This document shows, piece by piece, positions 1-64,000 of a stretch of DNA of 64,000 nt. Source of the stretch: Tetracentron sinense (taxonomy: Eukaryota; Streptophyta; Magnoliopsida; Trochodendrales; Trochodendraceae); assembly GCA_015143295.1 (NCBI GenBank), contig CM026568.1, forward strand, positions 14,018,607-14,082,606, in the 5' to 3' direction. The translations under genes and the position numbers were made by a program. Below the pieces are notes generated by a model. That model was not told the origin of the DNA. It ran no database searches and was given only the letters and a program-made list of their open reading frames with translations. How positions within the stretch are numbered: position 1 is the stretch's first letter; each line of letters starts with the position of its first letter.

Positions 1-1081
1 TGCTTTCAATTTAGAATTTCTAGTTGCATTCCCTTGATTAATTTAAATACCACAAAATGGACTAAATTAGAACATTAAAATCATGTTAGTCTTCTTCCTC
101 CTTGGACTGATCTGCCTCCTTTCTCTGGATGGACTGGTTCTAGGCTCTATCTGAAATTCAGCAAATTTTCTGGGTTCTCTATTTTATTTAGTGGGTTTGA
201 GCCTTCTCAACCACTCCTTGTATAGAGCCCTAAGTTGTATGGTACTTTGTCGTTGGACCATAACCACCCTAACTATCCACGATCCAGATTCATTGAATCT
301 AACCGCTCCAACTACTAATCGAAGGGTTGCATGGATAACCCAGGTCCGCCAACCCACATGGGTCGGCCAAACTCACCCAGATCCATGTGGGTCACACCCA
401 CACAGCCCGCCACATGTCTCCTCAGGAGCACAAGATCTTAGTCCATCTATCCGACCGCCCTGATCTGATCAGACAAAAGAAGAAGCGACTAATTGTGACG
501 ATGTGCACGTCCAAAGTGCCCAAAGCTCATTGCCCTTTGCACGCCGCTCACCCGCCGAAGATATGGTCTAAAGACTAGGAAAATAGGAGTTCCGTACACT
601 TTAAGGAGTCTCCTATACCACAAGATTACATTCTATTAGAGTTTTAAAACACTTATAAATAAGGAAATTTTCTTTTATTTTTCCGTTGTAGGACTATGTT
701 TTCAGAAAGAAAATGCACAAGTGAAATGAACTTGTCTCACAAGGAGACCAAACTTCAAATCACCCCCAAAGCAAAAGCATCATACTTTTGATTTAAAATA
801 GAGATTTATTTGAAATAAAACAAAACACTTTTAAGGACTAAAACCCAAATTTAAAACTAAATAACTTATTTTAAAATCAATTTAAAATTAGATTCAACAT
901 CTAATACCAATCTTATACAAATCTTATACACAAGATATAGAAGCTGATAGTAAATCAAACACAAAATTTTATTTCCAAGTCCCAATGCAAGTTGAAATTA
1001 TTCTGAAACGCACATATGCAAGTACACATGCATGCTAGTACACTAACATGCACGGATACTAAACACTCCTCATATATATCT
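1..1081. other. No gene recognised; 3' flank of EXPA-1
   Basis: I see no coding exon or recognisable element here. A short open stretch near 191-578 has no family resemblance and is interleaved with low-complexity AT-rich DNA. The stretch near 600-720 has a TATA-like hexamer followed by pyrimidine-rich DNA and could be an old LTR tail, but no partner copy exists in the window to support that. The last part should hold the 3' UTR of EXPA-1, which ends at 1082 on the minus strand. Confidence 0.4.
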
Positions 1082-4000
1082 TTAAAATTGATTCCCCTCA
1101 AAGGTCTGCCCAAATTGCCAATCAGTTGGTGCAACATTATCAGATTGTACCATCCTACCATCACTAGTAGTCACTTGGAATGACAAATCTTGCCCTAGTA
1201 ATTGTGTCACAGTTTGCCAGTTTTGGCCCCAATTTCGTGACATTTCTATCCAATCGGTGTTCGACCCCTTAATCCTGACGTTCGTAACATCGCCAACTCC
1301 TCCAACATTGTACACTAAGAGCAGTATCCAATAAGGGTTGCCCTTAATTTCGAATTTTATGCCTCCGATTTTGATACATGGGATTCGTCGGTATTGAACA
1401 GGGACAATGCCAGCTTTGTATTGCGCGATTTTTCGGAACATTGGCTGCGATAGATCGAAATGCTTCATTGGTGGGTTGCACCAATTATCATGAGGCTTAC
1501 TATAGTTAGGAGGGCAGAAGTTGGTCGCAGTTACATGGATCGTGTCTTGTAGGCACCACTGTGAAGATTTGTCGCACTGGATCTCGTAGCAGGCTCCACA
1601 AGTGAGGCCACCATTGAAAAGTGCAGTACTTAAGGCCGTGGTCTCGAGGCCATATCCTTCATCAAAGAGATTACCATAGCCACAAGCTCCTTCTGAGCGA
1701 CACAAACAATCTAGTCTAAATAACATTTATTTTGAATGGTATAAATAAAATTTAAAGGAAATGTGCCTTTGGTGATAAAACTTTCAACAAAACTCTTCAG
1801 TGTTAATTAAACTTTTTTTAGATGCATGTTATAAAACAATTTTTCATTGAATTTTTTTTTTTGGGGTATGAGTCATGTTTCTTGTCTGCAAGGTGATTCT
1901 AAACGGGTCTTTTAGGCATTTGTTAAGATTATTTAGGCTATAATCAATGGGATTATAATACGTGGATTGTGATCAAATAAAAATTAATGAGTGCAAAGGG
2001 CCGAGACCACACCGAGAATGTGCATGTGATGCACTAGACTCAAATTTTTATTGAATTCGTTTTTATTATTTTTGAGTCCCGTACATCGCATGCACTGTCT
2101 CAGTGTGGTCTTGGCCCATTGCGCTCTCACTAGCATTTCTCAAAATTAATAGCTGCATAGAATATATGTGTGGTTAACTCGATGGAAAATTTGATTACAT
2201 AGGTCAAATATGTGACTAGAAAAAGGGAAGCAGTGAATTAAAAAGTAATTAACATATAGATAGTAAACACTTAGGATCGGTTACGGTTATGTTTCATTCA
2301 ATTGTGTCCAGATGTTTACCAAGTTAACACATATCCTATTAACTATAGTTAACAACCATTAACCCAAGGTTAATGTTACCGTATTAAGGTTTTAAAAAAG
2401 GGAAATAATCACCTCCTCAGTCGGTGATGCGCTCCCTTTTCCTTTCCATGTGTCCTTTGTTTAACTGTTTTTAACTACGGTTAAGATTCATCCACCCCTA
2501 GGGTTCACCCCTCTACCCTTGGTTTTCAGAAAAATAAAATAAAAAATTTAAGAAACCTTAACCCGAGTTCATGGCAGGTGGAAGGGGCAGCTATGTGAGA
2601 GTGAGGAGAAATAGTTCGCTCCTCACCGTTGCAGCGAACTATTGCTCATTTAAAAAATAAGCATATCAAAAAATTAATGAAAATAGTTTGTTTGTTTTAT
2701 ACATACGAGAGAACACATACTATATTGTACAATAGTCAAGTATGAAATATAACCTTAAGTGTTAAAATATCAGGCGGAAGCTCTTTGGCAGCCTTGGCCC
2801 TTGAGCCGCGCTCCTCTTTTGGTGTAAAATCGCTGGCAATTTTGATATTTAAAATAATTAACGGACCGGGGTCCCATTTTATAACGGAATGGCCATTCTT
2901 GATTGGTCCACACCTCAAGTTTAAATATTTACCTACTGTGGTTAGTATTCATTCACCCCTAATATTAAGCAATTCAACCATGGGTTTTTTTTTTAAGAAA
3001 AAAAAAATAAAAATCTTAATTTTAATTGAGTTAAGCTTAACCAAGATTAAAGGGGTGTTAAAAGGGACACGCGGACATGGGATAATATATGAAATGGGCC
3101 CATGGATCCTATAAGCACTGCTCGTTTGTTATCATGAAGATAAATCTCTTTCCAAAATTATCACCATCTCTTTTTATATTTATACGATTGCCATCTATGC
3201 ATTACAAAAGGAAGTTCCGCCCAATATGCTTGAAGCATAGCATCACCTCATATTGACACTCTTAAGAGTAGATGATCTTTATAACTCAATAAAAAAATAG
3301 CGAATTGAGAAATGAGAAGTGGAGGGACGACGGTCCAAAGAAGAGCCCAATGGGGCTCATTAGATGTGAATAAAAAAATATTAATTTTTTTTATTATTTA
3401 TTCGTTAAAGCAAATTTTCAATTACTAATAATTAGTTATTTGATATCTATCCCCAAGTTATTGTTTAGGCCATCATAGATTATAATCAGTATCTATATCA
3501 AACAACCCCTTCTTGTTGTTGATGAAAAGAACTTCTATGATTGCGAATCTTTAGGGTTCATTTAATAACTCTCTAAATAATTAGAGTTTACTTTTAGAGC
3601 GTTTGATCTAGTTAAAGCTCTAAAAAAATTAGAAATAGAGGTTTTTACCTCTAAAATAATAAATAGACTGGGGCTCTTTTTATCTCTAATGCGTTTAGAT
3701 GCTATATATTTTGTATACCTGTGCATAAAATTTTCTTAAAACTATACTTGTGTGTTCTTATTTCTTTTCAAAAATTCTAAATATACCCTCATTCTTTTTA
3801 TTTCTCCTTAAATTAGAAAAAAATCAAACTCTAAAAAATTAGTGCTTATTATAATCCATAAGAGTTTCAAAACGGACCTTTAGATTTTAGTAGTCTACTC
3901 ATGAGGCAAGATCACTTGTGGGATCCATCTAAATGATCTCATACACAAAGCCCTAATCTAAAAACTGTTATTAAAAAAAACCAAAATAAATCTAATCATT

Positions 4001-5439
4001 ACTCTTATTAGCATTTTTTTTTAAAATTAAAATATTTAATATTATCATTTTATTCTAAAATCCTTGCAAAAACAAATTTGACCTAATGATTGTTTACATC
4101 ATATCTAACTATTATTTTGTAAGATTCGAAAACCATTATTACTCTATGAATTTTACTTAAGATTTTTTCTTTTTTTTCTGGGATGCTAAGCTGGGGTTAA
4201 AATTTACTTAAGATTATGATATCAAGCTTATTATTCTAATAAGAATTATTATATTATAGTCAGAATATATGTCTAGCTTGTCAAGCAATGCACGTTAGAA
4301 CGTCTCCAATACCAATTTAAACTTGAAAAGTGGGTTTTAAACTAGAAAGCACGGATATGGATACAGGTACGATACAATACGGGTACGGCGATATGGTAAA
4401 ACCTAAAAAAAAAAGATACGGGTACAACCAGGATACGTCTATAATTTTTTTTTAAAATAACAATAATACTATATTTTGTATTATAATTACAAAATAATCA
4501 TTGATTCAGTTCTATTTATGTATAAAAAAGACCATGTCCATACAAAAGCAAAAGAAATAGGGTCATCTCATCATCTACTAAGTAATAAAGAAAAATATCC
4601 TATCATCCACTGAGCAAAATATAAAGAAGACTATGTCAATAAAAAAACAAAAGAGATAGGGTCACACCCCCGGGTCTCCAAAAAAAAAAGAAATAATAAT
4701 AAATAAAAAAATGTTCACCGTATCGCTGCGTATCCATGCCGTATCGGACCGTATCCTTGTCGTATCCAAAATAAAAAAATTTGTTTTTAATTAATCGGAT
4801 ACGTCTAAACTGTATCCCATATGTATCCCGCCGTATCAGAGGCATATTCATATCCGATATGGGTACAATGACCTATTTGAAGTGTCAGTGCTTTCTAGGT
4901 TTTAAATCATAAACAAGACATAGAAATAAAACCTCTATTAATTTTCATTCCTAGTATTTTATTTTTAACACCCAGTATAATTTGACAATGGCATGGGTTT
5001 CAGTAATGATTTGACATTAAATAAAGGGTGGTGCTACACCTTAACAATTACTTATACACCAAACCTCCAGTGACACAATTAAAAGCAGATAAAAATACTA
5101 TTTTAGATGGTTAAGGAAATTATTAATATCTAATAATTATTCAATAATATCTAATATTTATTATTTGTATTTTGGCTGTGAGTTTTAAAAAATTATCATT
5201 TTGCCTTGGTGTGGATAATATTTGTTTTCATTTTTTTAATTTTTATAAAAATCGAAACTACTTTAATAATCTACAAAAAAAAAAAAATTAATTTGGAACT
5301 TACGCATCGTTTCAGTTCCTCCCATGTCTCCGTAAAATGTAGCATTTGCGGTATCCCATTCATCTTTGCTGATAACAGCTACACTCACAAAGAACAAAGC
5401 CATGGCCATGACCCAAACCAAAGACCCATGGCAAGCCAT
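1082..5439 (-). CDS. EXPA: Alpha-expansin, two exons (EXPA-1)
   Basis: Alpha-expansins are secreted, non-hydrolytic proteins that loosen cellulose-xyloglucan contacts in acidified cell walls. Exon 1 is 5439-5304 and exon 2 is 1692-1082, joined in phase 1 (donor GTAAGT, acceptor CTCAG), giving 248 residues, the usual family length. Residues 1 to about 25 look like a signal peptide. The double-psi beta-barrel domain follows, with GACGYG at 47-52, CGAC at 77-80, ATNFCPPN at 101-108, WCNPP at 116-120 and the HFD motif at 123-125. The C-terminal CBM63-type domain carries NWGQNWQ and [10 protein letters not shown]. The usual HATFYG is NATFYG here, creating a possible N-glycosylation site at N32. 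The intron is 3,611 nt, against 92-167 nt in the sibling genes, and contains MITEs. Splicing of so long an intron is inferred, not shown; exon 2 itself is intact. Confidence 0.93.
1986..2150. mobile_element. Fold-back MITE in the EXPA-1 intron
   Basis: The left arm (starting near 1986, with GGGCCGAGACCACACCGAG) is matched in inverted orientation by the right arm (CTCAGTGTGGTCTTGGCCC). The arms are about 55 nt with a few mismatches and indels, closing on a short AT-rich loop around 2045-2080. There is no coding capacity. The flanks both contain ATTAAT-like sequence, so the exact ends and target duplication are unclear. Confidence 0.65.
2440..3110. repeat. TTAACC-type dispersed repeat block
   Basis: Two stretches (about 2460-2540 and 2935-3080) carry the TTAACC / CACCCCTAGGGTTCA / GGGACACG vocabulary that recurs at 22.9-24.8, 26.28-26.36, 49.3-49.8, 51.0, 53.4, 55.8, 58.2 and 61.2-61.7 kb. 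The two copies are roughly inverted to each other around a middle segment, which suggests a TIR element, but the ends are not sharp enough to define. Confidence 0.4.
3554..3877. mobile_element. Candidate hAT-like MITE
   Basis: The left end GGGTTCATTTAATAACTCTC resembles the reverse complement of the right end, GGTCCGTTTTGAAACTCTT. CTTTA is repeated at both flanks (3549-3553 and 3878-3882). The body is AT-rich with the CTCTAA words common in such elements. The TIR match is imperfect and the target duplication is shorter than the 8 bp usual for hAT elements. Confidence 0.4.
4342..4898. mobile_element. MITE with 8-bp target duplication GTTTTAAA
   Basis: The ends are CTAGAAAGCAC at 4342 and its inverted partner GTGCTTTCTAG ending at 4898. 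They are flanked by GTTTTAAA at 4334-4341 and 4899-4906. Both sub-terminal regions are rich in GGATACG/GGGTACG-like words in opposite orientation, with an AT-rich core. The 557-bp length, absence of an ORF and 8-bp duplication point to a non-autonomous hAT-type element. Confidence 0.8.
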
Positions 5440-5504
5440 CTAAGCTCTCTTTCACTCACTAGGTAATACTAATTACCGATGCCTCAGATAAAGCTAATGG
5501 AATG

Positions 5505-5512
5505 AATTTATA
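5505..5512 (-). promoter_or_regulatory. TATA box of EXPA-1
   Basis: Reverse-strand TATAAATT lies 66 nt before the ATG at 5439. It occupies the same relative position as TATAAATA in EXPA-3, -4 and -5. Confidence 0.6.
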
Positions 5513-5970
5513 GAACAAGTAGATCCGTAGAAGGCTTACCTGGAGAATTGGTTAAATGAAATTAATACATGTTTATCAATGAATGTCAGGAAATTAACTA
5601 TATAGCAGAGAATAATTTTCTAATAATAGTTATTGCATTAATGGAGCTATTGGATTGTAGTGTTTTACTTAGTTGGCCATGCAGTCATGCACAGCTTATT
5701 AGGTAGAAGAACCTATGCTTAAAAATCCAGAGAATCTATTAAAAAAAAAAAAAATTTAAAAATCTATGAATTAAAAATATAAGAAACTCACCCAAAATTA
5801 AAGCAAAACTAAGGAAAATAAAATAAAATCAACAAAGGGTTTAATCGTTGAAAAAGATACGACTATGTAGAGCTAGGATCATTGCTAATGATTATGATTG
5901 ATAATTAAATTAAGAAAAAGAAAATTTCAATCAAATCGACAAACGGGTTTGATCATTGAGAAACGATATG

Positions 5971-6667
5971 TAGAGGGACATGAGTGTAATCGAGTTGAGA
6001 TGAACTTTACCAAGTTTGAGTTTGGCTTGAACATGTTCGATCTTGGTTTGTGCTTGATTCGAACTCAAATGTTTAGGTTTGAGCTTAGCTTGAACAAATT
6101 TGATCGAACTCAAGCCCTGTTTGAGCTCGAACTTTATCCAAGTCGAGTCAAGTTTGGGTTGGCTCAAGGTTGAATCACAGAATTATTTTTCTTTAATTTT
6201 ATATGATTTTAATAAAAAAGTTTACTAATAAATTATAATATAAGAGACTATAGAAAATTAATATAGTCATATATGTAAACAAGAGAGTTTCTACATTTAG
6301 CTTCTTAACTTCTTTTGTTATTATTATCTCTTAAACTTATTTATTATAAATTAAAATTATTACAATTTATAAGAAAGAAAGAAAGTTAAAATATAATGTG
6401 TATTAATATAAACAATTTTACCAAAAAGTATTGTGTGTAATATGTATATATAATATTTCGAGATAAGTCAAGCTCCAGCCAAACTAAGCTCTAAACGAGC
6501 CGAGCTTCGAATTGAGCCAAATAAAATAGGGTCTAGCTTCTTAAGCTTGGCTTCTTTTAACATTAGAGTTCAAATAAAAGCTTGGCTTGATTTGTTCGAG
6601 TTTGAAATGTCAGGTTGAGCTTGGCTCAAACAAGCCGACGAGCTAGCTTGGCTTGAGTGCAGCCCTA
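5971..6667. mobile_element. Candidate TIR element rich in GAGCTTGGCT words
   Basis: The left part (AGGGACATGAGTG onward) and the right part (ending CACTCAAGCC on the opposite strand, then GGGCTG) are inverted relatives. Both carry many TTGAGCTTGGCTTG-like words, a pattern of dispersed plant elements with GAGCTCGGCTCG sub-termini. The centre (6180-6460) is AT-rich. The short ORFs on both strands inside it are products of the repeated words. Target duplication is not clear. Confidence 0.5.
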
Positions 6668-6709
6668 TAGAGGGTAATATAGATATTATTGAAAGAGTTT
6701 TGTTAGCAC

Positions 6710-6876
6710 GTTATAGGTGCATGCTAGCTGTAGGTTAGTTGGTCTCTCGGCTTCCTACCAGAGAATTGGGATCGAATACTACCTGCATCAGGGTTGTGGG
6801 GTTTATAGGAGAGGGAGGGTTACCCCTCATTGTGTAGCCCATAGGTCCATGCATGTGGCCTCCAAAAAAAAAAAAA
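6710..6876 (+). mobile_element. tRNA-derived SINE with 16-bp target duplication
   Basis: The element begins after AGAGTTTTGTTAGCAC (6694-6709) and ends in a run of As followed by AGAGTTTTGGTAGCAC (6877-6892), a 16-bp duplication with one mismatch. Inside are a pol III A-box-like stretch (TAGGTTAGTTGGTC, about 6732-6745) and a B-box-like stretch (GGATCGAATAC, about 6768-6778) at tRNA-like spacing, then an unrelated body. This is the classic anatomy of a SINE mobilised by LINE machinery. The well-preserved duplication suggests fairly recent insertion. Confidence 0.85.
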
Positions 6877-6892
6877 AGAGTTTTGGTAGCAC

Positions 6893-7925
6893 CATTAGTA
6901 ATTCCACACTGAGACCCTTTCCTACTTCAAAAAGGGTGCAAGCTAAGTAACCGAAGTGAGAATACGAGAGTGTCTATTTTAAATATAGCATAGTATTGGG
7001 AGGAGCGCTGACTAAGAGCGAGAACCAAAGTGCAAGGGTGTTGAACGGTTTTGTTACTAAGAGGGCAATTGAATTTTTTTTTAATTGGAAGAGTAGGCTA
7101 GCATTCCTTTTGTTGAAAGCGTGTCTCTTCCCTTGCAAGCATCACAATTAGAGCAGACAATGGGCCTGGTTGGGCTAAGGCAACGCCTAGTTCTTACTAG
7201 GCTTACCTCTCACTTTTAAGGGAAAGATAATAGCCCGATCCTAGTTCTAGGGTCTGAATAAGCTGAACTAGCTAGATCCAAGCCTTATCCTCAAGGCACA
7301 TGGTCAGCAAGTGCCTAAAAATGAGCAATTTTTTTTATTTAGTCATTTCATAAAATTTAACAGGAATTTTAACCTGATGCATTGGTGGAGATTGATTGAA
7401 TGTGTACTAGCACACCCCGCCCTCATTATAACCATTGAATCAAAGTACACAAAATTAATTGGTAAAAATTATATATATACATTATTAATATATATAATGA
7501 GAAATATTGGGTCAAGATAGACGACAGCTTTGTAGTGTAACCACCAAGCCCGATCCTCAAGTAAGAGAGCTTTAGAATATCCTACATGAGCCTTGTGTGA
7601 TATAATTAGTTTCAATTTCAAGTTTTTCTTTTCGAAAAAAAATAAAAGGTTGAGGTTATAATATTCTGTTCTAAATCCATCCCTAAGACTTAGAACAGGT
7701 GTGATGTCATTGACCATGCATCTACCGGTGGCCACGTGTTCCATCATAGTGTAGAAAGATCCATAAGATTTTTAGACTCTGTTAGGAGATCTAAGGGAAT
7801 GTTCTATGTCACATGATCTAGTGGTGTCCGTCTTATCGAATAAATTATGATGGGAGATCATGCGCTTCCACCCAAGGAGTGTGTAGCCAGGTTCAACAAA
7901 CCTAGCAGGGTCCTTGATATTAGTC
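6893..7925. other. Intergenic spacer, nothing recognised
   Basis: No gene is supported. The open stretches at 7311-7520 (plus) and 7469-7747 (minus) overlap each other and show no family motif or codon pattern. AT-rich tracts occur near 7465-7500. Confidence 0.5.
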
Positions 7926-8062
7926 AAGTTCGGATGGGCAAGCTCGTTGTTGAGCTGTTGCCGGGTTGTGTCTGGAAAAATGGGGCCCACATTCAACAGG
8001 GTTGGCCCCACACTAACATAGGATGGCCCCACATATTTTTAGACACAAATGGGCAACCGGAC
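7926..8062. mobile_element. Possible MITE related to the 11.5 kb element
   Basis: The stretch starts with AAGTTCGGATGGGCAA and ends near ATGGGCAACCGGACT. The internal words (GTTGTTGAGCTGTTGCC, TGGGGCC, GGCCCCAC) resemble the MITE at 11521-11706. The two ends are not clean inverted copies and no target duplication was found, so this may be a decayed or rearranged relative. Confidence 0.35.
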
Positions 8063-9157
8063 TAAGAGATAAATTTGTTTTGGGATTAAGACAAATAATT
8101 TGACTCTACAATGCTTACAACCAAAAAGACTTTATTTGAATAAATTAATACCAATGGAATCAAATGAGGATCTCTTCTTGTCAAAAAAATGGACATGAAT
8201 CTAAAGGAATGTTTGGTTCTCCTTGGAACTAAATAACATACTAACAAGAAAAATCCAGTTTTTTTAAAAGGATTTCCATTGATTTTAAATAAATAACAAT
8301 ATTGGGACAAGGCAAGAAAGTAAAATTATGTTCTTATCGTGTATTTTGGATATCCTAAAAAAGGTTAAGTGCAGTTGTTTTTGTCGAGCAGTGTAAGCTT
8401 GTATAGATTGATCAGAGTGAATCTAAACTAAGTTGAGTCACGGAGGTAGTATTGTCATTTTCCTTGTGCATAGAAGCCTTTGACTATATTCAAGAAAGAC
8501 TTTTAACGAAGCGCCTCTTAGCAAATTGAGTCATGTATATTTTTGTATAATTTTATCGTAGTCATTTGTGTCGCAATTTATAGAAGTTTTTCACATTTGT
8601 TTTTCTTTTCAGGTACTGTTATGCACCAACACCTTGGGCCGCGGTGGAAAAAGGCCTCCGCTTTATGGTCCCCTTTGACACCCCTAATTGCAACTTCTTT
8701 TGAAGAAATTAAATAATTTGGCTCAGTGCCTCTTTGTTTGGTATAGATCAACCAAAATCTTTATTTTTTCTTGTAATAAGATTGGTTGCAAGTGATAACC
8801 AATCTCACGGTGCAACACACCTTTAACATAATCGAACAAGATTTCACTACAAGAGATACTCGACAAGGATGCTGCAACAGGAGGAGGCTAAGTGCATTTA
8901 GGGTTAGGGTTCAGAAAGAGTTGAACCCTAACTCTACATTCCCTCAGTGTCCTAGTTGCAATGAATCTTTGTTAATTGTTTGTATTAGATATCTTGGAGC
9001 CATCAGTTTGTGCATTTAGAACTTCTTATGCAGATATTAATTTGTCATATCCCACAAATCTTTCCCAGAAACAGAAATGGCGAAAAAATAAAGGAACTAT
9101 ATGAACATATGTTCCCTAACATAGGCCCATAAATGAGCTTCAGCTTCAGCTTGCATA
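8063..9157. other. Intergenic spacer downstream of EXPA-2
   Basis: No exon or clear element is visible. The open frames at 8086-8310 and 8786-9019 have no recognisable product. The segment next to 9158 must contain the EXPA-2 3' UTR. Confidence 0.5.
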
Positions 9158-9996
9158 TTAGAATTGTTTCCCCTCAAAAGTCTGACCAAAATTCCAATTC
9201 GCTGGTGCAACATTATCAGACTCCACCATCCTACCATCACTAGTAGTTACTTGGAATGACAAGCTTTGCCCTAGCAACTGAGTCCCTGTCTGCCAGTTTT
9301 GGCCCCAATTTTGCGACATTTGTATCCAGTCTGTGTTCGAGCCCTTAATTTTAACGCTCGTAATATCACCCGCGCCTGCAACATTGTACACCAGCACAAG
9401 TATCCAGTAAGGGTTGCCCTTGACCTCGAACTTCAGCCCTCCGGTCTTGACGCATGGAATTCGACGGTACTGGACGGGGATAATGCCTGCCTTGTATTTT
9501 CCGATCTTCAAGAACATAGGCATGGATAAATCAAAATGCTTTAGAGGGGGGTTGCACCAGTTCCCTGTAGGCTGGGTGTAATTGGGAGGGCAGAAGTTGG
9601 TTGCTGTAACATGAATTGTGCCTGGCAAACACCATTGTGGATCATTGTAGCACTTGATTTCGAAGCAGGCACCGCAAGTGAGGCCATTGTTAAAGAGGGC
9701 TGTGCTTAATGCCGACGTCTCGAGACCATAGCCTTGTTGGAATAGATCACCATAACCGCAAGCTCCCTCTGCCCACATTGCATATCAAAACCATCAAGAA
9801 TGAAAAGATGGTTAACAAAATGTAATGTCATTATATCTTCTAAAGACCGAAATTACTCACGCATGGTTTCGTTGCCTTTCATGTCGCCATAAAACGTTGC
9901 ATGGGCGGTATCCCAACCGCCTTGCCCGCTCGTCACCCCCACTACATAGAGCACAACCATGGTGATGACCCCGACACTTGAAATACAGCTAGCCAT
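9158..9996 (-). CDS. EXPA: Alpha-expansin, two exons (EXPA-2)
   Basis: This encodes a secreted wall-loosening expansin of 248 residues. Exon 1 is 9996-9861 and exon 2 is 9768-9158, with a 92-nt phase-1 intron (donor GTGAGT, acceptor GCAG). A signal peptide of about 24 residues precedes [12 protein letters not shown], which has the canonical HATFYG at 32-37. The barrel domain then shows [23 protein letters not shown] and HFD at 123-125. The CBM63-type domain ends [10 protein letters not shown]. All expected cysteines and the NWGQNWQ tryptophans are present, so nothing suggests loss of function. It is closest in sequence to EXPA-1 and EXPA-3 and lies in the same orientation, as expected of local tandem duplicates. 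Confidence 0.96.
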
Positions 9997-10044
9997 TGTA
10001 GCACTGTCACTGAGCAATATATCGAAACAAGCTAAAGGGAATGG

Positions 10045-10052
10045 TATTTGTA
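10045..10052 (-). promoter_or_regulatory. Weak TATA-like box of EXPA-2
   Basis: The reverse strand reads TACAAATA followed by CC, aligned with TATAAATACC of EXPA-3, -4 and -5 but with one change in the core. It lies 49 nt before the ATG. Confidence 0.4.
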
Positions 10053-10466
10053 GACAAATGAAAGAAGAACAATTAGAGATTAGAACAAATACAGTACAGC
10101 TTTACCCCATAAAGAGGTGATGAACCTATTAAGTTGCTTTAAATAGATTGGAATGAAATTAGATAGGTTCAGTGTAATTTGTTGCTAATGGGTTGTACAT
10201 GTCTATTAAGGAAACTTGTTCTGCTGTCTTCTTTAGTGAGAAGAAAGCGGTTTTATGACCTTGATCCATCCGGTTCTACCACAATGCTGGCCTGAATTCG
10301 ACTGGAATCACCTTGCCCATACTCAACCAAGGCTAGGATCGGATCGGATGGACTCGCTTGGTTTTCAAACTATGTTTATATATATGATAATTATTCAACA
10401 AATCTATTGTTTAGATGTTTGTTAGTACACATTTATATGATATAATGGCTCCATCTATGTTCATAC

Positions 10467-10562
10467 AGGGAGCTTATAGCAGTGGCAATCCATTCGAACA
10501 ATGGCACGGCCTCGGGACAACTGCATTGAGCTGTGCCCTCTTCAATGGTGCTCTAACGTCTC
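10467..10562 (+). pseudogene. Expansin exon-2 fragment (relic)
   Basis: After an intact-looking ACAG acceptor, the plus strand encodes GAYSSGNPFEQWHGLG and TTALSCALFNGALTS. These correspond to [31 protein letters not shown] of the neighbouring genes, after which similarity stops. The first cysteine and the rest of both domains are missing and no exon 1 is seen upstream. It lies on the strand opposite to its neighbours EXPA-2 and EXPA-3. It is a non-functional remnant, perhaps of a gene once lying head-to-head with EXPA-2. Confidence 0.85.
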
Positions 10563-10911
10563 GAGAATTAATGCTCCGAATTCCGAAATCCTGTGTAATC
10601 TCTCTCTAAAGCTTATCTACCTGTCCATGTTCATGACTCATGATTTTGAAGGTCGCCAAAAGAAAGTCCGGCATTGAGTGCTGTTTAGTCACCCTAAATC
10701 AAAAATATAACCTAAAAGGGCATGGTTTGAAAAAATTTACCAAATAAGGTATGTATTCCAATATTACCGGGTTTTATACATAGCTAAGGGTTATGTCAAA
10801 ATCATATCCTTTAGGTAATAAAAATGGAAAGCATGCCTTTTTTGATAAATATGTTAAAAGCTCGCCCTTTTAGGTGAAGCACCCTTTTTTTCATTGTTAA
10901 AGTTTGTAACA
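10563..10911. other. Spacer, nothing recognised
   Basis: AT-rich sequence lies between the expansin relic and a MITE. I see no exon. The words AAAGGGCATGG / GGCATGC recur loosely. Confidence 0.4.
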
Positions 10912-10919
10912 TATTTTCT

Positions 10920-11194
10920 GGGCCTTGGCTTGCCTCTGGCGAAGCCAGAGAGGGCTTATCTCGGGGTTCCATAGAATAGGTGACATGTGGTGGAGAAGTC
11001 AAAATGACTTCTCCACACACAAATGGACATGTGGCGATAAGTGTGTGAGAATAAGGGGGAGAGATATCAAATGGGGAGAAGTCAAAAATCATGGGGAGAA
11101 AATAAATGACTTCTCCCCATTTTTCTGCCAGCTGCCGCACAATGTATGGAACCCCGAGAGCCCTTTCTGGCTTTGCCAGAGACAATCCGAGGCC
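10920..11194. mobile_element. MITE with 36-bp TIRs and 8-bp TSD TATTTTCT
   Basis: The left TIR (GGCCTTGGCTTGCCTCTGGC and beyond) matches the inverted right TIR (GGCCTCGGATTGTCTCTGGC and beyond) over about 36 bp. TATTTTCT occurs at 10912-10919 and 11195-11202. Sub-terminal GGAGAAGTC words are also arranged in inverted fashion. There is no coding capacity. A related copy lies at 44582-44798 inside an expansin relic. The duplication length suggests hAT mobilisation. Confidence 0.88.
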
Positions 11195-11202
11195 TATTTT
11201 CT

Positions 11203-11511
11203 TATGTGCCCGGAGAACAATTGTTGTTTGTTGCCTTGAGTTACAAGGACCATTGTTGCTAAGTTTCACTCCATAATATTTATTCCATAATATTTGCTGC
11301 AGTTCTAATTCCGTCGTTTCTGGAATGCACCCCCCGGGGACCAAATTGGAATTGAGGTCCCTCCTTCAATTCCACAAATACAAAGAGCCAGCAAACCTTG
11401 GCCCGCACCTCTTAGCTTGCCGCGATAACATTAACCCTTAGGGGTTTCTACCTGAGATTTTAGAAATGCCGACTTGGCCAGACGCATACAAATGTGCATT
11501 ATGGTTTGTGG
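11203..11511. other. Spacer, nothing recognised
   Basis: There is no gene or repeat with clear boundaries. The minus-strand open frame crossing 10811-11344 runs through the MITE and is not credible as a gene. Confidence 0.4.
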
Positions 11512-11520
11512 AGAGCAAAT

Positions 11521-11706
11521 GAATTCGGATGGGCAACAACACTCGCTCGCTGTTGCTTGGTTATGTCTTAAAAGCAAGTGGGGCCCTCCTCTATTGATGT
11601 GGGGCATACCTTATTGAAAGTAGAGCCCTTGATTTTCAAACACAACCGGCAACAGCGCAACAACAAGCGCCAGCGCAACAACAAGCGCTGTTGCCCATCC
11701 GAACTC
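11521..11706. mobile_element. MITE with 9-bp target duplication
   Basis: The ends are GAATTCGGATGGGCAACA (left) and, inverted, GAGTTCGGATGGGCAACA (right). The flanks are AGAGCAAAT (11512-11520) and AGAGCAGAT (11707-11715), a 9-bp duplication with one mismatch, typical of Mutator-like elements. The right arm carries a short internal duplication of a CGCAACAACAAGCGC word. Confidence 0.85.
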
Positions 11707-11707
11707 A

Positions 11708-11780
11708 GAGCAGATGGGCACTAGCCCCTGTTGTAGCCCATTGGGCTACAACAGGCAGGCCATTGGTCCATCTCGTTCAC
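11708..11780. repeat. Hairpin-bearing repeat shared with 28.14 kb
   Basis: About 65 nt match 28141-28205. Inside is a perfect hairpin at 11727-11755 (arms CCTGTTGTAGCCC and GGGCTACAACAGG, 3-nt loop ATT). The copy at 28 kb has a degraded version. The parent element is unknown. Confidence 0.6.
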
Positions 11781-12057
11781 CACAATGGTGCACCGTGCGT
11801 AACTTTGTAATGAAACAACCCAAATGCCTTCCGAATCATAAAGTCACCATTTCTCTCTTTGATGGAGACAACCATGACAAACCGTTTCACATCATATTTC
11901 AAATTTCTTACCAAAGATCGCAAGAGCATTAAAACTGGATTTAATTCACAACCAAATTCAGACACAATAAAAACTAAATAAAGATAGAAATTCAAACGTG
12001 TGAGTCACACAACTTGAAAAGATACACAAACACATCGACAAAACATACATAGGATCA

Positions 12058-12927
12058 TCAGAAATTTCTCCCCTCAAATGTCTGGCCGAATTGCCAATTA
12101 GCCGGTGCAACATTATCAGACTGCACCATCCTACCATCACTAGTAGTTACTTGGAATGACAAGCTTTGCCCTTGCAACTGCGTCCCCGTCTGCCAGTTTT
12201 GTCCCCAGTTTCGCGACATTTGTATCCAATCGGTGTTCAGGCCCTTAACTTTCACGTTAACAATGTCGCCGACGCCTCCGACATTGTACAGTAGCACGAG
12301 TATCCAATACGGGTTGCCCTTAATCTCGAACTTGATCCCTCCATGCTTAAAGCACTTGACTCGGCGATACTGTACCGGGACAATCCCGGCCTTGTATTCT
12401 GCAATCTTCAAGAACATGGGCATGGACAAGTCGAAGTGCTTCTGAGGGGGATTGCACCAATTCCCTGTAGGCTTGGTGTAATTGGGAGGGCAGAAGTTGG
12501 TTGCTGTTATTAAAATTGCACCAGCATCCCTTTTGCACCATTGTGGTGAATTGACACACATGATCTCGAAACAGGCACCGCAAGTGAGCCCGTTGTTGAA
12601 GAGTGCCGTGCTCAGGGCTGCCGTCTCAAGGCCGTATCCTTGATCCAGAAGATTTCCATAGCCACAAGCTCCCTCTGTGGAAAACCGTGTATAATTGAGT
12701 TTTAAAAATTGCTTAACCTCTCTCTTTAATATACTACCATGAATTCAGAAGTAAAAAATATGGGAAACTAGAGAAGAAATGAATTTACGCATGGTTTCGC
12801 CGCCGCCCATGTCACCGTAAAAAGTTGCAGTTGCATGATCCCATCCTTGAGCACTATTCTCACCGAGGGCTACAAAGAAAAGAGCCATGACCAGGACCCC
12901 AACCACCACATACCGAGAGCTATCCAT
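12058..12927 (-). CDS. EXPA: Alpha-expansin, two exons (EXPA-3)
   Basis: This encodes a secreted wall-loosening expansin of 251 residues. Exon 1 is 12927-12789 and exon 2 is 12674-12058, with a 114-nt phase-1 intron. The open frame of exon 2 begins well before its first internal methionine; the splice join supplies [16 protein letters not shown] signal peptide of about 23 residues and TATFYG precede it. The barrel motifs [17 protein letters not shown] and HFD are all present, as are NWGQNWQ and [10 protein letters not shown] in the C-terminal domain. One oddity is the loop after the QWC cysteine, which reads KRDAGAIL where EXPA-2 has LPGTIH, a two-residue gain. It was once the close head-to-head neighbour of EXPA-4; a CACTA element now lies between them. 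Confidence 0.96.
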
Positions 12928-12996
12928 CTTAGCTCTCTCTATCTGTGTTTGATTGCTAATGCTAATCTGTTTTTCGAAACAAGCTCTAACAATTGG

Positions 12997-13004
12997 TATT
13001 TATA
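12997..13004 (-). promoter_or_regulatory. TATA box of EXPA-3
   Basis: Reverse-strand TATAAATA followed by CC lies 70 nt before the ATG at 12927. It is the same sequence as in EXPA-4 and EXPA-5. Confidence 0.65.
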
Positions 13005-13310
13005 GACGTTACATGAGGAAAATATGGTAAGATTTTTCATAGATAGGAAAAAATATTTCCTAGTAATGGATTTTCCTTCCATTTATACGTGAGAAGAATT
13101 AGTGGAAACAGAGAAAAGATAAGAAATTTGGAGAAAACGTAATTAAGAATTGTACGAAACCAAAATTTTCTTTTCATTTGTCTATTTTGGCCTATTTTCT
13201 TGGCAACCATATAGGAGGTAAATATTGCAAACGAAAAATTAGAAGAACAAAATTAAGAAGCTTAAATTCAAACATATCTTTCTAATAGAAACCATGAAAT
13301 TAATAAATAG

Positions 13311-13921
13311 AATCTTGGATTTTTTTTGGCTGTCTAAGCTGGATTTTTTTTTGGCTGTCTAAGCTAGAATTTATGGCTTAAAAAAAAATATTTATAAAAC
13401 AAATTTATGTATAAGAAATAAGTATTAAAAAAATAGAAATAGTAGAGATAATTTTCTTAATAGTGCTGTTTCTAGCAAATTCTTAATGTTATATTTTTTT
13501 GGAAAACAATTGGATCAGTGGTTCTGCAGCAGAACGGCTGCAGAAGGAACATTAGGGGGATTTTAGGGCTAGGGGTTATGAGTTACCTACGTGGCACCTC
13601 TCATGTTTCTTCTGCGGCCCTCTTGCACTAGATCCCATTCATCTTATATAGCTCTGGATAGCTGGATGGATGATTTAGATATATGAGATGTGTGAAGCAA
13701 AAGGTTAAATATAAATCATTTTAAAATTCAATCTCTGATATTTCATGTGAGCAAATACAAAATAAACCATAAAAATCTAGGTGCAATATTTGACCCGACC
13801 CATCATGCTTTCACATATTCGGGTTGAGATTTTTGAGTCCGTGTATTGGGTCGGGTTTCTGACCCAAAAATATCTTAATGGTTTGATTAAACTCCAAAGT
13901 TTAAAAGTTATTTTGACTGCC
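13311..13921. repeat. Segmental-duplication block, copy A (left part)
   Basis: This stretch is collinear with 28911-29320 plus 37312-37600: both carry CTGTCTAAGCTGG, the CTAGAATTTATGGCTT stretch, GATGTGTGAAGCA, CATGTGAG and then CCCGACCCATCATGC. It shows the ancestral sequence without the MITE/Copia nest inserted in copy B. A 28-nt direct duplication of a TTTTTTGGCTGTCTAAGCT word lies at 13318-13375. Confidence 0.8.
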
Positions 13922-13939
13922 TAGCACTACAAAAATCAA

Positions 13940-14480
13940 GGTTTAATTTTAACGGTGATTCAAAACTGCCGTTATAAGACGAGAACCCGCCGTTACAGGA
14001 TATAACGGTGGTGGAGTAAACCGTCGTCGATTATCTTGTCGGGGAATCCTGTAGTGGCGAATATTAACGGCGGTTAAATCTAACCGTCGTTATACATAAA
14101 TATTTGACGGTGGTTTTCAACCGCCGTCGTTAACTTTTTAATATGATTATTAAAATGCTCTATTGCGTCATATATAACCGTCGTGACTTAACCGCCGTTA
14201 GTTATTCCATCTATGATGGTGGGTTCTACTGCCGTTACATAGTAAATATATAACGGCAATTTCTAAACCGCCGTTATATATATAATATTTCATGGCGGGT
14301 TTAAACCGTCTTCATTTATAATTTATTTAACGGCGTCTCATACCGTTGTTATAGAGATAATATATGCCGGCCGTTTATAAACCGTCATCATATGTCGAAT
14401 AAATATAACGGCGGTTACAAACTGCTGTCGTTAAGTTACAAATAGTAAAATTAATATTTTTTATAACAGTAGCTGGAACC
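13940..14480. repeat. Left sub-terminal repeats of the CACTA element
   Basis: More than ten copies of AACGGCGGTT / AACCGCCGTTA-like words lie in both orientations, spaced 20-60 nt. In CACTA elements such arrays bind the transposase accessory protein. The mirror array is at 25790-26130. Confidence 0.85.
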
Positions 14481-14906
14481 GCCACAACTAGTTTTAAATT
14501 TATTTTTTTTTGCCCGTATTATTTGTATATGTCAGCAATATAAAAATCAATAAACGCGTGTACAATTTTACACCAGTAAGCAATATATAATTCAAACTAA
14601 AAATATATATCTCATGTAATAAAAAAAATACATGCCCTAAGCCTGTAATAATAAAATAATATATACATGAACATAAAAAGTGCACATAGTAAAATGCGAA
14701 AAAAATCCTAAGCTAGTCGCCTAGCTCCTTCCTAGCGGTGCTCCAAAACCCGACAAGTGTGTGCTATCAGTTCCCTCCTGCAAAAAACAATAATATACAA
14801 TTTATTATTAGAATATTGAAATTATAAAATTTAAGAATGTAATAATTAATTAATATGTAAAGAAACAAACTCCTCTCAGAATATTAATAGTTTTCAGCAA
14901 TAGTTA

Positions 14907-16865
14907 GGCCTAAACCTACAAACCTACACCAAATCCAAATCGGGGGTCGGATTTTGATGTTGTTTATTCTAATGCGTGTATTTTGATCCAACCAAAGTGT
15001 GAGAATTCGTTTCGATGGAATCCGAGGTCGCTTGCCCAATTCGGGCATCGAGAGACCCAAAATCAAATTTTAAAAGTATCGTTTTGGCCTAAACCTACAA
15101 ACCCGCACCAAATCCAAACCGGGGGTCGGATTTTGATTCCGTTTCTTCTAACGCGTATATTTTGATCCAACCAAAGTATGGGAATTCATTTAGATGAAAT
15201 CCGAGGTCATTTGCCCGATTTGGGCACTGAGATGACCGAAATCCAAACTTTCAAGTATAATTTGACCTAAACCTACAAACCCGCACCAAATCCAAACCGT
15301 AAGTCGGATTTTGATACCGTTTCTTATAACATGGGTATTTCAACCCAACCAAAGTGTGAAAATTTATTTTGATGGAATCCGAGGTCGTTTGCCCGATTTT
15401 GGTACCGAGAGACCCGTAATCCAAACTTTGAATTATCGTTTGGCCTAAACCTATAAACTTGCACCAAATTCAAACCGGGGGTCGGATTTCGATGTTGTTT
15501 CTTCTAACGCATGTATTTCAATTCAAACAAAGTGTATGAATTCGTTTCGATGGAATCTGAGGTCATTTGCCCGATTTGGGCACCGAGAGGCCCGGAATTA
15601 AAACTTAGATGTATCGTTTCGTCCTAAACCTACAAACCCGCACCAAATCCAAACCAGGGGTCAGATTTCAATGTCGTTTCTTCTAACGCGTATATTTCGA
15701 CCCAACCAAAGTATGGGAATTCGATTCGATGGAATTCGAGGTCATTTGCCCGATTTGGGCATCGAGAGTGTCGAAATCCTAAACTTTGAAGTATCGTTTG
15801 GCCTAAACCTACAAACCCGCACTAAATCCAAACCGCAGGTCGGATTTTGAAGCCGTTTCTTCTAACGTGTGTATTTCGACCCAACCAAAGTGTGAGAATT
15901 CGTTTTGATGAAATCTGAGGTCATTTGCCCGATTTGGGCACCGAGAGGACCGAAATCCAAGCTTTAAAGTATCGTTTGACCTAAACCTACAAACTCGTAC
16001 CAAATCCAAACCGCGGGTCTGATTTCAATGTTGTTTCTTCTAACGCGTGTATTTCGACCCAACTAATGTGTTGGAATTCGTTTTGATGGAATCGGAAGTT
16101 GTTTGCCCGATTGGGCACCGAGAAGGTTGAATTCCAACTTCTTAAGTATACTCTGGCCTAAATTTACAACCTTCCACCAAATCTAACCGAGATTCGGATT
16201 TTGATGCCGTTTCTTCTAAGGCGTGTATTTCAATATATCCTAAATGTTGAAATTGGTTTCAATGGAATTCGAGGTCGTTTGCCTAACTTGGGCACCGAGA
16301 AGGCCGAATTCCAACTCCTTAAGTAAACTCTGTCCTAAACCTACAACCCTCCACCAAATCCTAATCGAGGCTCGAATTTCGATGTTGTTTCTTCTAACGT
16401 GTGTATTTCAATATATTGTAAGTGTTGGAATTGGTTTCGATGGAATCTGAGATTGTTTGCCCGATTTGGGAACCGAGAAGGCCGAATTCCAACTTCCTAA
16501 GTATACTCTTGCCTAAACCTACATCCTTCCACCAAATCCTAACCGGGGCTCGGATTTTGATGTCGTTTCTTCTAATGCGTGTATTTCAATATATCCTAAG
16601 TGTTGAAATTCATTTCGATGGAATCCGAGATCGTGTGCCTAATTTGAGCACCGAGAAGGCCGAATTCCAACTTCTTAAGTAGACTCTGCCCTAAACCTAC
16701 AACCTTCCATCAAATCCTAATTGGGGCTCGAATTTCGATGTCGTTTCTTCTAACATACGTATTTCAATATATCCTAAATTTTGCAATTCGTTTCGAGGGA
16801 ATCCGAGGTCATTTTCCCAATTTGGGCACCAAGAGGCCCGGAATCCATACTTCTTAAGTATCCTA
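14907..16865. repeat. 178-bp tandem repeat, 11 units
   Basis: Units start with a CCTAAACCTACAA word at 14907, 15086, 15264, 15442, 15621, 15800, 15978, 16155, 16332, 16510 and 16688, a spacing of 177-179 nt. Each contains CCAAATCCAAACCG, GTCGGATTTTGAT, CGTTTCTTCTAACGCGT, GATGGAATCCGAGGTC and TTTGGGCACCGAGA. The last four units form a sub-type (CTTAAGTATACTCT before the start word, ATATATCCTAA in the middle). Open frames across the array are repeat artefacts. The period equals that of many plant nucleosome-length satellites. Confidence 0.95.
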
Positions 16866-16929
16866 TTAGAATGGAGAAGTGACATAATTGAAGTCTATTA
16901 CCTATTAGAATGAAGAAGTTAAATAAAAT

Positions 16930-17460
16930 ATACCATCCCTGTCTCAGAGAACCAATAATCGACGAGACCATGTCACTGGCTCACTGGCACATCTGAGGGG
17001 CATCTGGCATAGAACCCCGCTGGTCCAAGCTCTGGATCCATGTGCCTCAATTTCAACTTCGCCTTCCAGTCCCTCCATTTATGCTTGAGGGGAAGCCAAG
17101 ACATAATGCTCCTGGGTAGGCAGGAGCCGAAACTTTTCCTGGATCACGTTGTCAATTGATTAATATTTCAACTAATATAGCAAACACTACATAATCAAAA
17201 ACTAATAATAAAAGATATGCATATTTTTGATGTCTTACCTAGACTAAAAGTCATGCATGTTGTTTGTCTTCGACATCGATGTTCTTCCAACCGGCATTGA
17301 AACGAAACATGTACAGGTCCCGTGCAAGAGTACCCAAAAACTGACCCAGCAGCTTGCCACCCTGCCCTACAGGTTAGGCAAGATCATCGACCTCAATATC
17401 CTTCTTCTCCCTAGGTTGTAAACCGTACATATTCAGACATCAGGTTTGACCTCAGGCCCT
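16930..17460 (-). pseudogene. CACTA second-ORF-like region (accessory transposase)
   Basis: Minus-strand exonic-looking pieces encode SWLPLKHKWRDWKAKLKL followed by MDPELGPAGFYARCPSDVP (about 16985-17130), and a further piece near 17240-17400 that includes GKLLGQF and FRFNAGW. The position downstream of TNP2 and the basic, tryptophan-rich character fit the Ptta/En/Spm-type second protein of CACTA elements. I could not define exons, and the match is by general character rather than a strict motif. Confidence 0.45.
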
Positions 17461-17542
17461 CCTAATAGGCTCGAGCGTAGGTGCAGAGGCCCCAGCATGT
17501 GATGGTGACCCGGGAGGTCCTATAGGATCCATCTAAAAATAA

Positions 17543-18118
17543 CATGCAAATAAACAACTCATTAAAGGAAATTTCATACTTAGAGAGTTTAAATACATAA
17601 AAGTATCTGGATTTTGTCATTAACATGCAAATAGAGAGTTTAAACACATAAAAGTTTCTAGATTTTTCCATTAACATACAAATAAATAACCCATAGCTGA
17701 TATTTCATACAGAGAGTTTAAACACATAAAAGTATTTGGATTTCGTCATTAAGATGCAAATAAACAACACATAGCAAATATTTCATACTTAGAGAGTTTA
17801 AACATAAAAGTTTCTGGAGTTCACAATTAACATGGAAATAAACAAGTCATAGCAGATATTTCATACTTAGGGAGTTTAAATACGTAAAAGTATCTGAATT
17901 TCGCCATTAACATGCAAATAAACAACCCATAGCAGATATTTCATACTTAGAGAGTTTAAACACATAAAAGTTTATGGATTTCACCATTAACATGCAAATA
18001 AACAATCCCTAGCAGATATGTCATACTTAGAGAATTTAAATACATAAAAGTTTATGGATTTCACCATTAACTTGCAAATAAAATACCCATAGTAGATATT
18101 TCATACTTAGAGATTTAA
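17543..18118. repeat. 80-bp tandem repeat, about 8 units
   Basis: Units begin CATGCAAATAAACAA at 17543, 17624, 17675, 17753, 17831, 17911, 17991 and 18071. The spacing is mostly 78-81 nt, and the second unit is shortened to about 51 nt. Each has ATTTCATACTTAGAGAGTTT and CATAAAAGT. The array lies between the TNP2 C-terminal coding region and the second ORF and may be a repeated intron or spacer segment. Confidence 0.9.
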
Positions 18119-18189
18119 AAATAAAATGAAATTTTACTTGTAGATTGGATTAAACTTACAATGTTTTTGTTTGTATACGTTGGTACATA

Positions 18190-21100
18190 TTAGTCGTTTC
18201 TGTCTGTTTCATCGTTATAATCCGATTCAACTTCGTCCTCACTAGATTCGGTTGAAGGAGCTTGGTGGAGTTGCACTTGAGGGGGCGCATCAACAGTTGC
18301 TCCGGTAATCCCTAATCTCACCCAACTAACACATCTGTCATCATCATGTTCAGTGCCATCTAAATGTTGGTCATCGAATGGCTCGTTTTCTCTGAATGCA
18401 TTATCATCCACAGTAGATTCTTCATTCATTTAAAGAAGTCTCTGGGTTTAGTCTTGATAACAACATGCCAATCTGGGTCAGAAAGATCTTCTACGTAAAA
18501 TACTTGCTCTGCCTGAGATGCCATAACCTATGGTTCATGAGACACAGCGTGTGTCGGGAGTAGGCATGTGAAGCTCACAAGCATAAACCCATACGCATCG
18601 GTATTTATTTCTCTACCCTAGGACATTACATCAATCCAGTCGCACTTAAACAATACAAATTTTAGGCTTTCTAAATACGTCAATTGGACAACGTTGGTTA
18701 AGCGGCCATAATAGGTTATATCTCCTTCAATGAGAATCCTATCCCTAGAAGATGCATAACAAGAAGTCGCTGCAGTGAACGTAACACCACTATTTTGATT
18801 TTTGCGTTTGCGCTCTCTATCCTTACTACAAAACCTATATCTGTTGATGATGTAGACTTTAAAACTTTGTGTGACTTTTTGTGGAGTATATGAAAGCCAT
18901 ATAATCTCATCAGACATCGAACTACGTAATGCTCGCGACCTTTGAACCTATTTGAACGCCAAAGGCATATGACTTACATAATAAGATTGATTCATTACTC
19001 AAAACTTCATGTATGTGTTGTACAAATATAAAAGTTAAGTGCATATGACTTACATAACCCCTAAACCATTTAACAAACTGATCGCTGTGCTTTTTTGGAA
19101 TTTTTGGGGGGCGATCTAAGTTTAGGATTGGTCATCTTCAGTACATTCATGTGTTAACTTCAAGGAACGAATCGATATGCATTACTCAAAGTCAGATTTA
19201 CTGTTTAAGTAAAAATGAAAATTAAATGAAAGACAATTAGCAAAAAAGTCATGATAATATTTGTCTTACTCTCGGTATGTTGTGAGTTTCTCGAAGTTGA
19301 ACAACACATAACGATGTGTCTGCTGTCATTCTAATTCACTTAGAGTGAATGATTATGCACCCCCTATCACACTTTCATCGTTATTCCTAGCCGGCCGATT
19401 CAATCTCGATTAAAAATTATTTAGGTACCTTGAGTAGAAGGTCAAGCATTCTTCTACCAAGTACCCTTCTACAATGCAACCCCCTGGTCGAGCTCGGTTG
19501 CGGACATACAATTTCAGTGTAAACAAGTACCTATAGGAATTAAATTTTGGTAAAACAATGAGACAATCATATAACCACAAGAAGTTTAAACAATTGATAC
19601 ATTATAATTGAAGTCATACCTTTTGATGGGATACATCTACCGAATTATACAAGTCCACCTAGCCTTGCCTCTATTGCCAAATGTATAGGCAAGTGCACCA
19701 TAACATCAAAGAATGCTAATGGAAAATTTCTCTCTAAATGACAAAGCGTAAGTGCAATTTTCTCCTCTAACCATCTCAATTCCTCGACCTGATAGACTTT
19801 GGAACATAAACCAGAAAGACGTCGCTCAATTCAATTAGCAAGGAAGTTACATTCTTCGGCAATGTCTTCCTCACTGCCAATGGTAGAAATTATTGAATTA
19901 CTAAATGAGAGTCGTGGCTCTTTAGTCCATAAATTTTACTCTATTTGATATTGACATGTCTTGCAATATTAGACGAGTAACCATCTGGAACCTTCACACT
20001 TTTCAAAACTTTACAAAACAACTCTTTCTCATTCTTGTCCATCGAAAAATAAGTCGGGAGCAGATACACTTTATTTGTGTCAAGCTGGAACTGAGGGTGA
20101 AGTGCTGGTCTTACGCCCATATCAACCAATTCAAGTTGAGCTTTTAAGCTATCCTTCGATTTTCCTTTTAAACCTAACAAAGTTTCAAGCACATTGTCGC
20201 ATACATTCTTCTTGATATGCATTACATCAAGGTTGTGCCTCAACAATTGTGCTCTCAATATGGCAACTCAAAGAATATACTCATCTTTTTCCAGTTATAC
20301 AACATGATCTCCTGGCTAGCCTACTTGGTCGTTTTCGCCCTGTCTGCTTCCCAAGGGAGAAAGCAATCCCCTCCAACTGACATAACACATCGAACCCAGA
20401 CACTGTAGTTAGAGCAGAGCTGAACTCTAGAGTGTCATCAAAAGAGTTTTTGTACCTCTAAAACTTGTGATTCGCCTTTAAGAAACGGCGGTGCCTCATT
20501 TAACATTGCTTCCTGCTATTAGACAAGTGTCGATTGCAAGTACCCTTGTAGCATGACGGGCATGCCAACTTTCCTTTTGTGCTTTAACCAGATAACATAG
20601 CATACCCTGGGAAGTCGCTAATGGTCCAGAACAATGCCGCACACATTACAAATGTCTCCTTTTTCGACGCATCATAAGTTGGAAAGCCATTCTCCCACAA
20701 GTCCTTCAACTCCTCGACTAGAGGCATCATGTAGACATCAATATCATTTCAAGGCCCAGAGGGATCGGGGATAAGCAAGGACAGAATGAAGTTCAACTGC
20801 TTCATGCACATCCACGGTAGTAAGTTGTATGGGATAAGAACCACATGCCATGTGCTGTAAGAAATACTCATCATACTAAATGGATTGAAGTCGTCACTCG
20901 CCAACCCAAGTCTCACATTTCAAGCATCTGAAGCAAAAAAATGGCACTTGTTGTCCAAATTTTCCTAGGCCGGTGAGTCTGCAAGATGCCTTAACCTCCT
21001 ATCCTTAATTCGACCCTCATCATGCCATCTCATTTAAGAAGTAATCTTGGACAACATGAACAATCTTTGTAACCTGGGTTTCAACGGAAAGTGACAGAAA

Positions 21101-21864
21101 ATCTTCGCCGGAGTCTTCTTTTTCTTGCCTCCCAACTGATCATCCCCTGTCTTCCATCTTGATTCACCACATATGTCACATGCTTGCTTGTTCATAGTGT
21201 CTTTCCAGTTAAGTATGCAATCATTAGGGCAAATATCGATTTTTTCATATTTAAGCCCCAAGTCAGACATCACTTTTTTTATCTGAAAGTAAGTATCCGA
21301 TAGTGTTGATCCCTCGAGGAGTACCTCCCTCAACAACTTAAGCAACAAGGTGAATGATCTGTTGCTCCATCTACTAAGACACTTAATGTGATATAATTTT
21401 ACAATGAAAGACAACTTCGTATGATTCAGACATCCTAGATACAAAGTCTGTCCCGCATCCCTTACCAATTGAAAAAATTTATTAGCCTCAGGACTAGGAT
21501 CCTGACTACTGATGCTGGTTTCATCTTGATTTGGGACCCCAAATAAATCATGCACCAGATCTTCTATCTCATTTTGTCTGTTGTGCATGTCAGGATTTTG
21601 AGACACTTGGCCAACCGGTGTGTGTTGTAATATGTTTTTCCCGTGATAAAACCAAATTTTATAATTCAAGTCGAATCCATAATAGATCATATGGTTATAC
21701 GCTGTACCTCTCTGTTGATAAACCAGATTGTTGCATTTGGGACATGGACACTTTATACTGCCATTGTTATCAGTCGCTCCACGAGCTAATGCAAACTCTA
21801 TAAACCCCTTCATCCCTTCTATGTATTCCTTTGACACCCTATGTAACCCAAAACATGCATTCAT
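18190..21864 (-). pseudogene. TNP2: Decayed TNP2-type CACTA transposase gene
   Basis: TNP2 proteins cut and join CACTA termini. Reading from 21864 leftward there is a transposase-associated N-terminal domain with CPCPKCNN (21864-21600). The TNP2 catalytic region follows (about 21240-20500): KYEKIDICPNDCILNW, then CDICGESRW, then VRLGLASDDFNPF, YSTWHVVLIPYNLLPWMC and NDIDVY, then YDASKKETF. Next comes LRHNLDVMHIKKNVCDN (20258-19941) and a DUF4218-like segment with WLEEKIALTLCHLERNFP and FFDVMVHLPIHLA (about 19800-19640). A DUF4216-like piece has YYGRLTNVVQLTYLE (18917-18618), and an acidic tail lies at 18429-18190. The frame is broken by several stops and shifts; two visible stops fall just before VRLGLAS and before NDIDVY, the first at a position where CGA would become TGA. 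Some breaks may be unannotated introns. Confidence 0.85.
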
Positions 21865-22846
21865 AATTGCTTAGATACTAACATTTTATCATTCAGTGTT
21901 TCATCAAAACTTATGAAAAATAGTACCTTGACATCCCAATCCAACTCCTATCTATAAGGAATGAGATTAGATTTCTATGTCCTTTAATCTTCATTAGTTA
22001 TTCTGAGAAATAACAAACGATGATCACATTAGTCAATTGTAATAAAATAGCTGTCAAAATGACTTCACCATCTATACAATATGTATGTATGCATGCATGC
22101 TTCCTATCGTTTAGCCTAAACTTCTCTTCTAATGAGGTGTTCCTATCCATTCAGGAATACATTATCCCCAAAAGTCAATAGCTTGTACTTTGTTTCATTT
22201 CAAGGAAATTTTGACAGGATTTCCCTATGGTTCTCCAAGTACAAGACTTAAACTAGGGGCAAGAGAAACGACTGCCAAATTTTTTCTCAATCTGAACAAA
22301 CCATGATCAACTGACTATACTGGAAATTATGCATTCTCAAACTATCCAATTGGACAATTCAAGAATCATGTATAGACAAATAAACTTTATCACAAACAAG
22401 ACCAAAAAGTTGTTAATCTACATTTAGCTCCACAAGATAATTAATGCCATAGTTTACAACTAATCCGTCCAAATAAGTGATACAAGAAATGCACTTGTCA
22501 TGCAATGATTATTGAATGAGAAATCTAATGTTCAATTCACGCATGAGTATGAACCTATGAACTTCAATTCTCATTTAGTCACTGATAATGTACTAAATAG
22601 GGTAATCTGTACATTATTTTGCTCCAACATTGATATAAAATAGAGATCATAAGGAAATATCATATAACCACCCAAACAGTTAACATAGACCATAGGGTTC
22701 CGTCATGCATTATACAAAGTGTAGCAGAACGGGAACAAGGTTGTTAACAATTAAGTAAGCACAAGATATAATTAAACAAGAGATCTTACTAAGCATATAT
22801 ATCATAGAAAAAATGGAAGATTAAGAAATTCCATTACTTGGGCAAG
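21865..22846. other. CACTA leader region, no coding recognised
   Basis: This AT-rich sequence lies upstream of the TNP2 start. I see no tandem structure and no exon, so it is likely the 5' untranslated or intronic part of the transposase gene. Confidence 0.4.
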
Positions 22847-24830
22847 GTTAGATGGATAAATCCAAGGGGTTAGTGACTCTTAACCACTGTTAGTGGGTGT
22901 TAAAAGGAACATGTGTCGGCTTGTAGAGCCTTTTAATTGTGGTTAAGTATAAATAGACTAAATTTTTTTTTCTACAAACCAAGGTTAGATGGATGAATCC
23001 TAGAGGTGAGTGAATCTTAACCACAAGTAGCAACTGTTAAAGGGGACACGTGGCGGCTTGTAGAGCCTCCTTTAATTGTGGTTAAAGCATAATCAACCTA
23101 AGTTCTTTTTTCTAAAACCAAGGTTAGATGGATGAATCCTAGGGATGAGTGAATCTTAACCACAATTAGTGGGTGTTAAAAGGGACGTGTGGCGGCTTGT
23201 AGAGCCCCTTTAATTGTGGTTAAGCATAATTATTTTTTGGGTTTTTGCATATCAGCTGCTAGGTTTAGCCTAGTTTGCAAAAACACTGTTATGGAAAACA
23301 TATTTGCAAATTAACTCATAATTTTTCAACAATTTGACAAAGGACCTCAATCCTTACTTTCGTTGGGCATTTGGTTATAACCTGTTAATAAAATGACTGC
23401 TATGCCCTTCAGATATTCATAACCTCACAAAGCTCCTCTAACTACCCTTAAAGTTACACTATGATAATTAACAAGTTTTAACCCTATGATTAATTTTTTT
23501 AATAATGAATAATTAAAATTAGATGCTTTAACCCTAAGGGTTAGTGAATCTTAACCATAGTTAAAGGGTGTTAAAAGTTGACACCCCTTTGACTGCCCTT
23601 GAACAATGGTTAACGTTTTGACCCTTGTGATTAATTTTTAAATTTTCTTAACTAAAAACTAAGGTTACTATAGTTAAAGGGACTTAAAAGGGTCACTCCT
23701 TTAGTTGTCTTTGAACTATGGTTAACAAATTTTAACCCTACAACTAATTTTAAAAACAAATCTAAAAATTAAGGATTAGATGCTTTAACACTAAGTGTTA
23801 GTGAATCTTAACCATATCTAAAGGGTGTTAAAAGATGACACCCCTTTAACTATCCTTGAACTATGGTTAACATTTTAACCCTTGTGATTAATTTTATTTT
23901 ATTTAAAAAAAACCAAGGTTGGATGCTTCAACCTTAAGGGTTAGTGAATCTTAACTATTGTTAAATGTACACTCTTTTAACTGTCATTAAACTATGGTTA
24001 ACAAGTTTTAAACCTCATGGTTATTTTTTTTCTAAAAACCAAGGTAAGATGCTTTAATCCAAAGGGTTAGTGAATCTTAACCATAGTTAAAGGGAGTTAA
24101 AAGAGGACACTCCTTTAACTGCCCTTGAACTATGGTTAATAAGTTTTAACCCTTGTTGTTAATTTTTTTATAAAACTAAAGTTAAATTCTTTTAACCTTA
24201 AGGGTTAGTATATGTTAACCGCAGTTAAAAAAAGTTAAATGAAGACATGTGTTACAAGTGTACTAAGTCTATTAAATGTCACAAGGGTATTATAGTCACT
24301 CTTTCAACAATTTTGAATGAATTTAAGAAGTGGAAGAATGAGGTTATTTGGCTAACGGTTGTATAATGCTGAGTTAATTTGCAAAACTGTTATTCATAAC
24401 AGTGTATTTGCAAACTAGGCCTAACCTAGCAGCTGATATGCAAAAACCCCTTTTTTGTTTTCCTAAAAACCAAGGTTAGATGGATCCTAGGGGTAAGTGA
24501 ATCTTAACCACAATTAGTGGTTGTTAAAGGGGACATATGGCAGCTTGTAGAGCTCCCTTTGATTGTGGTTAAGCATAATAAACCTAAGTTTTTTTTTTCT
24601 AAAAACCAAGTTTAGATGGATCCTAGGGGTAAGTGAATCTTAACCACAATTAGTGGGTGTTAAAGGGGACACATGGCAGCTTGTAGAGCTCCCTTTGATT
24701 GTGGTTAAGCATAATAAACCTAATTTTTTTTTTTCTAAAAACCAAGGTTATAAGATGGATTAATCCTATGGCTGAGTGAATCTTAACCACAATTAGTGGG
24801 TGTTAAAAGGGACGCGTGAATCTGACAAAG
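22847..24830. repeat. 137-bp tandem repeat, six units, interrupted
   Basis: GATGGAT markers at 22851, 22988, 23127, 24479, 24615 and 24754 give periods of 136-139 nt, except one gap of 1352 nt where a TIR element (23240-24450) is inserted in the third unit. Each unit has AATCTTAACCACAATTAG, GGGTGTTAAA, GGCGGCTTGTAGAGC and TTGTGGTTAAGCATAA. Confidence 0.9.
23240..24450. mobile_element. Nested 1.2 kb TIR element inside the CACTA
   Basis: The left end GGTTTTTGCATATCAGCTGC and the inverted right end share long terminal inverted repeats of about 80 nt, including CTAGTTTGCAAA and TTTGCAAATTAACTCA. TTTTTTG occurs on both flanks (23233-23239 and 24451-24457), consistent with a 7-bp or longer duplication. 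The interior has its own repeats with period about 120 nt (GGGTTAGTGAATCTTAACC). No transposase ORF is present. Confidence 0.8.
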
Positions 24831-25289
24831 AAAAAATATCATATCTAAAATATCTTTTCATGCAAACAAAAATCACCAAATTTACAAAATATCGATCATA
24901 TCTAAAATCACCAAATATATCTAATAGAGACATAATAAACCTAAGTTTTTAGCTTTCTAAATCACCAAATTTATCCAAAAAAAAATAAGAAAATCATATA
25001 TTTTCATCCTAATAAATCCCTATAATTACCAATTAAAAAAAATATAAATCCCTATAATTGCATAGACAAAACCGCCTAAAATATCTATAACTCAAAATGA
25101 CCAATCATCTGTTTTCTCTATATTAGTCCTTGAAAACCAACATACATACATAACATCATCAAAATTGACGGAATACAAATTTAGAATTCTAAGGGATTAC
25201 ACAAGAAGTTAAGAACAAAAAATTTACCTAAGTTAATTAACTTAATTAAATTAAGGAAATTAAAAAAATTACCTAGAGTTACAGAGAGA

Positions 25290-25760
25290 CAAGTGACTGG
25301 AGGTGGAGGGTGTTGCGAAATTACAGAGAAAGAGACGTGAGGGTGTTGCGAAATTGCGAAATTACAGAGAGAGAGCCAAATAGAGAGAGAGAGAGCCAGA
25401 GAGAGAGAGATTACCGTGGAGGGATGGAGCTACCATGGAGCTTCCGTGGAGCTGCCGGAGGTGGGAGAGAGAGAGTTAAGAGAGAGAAATCTAAAAACTA
25501 AAAATCATAGCTTGCATGCACAGAGAGAGGGATTACCTGAGCGTGGAGAGGGGAGAGTAGGTGGCCAGAGGTGCCGGAGGTGGCCACTAAGGGAGAGCAG
25601 GTGACTAGAGAGGGAAATCGCAGCTGGCCGGACACGAGCATAGAGAGGGGAGAGCAGGTGGACGAAGGTGGTCGGAGGTGGTGGAGTGGCCGAAGAGCAG
25701 GAGAGCTAGAGAGCGGGAGAGTAGAGAGCAGGAGAGCTATATTCGCGCAAGGAATGAAGA
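25290..25760. repeat. GA-rich low-complexity tract in CACTA
   Basis: The plus strand is dominated by GAGAGA and GGTGG words, with short imperfect duplications (GTGTTGCGAAATT twice, GGGGAGAGCAGGTGG-like words several times). Overlapping plus-strand frames here, rich in R, E and G, are compositional artefacts. On the transposase strand this would be a CT-rich leader. Confidence 0.6.
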
Positions 25761-25789
25761 AAAGAGGAGAAACTATCGGGGCCTAATTA

Positions 25790-26130
25790 AAGAGATTTCA
25801 TAGCGGTTGTTACAAAACCGCCGTCATATATAAATAAAACACGACGGTTCTTTAAAACCCGCTGCCATTAATACACAATTAACGACGGTTATTTAAAAAC
25901 CCACTGCTAACATGTTGTCAGGAATGAGGGGGCGGGAAACCAAAACGGTTGGAGGGAAACCTTTCCACGACGGTTTCTTAAAAAACCGTCGTGCAAATGT
26001 TATAAAAACGGCGGTTATTAACAAACCGCCGTAAATATAGTTCCTCATGAATGGCGGTATTATAAAGTCGCCGTCGTATGTAATTAGTAGCGGCGGGTTT
26101 TCCTAACCGCCGCCAAAAAGCCGCCACCAA
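25790..26130. repeat. Right sub-terminal repeats of the CACTA element
   Basis: Multiple AACGGCGGTT / AACCGCCGT-like words lie in both orientations. They mirror the left array and run up to the terminal ATTTTTGTAGTG. Confidence 0.85.
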
Positions 26131-26150
26131 GGACCATTATTTTTGTAGTG

Positions 26151-26637
26151 TAGGCAAAGGGGTTCTGGTTGAGGGGTCTGTTTCTTTTTTTTAATTTAAA
26201 AACTGTTTTTAATATTAAAAAAAACTCTAAAAACAGTTTTTTTAATTTAAAAAATAATAATTAATATAAAAAAAAATAAGGATGGGTGGGTGAAACCTAG
26301 GGGTGGGTGAACCTTACCCATGGTTAAGGGGGTGTCAAAGGAGACACGTGGCGACCTCTAGGGGTTCAAACCGGAGAGAGTCTCTCCGGTTTGAACTCGA
26401 GAGGATCCTGAGCCATCTTGAAAATGTACCATTTATCTTTGATGTGATGCTTATACCCGATCGTTTCTCATCTCCAAAATTCGTTCTTCCTCTTTTGGTA
26501 TCTTAATAAATGTACATGCATGTTTATTCGGATACAGTGCATTTGCTTACTAAGCCAACTTTGTAACAATGAAGAGCTGAGACATTCACTGAAGAAACCC
26601 CCTTAATGAATTTTAATTTACTTTACCTCCTTTCTTC
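26151..26637. repeat. Segmental-duplication block, copy A (EXPA-4 upstream)
   Basis: The block resumes after the CACTA target duplication with GTTCTGGTTGAGGGGTCTG, matched by GTTCTGGTAGAGGGGTCTG near 37610 in copy B. From about 26413 to the TATA box it aligns with 37832-38457 (CTTGAAAATGTACCATTTAT, ATCGTTTCTCATCT, CCTCTTTTGGTATCTT, TATTCGGATACAG). A TTAACC-type repeat fragment lies at 26280-26360. This is the promoter-proximal region of EXPA-4. Confidence 0.8.
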
Positions 26638-26645
26638 TATAAATA
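26638..26645 (+). promoter_or_regulatory. TATA box of EXPA-4
   Basis: TATAAATA followed by CCACATT lies 49 nt before the ATG at 26687. The surrounding sequence is nearly identical to that of EXPA-5. Confidence 0.75.
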
Positions 26646-26686
26646 CCACATTGCATGAGTTTTGGTTACAGACTAAGAGATCAGAA

Positions 26687-27600
26687 ATGGCTAGCTATGG
26701 TTACAAGGTGGTTCTCACGTCTTCCATGGCACTGTTCTTCGTCATCGCATCATGCGATAGTGAATGGGATGTAGCAACTGCGACATTTTATGGCGATGAA
26801 CGTGGTGGAGGAACTATGGGTAAATTCTTGAATCCCCTCTTTTGGTTTGTACAGATCAATTCCTGGGTGTTCAAGGCCAGCAACACCCCGCGATTGAGTT
26901 ATTAACATAATCTAGCTTCCATAATCATCTCGCAGTATGTTCTTCTTATAACAATCTAAAACCTGTGATCGATTTTCTGTCCCCAGAAGGAGCTTGTGGC
27001 TATGGAGACCTATTCAAGCAAGGTTACGGTTTAGAGACGACAGCATTGAGCACGGCCCTCTTCAACAACGGCCTAACGTGCGGGGCATGCTATGAGGTCA
27101 TGTGCTACAATTCCAAATGGTGTCATCCAGGCTCAATTCATGTTACTGCTACCAATTTTTGCCCTCCTGATCCCTCCAAGACTCGTGAAGCCGGTGCCTG
27201 GTGCAATCCCCCTTACAAGCATTTTGACTTAAGTGAACCTATGTTCCTAAAAATTGCAGTATACCAAGCGGGGATTGTCCCAGTGCAATATCGTCGTGTT
27301 TCTTGTGTGAAGACTGGTGGCATTAAGTTTGTGATTTCTGGAAATCCTTATTTTATACTTGTACTAATTTACAATGTCGGAGGTGCCGGGGATGTTCAAC
27401 AAGTTGCGATTAAGGGATCAAAAACCAGTTGGGTACAAATGTCACGAAACTGGGGACAAAACTGGCAGACAGGAACTCAGCTAGTAGGGCAAAGTTTGTC
27501 ATTCCAAGTGACTACTAGTGATGGTAAGATGTTGCAGTCAGATAATGTTGCACCAGATAATTGGCAATTTGGACAGACTTATGAGGGGAAGCAATCTTAG
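26687..27600 (+). CDS. EXPA: Alpha-expansin, two exons (EXPA-4)
   Basis: This encodes a secreted wall-loosening expansin of 248 residues. Exon 1 is 26687-26819 and exon 2 is 26987-27600, with a 167-nt phase-1 intron (donor GTAAAT, acceptor CCCCAG). The start at ATGGCTAGC is preferred over an upstream in-frame ATG because it follows the TATA box by 49 nt and gives a normal signal peptide ([10 protein letters not shown] onward). [39 protein letters not shown] and [10 protein letters not shown] are all present. It differs from EXPA-1 to -3 by CYNSKWC (one residue shorter) and a longer loop before WCNPP (SKTREAGA), features shared with EXPA-5. It is the apparently functional member of the EXPA-4/-5 duplicate pair. 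Confidence 0.96.
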
Positions 27601-27631
27601 TTACAGAGTCTAGGGTTTCATTGTTTTATTC

Positions 27632-27637
27632 AATAAA
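27632..27637 (+). terminator. Poly(A) signal of EXPA-4
   Basis: AATAAA lies 32 nt after the stop codon in an AT-rich 3' flank. The corresponding position of EXPA-5 lacks an exact copy. Confidence 0.5.
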
Positions 27638-27639
27638 TA

Positions 27640-28080
27640 GAATAAGGTGTTCTCTTGGGAGACAACCAAAAAAAAGGGGGCATTCTCTTGGGATGGGATG
27701 AAAGGTTTGTATTTCTGTTCTGTGTTTTTTGAAAAATATATATTGAATGAGCAATGAATATTTCTGTTATCATTTTCTAAATATTCATCTCTCTCTCTCT
27801 CTCTCATCATAGTTTTCTCTTTTGAGATTATTCCTACAATGGCTTTGCATGGCCAGCTAACAATCCAAAACCTTCAAGTGATTATGAATTAAATTCAAAC
27901 AAGTTGTAGATTAAGAGACCATAAATGCTCAATTAATCTCTCACTTTTTTTTTTTGGAAAGTGATTAATTAATTAATCTCTTACTTGCAAATTATATAGA
28001 TGAGATTTCATCATAAAAACAAGGATTACCAAATTCTGAGAGTCAGAAGAGCCCAACAACCTCACAAAAACTATGGCCAA
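27640..28080. repeat. Segmental-duplication block, copy A (EXPA-4 3' flank)
   Basis: This is collinear with scattered parts of 39369-44400 downstream of EXPA-5: GATTATTCCTA, CAATGGCTTTGCATGGCC, GTTGTAGATTAAGA, AACAAGGAT and ATTCTGAGAGTCAGAAGAG. Copy A holds in about 0.45 kb what occupies about 5 kb downstream of EXPA-5. A CT microsatellite lies at 27789-27806. Confidence 0.8.
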
Positions 28081-28140
28081 CAATGATAAACTGATGTCAA
28101 AATCATACACAGGACTTAGCTTTTAAGCCCGCGGGGAGAG

Positions 28141-28205
28141 TAGATGGGCAGCAGCCCTGTTTGTAGCCTATTGGGTTACAGTAGGCAGGCCATTGGTCCA
28201 TCACA
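28141..28205. repeat. Copy of the hairpin-bearing repeat from 11.7 kb
   Basis: It matches 11713-11780, including CAGGCCATTGGTCCATC. The hairpin arms are degraded by several mismatches. Confidence 0.55.
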
Positions 28206-28910
28206 TTAAAAATTAATTTAAACAGTCAAATCAACCTTTTTTAAAAGGTATTTCAAAATATTATTTTAAATATTTTTTGATAATAAGTGTCTTGTCTAGG
28301 ATACATGAATGGGTAAGTAAATATTGGTTTGCTCATTCATGTTTGGATACAAGTGTAATCTTAGTTTGGTTTAATCTTACTTTGGTTTAGAGTCGGTTTG
28401 CCTGTCCTCTTTTTGGAAACTGCCTCAAATTTTATTATTCTTTGTTTAATTCGGTCTGCTTGGTTACAAATAGGTCTATATATCCTTACTGTTTGGATAA
28501 GATCCAGAATTAACCTGTTCATCATCAATTCGGTTACAAATGATCCGGTCTATCTTGTCATTTATCTAGACTAAGACTATTTTGATTCTTAGGCAGAATT
28601 TCCTATGTATATAATAGAGTTGGTACTAGTTGTGCATGCAAGACGGATGAGTGAATGCAATATGGTGTACCTCCCCTACTACATCAACTATCTCACTGAT
28701 AACTTATGGGGGATCCATGTTAAATACTAGCGAGGAAATTGATTTTCTCAATAATGGTTAAATGTATTGATAAGGGACTAGTCTTTGGTATCCGTAGGGA
28801 AAATTTTGAGTGGGTCGGTGTAGATACCCGAAGGAACTAGTCCTTGGCTCGAAGGCTTTGGGACACCCTCCGTTACCCAAAAACAGGTAAAAATAAAAAG
28901 TATTGATAAG
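28206..28910. other. Spacer, nothing recognised
   Basis: There is no exon. Two ACTAGTC(C/T)TTGG words at 28776 and 28838 flank a 50-nt stretch ending in GTAGATACCCGAAGG, which may belong to a small unknown element. The minus-strand frame 28758-29000 over this region shows no family motif. Confidence 0.4.
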
Positions 28911-29320
28911 TAAAGCTTGGGTTTTTCTTGGTTGTCTAAGCTGGATATGTAGAGGATACAACAATAATATAGGATCTTTATGTGGTAAAAGGAAATCCAC
29001 TAGAACTAGCTAGAATTTATGGCTTTTAAAAAAATTATAAAACATATTTATGAAGGAAAATAGTCACCTCCTCGCTGGTGGAGCGAAGGAAGTGAACCTC
29101 TCACGTTTCTTTTTAAGTCGCTCAGCTGTGGGAACTCCTATTGCAGTAGATCCCATTTATTTTTTGTAGTTCTGGATAGCTGCAGGGATGATGTAGATTC
29201 TAAATCATGAGATGTGTGAAGCACAAAGCTAAATATAAACCATTTTGAATCCTATCTGATATTACATGTGAGTAAATAGACCATAATCGATAAACCAAAA
29301 AAAAACCATAAAAGATTAGG
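28911..29320. repeat. Segmental-duplication block, copy B (left part)
   Basis: This is collinear with 13311-13770 (CTGTCTAAGCTGGAT, CTAGAATTTATGGCTT, GATAGCTG, GATGTGTGAAGCA). It breaks off at the MITE that starts near 29320 and resumes at 37312 with GGTGCCAATATTCGACCCG. Confidence 0.8.
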
Positions 29321-29647
29321 AGCCATTTGTATGCATTGCTGTTTCTCTATTTTTATTTTTATTTTTCAAAACTGGTAACGGCTTCTTATTTTCAAAATTT
29401 TTAAGCAGGAAACACATTTGACATTACTAACTATTACTTATTTAAAAAAGGAAAAACAGAAAAGCGCAGTAAATATGATGAACATAATAATAAGTAAACA
29501 ATTTCAATCCATGGTGGTTGTAGTGGTAGTAGGTGGTGGGTGGTGAATGGTGGGTTGGTTGTTCTGGTGGTGCAGTGGTCGTGTGGTGATGGTGGGTGGT
29601 GGTAGTAATTGTTAGCCTATAGGTTATAACCTTAGGTACCCTTAATA

Positions 29648-31071
29648 ATTTTGATAATAACACAATAATGAAATGATCATTGTGGTAATAATGGTTCTAT
29701 TAAGTTTTTATGAAATTCAAATTATAAGAACATTAGCATATCTTTCAAGACATGAAGCATGGAAATGATATCAAGCATTCAAAATAGATCAACAAATGCA
29801 AATTATCCATTCAAAGATGAAAACTACTCAAAGTCAAAGCAAAAAGAGTCAAACTCAAAATCAAGAAGTTAAAGTCTCACTTGAAGCCAAGATTGAAAAT
29901 CTTAATGAAGAACTCTTGTAAGATCATGAAGACAAAGTCAACATAAAAGATCCAAGAAAAAGTTTGAAGAACAACTCATAAGAAGTTTTATAGTTTATTT
30001 TTTGTCTTGTGAGAATGTCTAGGACATTTTGTAAAAAGTTCTCAAAACTTGAAAGTTGAATTGCTCAAATACCTAGATTGATCATAGGAGCCTAAGACCA
30101 TAATTCTATATTAATTCTAAGGCCCTAGGACATCATGAAAAATGAGAAAAATCTTGTTAAAGACAAGCCAAGTGACCTTGCAAAAAGATCACACCATTGA
30201 GAAATGATTAAGATGAGATTAAAGAGAAAATTTAGTGATCTCGTCGACGAAATTATAGGGTACGCTAGAATTTTGGCAATGAAACTAGATTCTGAGCCAC
30301 TCTCTTTTTTGACTTTGATTTCGGCGATGAATTGAGATGCCCACTCAATGTCGTCGATGAATTAATGCAGGAAACTTAAAATGCTATAACGGCTATTTTT
30401 GTATTTTATGTTCTCCAACGGCCATAATTTTTAAAAATGTTATAAAAGGAGTTCATTTCTGAACAAACAACAACTCTTGATCAATGCAATAACCCTTATC
30501 ATCTACTCTCAAGATCACATTAATTTCTACATCGATCATACCCTAGAAATCTCAAATCTCTTTTATTGAGCTATTCACTTCCAATTTTTAAGAGATTTTT
30601 ACAGTGCTTCAAGTCAATCTTTTTCAGCTCATATCAAGATCAAATTTCTGGATTGAAATCCAATTATTCAAATTGTATTGTGAAATCAAGAATCGTAGAT
30701 TCTTGTCCTTGAAGTGGAGATCTTTGTAAAAGTCAAGAGATGATTATTCTCTTGCAATGAAAGATTTAACTTCACCTATAAGAAGATAGTACAGGTTTGG
30801 TCTTCACCTGGAAGAAGATCGCGTGATAGTGAATCAGGGTGAATCCTTGAGCGGGAAGACTTAAGGCAGGGACGTAGGCGGGAGTGCCGAACCTCGAAAA
30901 AAATCTTTTGTGTGTGCTCTCTATATATCTCATCCTTTCTTTAAAATTGCATTATTGTAGAATTGCTAATTTCCTTCCCTTGTTAATTAGTTTAATTTAA
31001 AATTCGCAAAAAGGGAATATGAATAATTTTAAATTTGTCAAGACCCTATTCACCCCCCCTCTAGGGCAACA
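29648..31071 (+). repeat. Left LTR of the Copia fossil
   Basis: It is about 1.42 kb, starting near TTTTGATAATAACAC and ending at CAACA just before the primer-binding site. It is matched along its length by 33503-34561 plus 36815-37072. Confidence 0.85.
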
Positions 31072-31073
31072 AT

Positions 31074-31084
31074 TGGTATCAGAG
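31074..31084 (+). other. Primer-binding site (tRNA-Met type)
   Basis: TGGTATCAGAG, the hallmark of most plant Copia elements, lies three bases after the left LTR. Confidence 0.85.
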
Positions 31085-31133
31085 TGTAGGACTCTATATA
31101 TTTAGATTTAATAATCTTAGATTAAAGATATAA

Positions 31134-32480
31134 CATGGTAAACATTTTTGCAACTACCTTTGGAGAAATCACCAATAGACCTCAATTGTTCAATTGAGAA
31201 AATTATAACTATTGGAAAATCCGAATGATGTATTACATCTAAGCCCTTGATTATGAATGTTGGAAAGTCATAGTCAAAGGTCCCCATCTTCCCACAAAAA
31301 TTATGGATGGGGTTTAAATACTCAAAGTAGAGGTAGAATGAAATGAGGCCAAAATTAAACTCATTCAAATTAATGTTAAAGCAATTAGCAATTTATATGG
31401 CATTTTAAGCCCCGAAGAGTTTAATAGAGTCTCAGGATGTGACTCGGCCAAGAAAATTTAAGATAAACTCCAAATTACCTATGAATGGACTAATCAAATA
31501 AAAGAACAAAAGATTAGCATGTTAGTTCATAAATATGAACTATTTAAAATAGAAAAATATGAATCCATTAGTAATATGTTTACTAGATTTACTAACATAC
31601 TAAATAGATTAAAGTCTCTTGGCAAAGTGTACTCTAATGCAGAGAATGTGAGAAAGGTATTTCGCTCACTACCAAATCATTGGGCTCCCAAGGTAACGGT
31701 TATTCAAGAAGTCAAGGATCTCACCAAAATAGCAATAGATGAGCTCCTTAGATCACTCTTGACCCATGAGATCATAATGAAGGACCAAGAGGATGAGGCC
31801 AAACTCAAGAAAGATTTTGCTCTAAAATCTTCTCAAGTGAATGAGAGTGATGAGGAAGAAAGTGAGGAAGATGAAGAAATATCCCTCATGGCTAGAAAAT
31901 TCAAGAAGTTCTTGAAACATAAGCAGAACTTCAAGAAGATGTCGTACAAGAAGGAATTCGTCAAAGAAGTCATCAAGTGCGAATCAAGCAAGAAAGAGTT
32001 TATAATATGCTACGAATGTAAAATGTCCGGACACATCAAGACGAAGTGTCCCCAACTCAAGAAGAGTAATAAATTCAAAAAAATGGCAATAACAGCAAGT
32101 TGGGATGATTCTGATGATAGTGGATTAGAAGACAACTCAAGTGATGAAGAAGTTGTCAACTTGTGCTTTATGACAAATGAGGATGAGGTAAACTCTTCAC
32201 CTAATGAATTTCTTTCTTTTGATGAATTAAGAGATGTCTTTGATGAACTCTATGGAGAATTGAGAAAAATTGTCTCCAAGAATAAAATGCTTAAAAAGGA
32301 AAACATTTCTCATTCCAATGAAAATGAAATTTTGCAAAAAGAAAATGAAGTTTTACAAATTGAAAATGAAAGGAAAAGAAGTCATTCCTAAGCCTCAAGA
32401 CTCAACCAATGAAAATGAAAATCTTAAAACTAAGGTTGAAGACTTGACTAGCACCATAACCAAATTGACTAATGGATAAA
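31134..32480 (+). pseudogene. Copia gag region (fossil)
   Basis: This is the capsid-type region of the element. It has a UBN2-like central part (near 31519-31790), an acidic serine-rich stretch and a zinc knuckle CYECKMSGHIKTKC at about 32008-32050, followed by a lysine/glutamate-rich coiled tail. The UBN2 part and CCHC knuckle place it in the Copia superfamily. It belongs to a broken element. Confidence 0.8.
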
Positions 32481-32559
32481 AGCATTTGGATAGGTTGCTA
32501 GGTCAACAAAGATATGTTTTTGGTAAAACTGGAATTAGCTAACCCTTTAATAAAACAAA

Positions 32560-33500
32560 AGAATTACCAAAACTTCGTTACTAAACCAACTAGCTCTTTG
32601 GATACTCCTTCTAGCGCTTTTTATACATATTATGGAAAGAAGATAGCATGAAAGGTTTAGGTTCCAAAAGGAACATCCCCTCCCAAGACTAACAATGTAG
32701 GACCCAAGATGGTTTGGGTACCAAATGCAGTTACTTAGACTTTTCTTGTAGGTATAATTGAAGTCAAGTTCTTTCAAGACAACATGATTTTTGGATAGCG
32801 AATGCTCGAGGCACTTGACCGGAAACAAGAAGCTATTCGTATCAATTACTCCTAAAGATGGAGGATATGTGACCTTTGGAGACAACGCCAATGGGAAGAT
32901 CATCGGGATAGGTAATGTTGGTAAGCATAACTCTATCTTTATTAAAAATGTTTTACTTGTAGATGGCTTAAAACATAACCTTATAAGCATTAGCCAATTA
33001 TGTGATAAAGGCTTAAATGTTTCATTTAAATCTAATATGTACATAATAAAAGATAAAGACAATGTTAATATTTTTTTCTTATTGCTTATAGAAGTGAGAA
33101 TGTGTATACTACTGAATTTGATGAATTAACTTCTTAAATTATATATATATTTTTTTTTTGCTTTAAATGAAACTAGTTTGCTATGACATAGAAGACTCGG
33201 TAATGCTATCATGGATTTAGTATCTAAATTATCTAGAAATAAACTTGTTAAAAGTTTACCTAAAACAAAGTTTACAAAAGATAAAGTGTGTGATGCATAT
33301 TAATTAGGAAAATAAATTAAAACATATTTATAAAAGAAGAAAGAAATTTCAACTTCTAGACCACTAGAACTTCTACACATGGATTTATTTGGTCCTAATG
33401 ATGTAGCTAGCTTAGGTGGTAAACTATAGGCCTTTGTAATTGTTGATGATTATTCAAGATATACCTGGGTACTATTTTTGTCTCATAAAAGTGAGATACA
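32560..33500 (+). pseudogene. Copia protease and partial integrase region (fossil)
   Basis: Recognisable parts are the SRHLTGNKKLF and NLISISQLCDKGL segments typical of the region between protease and integrase in Copia polyproteins. A short integrase-like part follows, with LLHMDLFGP and VDDYSRYTWV. It runs directly into the right LTR. It is broken. Confidence 0.75.
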
Positions 33501-34561
33501 TGTTTTGATGATAACACAATAATGAAATGATCATTATGGTATTAATGGTTCTATCACGTTTTTATGAAATTCAGATTATAAGAACATTAGCACATCTTTC
33601 AAGGCATGAAAATGATATCAAGTATTCAAAATAGATCAACAGAAGCAAGTCATCCATTCAAATATGAAGACTACTCAAATTCAAAGCAAAAAGAGTCAAA
33701 CTCAAAATCAAGAAGTTAAGGTCTCACTTGAAGCCAAGATTGAAAATTCTAATGAAGAACTCTTAGAAGATCATGAAAACAAAGTCAACATAGAAGATTC
33801 AAGAAAACGTTTGAAGAACAACTCACAAGAAGGTTTATAGTTTATTTTTTGTCTTATGAGAGTGTCTAGGACATTTTGTAAAAGTCTTCAAAGCTTGAAG
33901 GTTGAATTGCTCAAATACCTAGATTGACCATAGGAGCCTAAGACCATAATTCTATATTAATTCTAAGGTCCTAGGACATCATGAAAAATGAGGAAAATCT
34001 TGTTAAAGACAAGTCAAGTGACCTTGCAAAAAGATCACACCATTGAGAAAAGATTAAGATGGGATTAAAGAGAAAATTCAGTGATCTCATCAATGAAATT
34101 ATAGGGGTACTGGAATTTCAATGACGAAACTAGCTTCTAAGCCACTGTCTTTTTTCTAGCTTTGATTTCGGCAATGAATTGAGATACCCACCCAATCTTT
34201 TCGACAAATTCATGCAGGAGACTTAAAATGTTGTAACGGCTAGATTTTAAACGACTATTTTTGCATTTAATGCTCTCCAATGGCCATAATTTCTAAAAAT
34301 GTTATAAAAGGAGTTCATTTATGAACAAACAACAACTATTGATCAATGTAATAACTCTTATCATCTACTCTCACAATCATACCTTAGAAATCCTAAATCA
34401 ATCCTAAATCTCTTTTATTGAGCTATTTATTTCCAATCTTTGAGAGATTTTTAGAGAGCTTCAAGTTAATTTTAAGAGAAGATTGTTCTCTTGCAAGGAA
34501 ATGTTTAATCTTTAGCCGTAAGAAGATTGTAAAGGTTGGGTCTTCACCCGAAAGAAGTTCG

Positions 34562-35403
34562 TGTTGGACATGATGCCCTAAAAGTCATTTAGATTGTAAG
34601 ATTGTTATTGATTAGATTAACAAAGACATCTTCTTTATCTATTCTAAATTCATTATGGGTAATTGACCATGATCATGAGATGATCTATACGATATGAGAT
34701 ATCGATCAAGGTCCCTAAGATATATTATAGGAAAGCTATGTGATAGGTATTGGACTATCACAGGCAGATATAGCTTTCTAGTTCCTTATACCTTATAGAG
34801 TCACAGCTGTAGGTAAAGCTGGGCACTTCACTTATATGGCTGCCACAATGCTAAGATGTTCTCAATGGTTGAGATGTAGTTTTATCTCAAACTATTGTAG
34901 TGGAGACTACACATCAGCATATGAGTGCTTAAATGTACACTGACTGATTGCATGCAATGAGAGACCTCTTGCACAAACATACTATCAAATAGTTGGTATC
35001 TCATTCACATTTAACAGTTTTGATGATCCTTAGATCTGATGAGTTCATTTCTAACTGAGCAGTAATCTGACTGTTTTGATTGCACCTAAGTACTCTCTAC
35101 CTAAGGGACTATAATACAGTGACAGTTGGATAATCAGAAAGTTGTTGAAGTCATGATGAATTTCAAATAAGAAATTCATGCTCATTAAATTGAGAGATTA
35201 TCCAAGTTCTGGGTAAGACAATGGATTAAGCTTAAATCCTGCGCATGTGATTTTGAAATCAAATAAGTTTGAAATATATTTTTAATAAAATATATTATAC
35301 TTAACAAAAGTTTTTCTCAAAATATTTTACATGAGAAATAGTTTCTCATGGCTTAATCAAATGTATTGGAAATCCGGATGATGTACAATGGGTTATGAGT
35401 TAG

Positions 35404-35445
<42 letters not shown>

Positions 35446-36809
35446 TCTTGAAGGCCCATTAGGGATAATGTTATTGGAATGATCAATTGAATTGAAAAGT
35501 TCATATGGTGGGATCCTTTATTGGTTTATGTTCCTACATTGGGATTCAATTGCAACATGGATATCTCACGTCACTTGCAATTCCGATGTTATTCCTATTA
35601 AAAGGTCAATGGGATAATATCGGGTAAGCCAGGATTAGAATGTCGCAGAGCAATCTATGGAGATGCTCATAAAAGAAATACAAGCTTAAATAATAGATTA
35701 AATGTTAATCTATAATTAATGGATTAAATGTTAATCTTTAATAAATAGATTAAATGTTAATCTATGGTTTATATTAAATGTTAATCTAAATTAAAGGATA
35801 ATAATTATTATTATTTAATTAACCAAATATAAGAGGATATGAATTTGACCCATATCCATAAAAGCCCATATAAGATGGACCTTAATGGTGGGCCCAAGCC
35901 CATGGGATAATCTCCCCAAAGTGGGCACCCACTTCTAATTCCCTAATTTTATGGGATTTTTGGTTAGTATATAATTATTAATTAATTAGTCATTATCTAA
36001 TGAGATTAGATACCTTACTTGGAAGACAAGAAACAAAGAGATAAGGATTATCCCTATTAACTTGATGCTCAAGACTCTCCTCTCCCTCATGCCCACTCCT
36101 AGCTCACGCCCACCCCTTGAGGGGTTTCTAATTTGATTAGAATCCCTAGATTCAAGGGATTTAGTTACATCCCATTAATTAGGAAATCTTTTTGGGAAAA
36201 TAAATCATAAATTAGAAGTTTGTTATAACTAATTAGTTATGGATAAACTTGGAGTTTAATTATTGATAAGAGTTATCATTATTTAGTAACTCTTAGGGAT
36301 AACTATCATTATTTGATAATGATAAGGATAATGATCAAGATGTGGATAAGATCCACATCTATAAATACCCAGCACCCAAAACCGTGGGGTACAAGATTAA
36401 TTCAAAAAAATCTCTACAATTTTTGTGAGCCAAGGGAGAGTCCGTCAAGGAATTTCGTGAGCTTCTAGGGAGAGCTCAAAAGGTGTTTTGAAATCTAAGG
36501 TTTTGAACTTTAAGGATTTTGTGAGATAGAAAATCTATTTCAAAATCTCTTTCATCTTTTTTTCTTAAAAGGCCAAGAATAGATTTAAAAGCTTCGCGGG
36601 GATAGCGAAGAGCGAGGATCGAATTTTGAGTATTTTTTCGAGAAATCTCTACAAAGAGTTCTGACAATTCATCATGTTTTGTGCTTCACCGGTGAACATT
36701 ATTCACCGAGGTAATTATCTAAATATATAGTTAATATTATTTGTTTTCTATGGTGTAAAGATCTTTGAGATCTAGTATTCCGCATATTTTTTTATCTGGA
36801 TTCACTTCA
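34562..36809 (+). mobile_element. Solo LTR (2.25 kb), TSD GTTCG
   Basis: It begins TGTTGGACATGATG and ends TTCACTTCA, flanked by GTTCG at 34557-34561 and 36810-36814. It is inserted in the right LTR of the Copia fossil. A TATAAATACC promoter box lies at about 36360 and an (AT)n tract at about 35407-35441. No internal coding domain is present, so it is read as a solo LTR left by recombination. The superfamily cannot be fixed from an LTR alone; Copia is likely. Confidence 0.85.
35690..35790. repeat. Short minisatellite (TTAAATGTTAATCT)
   Basis: Five or so imperfect copies of a GATTAAATGTTAATCTA word lie inside the solo LTR. Confidence 0.7.
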
Positions 36810-37270
36810 GTTCGTGCGATAGTGGATCGTGGTGTATTATTGTACGAACTGAAGTGAAGACTACGGGGACGTAGGCGGGAGTGTCGAACCTCTAAAACAA
36901 TCATTTGTGTTTGCTCTCTCTATCTCTCATCATTTCTTTAAAATTGCATTATTGTAGAATTGCTAGTTTCCTTCCACTGTTAATTAGTTTAATTTGAAAT
37001 TTCGTAAAAAGGGAATATGAAGAATTTTAAATTTACCAAGACCCTATTCACCCCCCTGCCCCTCTAAGGTCCAATAATTGGGCAATAGTAATAGTGAGTG
37101 GTTTTGGTGGTGGTGTGGCATTTCATGTTTTCTGTTTTTGTTTTTTATTTTCAAAAACAGAGGTAACAGAAACTTTCTGTTACCTTGATTTTCAAAAATC
37201 TTGTTACTAATTCTTAAAAATAGAAACATGTTTACCGAATATGTTTTGAGTAAAAAAATTCTAAAATTTT

Positions 37271-37518
37271 GTTTTTAAAAATAGAAAACGGAAGTGCAAC
37301 CAAACGGGCCCTAAGGTGCCAATATTCGACCCGACCCATCATGCTTTCACATATTCAGGTTGAGGTTTTCATGTCCATGGATTTAGTTGGTTTTGTTTTT
37401 AAAAATAGAAAACGGAAGTGCAACCAAACGGGCCCTAAGGTGCCAATATTTTACCCGACCCATCATGCTTTCACATATTCAGGTTGAGGTTTTCGTGTCC
37501 ATGGATTTAGTTGGTTTT
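37271..37518. repeat. 124-bp direct tandem duplication
   Basis: Copies at 37271-37394 and 37395-37518 are nearly identical. Each carries the MITE right end (AAACGGGCCCTAAGGTGCC) plus host sequence (CCCGACCCATCATGC). The duplication therefore postdates the MITE insertion. Only a few mismatches separate the copies. Confidence 0.92.
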
Positions 37519-38457
37519 CGACCCAACAAGTAATTATTCCTAGTTAGGTTATATATATATATATATAATTTTATTAGAAATTTTAGGTTTAAATGTTATT
37601 ATGACAGGCTAGGTTCTGGTAGAGGGGTCTGTTACTGGGTTGGTTTCTTGCTTTGCCAACCCATTTTGTGAACAATCCGGGTTTGTGTTGGTGGTGTGGT
37701 TTCCCAATCCAACAAACCCGTCTATAAGCACATGTCAGGGCACATGGAGTGGCACCCATTTAAGGGATCTGAGACCCTCTTTCCAACGACTCTAATCAAA
37801 GAGTCTACAGATCATGTGTATGAAATCACCTATTCTTGAAAATGTACCATTTATACTTGATGTGATCCTCGTACCCAATCGTTTCTCATCTGTACAATAC
37901 CTTCTTCCTCTTTTGGTATCTTTTTATTCGGATACAGATACAGTGCATGGCATATTAGGAAATATTATACCATGAAAATAAAAATTTAAGGGTGGTGTTA
38001 AGTGCACCCCAAATTTTGATGGATAAACACCATAAGTAAAAACAATCATAGTTTAGGTACTCAAAGGACTATAGTACCCAAATCACTCGGTAACATTGCA
38101 GAAAAGCAGGAGAAATCATACAAAAGCACTAAAGAGATAAATTTGTTGTTGCGACCCCATTCTTTTTCTATCTGGGTGGCCTGGGGTTGCTAAGGTTTGG
38201 TAGAAAAAAACGGGAAGATGGAGATGAAAATAAAGAAGGGTATTATTGTCATTTATAATGTTTTTTCACTTATGGTGTTTATTCTGAAAATTATGGGGTC
38301 CGGGTAACACCACCCTTATTTAAAATTATTTATGAGATATTATCATGAGATCCTGTGTATCTCCTAGATATTACATTACATTACTATTTATCTAACACAA
38401 TATTAAGGCAATATTCACAGAAGATTCCCATTTGATGAATTTTTACCTCTTTACTTC
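37519..38457. repeat. Segmental-duplication block, copy B (EXPA-5 upstream)
   Basis: It carries GGCTAGGTTCTGGTAGAGG near 37606, the empty counterpart of the CACTA insertion site upstream of EXPA-4. From 37832 it carries a diverged copy of the EXPA-4 promoter-proximal sequence. An extra stretch (about 37975-38330), containing GTGGTGTTAAGTGCACCCC and a rough inverted partner GGGTAACACCACCC, is absent from copy A and may be another small insertion. Confidence 0.75.
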
Positions 38458-38465
38458 TATAAATA
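38458..38465 (+). promoter_or_regulatory. TATA box of EXPA-5
   Basis: TATAAATA followed by CCACATTAC lies 47 nt before the ATG at 38505. Confidence 0.75.
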
Positions 38466-38504
38466 CCACATTACACGAGTTTGGTTACAGACTAAGAGAT
38501 AAAA

Positions 38505-39368
38505 ATGGTTAGGTATGGTAACACAGTGGTTCTCATGTCCTCCATGGCACTCTTCTTTGTCATCGCATCAAGCGATATTGGATGGGATGTAGCAACTGCG
38601 ACATTTTCTGGTGACCAGGGGGCTGGAACTACGCGTAAGTTCTTGATTCTGCGTCTTCTTGTTTAACTTATTTAATATAATCTTCCATAACTATCTTGTA
38701 GTACATGTTCTTGTGTTAAGTACTATCCAAAATCTGTAATGTTCTATGTAGCTTGTGGCTATGGAGACCTAGCCATGCCAGACTACGGTATAGAGACGAC
38801 GGGGCTAAGCTCGGCCCTCTTCAACAACGGCCTAGGATGTGGTGCATGCTATCTGGTTATGTGCTACAATTCCACATTGTGTCAACCAGGCTCAGTCCTT
38901 GTTACTGCTACCGATTTTTGCGCACCAAATCCCTCCAAGCCTCCTGAAGCCGGAGGCTGGTGCAATCCCCCTAACAAGCATTTTGACTTAAATAAACCTA
39001 TGTTCCTTAAAATTGCAGTACAAGGAGCTGGGATTGTCCCGGTGCAATATCGCCGTGCTAGTTGTCAGACGAATGGTGGCATTAAGTTTGAGATTAGTGG
39101 TAATCCTGGTACTCCTTATGTGATGAATGTACTAGTTTACAACGTCAGAGGTGCCGGGGATGTTCAGCAAGTTGCGATTAAGGGATCGCAAAGCAATTGG
39201 GTACAAATGTCGCAAAGCTCGGGACAAAACTGGCAGACGGGAACTCAGCTGCAAGGGCAAAGCTTATCATTCCAAGTGACTACTAGTGATGGTAAAATGT
39301 TGCTGTCGGATTCTATTACACCAGCTAATTGGCATTTTGGACAGACTTTTGAGGGGAACCAATATTAG
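38505..39368 (+). CDS. EXPA: Divergent alpha-expansin, two exons (EXPA-5)
   Basis: Exon 1 is 38505-38634 and exon 2 is 38752-39368, with a 117-nt phase-1 intron, giving 248 residues. It is the tandem duplicate of EXPA-4 but visibly more divergent. TATFYG has become TATFSG. The Gly-Ala before CGYG is lost because the acceptor lies 6 nt further in. ATNFCPPD is ATDFCAPN, and RNWGQNW is QSSGQNW, removing a conserved tryptophan of the second domain. A two-residue GT gain sits in GNPGTPYVM. HFD, CGAC, WCNPP and the signal peptide remain. The frame is fully open, so it may be neofunctionalised, under relaxed constraint, or early in decay; the sequence cannot decide. Confidence 0.85.
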
Positions 39369-39401
39369 TCACAGATGGAGTCTAAGATTTCATTGTTATA
39401 T

Positions 39402-39576
39402 TGAATAATTCGAATAAGGGGTTAGGATTGTATTTTTGTTCTCTGTTTTATGAAAATATATATATGTTGAAGGCAAGGTTTGAAATTTCGAATAATTCGA
39501 ATAAGGGTTAGGATTGTATTTTTGTTCTCTGTTTTCTCAAAATATATAAAAGTAGAAGGCAAGGTTTGAAATTTCG
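39402..39576. repeat. 88-bp tandem duplication in the EXPA-5 3' flank
   Basis: ATTCGAATAAGG through AAGGTTTGAAATTTCG is present twice, at about 39408-39490 and 39493-39576. The unit joins host 3' UTR sequence to the first bases of the inserted fold-back element, so it arose after that insertion. Confidence 0.85.
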
Positions 39577-42029
39577 GTTTCGAACCCCCCCCCATCGAAA
39601 TGGATGAAATTTCGGAAGAGACGATTTTGGACGAAACTTCATTGATTTCGGATGAAATTTTGATTTTACGATATATCGGGATTTCGGCCGAAATTTGATG
39701 AATTTTTTTTTCCAGTGATATTTTTTGTATTTTTATATATATTTTTGTATATAGTATTAAATATATTTTTATATATTTAAAATACATAATTTACTACTAT
39801 ATTATACTTTATAAACTATAGTTTATAAAGTATACTATTAATATTATATTATTACACTTTATAAAGAGTATATAAACTATAGTTTATAACTATATTATAT
39901 ATTCATATATTATACATGAAATGAAGTATACTATGAATAGTATATTATTATACTTTATAACGAATATATAAACTATATATGAATAGTATACTAGTAAGTA
40001 TACTTTGTATTTTAAATATATATATATATATATATATATTTAGAAAATAATATGCTCGGAATATTTTGAGAATATTATGTTCGGATCCCTGAAAAATATA
40101 TAAATTAAGTATTTTAAATAAAGCATAAATTATTTTAAATTACGTATAAATATAGTAATTTACTAGTAACTATATTACTATATTTAATATTCATATACTA
40201 GTAAGTATATTACTATATTTTTCATTGATTTTTGTTATAATATAGTAATGTACTAGTAAATTATATGTAGAGACCCGAATCTTTTCATGCTTTTTATGCA
40301 AGTATTAGGGGTATTATAGTCCTTGTGATGTTTTAATGCTTGTGTAACTATATCTAATTGGTGTGATGTGATCTAGGCTTATTCCAAGATTAGATGAGTT
40401 TTTCATCATTTTTGTATAAATTAAGCTATTATGGATGAAAATATGGTTTAATAATGTGAATGAAATGTATTGAGGATGGGAAATACTTTGGAGGATGGGA
40501 TGAATTTATGGATGTGGAATGTATTTGGGTTGCATGGATGGATTATGGTGTGGTAAAATGTTGGAAATGGGAAAGGGCAATGTATTCATAAATTACGCAC
40601 CCAAGGTGTTTGTTGAAATGCTTGAGAGGTTAAATACTAATATGGTACTATGAAATTGTTGGAAATTGATGATGAATTATGTTAAGAATCATGATAAGGT
40701 ATTTATATGTGAATGTTTGTTAGGTTATTCTTAATTATTTGCATGGTAATTGATATTCAAGAAGGTAAAAATTTAAAGGAAAATCTTTCAAACCGGGAAT
40801 TCTCTAACTATATGGTATGAGACAGCATAGTGGAGTTTTCATGGTGGGAGATCGGAATCCAAATGATTACCAACTCGAATGTTAATTGCGACACCTATGC
40901 ACAAACGCACGTGTATGTTAAGATAAGAGTCTCACAAATCACACATGTGGACCACAAGCATAAGCATTACATACGCCTAATGTTCTGAATAAGCCCAATG
41001 AGGGATCTGAATAAGTGCATGTTCCGAATAAGCTGCTCAAGACTCATAAGCATTGCATACGCCTGTCTTCTGAATAAGCCCAATGAGGGATTTGAATAAG
41101 TGTATAGTTTGAATAAGTGCATAAGCATCTCACAAGCACGTGGTCTCATAAGCATAAGCATCTCATAGGTATGTTGTCTCCTAAGTCTAAGGTTCTCACA
41201 AGTACACAAGTCAAGGTGATGATATGATGTATATGAGCACATGTTCTTCCGCACTCTGATTATGTTATTATGCTATTGGATATAGTTCTAACTAAGTGTA
41301 GGTATACTATCTTATTGGTTGGATTTTATAAATACCGAGTACTTTTGTACTCAGCCAGACTTTTGTCTTGGCAAGTTTAGAGCAGGAGCATACGGCGGAG
41401 CCGTGGATTGAATAGGCTTACGTTGAAGAAGGAGATGAAGGTGAGCCTTTCGAGGAGGGAGCCAGGGGTTTTAATGGTTATCCCTATTAGTTTAAGTTTT
41501 GTTTTGGTTAAGAGATTTGTAATAGACTTTTAAATGATGTTGCTCATTAGATTACTTTATAGTTGGGTATTAGACTATTTGTTTATTGTGGGTGGTTATT
41601 TTGAGTATAGACTTGAGCAGGATGACTTGGTTTTATATATATCGGAATTTTATTATCCTCATTTTTGGAGACTCGTGTTAGTATGCCTTGTATGTCATGG
41701 ATTTAAGCAGGTTAAGGAAATGTGACGATTCCAAAGTCCTATTTTAGCCTTGTAAGATTTTGGTGTCGTTACATCATGTATTTTAAATTTTAAATATATA
41801 AAATATATTTATTACTATAGAAAAAATATATATAGAAAAATCATCAAATTTCGGTCGAAATTTTGAAATTTTGGAATATTTTGACGAAATTTTGGATCAG
41901 ATTTCGGAATAATATTTTATTATTAAATGAGATTTCGGTGAGATGTCACCTGAAATTCCTAAATTTCAGAAAATTTCGTTTCGAGGTGGGCTTCCGAAAT
42001 CGACGAAAATTTCGAAATTTTAAACCTTG
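39474..42029. mobile_element. Fold-back TIR element, TSD GTTGAAGG
   Basis: It begins CAAGGTTTGAAATTTCG and ends with the inverted partner (CGAAATTTTAAACCTTG). It is flanked by GTTGAAGG at 39466-39473 and 42030-42037, exactly duplicated. The terminal inverted repeats run roughly 180 nt, with many GAAATTTCGG words. The core is AT-rich and hosts a Gypsy-like solo LTR. The paralogous empty site is near 27738-27760 downstream of EXPA-4. No transposase is present; the 8-bp duplication suggests hAT mobilisation. Confidence 0.85.
40266..41773 (+). mobile_element. Probable Gypsy-type solo LTR
   Basis: It begins TGTAGAGACCCGAATC and ends TGTCGTTACA, end sequences commonly seen in plant Gypsy LTRs. It contains TATAAATACCGAG followed by TACTTTTGTACTCAGCC at about 41326-41355. 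It is about 1.5 kb with no coding domain. The flanking 5-bp words do not match, so the exact ends or history are uncertain. Open frames inside, such as that at 40967-41254, are repeat-driven (ATAAGCAT and GAATAAG words). Confidence 0.6.
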
Positions 42030-42281
42030 GTTGAAGGTGCAATGGATATTTTTGTCATCATTTTCTAGATTTTCATCTCTCTCTCCATAGTTTTCTATCT
42101 TCAGATTATTCCTATAGCTTCACTTTTCTTTTAAACTCACCTTGAAGACATGTGTTACCATTAAGAGAAAGACACGTGTTTTGTATCAACACTCTATCCA
42201 CTCACTCATAAAGAGAGTGTATTGGAAAAGAGAGTACTATTGCTAGCATTATCCTACCAGCAATGGCTTTACATGGCCAAC

Positions 42282-42503
42282 TAAGTGTTAAAATTTAATT
42301 GGACATCTAGATCTTTTTTAAATAGAGGTTGTATCTCTAAAGAAAAAAGTTGTTCATGTCTCCTTATTACTTTATAGGTAAAACCTCTACTTTAAAAAAA
42401 AAAATAGACATTCAATTAAGCTTTAACTTAACATTCTAAATCTTAAACAAGCTCAATTTTCAAATAAACTCTACCTATTTTGTTTAGAGTTACCAAATGT
42501 TCT
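42282..42503. mobile_element. Small MITE with AAGTG flanks
   Basis: The paralogous site at about 27865-27885 reads TTCAAGTGATTATG; here AAGTG occurs on both sides of about 220 extra bases. The insert has roughly inverted ends (AACTCTAC / GTAGAG-like words) and no ORF. Confidence 0.5.
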
Positions 42504-42816
42504 CTAAGTGGTTATGAAATTTTAAAAAGTTGTAGATTAAGAAAGAGTAATTGCTCAATTAATCTCTTACTTGGCAGATTTTATAAATGAGATTTCTGTA
42601 AAGATATGATTTATTGAATAATTCTTAGATGATTACAATGACCTCCATTAGTACCTCAAGATAGAAACATAAAATCATATTCCTAATAAAATCTATTTTA
42701 TCTTGATTGATGCTAATCTATACAGTGATGAGATATACTTGAATGATGTAGTATATACTCATTCACCATATTACAATACTCCTAATAATTTTTTCATCAT
42801 CATAAAAAACAAGGAT

Positions 42817-44330
42817 CACTGCAAAAATATAGGCCTTTAGCGGCAATCTTTTAATGGCGTTTAGCAAAAAATGCCTTGAAAGGCAACCAACCCTAGCGTT
42901 TCTATAGAAATGTCGTAGATTACATGGCAGAAACATGTGTTGCAGCGTTTTATAAAGAAATGCCATGGTTGGTGGACTCTATCACGACGCTCTTGAAAAA
43001 AGTATCATAGAAGACATGGCGGGAAGCCGACTTCAACGGCACTTATCTGAAGTCGCCGTGGATAGAGGCTCGCGCCATGCCAACCACAGCATCACTTAAG
43101 GGCCTTTCACGGCGCTTTTTAAAAGCACCGTGAAAGGCCCCGTATTTGGAGGCTTAGGGCCCAAGACTTCCCCTCTTATCTTTCCCTCCACTTTTTCTCT
43201 CTCCTCCTCCTACTCTCGGCTCCGGCTCCTCTGCTCCATGCTCCCAAATCCGGTCACTTGCTCCGGCTCCCTTGCTCCGTGCTCCCAGCTCTAGCCACCT
43301 GCTTCGGCTCCCCTACTCCATGCTCCCAGCTCCTGCCACCTTCTTTGGCTCCTCCCTACTCCTGCTCCTACTCCCTACTCGTGCTCTCCACCTCCTAGAC
43401 CAGCACCTTCGGTGAACTGCTCACCTCCTCTCTTTTCTCAGGTAATCTCTCGTAGTCTCTCTCTCTAACTAACCTCTTCAACCTCAATGTCGGTCTTCAA
43501 GTTTTCTTTGCTTATTTTTAATGAAATCTGCAGAAGCCGAAGCCAAGAGCGGAAAGCCTACCATTCCATACTCCCTGCAATCAAGACACAAAGCACCATT
43601 CACCGAGGATTTTGAGGCCTCCATCTAGAATTCTCCCTCTTTTCTTCCGAAACCTAGGGTTCTCATTTATTTTTGGTATTTCTAAGATTCTTCCTTTTAT
43701 CATAGAGGTGCCCTGGAATTTTAAGTTCTGGTCTGAATTTCAGTGATATTCTTCACCGGTAGTGGATTGAGGTGAGCACCAACCTCTTTATTCCACAATT
43801 TCCCTTCTCCGTTTGTTTGTGATTCTAATCTTTCGTATTTTCCTTGTTGGTGCTCTGTAGATCTAGAACTTGCTCCCATAAGGAAGGAAGGTTTTTTTGT
43901 TAGATATTGCTCAATTCAGTTGGGGTTCTGATCATTTGGTGTACCTGCAATTTTTCCTCACAGGTATGTTTAACAGATAACCCCCGTAAATCTTTGTTTA
44001 TCCTCCAATTCTAGGCCCCCAAAGCAGCCTTCAACCAAAAATTAAATAAAAAATTTATGTTTTTTGGGATCCGAGCTCAAACAATGCCCAACTCGTGAAT
44101 GTTGTATATGCCGTTATATGTGGAGTTATTACAGCATTTGCCAAACGCCATAAAAGACACAACGTATAACGGCGTTATTCAAACACGGTGAGAATAAATG
44201 TCGTGTTTACCTTCCCCGACGTGACTAATAACGGCGTTTGGTATGAAACGCCATTGTTACCAATAACGGCGTTTTTTTGTCTTTTAACGGTGGTGTTGAA
44301 ACGCCATTAAAAGACTTAAATTTTGTTGTG
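42817..44330. mobile_element. Non-autonomous CACTA-like element, TSD GAT
   Basis: It begins CACTGCAAAAATATAGG and ends AAATTTTGTTGTG, flanked by GAT at 42814-42816 and 44331-44333. Sub-terminal regions carry AACGGCGTTT-like words in both orientations (42840-43130 and 44110-44310). The middle has a pyrimidine-rich stretch (43160-43460) with repeated CGGCTCC / TGCTCCCAGCTC words, possibly captured host 5' UTR sequence. No transposase frame is present. The empty site is preserved at about 28024 (AACAAGGATTACC). Confidence 0.85.
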
Positions 44331-44488
44331 GATCATCCATATTCTGAGAGTCAGAAGAGGCCCAACAGCCCCACGAAAAATGTGGCCACTAAATCATGCA
44401 CAAGATTTTATTCTAAAACATGTACTCTCTTGTTGCACTTGCAGTATGCACTAATACTCGTTGGCAAACACTCCTTGTTTATCTTCAA
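44331..44488. repeat. Segmental-duplication block, copy B (continued)
   Basis: This matches 28033-28115, including ATTCTGAGAGTCAGAAGAG and the ATCATGCACAAGA / ATCATACACAGGA words. Confidence 0.65.
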
Positions 44489-44826
44489 AAACTATTTCCT
44501 CATAAATCTGCTCAAATTCCAAGTAGCTGGTGCAATATTATAGATTGCAACAGCTTACCATCAGTAGTAGTCGCTTGGAATGGGCTAAGCATTGTCTCTA
44601 GCGATGCCAGGAAAAAATTTTCTGGCTCTACAAATCAGTGGACATGTGGCACTAAAAAGGGGGGAGATATCAAGTGGGGAGAAGTCAAAATCATGAGGAG
44701 AAAATGAAATGACTTTTCCCCTTTTTAGCGTCACATGTTCACTGTTTTGTGTATGACCAGAAATGTTTTCCTGGGATTGCCAGAGACAATTCTGAGCCCT
44801 TTGAATGACAAGTCTTGGGCTAGTAA
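44489..44826 (-). pseudogene. Expansin C-terminal relic split by a MITE
   Basis: On the minus strand the sequence corresponds to the last 40 or so residues of an EXPA-1-like exon 2. The plus-strand words AGCTGGTGCAATATTAT, TTACCATCAGTAGTAGTCGC and, beyond the MITE, GACAAGTCTTGGGCTAGTAA align with the 3' end of EXPA-1 (1095-1205). The MITE at 44582-44798 interrupts the TTGGAATGACAA stretch. No other part of the gene is present. It shows that expansin sequence once lay in minus orientation beyond EXPA-5. Confidence 0.85.
44582..44798. mobile_element. MITE inside the expansin relic, 8-bp TSD
   Basis: The ends GGGCTAAGCATTGTCTCTAG and, inverted, GGGCTCAGAATTGTCTCTGG are relatives of the 10920-11194 element. 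The flanks CTTGGAAT (44574-44581) and CTTTGAAT (44799-44806) duplicate a known expansin coding word, so the insertion point is certain. Confidence 0.88.
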
Positions 44827-44829
44827 TAA

Positions 44830-46012
44830 CATTTACTTTACATGAAAAACTAGGGTTTTAAAACTTATAAAAATATGCCATTAAAAGGTAGAACTACAAG
44901 TTTCGGCTATTTATAGTATCTTTTGTGGTTTTAATAACTAAGGGTTTGCTTCTCTACACATGTCCAGAATTAGAGCACGGATGCAATCAAAGACCTTACT
45001 TGTAAAATAAAAAATAATATTTGTTTGAATGGTTAAAACCCTAGTTGGATGAGCATTACCAATCATGCATGGATTGATAATCTTAATTAGTGTTAGAATC
45101 TATTTCTTAATACTACACCAGAATATATTCCCCCATTCTGTCATCTATTGTCATTTGCCACGAGTCAATGTTATCTTTCTGATCCATTCTTTCTCAAGAT
45201 CATCTGCTACCAATCTTAAATATGTAACCATCCTATAATCTTGGTGATAGGATGAACTTTGTGTTTGTAGTGAGATTACATTTAAGTAACTTGAGAAAGA
45301 GAATGTCTAAGTTAGCTAGACAACATACCATTCCTTTGTAGATTGGCATTCCGTTGAAGTAAACCTCATCAAGATCAGCATTAATTAAGCAATCTATCCA
45401 TTGCTCCTATATCAACCACTATTTTGTCATCGTCTACATTTCACTTCTCATCTATGGGATATCTTCTACCTTATCCACATTTTGTACCTCAAAATGATAA
45501 AATTTGATACTGACACACCAAGCCAAATGGGGAATTGATTTGAAAGTAAACATTAGAGAATTAAAAATTAACGTTACTAACGTTAGTGATTAATTCCTCT
45601 CTCCATCGAAATCATGTTCAAGGAACCCTGTCATAAACTTGTGTTCTCTCATCCTATATTTCTCATCCATCATGTTGTCGATGCTGGAGATGAGGTGACA
45701 CTATTCGTGTTAAATCAGTGGCAAACATATTTAGTAAAGAGCATGCTTTTAGGCTTCATTTGTACATTTGTAATGCCAACACTAAGTTCTTTTTTGTTTT
45801 ATAAAATCTAATTTTCCAAATAGAAACAAATACGTGCTATGGAGAATTATTATGTGGTGCCACACAATCACGAGAAGATAAGTCATACTTCGAAAAGACT
45901 TGCCAATTGAGGTATTAGATTGTTTATAAGTTTGGTTAAATCTTCCAAATCATCAATGTTTGTGTTTGTGTCTGTATAAAAAAAAATTGGTTCATATTTA
46001 ACTCCAAAATGA
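44830..46012. other. Spacer, nothing recognised
   Basis: No gene is supported. At about 45557-45592 there is an inverted match to the AATCACTAACGTTAGTAACG word of the macrosatellite, suggesting a scrap of that repeat in opposite orientation. The short open frame at 45614-45811 shows no family motif. Confidence 0.45.
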
Positions 46013-46611
46013 ATTAATATTTTTTCTAAAAATCAAGGATGGGTGGATGAACCCTAAGGACACATGGCGACCTCAGGGACATAATCGGATTTGCCAAATT
46101 CGTTATTATCATAAAAGATTTGGTTGCACTTTTTTTTTTAAGATAACATCATATCCCAAAACATCAAATTTTAAAACATAGAAATAGAAAAAAAAGATCT
46201 AATGAGCAAAGTGACTCATGACAATTAAGGATAGTGATTAAAAAGAATCCAAGACCATAACGGTGAGATGTATGCTATGATCTCCTTGGTGAAACACCAA
46301 TACATGCGTGAATTGAAGAGGTTTGCCCGAGTGTGATACTCGGGCATCTTCTAGAGGAATTTCATTGCCACCTGATCTCTCTTCTCCACCTCCAAATAAG
46401 GAAAACACCACTCCTGCTTGGTGGTTTGAACTTTAAGATGAATTGCTAATATTGTACATAAAAGTTGGATGAAGTTTGAAGACGACCTACTAATATTGTA
46501 CATTTTTTAGTTGGGGGGGCGTTAGGCATCCCCCTCATTCTCTTAATTGTTCATATTACTCTTTGGGACTTTATAACTGCCTCACTCAACTAGTTTCCTT
46601 GTGGCACCACT

Positions 46612-47946
46612 TCTGTGGTGGATTCGGAGAAGTGTTTTCAGATTATAACTTCGGTTACAGATACGCGGATTCCTAAGCTACAGGATTCCACGCGTAGGTT
46701 CTTCTCGATTTGCTCTTCTCCCTTCTGCCAATCCATTCTAATTTGTGCATTGATCCCTAACGAGTCATGTCTTGATCTTCGAGTGATGAGTGCAAGGAAC
46801 TATCCAGGCAATCTGTTGGTATCCAACGTCCATCAAAGTTCTTTTCTCTTTAGTCGTCCTTAAATTCTTCATGGACTCATAAAGAGGGTTAACGCTCTTT
46901 TTAGTATCTCTTCCCAAATTTTTTGAATGCCTTGCTAGATGCTTCCACGTCTCTTCCCCCAAGTTCTGGTATGGGGTGTTACCGTGCTGGGTCGGTCCCA
47001 TCTTATACTACAGGATGGTGCAACCCTGAGTTGGTCCTTTTTTACGTAGATTTAGAGTATCGCTTGTCGTCGCTACTATTAACGGTGGGCTTGGTGTGCG
47101 GGTTTCCTCTTTCTGGTCCAACGCCTCTTCGGGGTGCATGTATTTGGTCGACTCGGCTGGCTTGAATGAAACGGCAACAGGACACACCTAGCCAGAGGAG
47201 CAGGACCATAATTGGTCCCTGAGCCTCTTCCTTCATGGAGGGCTCTCGCACTGTCCCAGAGGATCTTACCACTTCTACGGGTTACCCTGAGTTAACGGAG
47301 CTGATGTTGGTACTAAGGAGGGATGTGTAGATGATTCTGATTGACCGGTCTCATCTCAGCTACTCATGAGGTTGGAGGCCCTCGGCCTAAGCAAGGTGTC
47401 TACTTATGCACGTAATGCATGCGTACATGTCACGTGCATTGGGTACCTCGTGTTACCTCATTGCTAAGAATGGTGGTGCCCCTTCAAACTGCTCCTGGGT
47501 CAGCAATTTATTATGGGAGGAAGAGTCAGGAGCCCATGCAAACTATTCTACAGTTCATCAAAGCACAGGCCGAAAGAAATCTAGTCTACTCTTCACGAGG
47601 ATCCCGTGCAAGGCCTGGGAGCATCTATTGTGCTACCTCATGACCTTTTGCCCACCTCTGTCTTTCTGAGGGGTTTCCATTTGTGTTTCCAACCCGATTT
47701 GGGTAGCTTTTGGGAAGCTCCTCTCCTATGGAAGGCTCCCTACCAAATTCTTTTGCCCGTCCACTGGAACCTTCCTTCGTTTTACATGTTGATGGCGTGC
47801 TTCTTCCTCTGTCATTTTTTACTTAGCACTTCGTCCAATGTAAATCAACTGAGCCTTATGCTCCAATTAATGCATCTGTTCCAATTTCGAATGTAATTTA
47901 GTGAATAACGTAATCTACTGAATAATAGACTGTTGTTACATTCTCC

Positions 47947-47997
<51 letters not shown>

Positions 47998-48700
47998 TGC
48001 TTTAGGATTACTCATGTAATTAGCATGTTCTATTATCAGTTCTACAATTCTCCAGCCGACCTACACATATTATCATCCACTATGAGTCTACTTGCAGCGT
48101 TCATCCCTATCTGTGAATACCCTTTATGATCCTGTCTCTACCAAGAATCTCACATGTGCCCGCATGATTTTCCCTAGGATGGAGATACTGAGCTAATTTA
48201 TTAACCTTCTACTAAAACACGGCCCTACTCACTGTGTCTACTCCAACCTCTTTTTTTCCTAGAGTAGAAGAATTTCTTCCCTACTCTGTCTTTTGTAGGC
48301 AATATTGTTTGTCGTTAATTGAACGGGAAGTTCCTCATCCCACAGACGGCGCCAATTTGTGGTGGGTTCAAATAATCCCTATGGTTACAGATACGCGTGT
48401 TCCTGAGTTGTAGGATTCCATGTGCATTTTCATCTTTGTCTTACGACGTCCATGAGCATCCATGGGGTTGTCCTCCACCTGCGGAAGACACTTTGACACT
48501 CAAGTTAGTTGTGATTTCATATTAGTGTTAACCCCTAGAGTTCTTGCTTACCCTTGCGCATCTCTCTCTGTTGGTATATCTTCCCTTCGAAGTTCCTTGC
48601 CTTCTATCAATGGATGTTGTCTAAGGTGTCCCATAACTCCTAATGTCAGAGTTTGGCGGCTCTTGTTAAGTCACTTGTCTGCAATATCGACGATACACTG
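46612..48700 (-). mobile_element. LTR-element-like remnant inside long unit 1 (fossil)
   Basis: On the minus strand, CCACCACA is followed two bases later by TTGGCGCCGTCTGTGGGA (about 48339-48356), which resembles the LTR end and primer-binding site of plant Gypsy and related non-autonomous elements. A TGTGGTGG start with GGTTACAGATACGCG recurs at 46612 and 48358, suggesting LTR edges. No gag or pol is seen. A degraded counterpart of the primer site lies near 60480 in unit 5. It is broken and old. Confidence 0.4.
47949..47993. repeat. (TA)n microsatellite
   Basis: About 22 TA repeats lie in the extra segment of long unit 1. The same position in long unit 5 has a (TA)n at 60128-60166. Confidence 0.95.
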
Positions 48701-51700
48701 ACGTCACACTCAAGCATTGTGAGTGTGCCTTTTTGAGGCACTCATGGAAAAATTTTTGTTAAGTTTTGTACGCTACCTGGCATATAAGCTTAGGTAGGGG
48801 GTTTTGTTACCCATTCTGAAGTGAACCCAAATAGGCTGCTCGGATGACGGGGCTGAACAGGATTATTTGGTTTTTGCTAGAATTCACTGGTGCTTTAACT
48901 TTTTTCCATTACAAGAATAATTTAAATGTAGCATTTGACTCTGATCTGTGAGGGTGAATCTCCACCACATTATGATTGGAATTCCAATCGTTTTGTGTTT
49001 TGGATATATTTATTACATCCAAAGAGAATTCCTGTGTTGACTTTTAGCAAAGGGTATGAAAAACTTGGCACGCAACATCAATCCCCTCCTTATCTTCCAG
49101 AAAAAGATCAGTACCCTACTACTATGGGGACTTATCAGTAAAATGGAATGATCATAGTCATAGTCATCTGATCTTTGGATTTTATTTTGAATGTATGATA
49201 CAATTCCTTCCAACTTATCTTATCTTCCTTAGTCATCTATGCCACTGTCTGCATTACCGCTTCATCTCTATGTCCTTCCATTTTAGAATCTTTTAACCAA
49301 GTCAGTGAATTTTAACTAGGGTTAAAAAAATTCAATATTTTTTTCTAATAAGTAAGGATAGGAGAGTGAATCATAACCACAGTTAAGGGGTGTCAATAGA
49401 GACATGACCTCAACTTTGAGAGAATTTGAAATCATACAAAATGGATGTGTGAAGGAATATGTGAACACACCACATAGAGATGTTGTAGTGGATGGCTAGA
49501 TCGAATCGCAGTCAATTCCGATTGAATTCAGGGTGTGTTCAATTGCACCCACAAGTCACCACATGTCCTTGTTAACTTCTATTAACCATGGTTAAGATTC
49601 ACTAACCCTTAGGGTTCAACAATCTAACCTTCCTTTTTAGAAAAAAAATTACCCTAACTATTAAAAATTCTCAACTATAGTTAAATATATTTTAAAACCT
49701 TAGGGTTAATATTTTGAACCCTAAGAATTTGTGAATCTTAACCACAGTTAATAGGGACACGTGATGACTTGTGGGTGCGATTGAACTCTCCTTGAAATCA
49801 ATCGCAATTGGTTGTGATTCGATCTCAAGTCCTCCTCTTTGCGACTGCGACTGAAGTAATGATATCAAAGATATCTGACACAAGGAATCCTCGTATGAAG
49901 TATTTTGAGGTGAAGTTTCTCTCTATGTTTGTATCTCTGTGCCCCACAACCTCCTCCTCTATTTATATATTTTTGCCCCACAAATGAATATATATATTTG
50001 TATATTACTTTTTGGGTTTTTTCTCTCAATACCTGGGTTTTATTAGGCGGCCCTAAATACAACCCGTTTTAAGAGCATGAATTTTTTACATCTAAACATT
50101 TTTAGTGTGACATAAGTGCCCCTACCCTTATAAACACTGAGTTTTGTAAACGAATGAAGCTCGTCACTGCTCTTGCCATAGCTCTCACCGTAACTACCGT
50201 TGATAACTACCGTATACCAAGGTCTCACGAATTTTTCCTGGGTTTAGCGTGTCTTTCATGAGGTTTTGTTTTATCTATTGAATCTTTAGCTGAATCTAAA
50301 GTTTTTGTGTGTGTGTTATTTTGTTTAAGAGATTAGTTACGGGTAAATAAGTCTAAAAGAAGGAATAGATGAAAAGAAAGAAGAAATGACAAGTATTATT
50401 ATAATATTTTGTATCACTCAGCAATTTAATACGTGTTGATTTTTAAAGATATTACAGAACTTCTCTAAATCGCGAAAGTCTTTCAATATTTTCTCTTCTT
50501 CAATTTTTTTGAAAATCTTTTCTAGGTTTTCCTGTAAAATAATACATGAATTGCAAACAAGGCATCCGTTTTCTATTGATTGTAATGATTAATAAAAGAG
50601 TAACGTTAGTAATGTTAACTTTTCAAAACACTCTCGCTAACTTCTCCAAATCACTAACGTAATAACATTAAATTTTTAAATCAATAACGTTGACCTTTTA
50701 AATTACTTTCGACTCAAAAGGTTTGGGTATCAAGCCACTGGTTAGGTTTAATTTGGCTTTACTAGGCAAATGGCTTTGGAGGTCCAGTGTAGAAAGTGAT
50801 AGCCTTTCGAGGAATGTCATCGAAGCCAATTTAGGGCCAAGTTGATTTGGTAGAGACGAGAGGCTCAGTTTGAGGTCCTCATTTGAACCAAATCATCTAT
50901 GGTTATAACCGAATTCTGGTGAATCTGGTTATGCCCAGAGGTCAAAACGTGCCCCTCTTTTAACGCCCCTTAATTGTGGTTAAGATTCACTCACCACTAG
51001 GGTTCACTCACTCATCCATGGTTTTTAGAAAAATATATTAAAATATTTTTAAAAATGAATTAATATTTTTTTCAAAAAATCAAGGATGTGTGGGTGAACC
51101 CTAGGGACACATGGAGACCTCAGGGAGATAATCGGATTTACCAAATTCGTTATAATCATGAAAATTTGGTTGTACTTTTGTTTTTAAGATAACATCATCT
51201 CCCGAAACAACAAATTTTAAAACATAGAAATAGAAAAAAAAAATCTGATGAGCAAAGTGACTCATGACAATTAAGGATAGTGATTAAAAACAATCCAACG
51301 ACCATAATGGTGAGATGTATGCTATCATGTCCTTGGTGAAACACCAATACATTCGTGAGTTGAAGAGGCTTGCTCGAGTGTGATACTCAAGCATCTGCCA
51401 GAAGAAATTCATTGTCACCTGATATCTATTCTCCTCCCCCAAATAGAGAAAACACCACTCCTGCTCAGTGGTTTGAACTTTGAAGACAAACTGCTAATAT
51501 TGTACATAAAAGTTAGAATAACTGTGAATATGACCTACTCATATTGTACATTTGAATTGCGGAGCGTTCGGTGTCTCCCTTATTCTTTTTACCAATCATA
51601 CTACTCATTGGGACTATATAAGTGCCTCACTCAACTAGTTCCCTTGTTGCACCACTTTTTGGTAGGCTAGAGAAGTGTTTTTAGATCACACATTTGGTTA

Positions 51701-54700
51701 CGAATACGCGCATTCCCAAGCTGCAAGATTCCACGTGCAACTTTTTCTCGGTTTGCTCTTCTCCCTTCTGCCGAGCCATTCTGAGTTATGCATTGATCCC
51801 TTATAAGTCATATGTTGATCTTCGAGTGATGGATGCAAGGAACTATCCGGACAATCTATTGTTATGCAACATCCGTCAAGGTGTTTTTATCTTTAATCGT
51901 CTTTAGATTCATCAACAATCTATCCTTGCTTTTTAGAAAAAAATATTAACCCTAAGGGTTAAAAATTCTTAACTATCGTTAAATATATTTTAAACCCTTA
52001 GTTAAATATATTTTGAACCCTGAGAGTTTGCGAATCTTAACCACAGTTAATAGGGACACGTGATGACTTGTGGGTGAGATTGAACTCTCTCTGAAATCAA
52101 TTACAATTGGTTGTGATTCGATCTCAAGTCCTCCTCTTTGCGACTACGACTAAATTAAACCTCCAATTTGTGACTGCGACTAAAGTAATGATATCAAAGA
52201 TATCTGACAAAAGGAATCCTCGTAATGAAGTATTGTTCATCCTCTCTAGCTCTCTGGTATTTACTGTTCATCTACTCCAGCTCTCTAGCCATCCTCCTTC
52301 ATTTGCTCGAGCTCTCAACGAAAAGATATCCTACCATCCCACTGAGGTGAAGGTTCTCTCTATGTTTGTATCTCTATGCCCCACAACCTCCTCCTCTATT
52401 TATATATTTCTGCCCCACGAATTAATATATTATTTTTTATGATTTTTCTCTCAATACTAGGGTTTTATTAGGCGGCCCTAAATACGCCCTATTTTAAGAG
52501 CATGACTTTTTTACATCTAAACTTGTTTAGTGTGACATAAGTGCCCCTACCCTTAAAAACAATTAGTTTTGTAACCGAAAGAAGCTCGTCACTGCTCTTG
52601 TCATAGCTCTCACCGCTACTACCGATGATAACTACCGTATACTAAGGTCTCACGAATTTTTTTTTGGGTTTTGCGTGTCTTTCATGAGGTTTTATATTTT
52701 CTATTGAATCATTAGGTTAATCTAAAGTTTTTTGTGTGTGTTATTTTGTTGAAGACATTAGTTACAGGTAAGTAAGCCTAAAAGAAGGAATAAATGAAAA
52801 GAAAGAAGAAATAACAAATATTATTTTAATATTTTGTGTCATTCAAGAGCTTCATAAGTGTTGATTTTTAAAGATATTACGGAAATTCTCTAAATCGTGA
52901 AATTCTTTCCATATTTTCTCTTCTTCAATTTTTTTTAAATCTTTTCTAGATTTTCCTGGAAAATAATACATGAATTGCAAGCAAGGCATCCGTTTTCTAT
53001 TGATTGTAATAATTAATTAAACAGTAACGTTAGTAATGTTAACTTTTCAAAAAACTCTCGCTACCTTTCCAAATCACTAACGTTAGTAACATTAAATTTT
53101 TAAATCAATAACGTTGACCTTTTAAATTAGTTTCAACTCAAAAGGTTTGGGTTTTAAACGACTGGTTAGGTTTAATTTGGCTTTACTAGGCAAATGGCTT
53201 TGGTGGTCTAGTGTAGAAAAAAGTGATAGCCTTTTGAGGAATGTCATCGAAGCCAATTTAGGGCCAAGTTGATTTGGGAGTCGCGAGAGGCTCAAGATGT
53301 GGTCTTCATTTGAACCAAATCATCTATGGTTATAACCGAATTCTGGTGAATCTGGTTCTGCCCCTGAGGTCACAACGTAACCATCTTTTGACGCCACTTA
53401 ACTGAGGTCAAGATTCACTCACCCCTAGGGTTCACTCACTCATCCATGGTTTTTAGAAAAATATATTAAAATATTTTTAAAAATGAATTAATATTTTTTT
53501 CTAAAAATCAAGGATGGGTGGGTGAGCTCTAAGGACACATGGCGACCTTAGGGACATAATCGGATTTACCAAATTCGTAATAATCGTAGAAAATTTGGTT
53601 GCACTTTTATTTTTAAGATAACATCTTCTCCCAAAATAGCAAATTTTAAAACATATGAATTGGAAAAAAAATCTAATGAGCAAAATGACTCATGACAATT
53701 AAGGATAGTGATTCAAAACAATCGAACGACCGTAATGGTGAGATGTATGCTATCATCTCCTTGGTGAAACACCAATACACTCGTGAGCTGAAGAGGCTTG
53801 CCCGAGTGTGACACTCAGGCATCTGCCAGAGGAAATTCATTGTTACCTGATTTCTCTTCGCCTCCAAATAGAGAAAACACCACTCCTGCTCAGTGGTTTG
53901 AACTTTGAAGATGAACTGCTAATATTGTACATAAAAGTTAGATGAACTTTAAAGATAACCTACTAATATTGTACATTTGAATTGGGGGGTGTTAGGCGTC
54001 TCCTTTATTCTCTTCATACTACTCATTAGGACTATACAAGTGTCTCACTCAATTAGTTTCCTTGTTGTAACACTTTTATGGTGGGTTCAGAGAAGTGTTT
54101 TCAGATCATACATTTGGTTACGGATATGTGCATTCCCAATCTGCAATATTCCACATGCAACTTTTTCTCGATTTGCTCTTCTTTCTTCTGCCCAGTCATT
54201 CCGAGTTATGCATTGATCCCTTACAAGTCATATGTTGATATTCGAGTGATTGATGCAAGCAACTATCTGGACAATCTGTTGTTATCCAACGTCCATCAAG
54301 GTGTTTTTATCTTTATTCATCCTTAGATTCGTCAACAATCTATCCTTGCTTTTTAGAAAAAAATATTAACCCTGAGGGTTAAAAATTCTTAACTATCGTT
54401 AAATATTTTTTAAACCCTTAGTGAAATATATTTTGAACCCTAAGAGTTTGTGATTCTTAACCACAGTTAATAGGGACACGTGATGACTTTTGGGTGCGAT
54501 TGAACTCTCCCTAAAATTAATTGCAATTGGTTGTGATTCGATCTCAAGTCCTCCTTTTGCAACTGAGACTAAACCTCCTCTTTGCAACTACGACTGAAGT
54601 AATGATATCAAAGATATCTGACACAAGGAATCCTCATAATGAAGTATTGTTCATCCTCTCTGGCTCTCCGGTATTTACTGTTCATCCTCTCTAGCTCTCT

Positions 54701-57700
54701 AGCCATCTTCCTTCATTTGCTCAAGCTCTCCGTCGAAGAGATACCTACCATCCCACTAAGGTGAAGTTTATCTCTATGTTTGTATCTCTGTGCCCCACAA
54801 CCTCCTCCTCCATTTATATATTTTTGCCCCACAAATTAATATATATATTTTTATATTATTTTTTGGGTTTTTTCTATCAATACCCGGTTTTTATTAGGCG
54901 GCCCTAAATACATTCCCGTTTTAAGAGCATAAATTTTTTACATCTAAACTTTTTTAGTGTGACATAAATGCCCCTACCCTTATAAACATTAAGTTTTGTA
55001 AACGAAATAAGCTCATCACTGCTCTTGCCATAGCTCTCACCGCTACTATCACTGATCACTACCGTGTACCAAGGTCTCACGAATTTTTTCTGGGTTTTGG
55101 GTGTCTTTCATTAGCTCTTATTTTTCTATTGAATGTTTAGCTCAATCTAAAGCTTTTTGTGTGTGTGTTATTTTATTGAAGAGATTAGTTATAGGTAAGT
55201 AAGTCTAAAAGAATGAATAGATGAAAAGAAAGAAGAAATAACGAGTACTAGTTTAATATTTTGTAACATTCAGGAGCTTCACATGGGTTGATTTTTAAAG
55301 ATATTACAGAACTTCTCTAAATCGTGAAAGTCTTTCCATATTTTCTCTTCTTTAATTTTTTAAAAATCTTTTATGGGTTTTCGTATAAAAAAATACTTGA
55401 ATTGCAAGCAGAGCATCCGTTTTCTATTGATTGTAATGATTAATAAAACAGTAACGTTATTAATGCTAACTTTTCACAACACTCTCGCTAACTTCTCCAA
55501 ATCACTAACGTTAGTAATGTTAAATTTTTAAATCAATAACGTTAACCTTTTAAATTACTTCAACTCAAAAGGTTTAGGTATTAAACCACTGGTAAGGTTT
55601 ACTAGGCAAATGGATTTCGAGGTCCAGTGTATAAAGGATAGCCTTTTGAGGAATGTCATCCAAGCATATTTCGGGCCAAGTTGATTTAGGAGTCGCGAGA
55701 GGCTCAGGTTGAGGTCCTCATTTGAACCAAATCATCTATGGTTATAACCGGATTCTGGTGAATCTGGTTATGCCCCCGAGGTCGCAACGTGCCCCTCTTT
55801 TGAGGCCCCTTAACTATGGTCAAGATTCACTCGCCCCTAGGGTTCACTAACTCATCCATGGTCTTTAGAAAAATATATCAAAATATTTTTTAAAATGACT
55901 TAATATTTTTTTCTAAAAATCAAGGATGGGTGGGTGAACCCTAGGGACACTTGGCGACCTCAGGGACATAATCGGATTTACCAAATTCGTTATCATCGTA
56001 GAAAATTTGGTTGCACTTTTATTTTTAAGATAACATCTTATCCGAAAACATCAAATTTTAAAACATAGAAATTGAAAAAAAAAAATCCGATAAGAAAAGT
56101 GACTCATGACAATTAAGGATAGAGATTAAAAACAATAGAACGACCCTAATGGTGAGATTTATGCTATCATCTCCTTGGTAAAACACCAATACACTCATGA
56201 GCTAAAGAGGCTTGCCCGAGTATGATACTCAGGCATCTGCCAGAGGAAGTTCATTGCCACCTAATTTCTCTTCTCCTCCTCCAAATTGGGAAAACACCAG
56301 TCTTGCTCGGTTTGAACTTTGAAGATGAACTGCTAATATTGTACATAAAATTTAGATAAACTTTGAATATGACCTACTAATATTGTACATTTGAATTGAG
56401 GGGCATTAGGCGTCTCCCTCAGTCTCTTAACCATTCATACTACTTATTGGGACTTTATAAGTGTCTCACTCAACTATTTTCCTTGTTGCACCACTTCTAT
56501 GTTGGGTTTAGAGAAGTGTTTTCAGATCATGCATTTGGTTACGGATACACGCATTCCCAAGCTATAGGATTCCACGTGCAACTTCTTCTTGAATTGCTCA
56601 TCTCCCTTCTATTGAGCCATTCCGAGTTAGGTATTGATCCCTTACAAGTCATATGTTGATCTTCGAGTGATGGATGCAACTATCCGGGCAATCTGTTGTT
56701 ATCCAACGTCCATCAAGTTGTTTTTATCTTTAGTCGTCCTTAGATTTGTTAACAATCTATCCTTACTTTTTAGAAAAAAATATTAACCCTAAGGGTTAAA
56801 AATTCTTAACTATCGTTAAATATATTTTAAACCCTTAGGGTTAATATTATAAACCCTTAGTTAAATATATTTTGAACCCTAATAGTTTGTGAATCTTAAC
56901 CACAATTAATAGGGACACGTGATGACTTGTGGGTGCAATTGTAGTCTCCCCGAAATCAATCGCAATTGGTTGTGATTCGATCTCAAGTCCTCCTCTTTGC
57001 GACTGTGACTGAAGTAATGATATCAAAGATATCTGATACAAGGAATCCTCGTAATGCAGTATTGTTCATCATCTCCAGCTCTCCAGTATTTACTGTTTAT
57101 CCTCTCCAGCTCTCTTGCCATCCTCCATTTGTTCGAGCTTTCCCGCGAAGAGACATACTATCATCCTACTAAGGTGAAGCTTCTCTATATGTTTGTATCT
57201 CTTTGCCCCACAACCTCCTCTATTTATATCTCTGTGTTACACAAATTAATAGATACATTTTTATATTATTTTTTGGCTTTTTCTCTTAATACAGCCGAGT
57301 TTTATTTGGCGACACTAAAGACACCCCATTTAAAGAGCTTGAATTTTTACACCTAAACTTTTTTAGTTTTACATAAGTGCCCCTACCCTTATAAACACTG
57401 AGTTTTGTAAATGAAATAAGCTCGTCACTGTTCATGCCATAGCTTACACCGCTACTACCATTGATAACTACCATATACCAAGGTCTCACGAATTTTTCTT
57501 GGGTTTGGGATGTCTTTCATGAGGTTTTATTTTTTCTATTAAATCTTTAGCTGATTCTAAAGTTATTTGTGTGTGGGTTATTCCATTGAAGAGATTAGTT
57601 ACAGGTAAGTAAGTCTAAAAGAAGGAGAAGATGAAAGTAAAGAAAAAATAACGAGTATTATATTAGTATTTTGTGTAATTCAGCAGGTTCATCTGTGTTG

Positions 57701-59164
57701 TTTTTTAAAGATATTATAAATCTTCTCTAAATCGTGAAAGTCTTTCAATATTTTCTCTTATTCAAATTTTTTAAAATCTTATCTAGGTTTTCCTGTAAAA
57801 TAATACATTAATTGCAAACAGGGCATCCGTTTTCTATTGATTGTAATTATTAATAAAATACTAACGTTAATTTTTCAAAACACTCATGTTAACTTCTTCG
57901 AATCACTAAGTTAGTAACGTTGAAATTTCAAATCAATAACGTTGACTTTTCAAATTACTTTCAACTCAAGAGGTTTACGTATTAAACCACTGGTTAGGTT
58001 TAATTTGGCTTTACTAGGCAAATGGCTTTGGAGGTCCAATATAGAAAGTGATAGGCTTTGGAGGAATGTCATCGAAGCCAATTTAGGATCAAGTTGATTT
58101 GGGAGTCACAAGAGGCTCAGGTCGAGGTCTTCATTGGAATCAAATCATCTATGGTTATAATCGGATTCTGGTGAATCTGGTTATGCCCCTGAGTCACCAC
58201 ATGCCCCCCTTTTGACACCCCTTAATTGTGGTCAAAAATCACTCACCCCTAGGGTTCACTCACTCATCCATGGTTTTTCAAAAAATATAAAATGAAAATA
58301 TTTATAAAAATGAACTAATATTTTTTTTTTTAAAATCAAGGATAGGTGGGTGAACCCTAAGGACACATGGCAACCTCAGGGACATAATCGGATTTTCCAA
58401 ATCCGGTTATAACCGTAGAGGTTTTGGTTGCACTTATTGAGATAACATCATATCCCAAAACATAAAATTTTAAAACATAGAAATTGAAAAAAAAAAGATC
58501 CGATTAGCAAAGTGACTCATGACAATTAAGGATAGTGATTAAAAAGAATCCAACGACCCTAATGGTGAGATGTATGCTATCATCTCCTTGGTGAAATACC
58601 AATACACTCGTGAGCTGAAGAGGCTTGCTCGAGTGTGATACTCAGGCATCTGCCAGAGGAAATTCATTGCCACTTGATCTCTCTTCTCCTCCTCCATATA
58701 GGGAAAACACCGCTCCTGCTTGGTGGTTTGAACTTTGAAGACAAACTGCTAATATTGTACATAAAAGTTAGATGAACTTTAAAGATGACCTTCTAATATT
58801 GTACATTTGAATTAGGGAGCGTTAGGCGTCTCCTTCATTCTCTCAACCATTAATACTACTCATTGGGACTTTACAAGTGTCTCACTCAACTAGTTTCCTT
58901 GTTGCAACACTTCTGTGGTGGGTTCAGAGAAGTGTTTTTGGATCATGCATTTGGTTACAAATACACACATTCCCAAACTGCAGGATTCCACGCGCAACTT
59001 CTTCTCGATTTGCTCTTCTCCTTTCTGTCGAGCCATTCCGAGTTATGCAATGATCCCTTACAAATCATATGTTAATCTCCGAGTGATGGATGCAAGGAAC
59101 TATCAAGGCAATCTGTTGTTATCCAACATCCGTCAAGGTGTTTTTCTTTTTAGTCGTCCTTAGA

Positions 59165-60126
59165 TTCTTCATGGAGTCGTAAAGAGGGCTGACACTCTTT
59201 TTACTATTTCTTCCCAAATTTTTTGAATGCCTTGCTAGATGCTTCCACGTCTCTTCCCCCAAGTTCTGGCACAGGGTGCTACCATACTGGGCTGGTCCCA
59301 TCTCATACTGTAGGACGATGTCATCCTGAGCAGGTCCCTTTTTACATAGAGTTGGAGTGTCGCTTGGTCATCGTTGCTGCTAAGGACGGGCTTGGTGCCC
59401 CAGTTTTATTTTTCACGTCCAACGCCTCTTCGGGGCTTATGTATTTGGTCGGCTCGGCTTGCTTGAATGAAACGACGACGGGGCCTGCCTGGGCAGAGCG
59501 GTTTGGCCGTTACTGGTCCCTGAGCCTCGTCCTTCGTGGAGGGCTCTCACACTATCTTGGAGGATCATTCCACTCCTGCAGGTTAGCCCGAGTTAATGGA
59601 GCTAATGCTGGTACTAAGGAAGGATGTGTAGATGATTTTGATTGGCCGGTCTTGTCTTGGCTGCTGATGAGGTTGGAGGTCCTCGGCCTAAGCAAGGTGT
59701 CTATTTGTGCACATGATGCATGCGTATATGTCACATGCATTGGGTACCACATGCTGCCTCATTGCTAGTAATGGTGGTGCCCCTCTGAACTGCTCCTTGG
59801 TTGGCAACTTATTATGGGAGGAAGAGTCTGGAGCCCATGCTCACTATTCTGAAGTTCATTAAAGCACGGGCCAAAAGAAATCTAGTCGGCTATTCATGAG
59901 GATTCCGTGCAGGATATTCCAGGAGTGTTTGCTGCGCTACCTAATGACCTTTTGCCCACCTGTGTCTTTCAGAGGGGTTTCCATTTGTGTTCCCAACCCG
60001 TTTTGTGCATCTTTTGGGAAGCTCCTCTCCTATAGAACGCTCCCGGCCAAATTCTTTTGCCCCATCCACTGGCACCTTCCTTCGTTTTACATGATGATGG
60101 CGTGCTTCTTCCTCTATCTCCCAAAT

Positions 60127-60169
<43 letters not shown>

Positions 60170-61490
60170 GCTTTAGCATGATTACTCACCCAATTAGCAT
60201 GTTCTATTATCCCTTCTACAATTCTCCAGCTGACCTACACATATTATCATCCCCAATGAGTCTACTTGCAGCATTCATCCCTGTCTCTACCAAGAATATT
60301 ACACGCGCTCGCATGATTTGCTTTAGGATGGAGATACAGAGCTAATTTATTAACCTTCTACTAGAACACGGCCCTACTCACTGCAGCTACTCCGACCTCC
60401 TTTTCTCCCAGATCAGGAGAAGTTCTTCCCTACTCTGTCTTCTGTTGGCGATATTGTGTCATTAATTGAATGGGAAGCTCCTCATCCCACAGAAGGTGCC
60501 AATTGTGTGTTGTTATCTGAGGTGCTCCATAACTCCTTATAATTTCAAAGTTTGGCGGCTCTTACTACGTCACTTGTCTATAATATCGGCGATACACTGA
60601 CGTCACGCTCAAGCATTGTGAGTGTGCCTTTTCGAGGCATTCATAGACAAATTTGTGGTAATTTCTTTATGCTACTTGGTGTATAAGCCTAGGTGGGGGT
60701 GTTGATACCCATGCTGAAGTGAACCCAAACAGGCTGCTTGGATGACAGGATGGACGAGATAATTTGGCATGGCCAGAATTCACTGGTGCTTTAACTTTTT
60801 TCTGTTACAAGATTTATTTAAATGTAGCATTTAAGTTTGATCTGTGAGGGTGAATCTCCACCACACTATGATTTGGAATTCCGATCGTTTTGTGTTTTGG
60901 ATATATATATTACGACCAAAGAGAATTCCCATGTTGATTTTTAGCGAAGGGTATGAAAAACTTGGCACACAACATTAGTCCCCTCCTTACCTTCCAGAAA
61001 AAGATCAGTACCCTGCTACTACGGGTAGTTATCAGTAGAATGGAATGATCATAGTCATAGCCATCTGATCTTTGTAATTTTATTTTGAATGTATGTTACA
61101 ATTCCTTCCCGCCTATCTTATCTTCCTCGGTCATCCATGCCCCTTTCTGCACTACTGCTCATCTCTATGTCCTTCCATTTCAGAATCTCTTAACCAAAGT
61201 TAGTGAATTTTAACTAAGGTTAAAATATTCAATATTTTGTTTCTTAAAAACAAGGATAGGTGGTTGAATCATAACCATAGTTAAGGGATGTCAATAGCGA
61301 CACGACCTTAACTTTGAGAGAATTTGGAATCATACATAATGGATGTGTGAAGGAATATGAGAACACACCACATGGAGGCTCAGTAGTGGATGGTTAGATC
61401 AAATCACAGTCAATTGCGATTGAATTCGGGGTGTGTTCCCCCAAGTCATCATGTATCCTTGTTAACTTCTATCAACCATGGTTAAGATTC
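59165..61490. repeat. Extra segment of long unit 5
   Basis: This is collinear with 46870-49612: CTTGCTAGATGCTTCCACG, CCCAAGTTCTGG, the (TA)n tract, GACGTCACGCTCAAGCATTG and CTTCCAGAAAAAGATCAGTA all recur in order. It lacks the 48358-48620 portion of the other copy. A 181-codon plus-strand frame at 59223-59768 is not conserved in the sister copy. Confidence 0.85.
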
Positions 61491-61835
61491 ACTAACCCTT
61501 AGGGTTCAACAATCTAACCTTGCTTTTTAGAAAAAAAATTAACCCTAACGGTTAAAAATTCTTAACTATAGTTATATATATTTTAAACCATTAGGGTTAG
61601 TATTTTAAACCCTTAGTTAAATATATTTTGAACCCTAAGGGGTTGTAAATCTTAACCACGGTTAATAGGGACACGTGGTGACCTGTGGGTGTGATTGAAC
61701 TCTCCCCGAAATCAATCACAATTGGTTGTGATTCGGTATCAAGTCCTCCTCTTTGCATTGCGACTACGACTGAAGTAATGATATCAAAGATATCTGACAC
61801 AAGGAATCCTTGTAATGAAATATTGTTCATCCTCT

Positions 61836-62120
61836 CACTACGTGAAAATGCGCTAAAAACGACGGCCCAAACCCGTCGTTTAAACACAATTACGACTTCC
61901 TTCGGCCGTCGTGTAGGCCGTGGGGAACAAGGGTGTAGTTCACCATAAACGACGGCCTATAGCAGTCGCTATTATGACGGAAAGAACGACGGCTAATGAC
62001 CGTCGTTTAAATAAACGTCGTATTAGAGCCGTCGTTTATTTCGCGACATACAATTTTTTAAAAAAAATTAATTTTATTATAAACGACGGCCAATAGCCGT
62101 CGTTTTTTACGAAAAATTTT
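61836..62120 (+). mobile_element. Terminus of a further CACTA element
   Basis: It begins CACTACGTGAAAATGCG directly after macrosatellite sequence (CATCCTCT, which continues as CTAGCTC in intact units). It is followed by at least seven AACGACGGC / GCCGTCGTT words in both orientations, the sub-terminal repeat style of CACTA elements. The other terminus is not in the window, so the element may extend past 64000. Confidence 0.8.
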
Positions 62121-63126
62121 AAAAAAAAATCACTATTTTTTCCTGGATGAACCTGTCAGTTATACATTTTACCTGCAAATTCGCTTAATATACATTTAGT
62201 CCAACCCATCACACAATACAATACAATACACAACTTCATCTTCTAATTATTAAGCAAACGAGGCAATCACGCACAAACAACGAAAACATAAGTACTTAAC
62301 CAATTTATATGTCAATACAAAAGTCAAAGAAATTTAACACAATATTTGGGCCAAATGATAGTTTCGCCAATGCTAATATCTCCAAGTGTTCCCACTCGTT
62401 CATACAAATCTGTATTTTGATCATAGATGTCATCTACTATAACGCTATATACTTCAGGATTTTGTGGTACATCGCCATGAATCCGTCCCAAGGTAATAAT
62501 TGCCCCTCTAAAATTCTTTAATAAACATTGCCTGGAAGTTGGGGGTGACTCGGGGAGAGAATGCCGCCTTCCCTACAAACATTAAAAAGAGTTTGTTAAA
62601 CAATAAACCTCAAAAGAAAAACAACATAAGAGTAGTCAATATGATCATTTACATGTCAAGCTTCCATAATAACAAATAAACCAATAAGATACTTTACATA
62701 TATGCTAAGCTTACAAAAAATATATAATAGCTAAGTCAGAAGTATGGATTCCAATCTGGGATTTTGAGGATACACAAATACGGGCAGTGATGCTCATTTC
62801 TGTGTTTTGTTTCTGATCCTATTGTTGGGCTTGAAGCTGTGGTTGTCGCTTTGTGTGGGTCTTGTTCTCAAGCTTTTTGGATGATTTCTTTTGAGCTCCG
62901 TTAGTAATGCTTATTTCTGTTGTCATACTTGATATAGATATCTGATTTCCCAAGATTTTAATATCACTCCTATCAAATAAAAGACTTATCAATCTACCTA
63001 CATTCACATGAACTACAAACATTCCGGAATTCACAATTCAAAATCAAAGAACACCCATTAAGATATTAATTACAGATTGCTTGAGTTTCTTAAGCTTACG
63101 ACGGTGTATGGGGGAAGGGAGTTGGT
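62121..63126. other. Presumed CACTA interior, nothing firmly recognised
   Basis: AT-rich sequence contains one minus-strand frame (62819-63034) with a lysine/glutamine-rich end and no diagnostic motif; it might be the C-terminus of a second CACTA protein. No exon is supported. Confidence 0.35.
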
Positions 63127-64000
63127 TTCCCAGCACACCTTCAACCAGCCTTCGACGCCTCATTGCACTTACGCGAGCCACTCGCTGCACTCTCTCCCCC
63201 GCCGCCCGAAGAATTGCCATTGTCCATGATCCTCTTATAGCATTTGCTGCCCAAGATGTTGTGTCCCTCCCCAACTCCGAAGCCTATGCCTTACATTGGT
63301 GTTTCTGCGTTTGCAATTTTCTTCTTCATAATGGATGTCCTTAAAAAAATGAACAGTCAAGATATTGTAATTCCAAATGACCTGCCCCCACTTGAAGGCT
63401 GCTTCACTAACCAGTTCGCTGATTTAATTGATAGCTAGCCAGTTTGAGTTCTTGAAATTCGATGTCGGTGATCTTTACAACACATGCAGAGAAATGGAAG
63501 GTAAGTTCATTGATTTGTTGGGTCAAGAGCAGATTAATGAAAACAAGGGACAATGGGCAGTCGGGCCATTAAACCCAATAGTCATCGGTGCAGCCGGTGA
63601 CTCGCACCGCCGACACAAATGCTTAGAATGGCTAGACAAACAAGCACCAAGATCAGCTTTATGTGTTTCATTTGGGACTACCACTTCTCTAACAGATGAT
63701 CAGATCATCGAGCTTGCTATCGGTTTAGAGCAGAGTAAGGTACCTTTTGTTTGGGTTCTGAGAGATGCTGACCGAGGAGACATTTTTGCTGGGGATGAGG
63801 AAGTTAGAAGAACTCAACTTCCAAAAGGGTATGAGGATAGAGTAAGGGGAATGGGGATGAGTGAGAGATTGGTCCCCACAGATTGAGATCCTGGCCCATC
63901 CATCAACAGGAGGGTTCTTGAGCCACTGTGGCTGGAATTCTTGAGCATTAGCATGGGTGTGCCTATTGGGGCCTGGGCCATGGACCAGCCCAGGAACACT
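63127..64000 (+). pseudogene. UDP-glycosyltransferase pseudogene (zeatin O-glucosyltransferase-like)
   Basis: Such enzymes transfer glucose or xylose from a UDP-sugar to cytokinins or other small acceptors in the cytosol. In successive frames the sequence reads FPAHLQPAFDASLHLREPL, ARRIAIVHDPLIAFAAQDV, VSAFAIFFFIMDVLKK, ASQFEFLKFDVGDLYNTC, QWAVGPLNP and KCLEWLDKQAPRSALCVSFG. The C-terminal PSPG box follows: WSPQIEILAHPSTGGFLSHC, then GWNS, then SISMGVPIGAW and DQPRN. The frame is broken at least five times: near 63195, near 63290, by a 4-nt gain near 63437, near 63855, and by a loss of about 7 nt just after GWNS inside the PSPG box. The N-terminal third is missing and the window ends before the C-terminus. 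The FPAHLQP and DQPRN words favour the zeatin O-glucosyltransferase group. Confidence 0.88.

Follow-up and report, generated by a model that had tools for sequence, protein, structure and literature searches.

The surroundings of two alpha-expansin genes, EXPA-4 and EXPA-5, form a direct tandem duplicate in Tetracentron sinense, and it is very probable (about 0.92) that unrelated transposable elements entered each copy independently after the duplication of this expansin unit. We analysed a window of 64,000 bp, positions 14018607-14082606 of contig C18 in the 1.16-Gb genome. In the history that we propose, a segment of DNA with a single alpha-expansin gene (today aligning over about 2.3-2.5 kb without the elements) was duplicated head to tail in this plant. 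The EXPA-4 copy would then have gained a 12-kb CACTA element and a MITE. The EXPA-5 copy would have gained a Tourist/PIF-like MITE, then a Copia element in the MITE, then a TG...CA insert in the Copia element, as well as a hAT-like fold-back element, a second CACTA element and four smaller elements. Each copy retains the uninterrupted target of the other copy's clean insertions, and both genes have remained open, while the EXPA-5 protein has accumulated more private changes.

Collinearity of the two units

Self-BLAST of the window returned 10 collinear blocks in a single order and orientation, 13362-28079 against 29008-44388; one additional match came from a local tandem duplication in the second copy. 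We designated the copies unit A (EXPA-4, plus strand, ~13299-28117) and unit B (EXPA-5, plus strand, ~28902-44408). CACTA-1 and half a MITE interrupt unit A, seven inserts and two more nested in them interrupt unit B, and the units are collinear once these elements are excised. After excision, BLAST bridged 13619-13870 to 29137-37529 across a MITE/Copia nest and 13899-26185 to 37587-37636 across CACTA-1. When all identified inserts were cut, 26584-28079 and 38413-44388 formed one alignment of 1577 columns, which crossed the fold-back element, a small MITE, CACTA-2 and two inserts absent from the element list of an earlier sequence-only reading.

With the identified inserts cut, 1258 of the 1574 noncoding bases of unit A aligned to unit B in order, as judged by BLAST, and 316 of the 1574 found no alignment. 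As controls, 10 further stretches of the window were compared under identical settings and covered none of the noncoding bases of unit A (the stretch starting at 4001 gave a single match, outside these bases), and 50 block-shuffles of unit B gave no plus-strand match to unit A. BLAST also found no minus-strand match between the units. The noncoding coverage and the empty controls indicated that the collinearity is real and extends beyond the exons. These results confirmed the sequence-only reading, which had stated that the two neighbourhoods are collinear after removal of the insertions and had proposed a self-comparison with the elements masked as the check.

The right edge of the collinearity lies at ~28117 in unit A and ~44408 in unit B, in a short, weak match. 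The space between the units (28118-28901) carries dispersed repeats near both ends, so that the breakpoint cannot be read. Within the window, BLAST matched neither outer flank convincingly, the one exception being a dispersed repeat. Recombination between dispersed repeats was considered as the origin of the breakpoint, since 28137-28202 resembles 11707-11772; it was not adopted, as the segment is also present on other contigs and the outer flanks gave no further convincing match.

Both genes, with splice sites assigned by eye, lie on the plus strand and have an intact frame of 248 amino acids: EXPA-4 at 26687-27600 (exons 26687-26819 and 26987-27600) and EXPA-5 at 38505-39368 (exons 38505-38634 and 38752-39368). 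The HFD motif is a mark of alpha-expansins; Pfam found DPBB_1 and Expansin_C domains, and KHFDL is kept in both EXPA-4 and EXPA-5. Their exon-2 Ks was 0.252 +/- 0.050; the five array genes form 9 further pairs, with values of 0.94-3.3, the upper ones near saturation. A tree of seven sequences (the five array genes and two relatives from contigs C10 and C23) joined the two genes at 100% ultrafast bootstrap, and support was weak (46 and 32) at two deeper splits.

The two units might instead be divergent haplotypes that the assembler set side by side, with no true tandem duplication. The assembly has 1479 contigs, some small contigs resemble second copies of chromosome stretches, and contigs C1240 and C23 have an identical expansin score. 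However, usual allelic divergence is far below 0.18-0.25, and the units differ by 0.25 at synonymous sites and by 0.18-0.21 in noncoding sequence; many decayed insertions also distinguish them. We therefore regard misplaced haplotypes as extremely improbable and treat the two units as a tandem duplicate.

Insertions in the EXPA-4 unit

CACTA-1 (13925-26150, 12.2 kb) is placed on the minus strand, where it carries degenerate transposase-region genes. It has the termini CACTACAAAA...TTTTGTAGTG and an exact target site duplication (TSD) TAG at 13922-13924 and 26151-26153, as in CACTA elements. Its 5' end matched from the first base at 9 of 12 loci and from the second or third base at the other 3 (own copy included). 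Pfam detected Transpos_assoc (PF13963, 1.6e-18) on the minus strand; a TNP2-type transposase was also looked for, with DUF4216 below the cut-off and no Pfam match for the ORF at 19944-20267. The empty site in unit B is a single TAG (37610-37612, plus strand). Directly after it, unit B falls short of unit A by 8 bp (TAGGCAAAGGGGTTCTGG in A versus TAGGTTCTGG in B), and then the same flank resumes. This difference would fit a scar of excision as well as a small, unrelated deletion.

The second interruption, absent from the earlier element list, is a palindromic half-MITE private to unit A (26182-26416, plus strand). Five fetched relatives gave a family length of 373-397 bp; comparison with these relatives and with unit B indicates the probable loss of the left arm, along with about 200 bp of flank.

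Insertions in the EXPA-5 unit

The largest insertion in unit B is a nest three layers deep, of MITE, Copia and LTR insert. Its outer layer is a Tourist/PIF-like MITE (29319-37309, plus strand) with the terminal inverted repeats (TIRs) GGAGCC.../...GGGCC, with TTA before its left end and CTA after its right end; its 3' end is repeated up to 37433. The empty site in unit A (13777-13779, plus strand) reads CTA, and two of the three bases of the target duplication match. Of 12 loci, its own included, the relatives L025, L029 and L032 carry TAA or TTA on their flanks; the re-examination covered loci in the same orientation.

Inside the MITE lies a Ty1/copia element (29610-37087, plus strand) with a 5' LTR (29610-31071), a gag ORF (31462-32391) and an integrase remnant. 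Its TSD, GTAAT, is exact at 29605-29609 and 37088-37092. Pfam found Retrotran_gag_2 (a copia-type gag, 5.9e-14) and Pol_BBD (3.1e-17), and the label "Copia" of the sequence-only reading was confirmed. The 3' LTR runs from about 33503, has lost its own 5' end and now ends in TA; the integrase remnant runs into it. The motif DDYSRYTW, which we take to be an integrase motif, lies upstream of the 3' LTR, and no reverse transcriptase was found between the integrase remnant and the 3' LTR. The 3' LTR itself holds a TG...CA insert of 2248 bp (34562-36809, plus strand) flanked by GTTCG at 34557-34561 and 36810-36814. No terminal repeat was found inside this insert, which is most likely a solo LTR.

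The fold-back element (39560-42029, plus strand) has the TIR CAAGGTTTGAAATTTCG and an 8-bp TSD. The TSD GTTGAAGG stands at 42030-42037 and, identical in 8 of 8 bases, at 39466-39473, the outer copy of a repeated left junction; the inner copy (39552-39559) reads GTAGAAGG and agrees in 7 of 8. The empty site in unit A (27743-27754, plus strand) reads TTGAATGAGCAA, against GTTGAAGGTGCAA in unit B. Of its seven relatives, L040 has an exact 8-bp TSD and L038, read at both ends, lacks one; the others were readable at no more than one end. Two ORFs of at least 90 aa overlap the element (39422-39790 and 40967-41272). Its 8-bp TSD and short TIR form a hAT-like signature, which sharpens the earlier label "fold-back" to a putative hAT-like element.

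CACTA-2 (42817-44330, plus strand, 1.5 kb) has CACTA-like termini (CACTG...TTGTG) and a 3-bp TSD, GAT, at 42814-42816 and 44331-44333; the empty site in unit A is a single GAT (28024-28026, plus strand). The same first base begins the match at 6 of 8 loci (own copy included), and CACTACAAAA opens four of the relatives. A small Tourist-like palindromic MITE (42285-42503, plus strand) is flanked by CTAA on both sides, and about 70 bp of its left arm are missing; its family is about 281 bp long, with both ends seen at 8 of 10 loci (own included). Unit A carries 17 extra bases at this site, and the empty/filled pair is suggestive, its TSD being unprovable owing to the lost arm.

Three more inserts on the plus strand are private to unit B and were absent from the earlier list. 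The first (37989-38316) is a MITE with GGGTGGTGTTA terminal repeats, for which no alignable empty site was found in unit A. The others are short dispersed repeats at ~42116-42256, with a possible imperfect TSD ATTATTCCTA/ATTATCCTA, and at 42597-42790.

Seven tandem arrays scored at least 300, five of them within CACTA-1. The other two, both on the plus strand, each span an element/host junction: a 124-bp duplication (37267-37518) covers the 3' end of the nest MITE and host flank, and one of about 87 bp (39403-39576) covers host flank and the left end of the fold-back element. Their position was considered as a sign of aberrant transposition and this was rejected, since two of two at junctions is unsurprising, by a rough hand estimate, where many junctions lie in little host sequence.

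Order of the duplication and the insertions

The sequence-only reading had named five pairs of empty and filled sites. All five sites were present; the TSD is exact at three, namely TAG (CACTA-1), GAT (CACTA-2) and GTTGAAGG (hAT-like fold-back), agrees in two of three bases for the nest and is undecidable for the small MITE. The element list behind these sites missed at least four private inserts (26182-26416, ~37989-38316, 42116-42256 and 42597-42790), and some bounds had to be corrected: CACTA-1 occupies 13925-26150, the nest 29319-37309, and the small MITE has an unclean filled site.

The same reading had placed the duplication first and the insertions second. This order was upheld by the contrast of single and duplicated targets, by the lack of elements common to both units and by the LTR clock. 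In the self-comparison, no identified element of one unit matched the other unit, as a pre-duplication insertion should; the element ends agree with those of further copies in the genome. The evidence on polarity is lopsided across the two units: CACTA-1 is the only site with a clean TSD that is filled in A and empty in B, with the 8-bp difference alongside, and the remaining clean sites are filled in B.

The divergence of the Copia LTRs was K = 0.139 +/- 0.011 (0.135 with slightly different ends). A first value of 0.151 included unaligned ends and was replaced by the trimmed values. The noncoding distance between the units was 0.176 when the intron was left out and 0.208 when it was included, and 37 of 2000 and 0 of 2000 bootstraps, respectively, went against a Copia element younger than the duplication; the comparison without the fast intron is modest and sets the LTRs against partly conserved flank sequence. 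The LTR distance is also below the exon-2 Ks of EXPA-4 and EXPA-5 (0.252). In rice, the intergenic rate is described as about twice the synonymous rate (PMC1560396), and on that description the gap between duplication and Copia insertion would only be wider.

CACTA, hAT and PIF elements are able to excise, which would suit an alternative in which some elements predate the duplication and were later lost from one copy, by excision of DNA transposons or by deletion between target duplications. The 8-bp length difference beside the CACTA-1 empty site makes such excision slightly likelier and our main explanation slightly less so, and the incomplete arms seen in the small MITE and in the MITE of unit A indicate that deletions of element ends occur here. 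However, the empty sites carry a single TAG or GAT and not two, and every identified element would need to have disappeared from one copy alone, without a single element surviving in both. Moreover, Copia, a retrotransposon that to our knowledge does not excise, sits in the MITE, and its LTRs diverge less than the units do. We consider loss of older elements very unlikely and prefer insertion after the duplication. Ks, the tree and the comparison of LTR and inter-unit distances make it most likely that the duplication was followed by the MITE, that Copia then entered the MITE, and that the insert in the LTR of Copia arrived last. For the other elements, a position later than the duplication can be given, but no order among themselves.

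Divergence of the EXPA-5 protein

EXPA-5 is a fast-evolving protein, with about four times the private amino-acid changes of EXPA-4. With each of five outgroups, EXPA-5 had 25-27 private changes in exon 2 and EXPA-4 had 5-7 (chi-square 11.65-15.12, the five outgroups not being independent of one another). Synonymous changes at third positions numbered 2-6 in EXPA-5 versus 4-11 in EXPA-4, and EXPA-5 thus shows no overall excess of synonymous change. EXPA-5 departed in 30 alignment columns, gaps included, from a state in which the five other sequences agree, and EXPA-4 in 12, some columns being common to both; among other substitutions at such positions, NWGQ became SSGQ in EXPA-5. Ka/Ks between the two genes was 0.60 (0.152/0.252). 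We infer relaxed constraint or a changed role of EXPA-5.

The faster-changing protein belongs to the copy with more element insertions. The ~8-kb nest ends about 1.2 kb upstream of EXPA-5, and the 2.5-kb fold-back element lies about 190 bp past its stop codon. It is conceivable, but in our view unlikely, that insertions beside EXPA-5 altered its expression after the duplication and that its protein subsequently moved towards a new role; a single pair is not enough to show that element load caused the protein change.

Discussion

A related empty site (RESite), the uninterrupted homologue of a target, shows both an insertion and its direction. In the present case it is the tandem paralogue that contains the empty site, which makes the locus its own control. 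Our literature searches found no paper on RESites in paralogues, and none on expansin duplicates as judged by title.

With paralogous empty sites inside one window, the polarity of insertion can be read directly for several transposon families together, and the order of insertions is linked to a duplication of measurable age. Such sites could help calibrate the relative ages of CACTA, PIF and hAT families, which lack an LTR clock. The locus also sets element load beside asymmetric gene evolution within a single pair of duplicates. General understanding of plant genome evolution is unchanged by this case, which is a tidy further example of a known process, richer in DNA transposons, and involves no new kind of event.

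Nested LTR retrotransposons in orthologous grass regions have been ordered by nesting and LTR divergence, which is standard practice (PMC1560396), and the nest in unit B was read in the same way. As described there, the grass study compares species and homoeologous regions, whereas we compared neighbouring tandem copies. There is also a close likeness with the maize P1-wr/p1-p2 cluster, in which tandem duplicates hold nested retrotransposons ordered by nesting, TSDs and LTR dates, and a Mu-like element is reported in p1 alleles and absent from p2 (PMC2686159). Like the maize p1/p2 genes in that account, EXPA-4 and EXPA-5 are tandem copies whose later interruptions are nested and can be dated, and elements are present in one paralogue only. 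Unlike in maize, where the dated insertions described are LTR retrotransposons (PMC2686159), most insertions here are DNA transposons, and their empty sites can be read in both directions.

Expansin genes of the array

EXPA-1, EXPA-2 and EXPA-3 lie on the minus strand at 1082–12681. All contain expansin domains, and a self-comparison of the window indicated that their exons are similar to those of EXPA-4 and EXPA-5, the expansin genes of the tandem duplicates unit A and unit B, respectively. Before the arrival of CACTA-1, the 12.2-kb CACTA transposon in unit A (13925–26150), and of the palindromic MITE private to that unit, half of which remains (26182–26416), EXPA-3 would have been the head-to-head neighbour of EXPA-4 at a distance of roughly 1.3 kb, as estimated by hand from the coordinates. 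Private amino-acid changes were about four times as numerous in EXPA-5 (38505–39368) as in EXPA-4; residues on which five relatives agree were altered in EXPA-5 (e.g. NWGQ to SSGQ).

Repeats within and around the duplicated units

CACTA-1 contained tandem arrays at 14900–16861 (178-bp unit), 17632–18126 (80-bp unit) and 22843–24813 (unit of ~136–139 bp). In unit B, tandem duplications at 37267–37518 (3' end of the Copia-bearing MITE) and 39403–39576 (left end of the hAT-like fold-back) each crossed an element/host junction, and the element end was therefore repeated there.

To the right of unit B, a large block of diverged direct repeats occupied 46006–61836, with a period of ~2.42–2.44 kb across 49906–59166. 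Its end segments (46006–49904 and 58307–61836) shared 82–86% identity in aligned pieces, and none of the four ORFs tested from the block gave a Pfam match. Immediately left of unit B, at 28786–28900, was a dispersed segment of ~98–115 bp, the scored copies of which showed 86–95% identity; it is possibly an LTR fragment.
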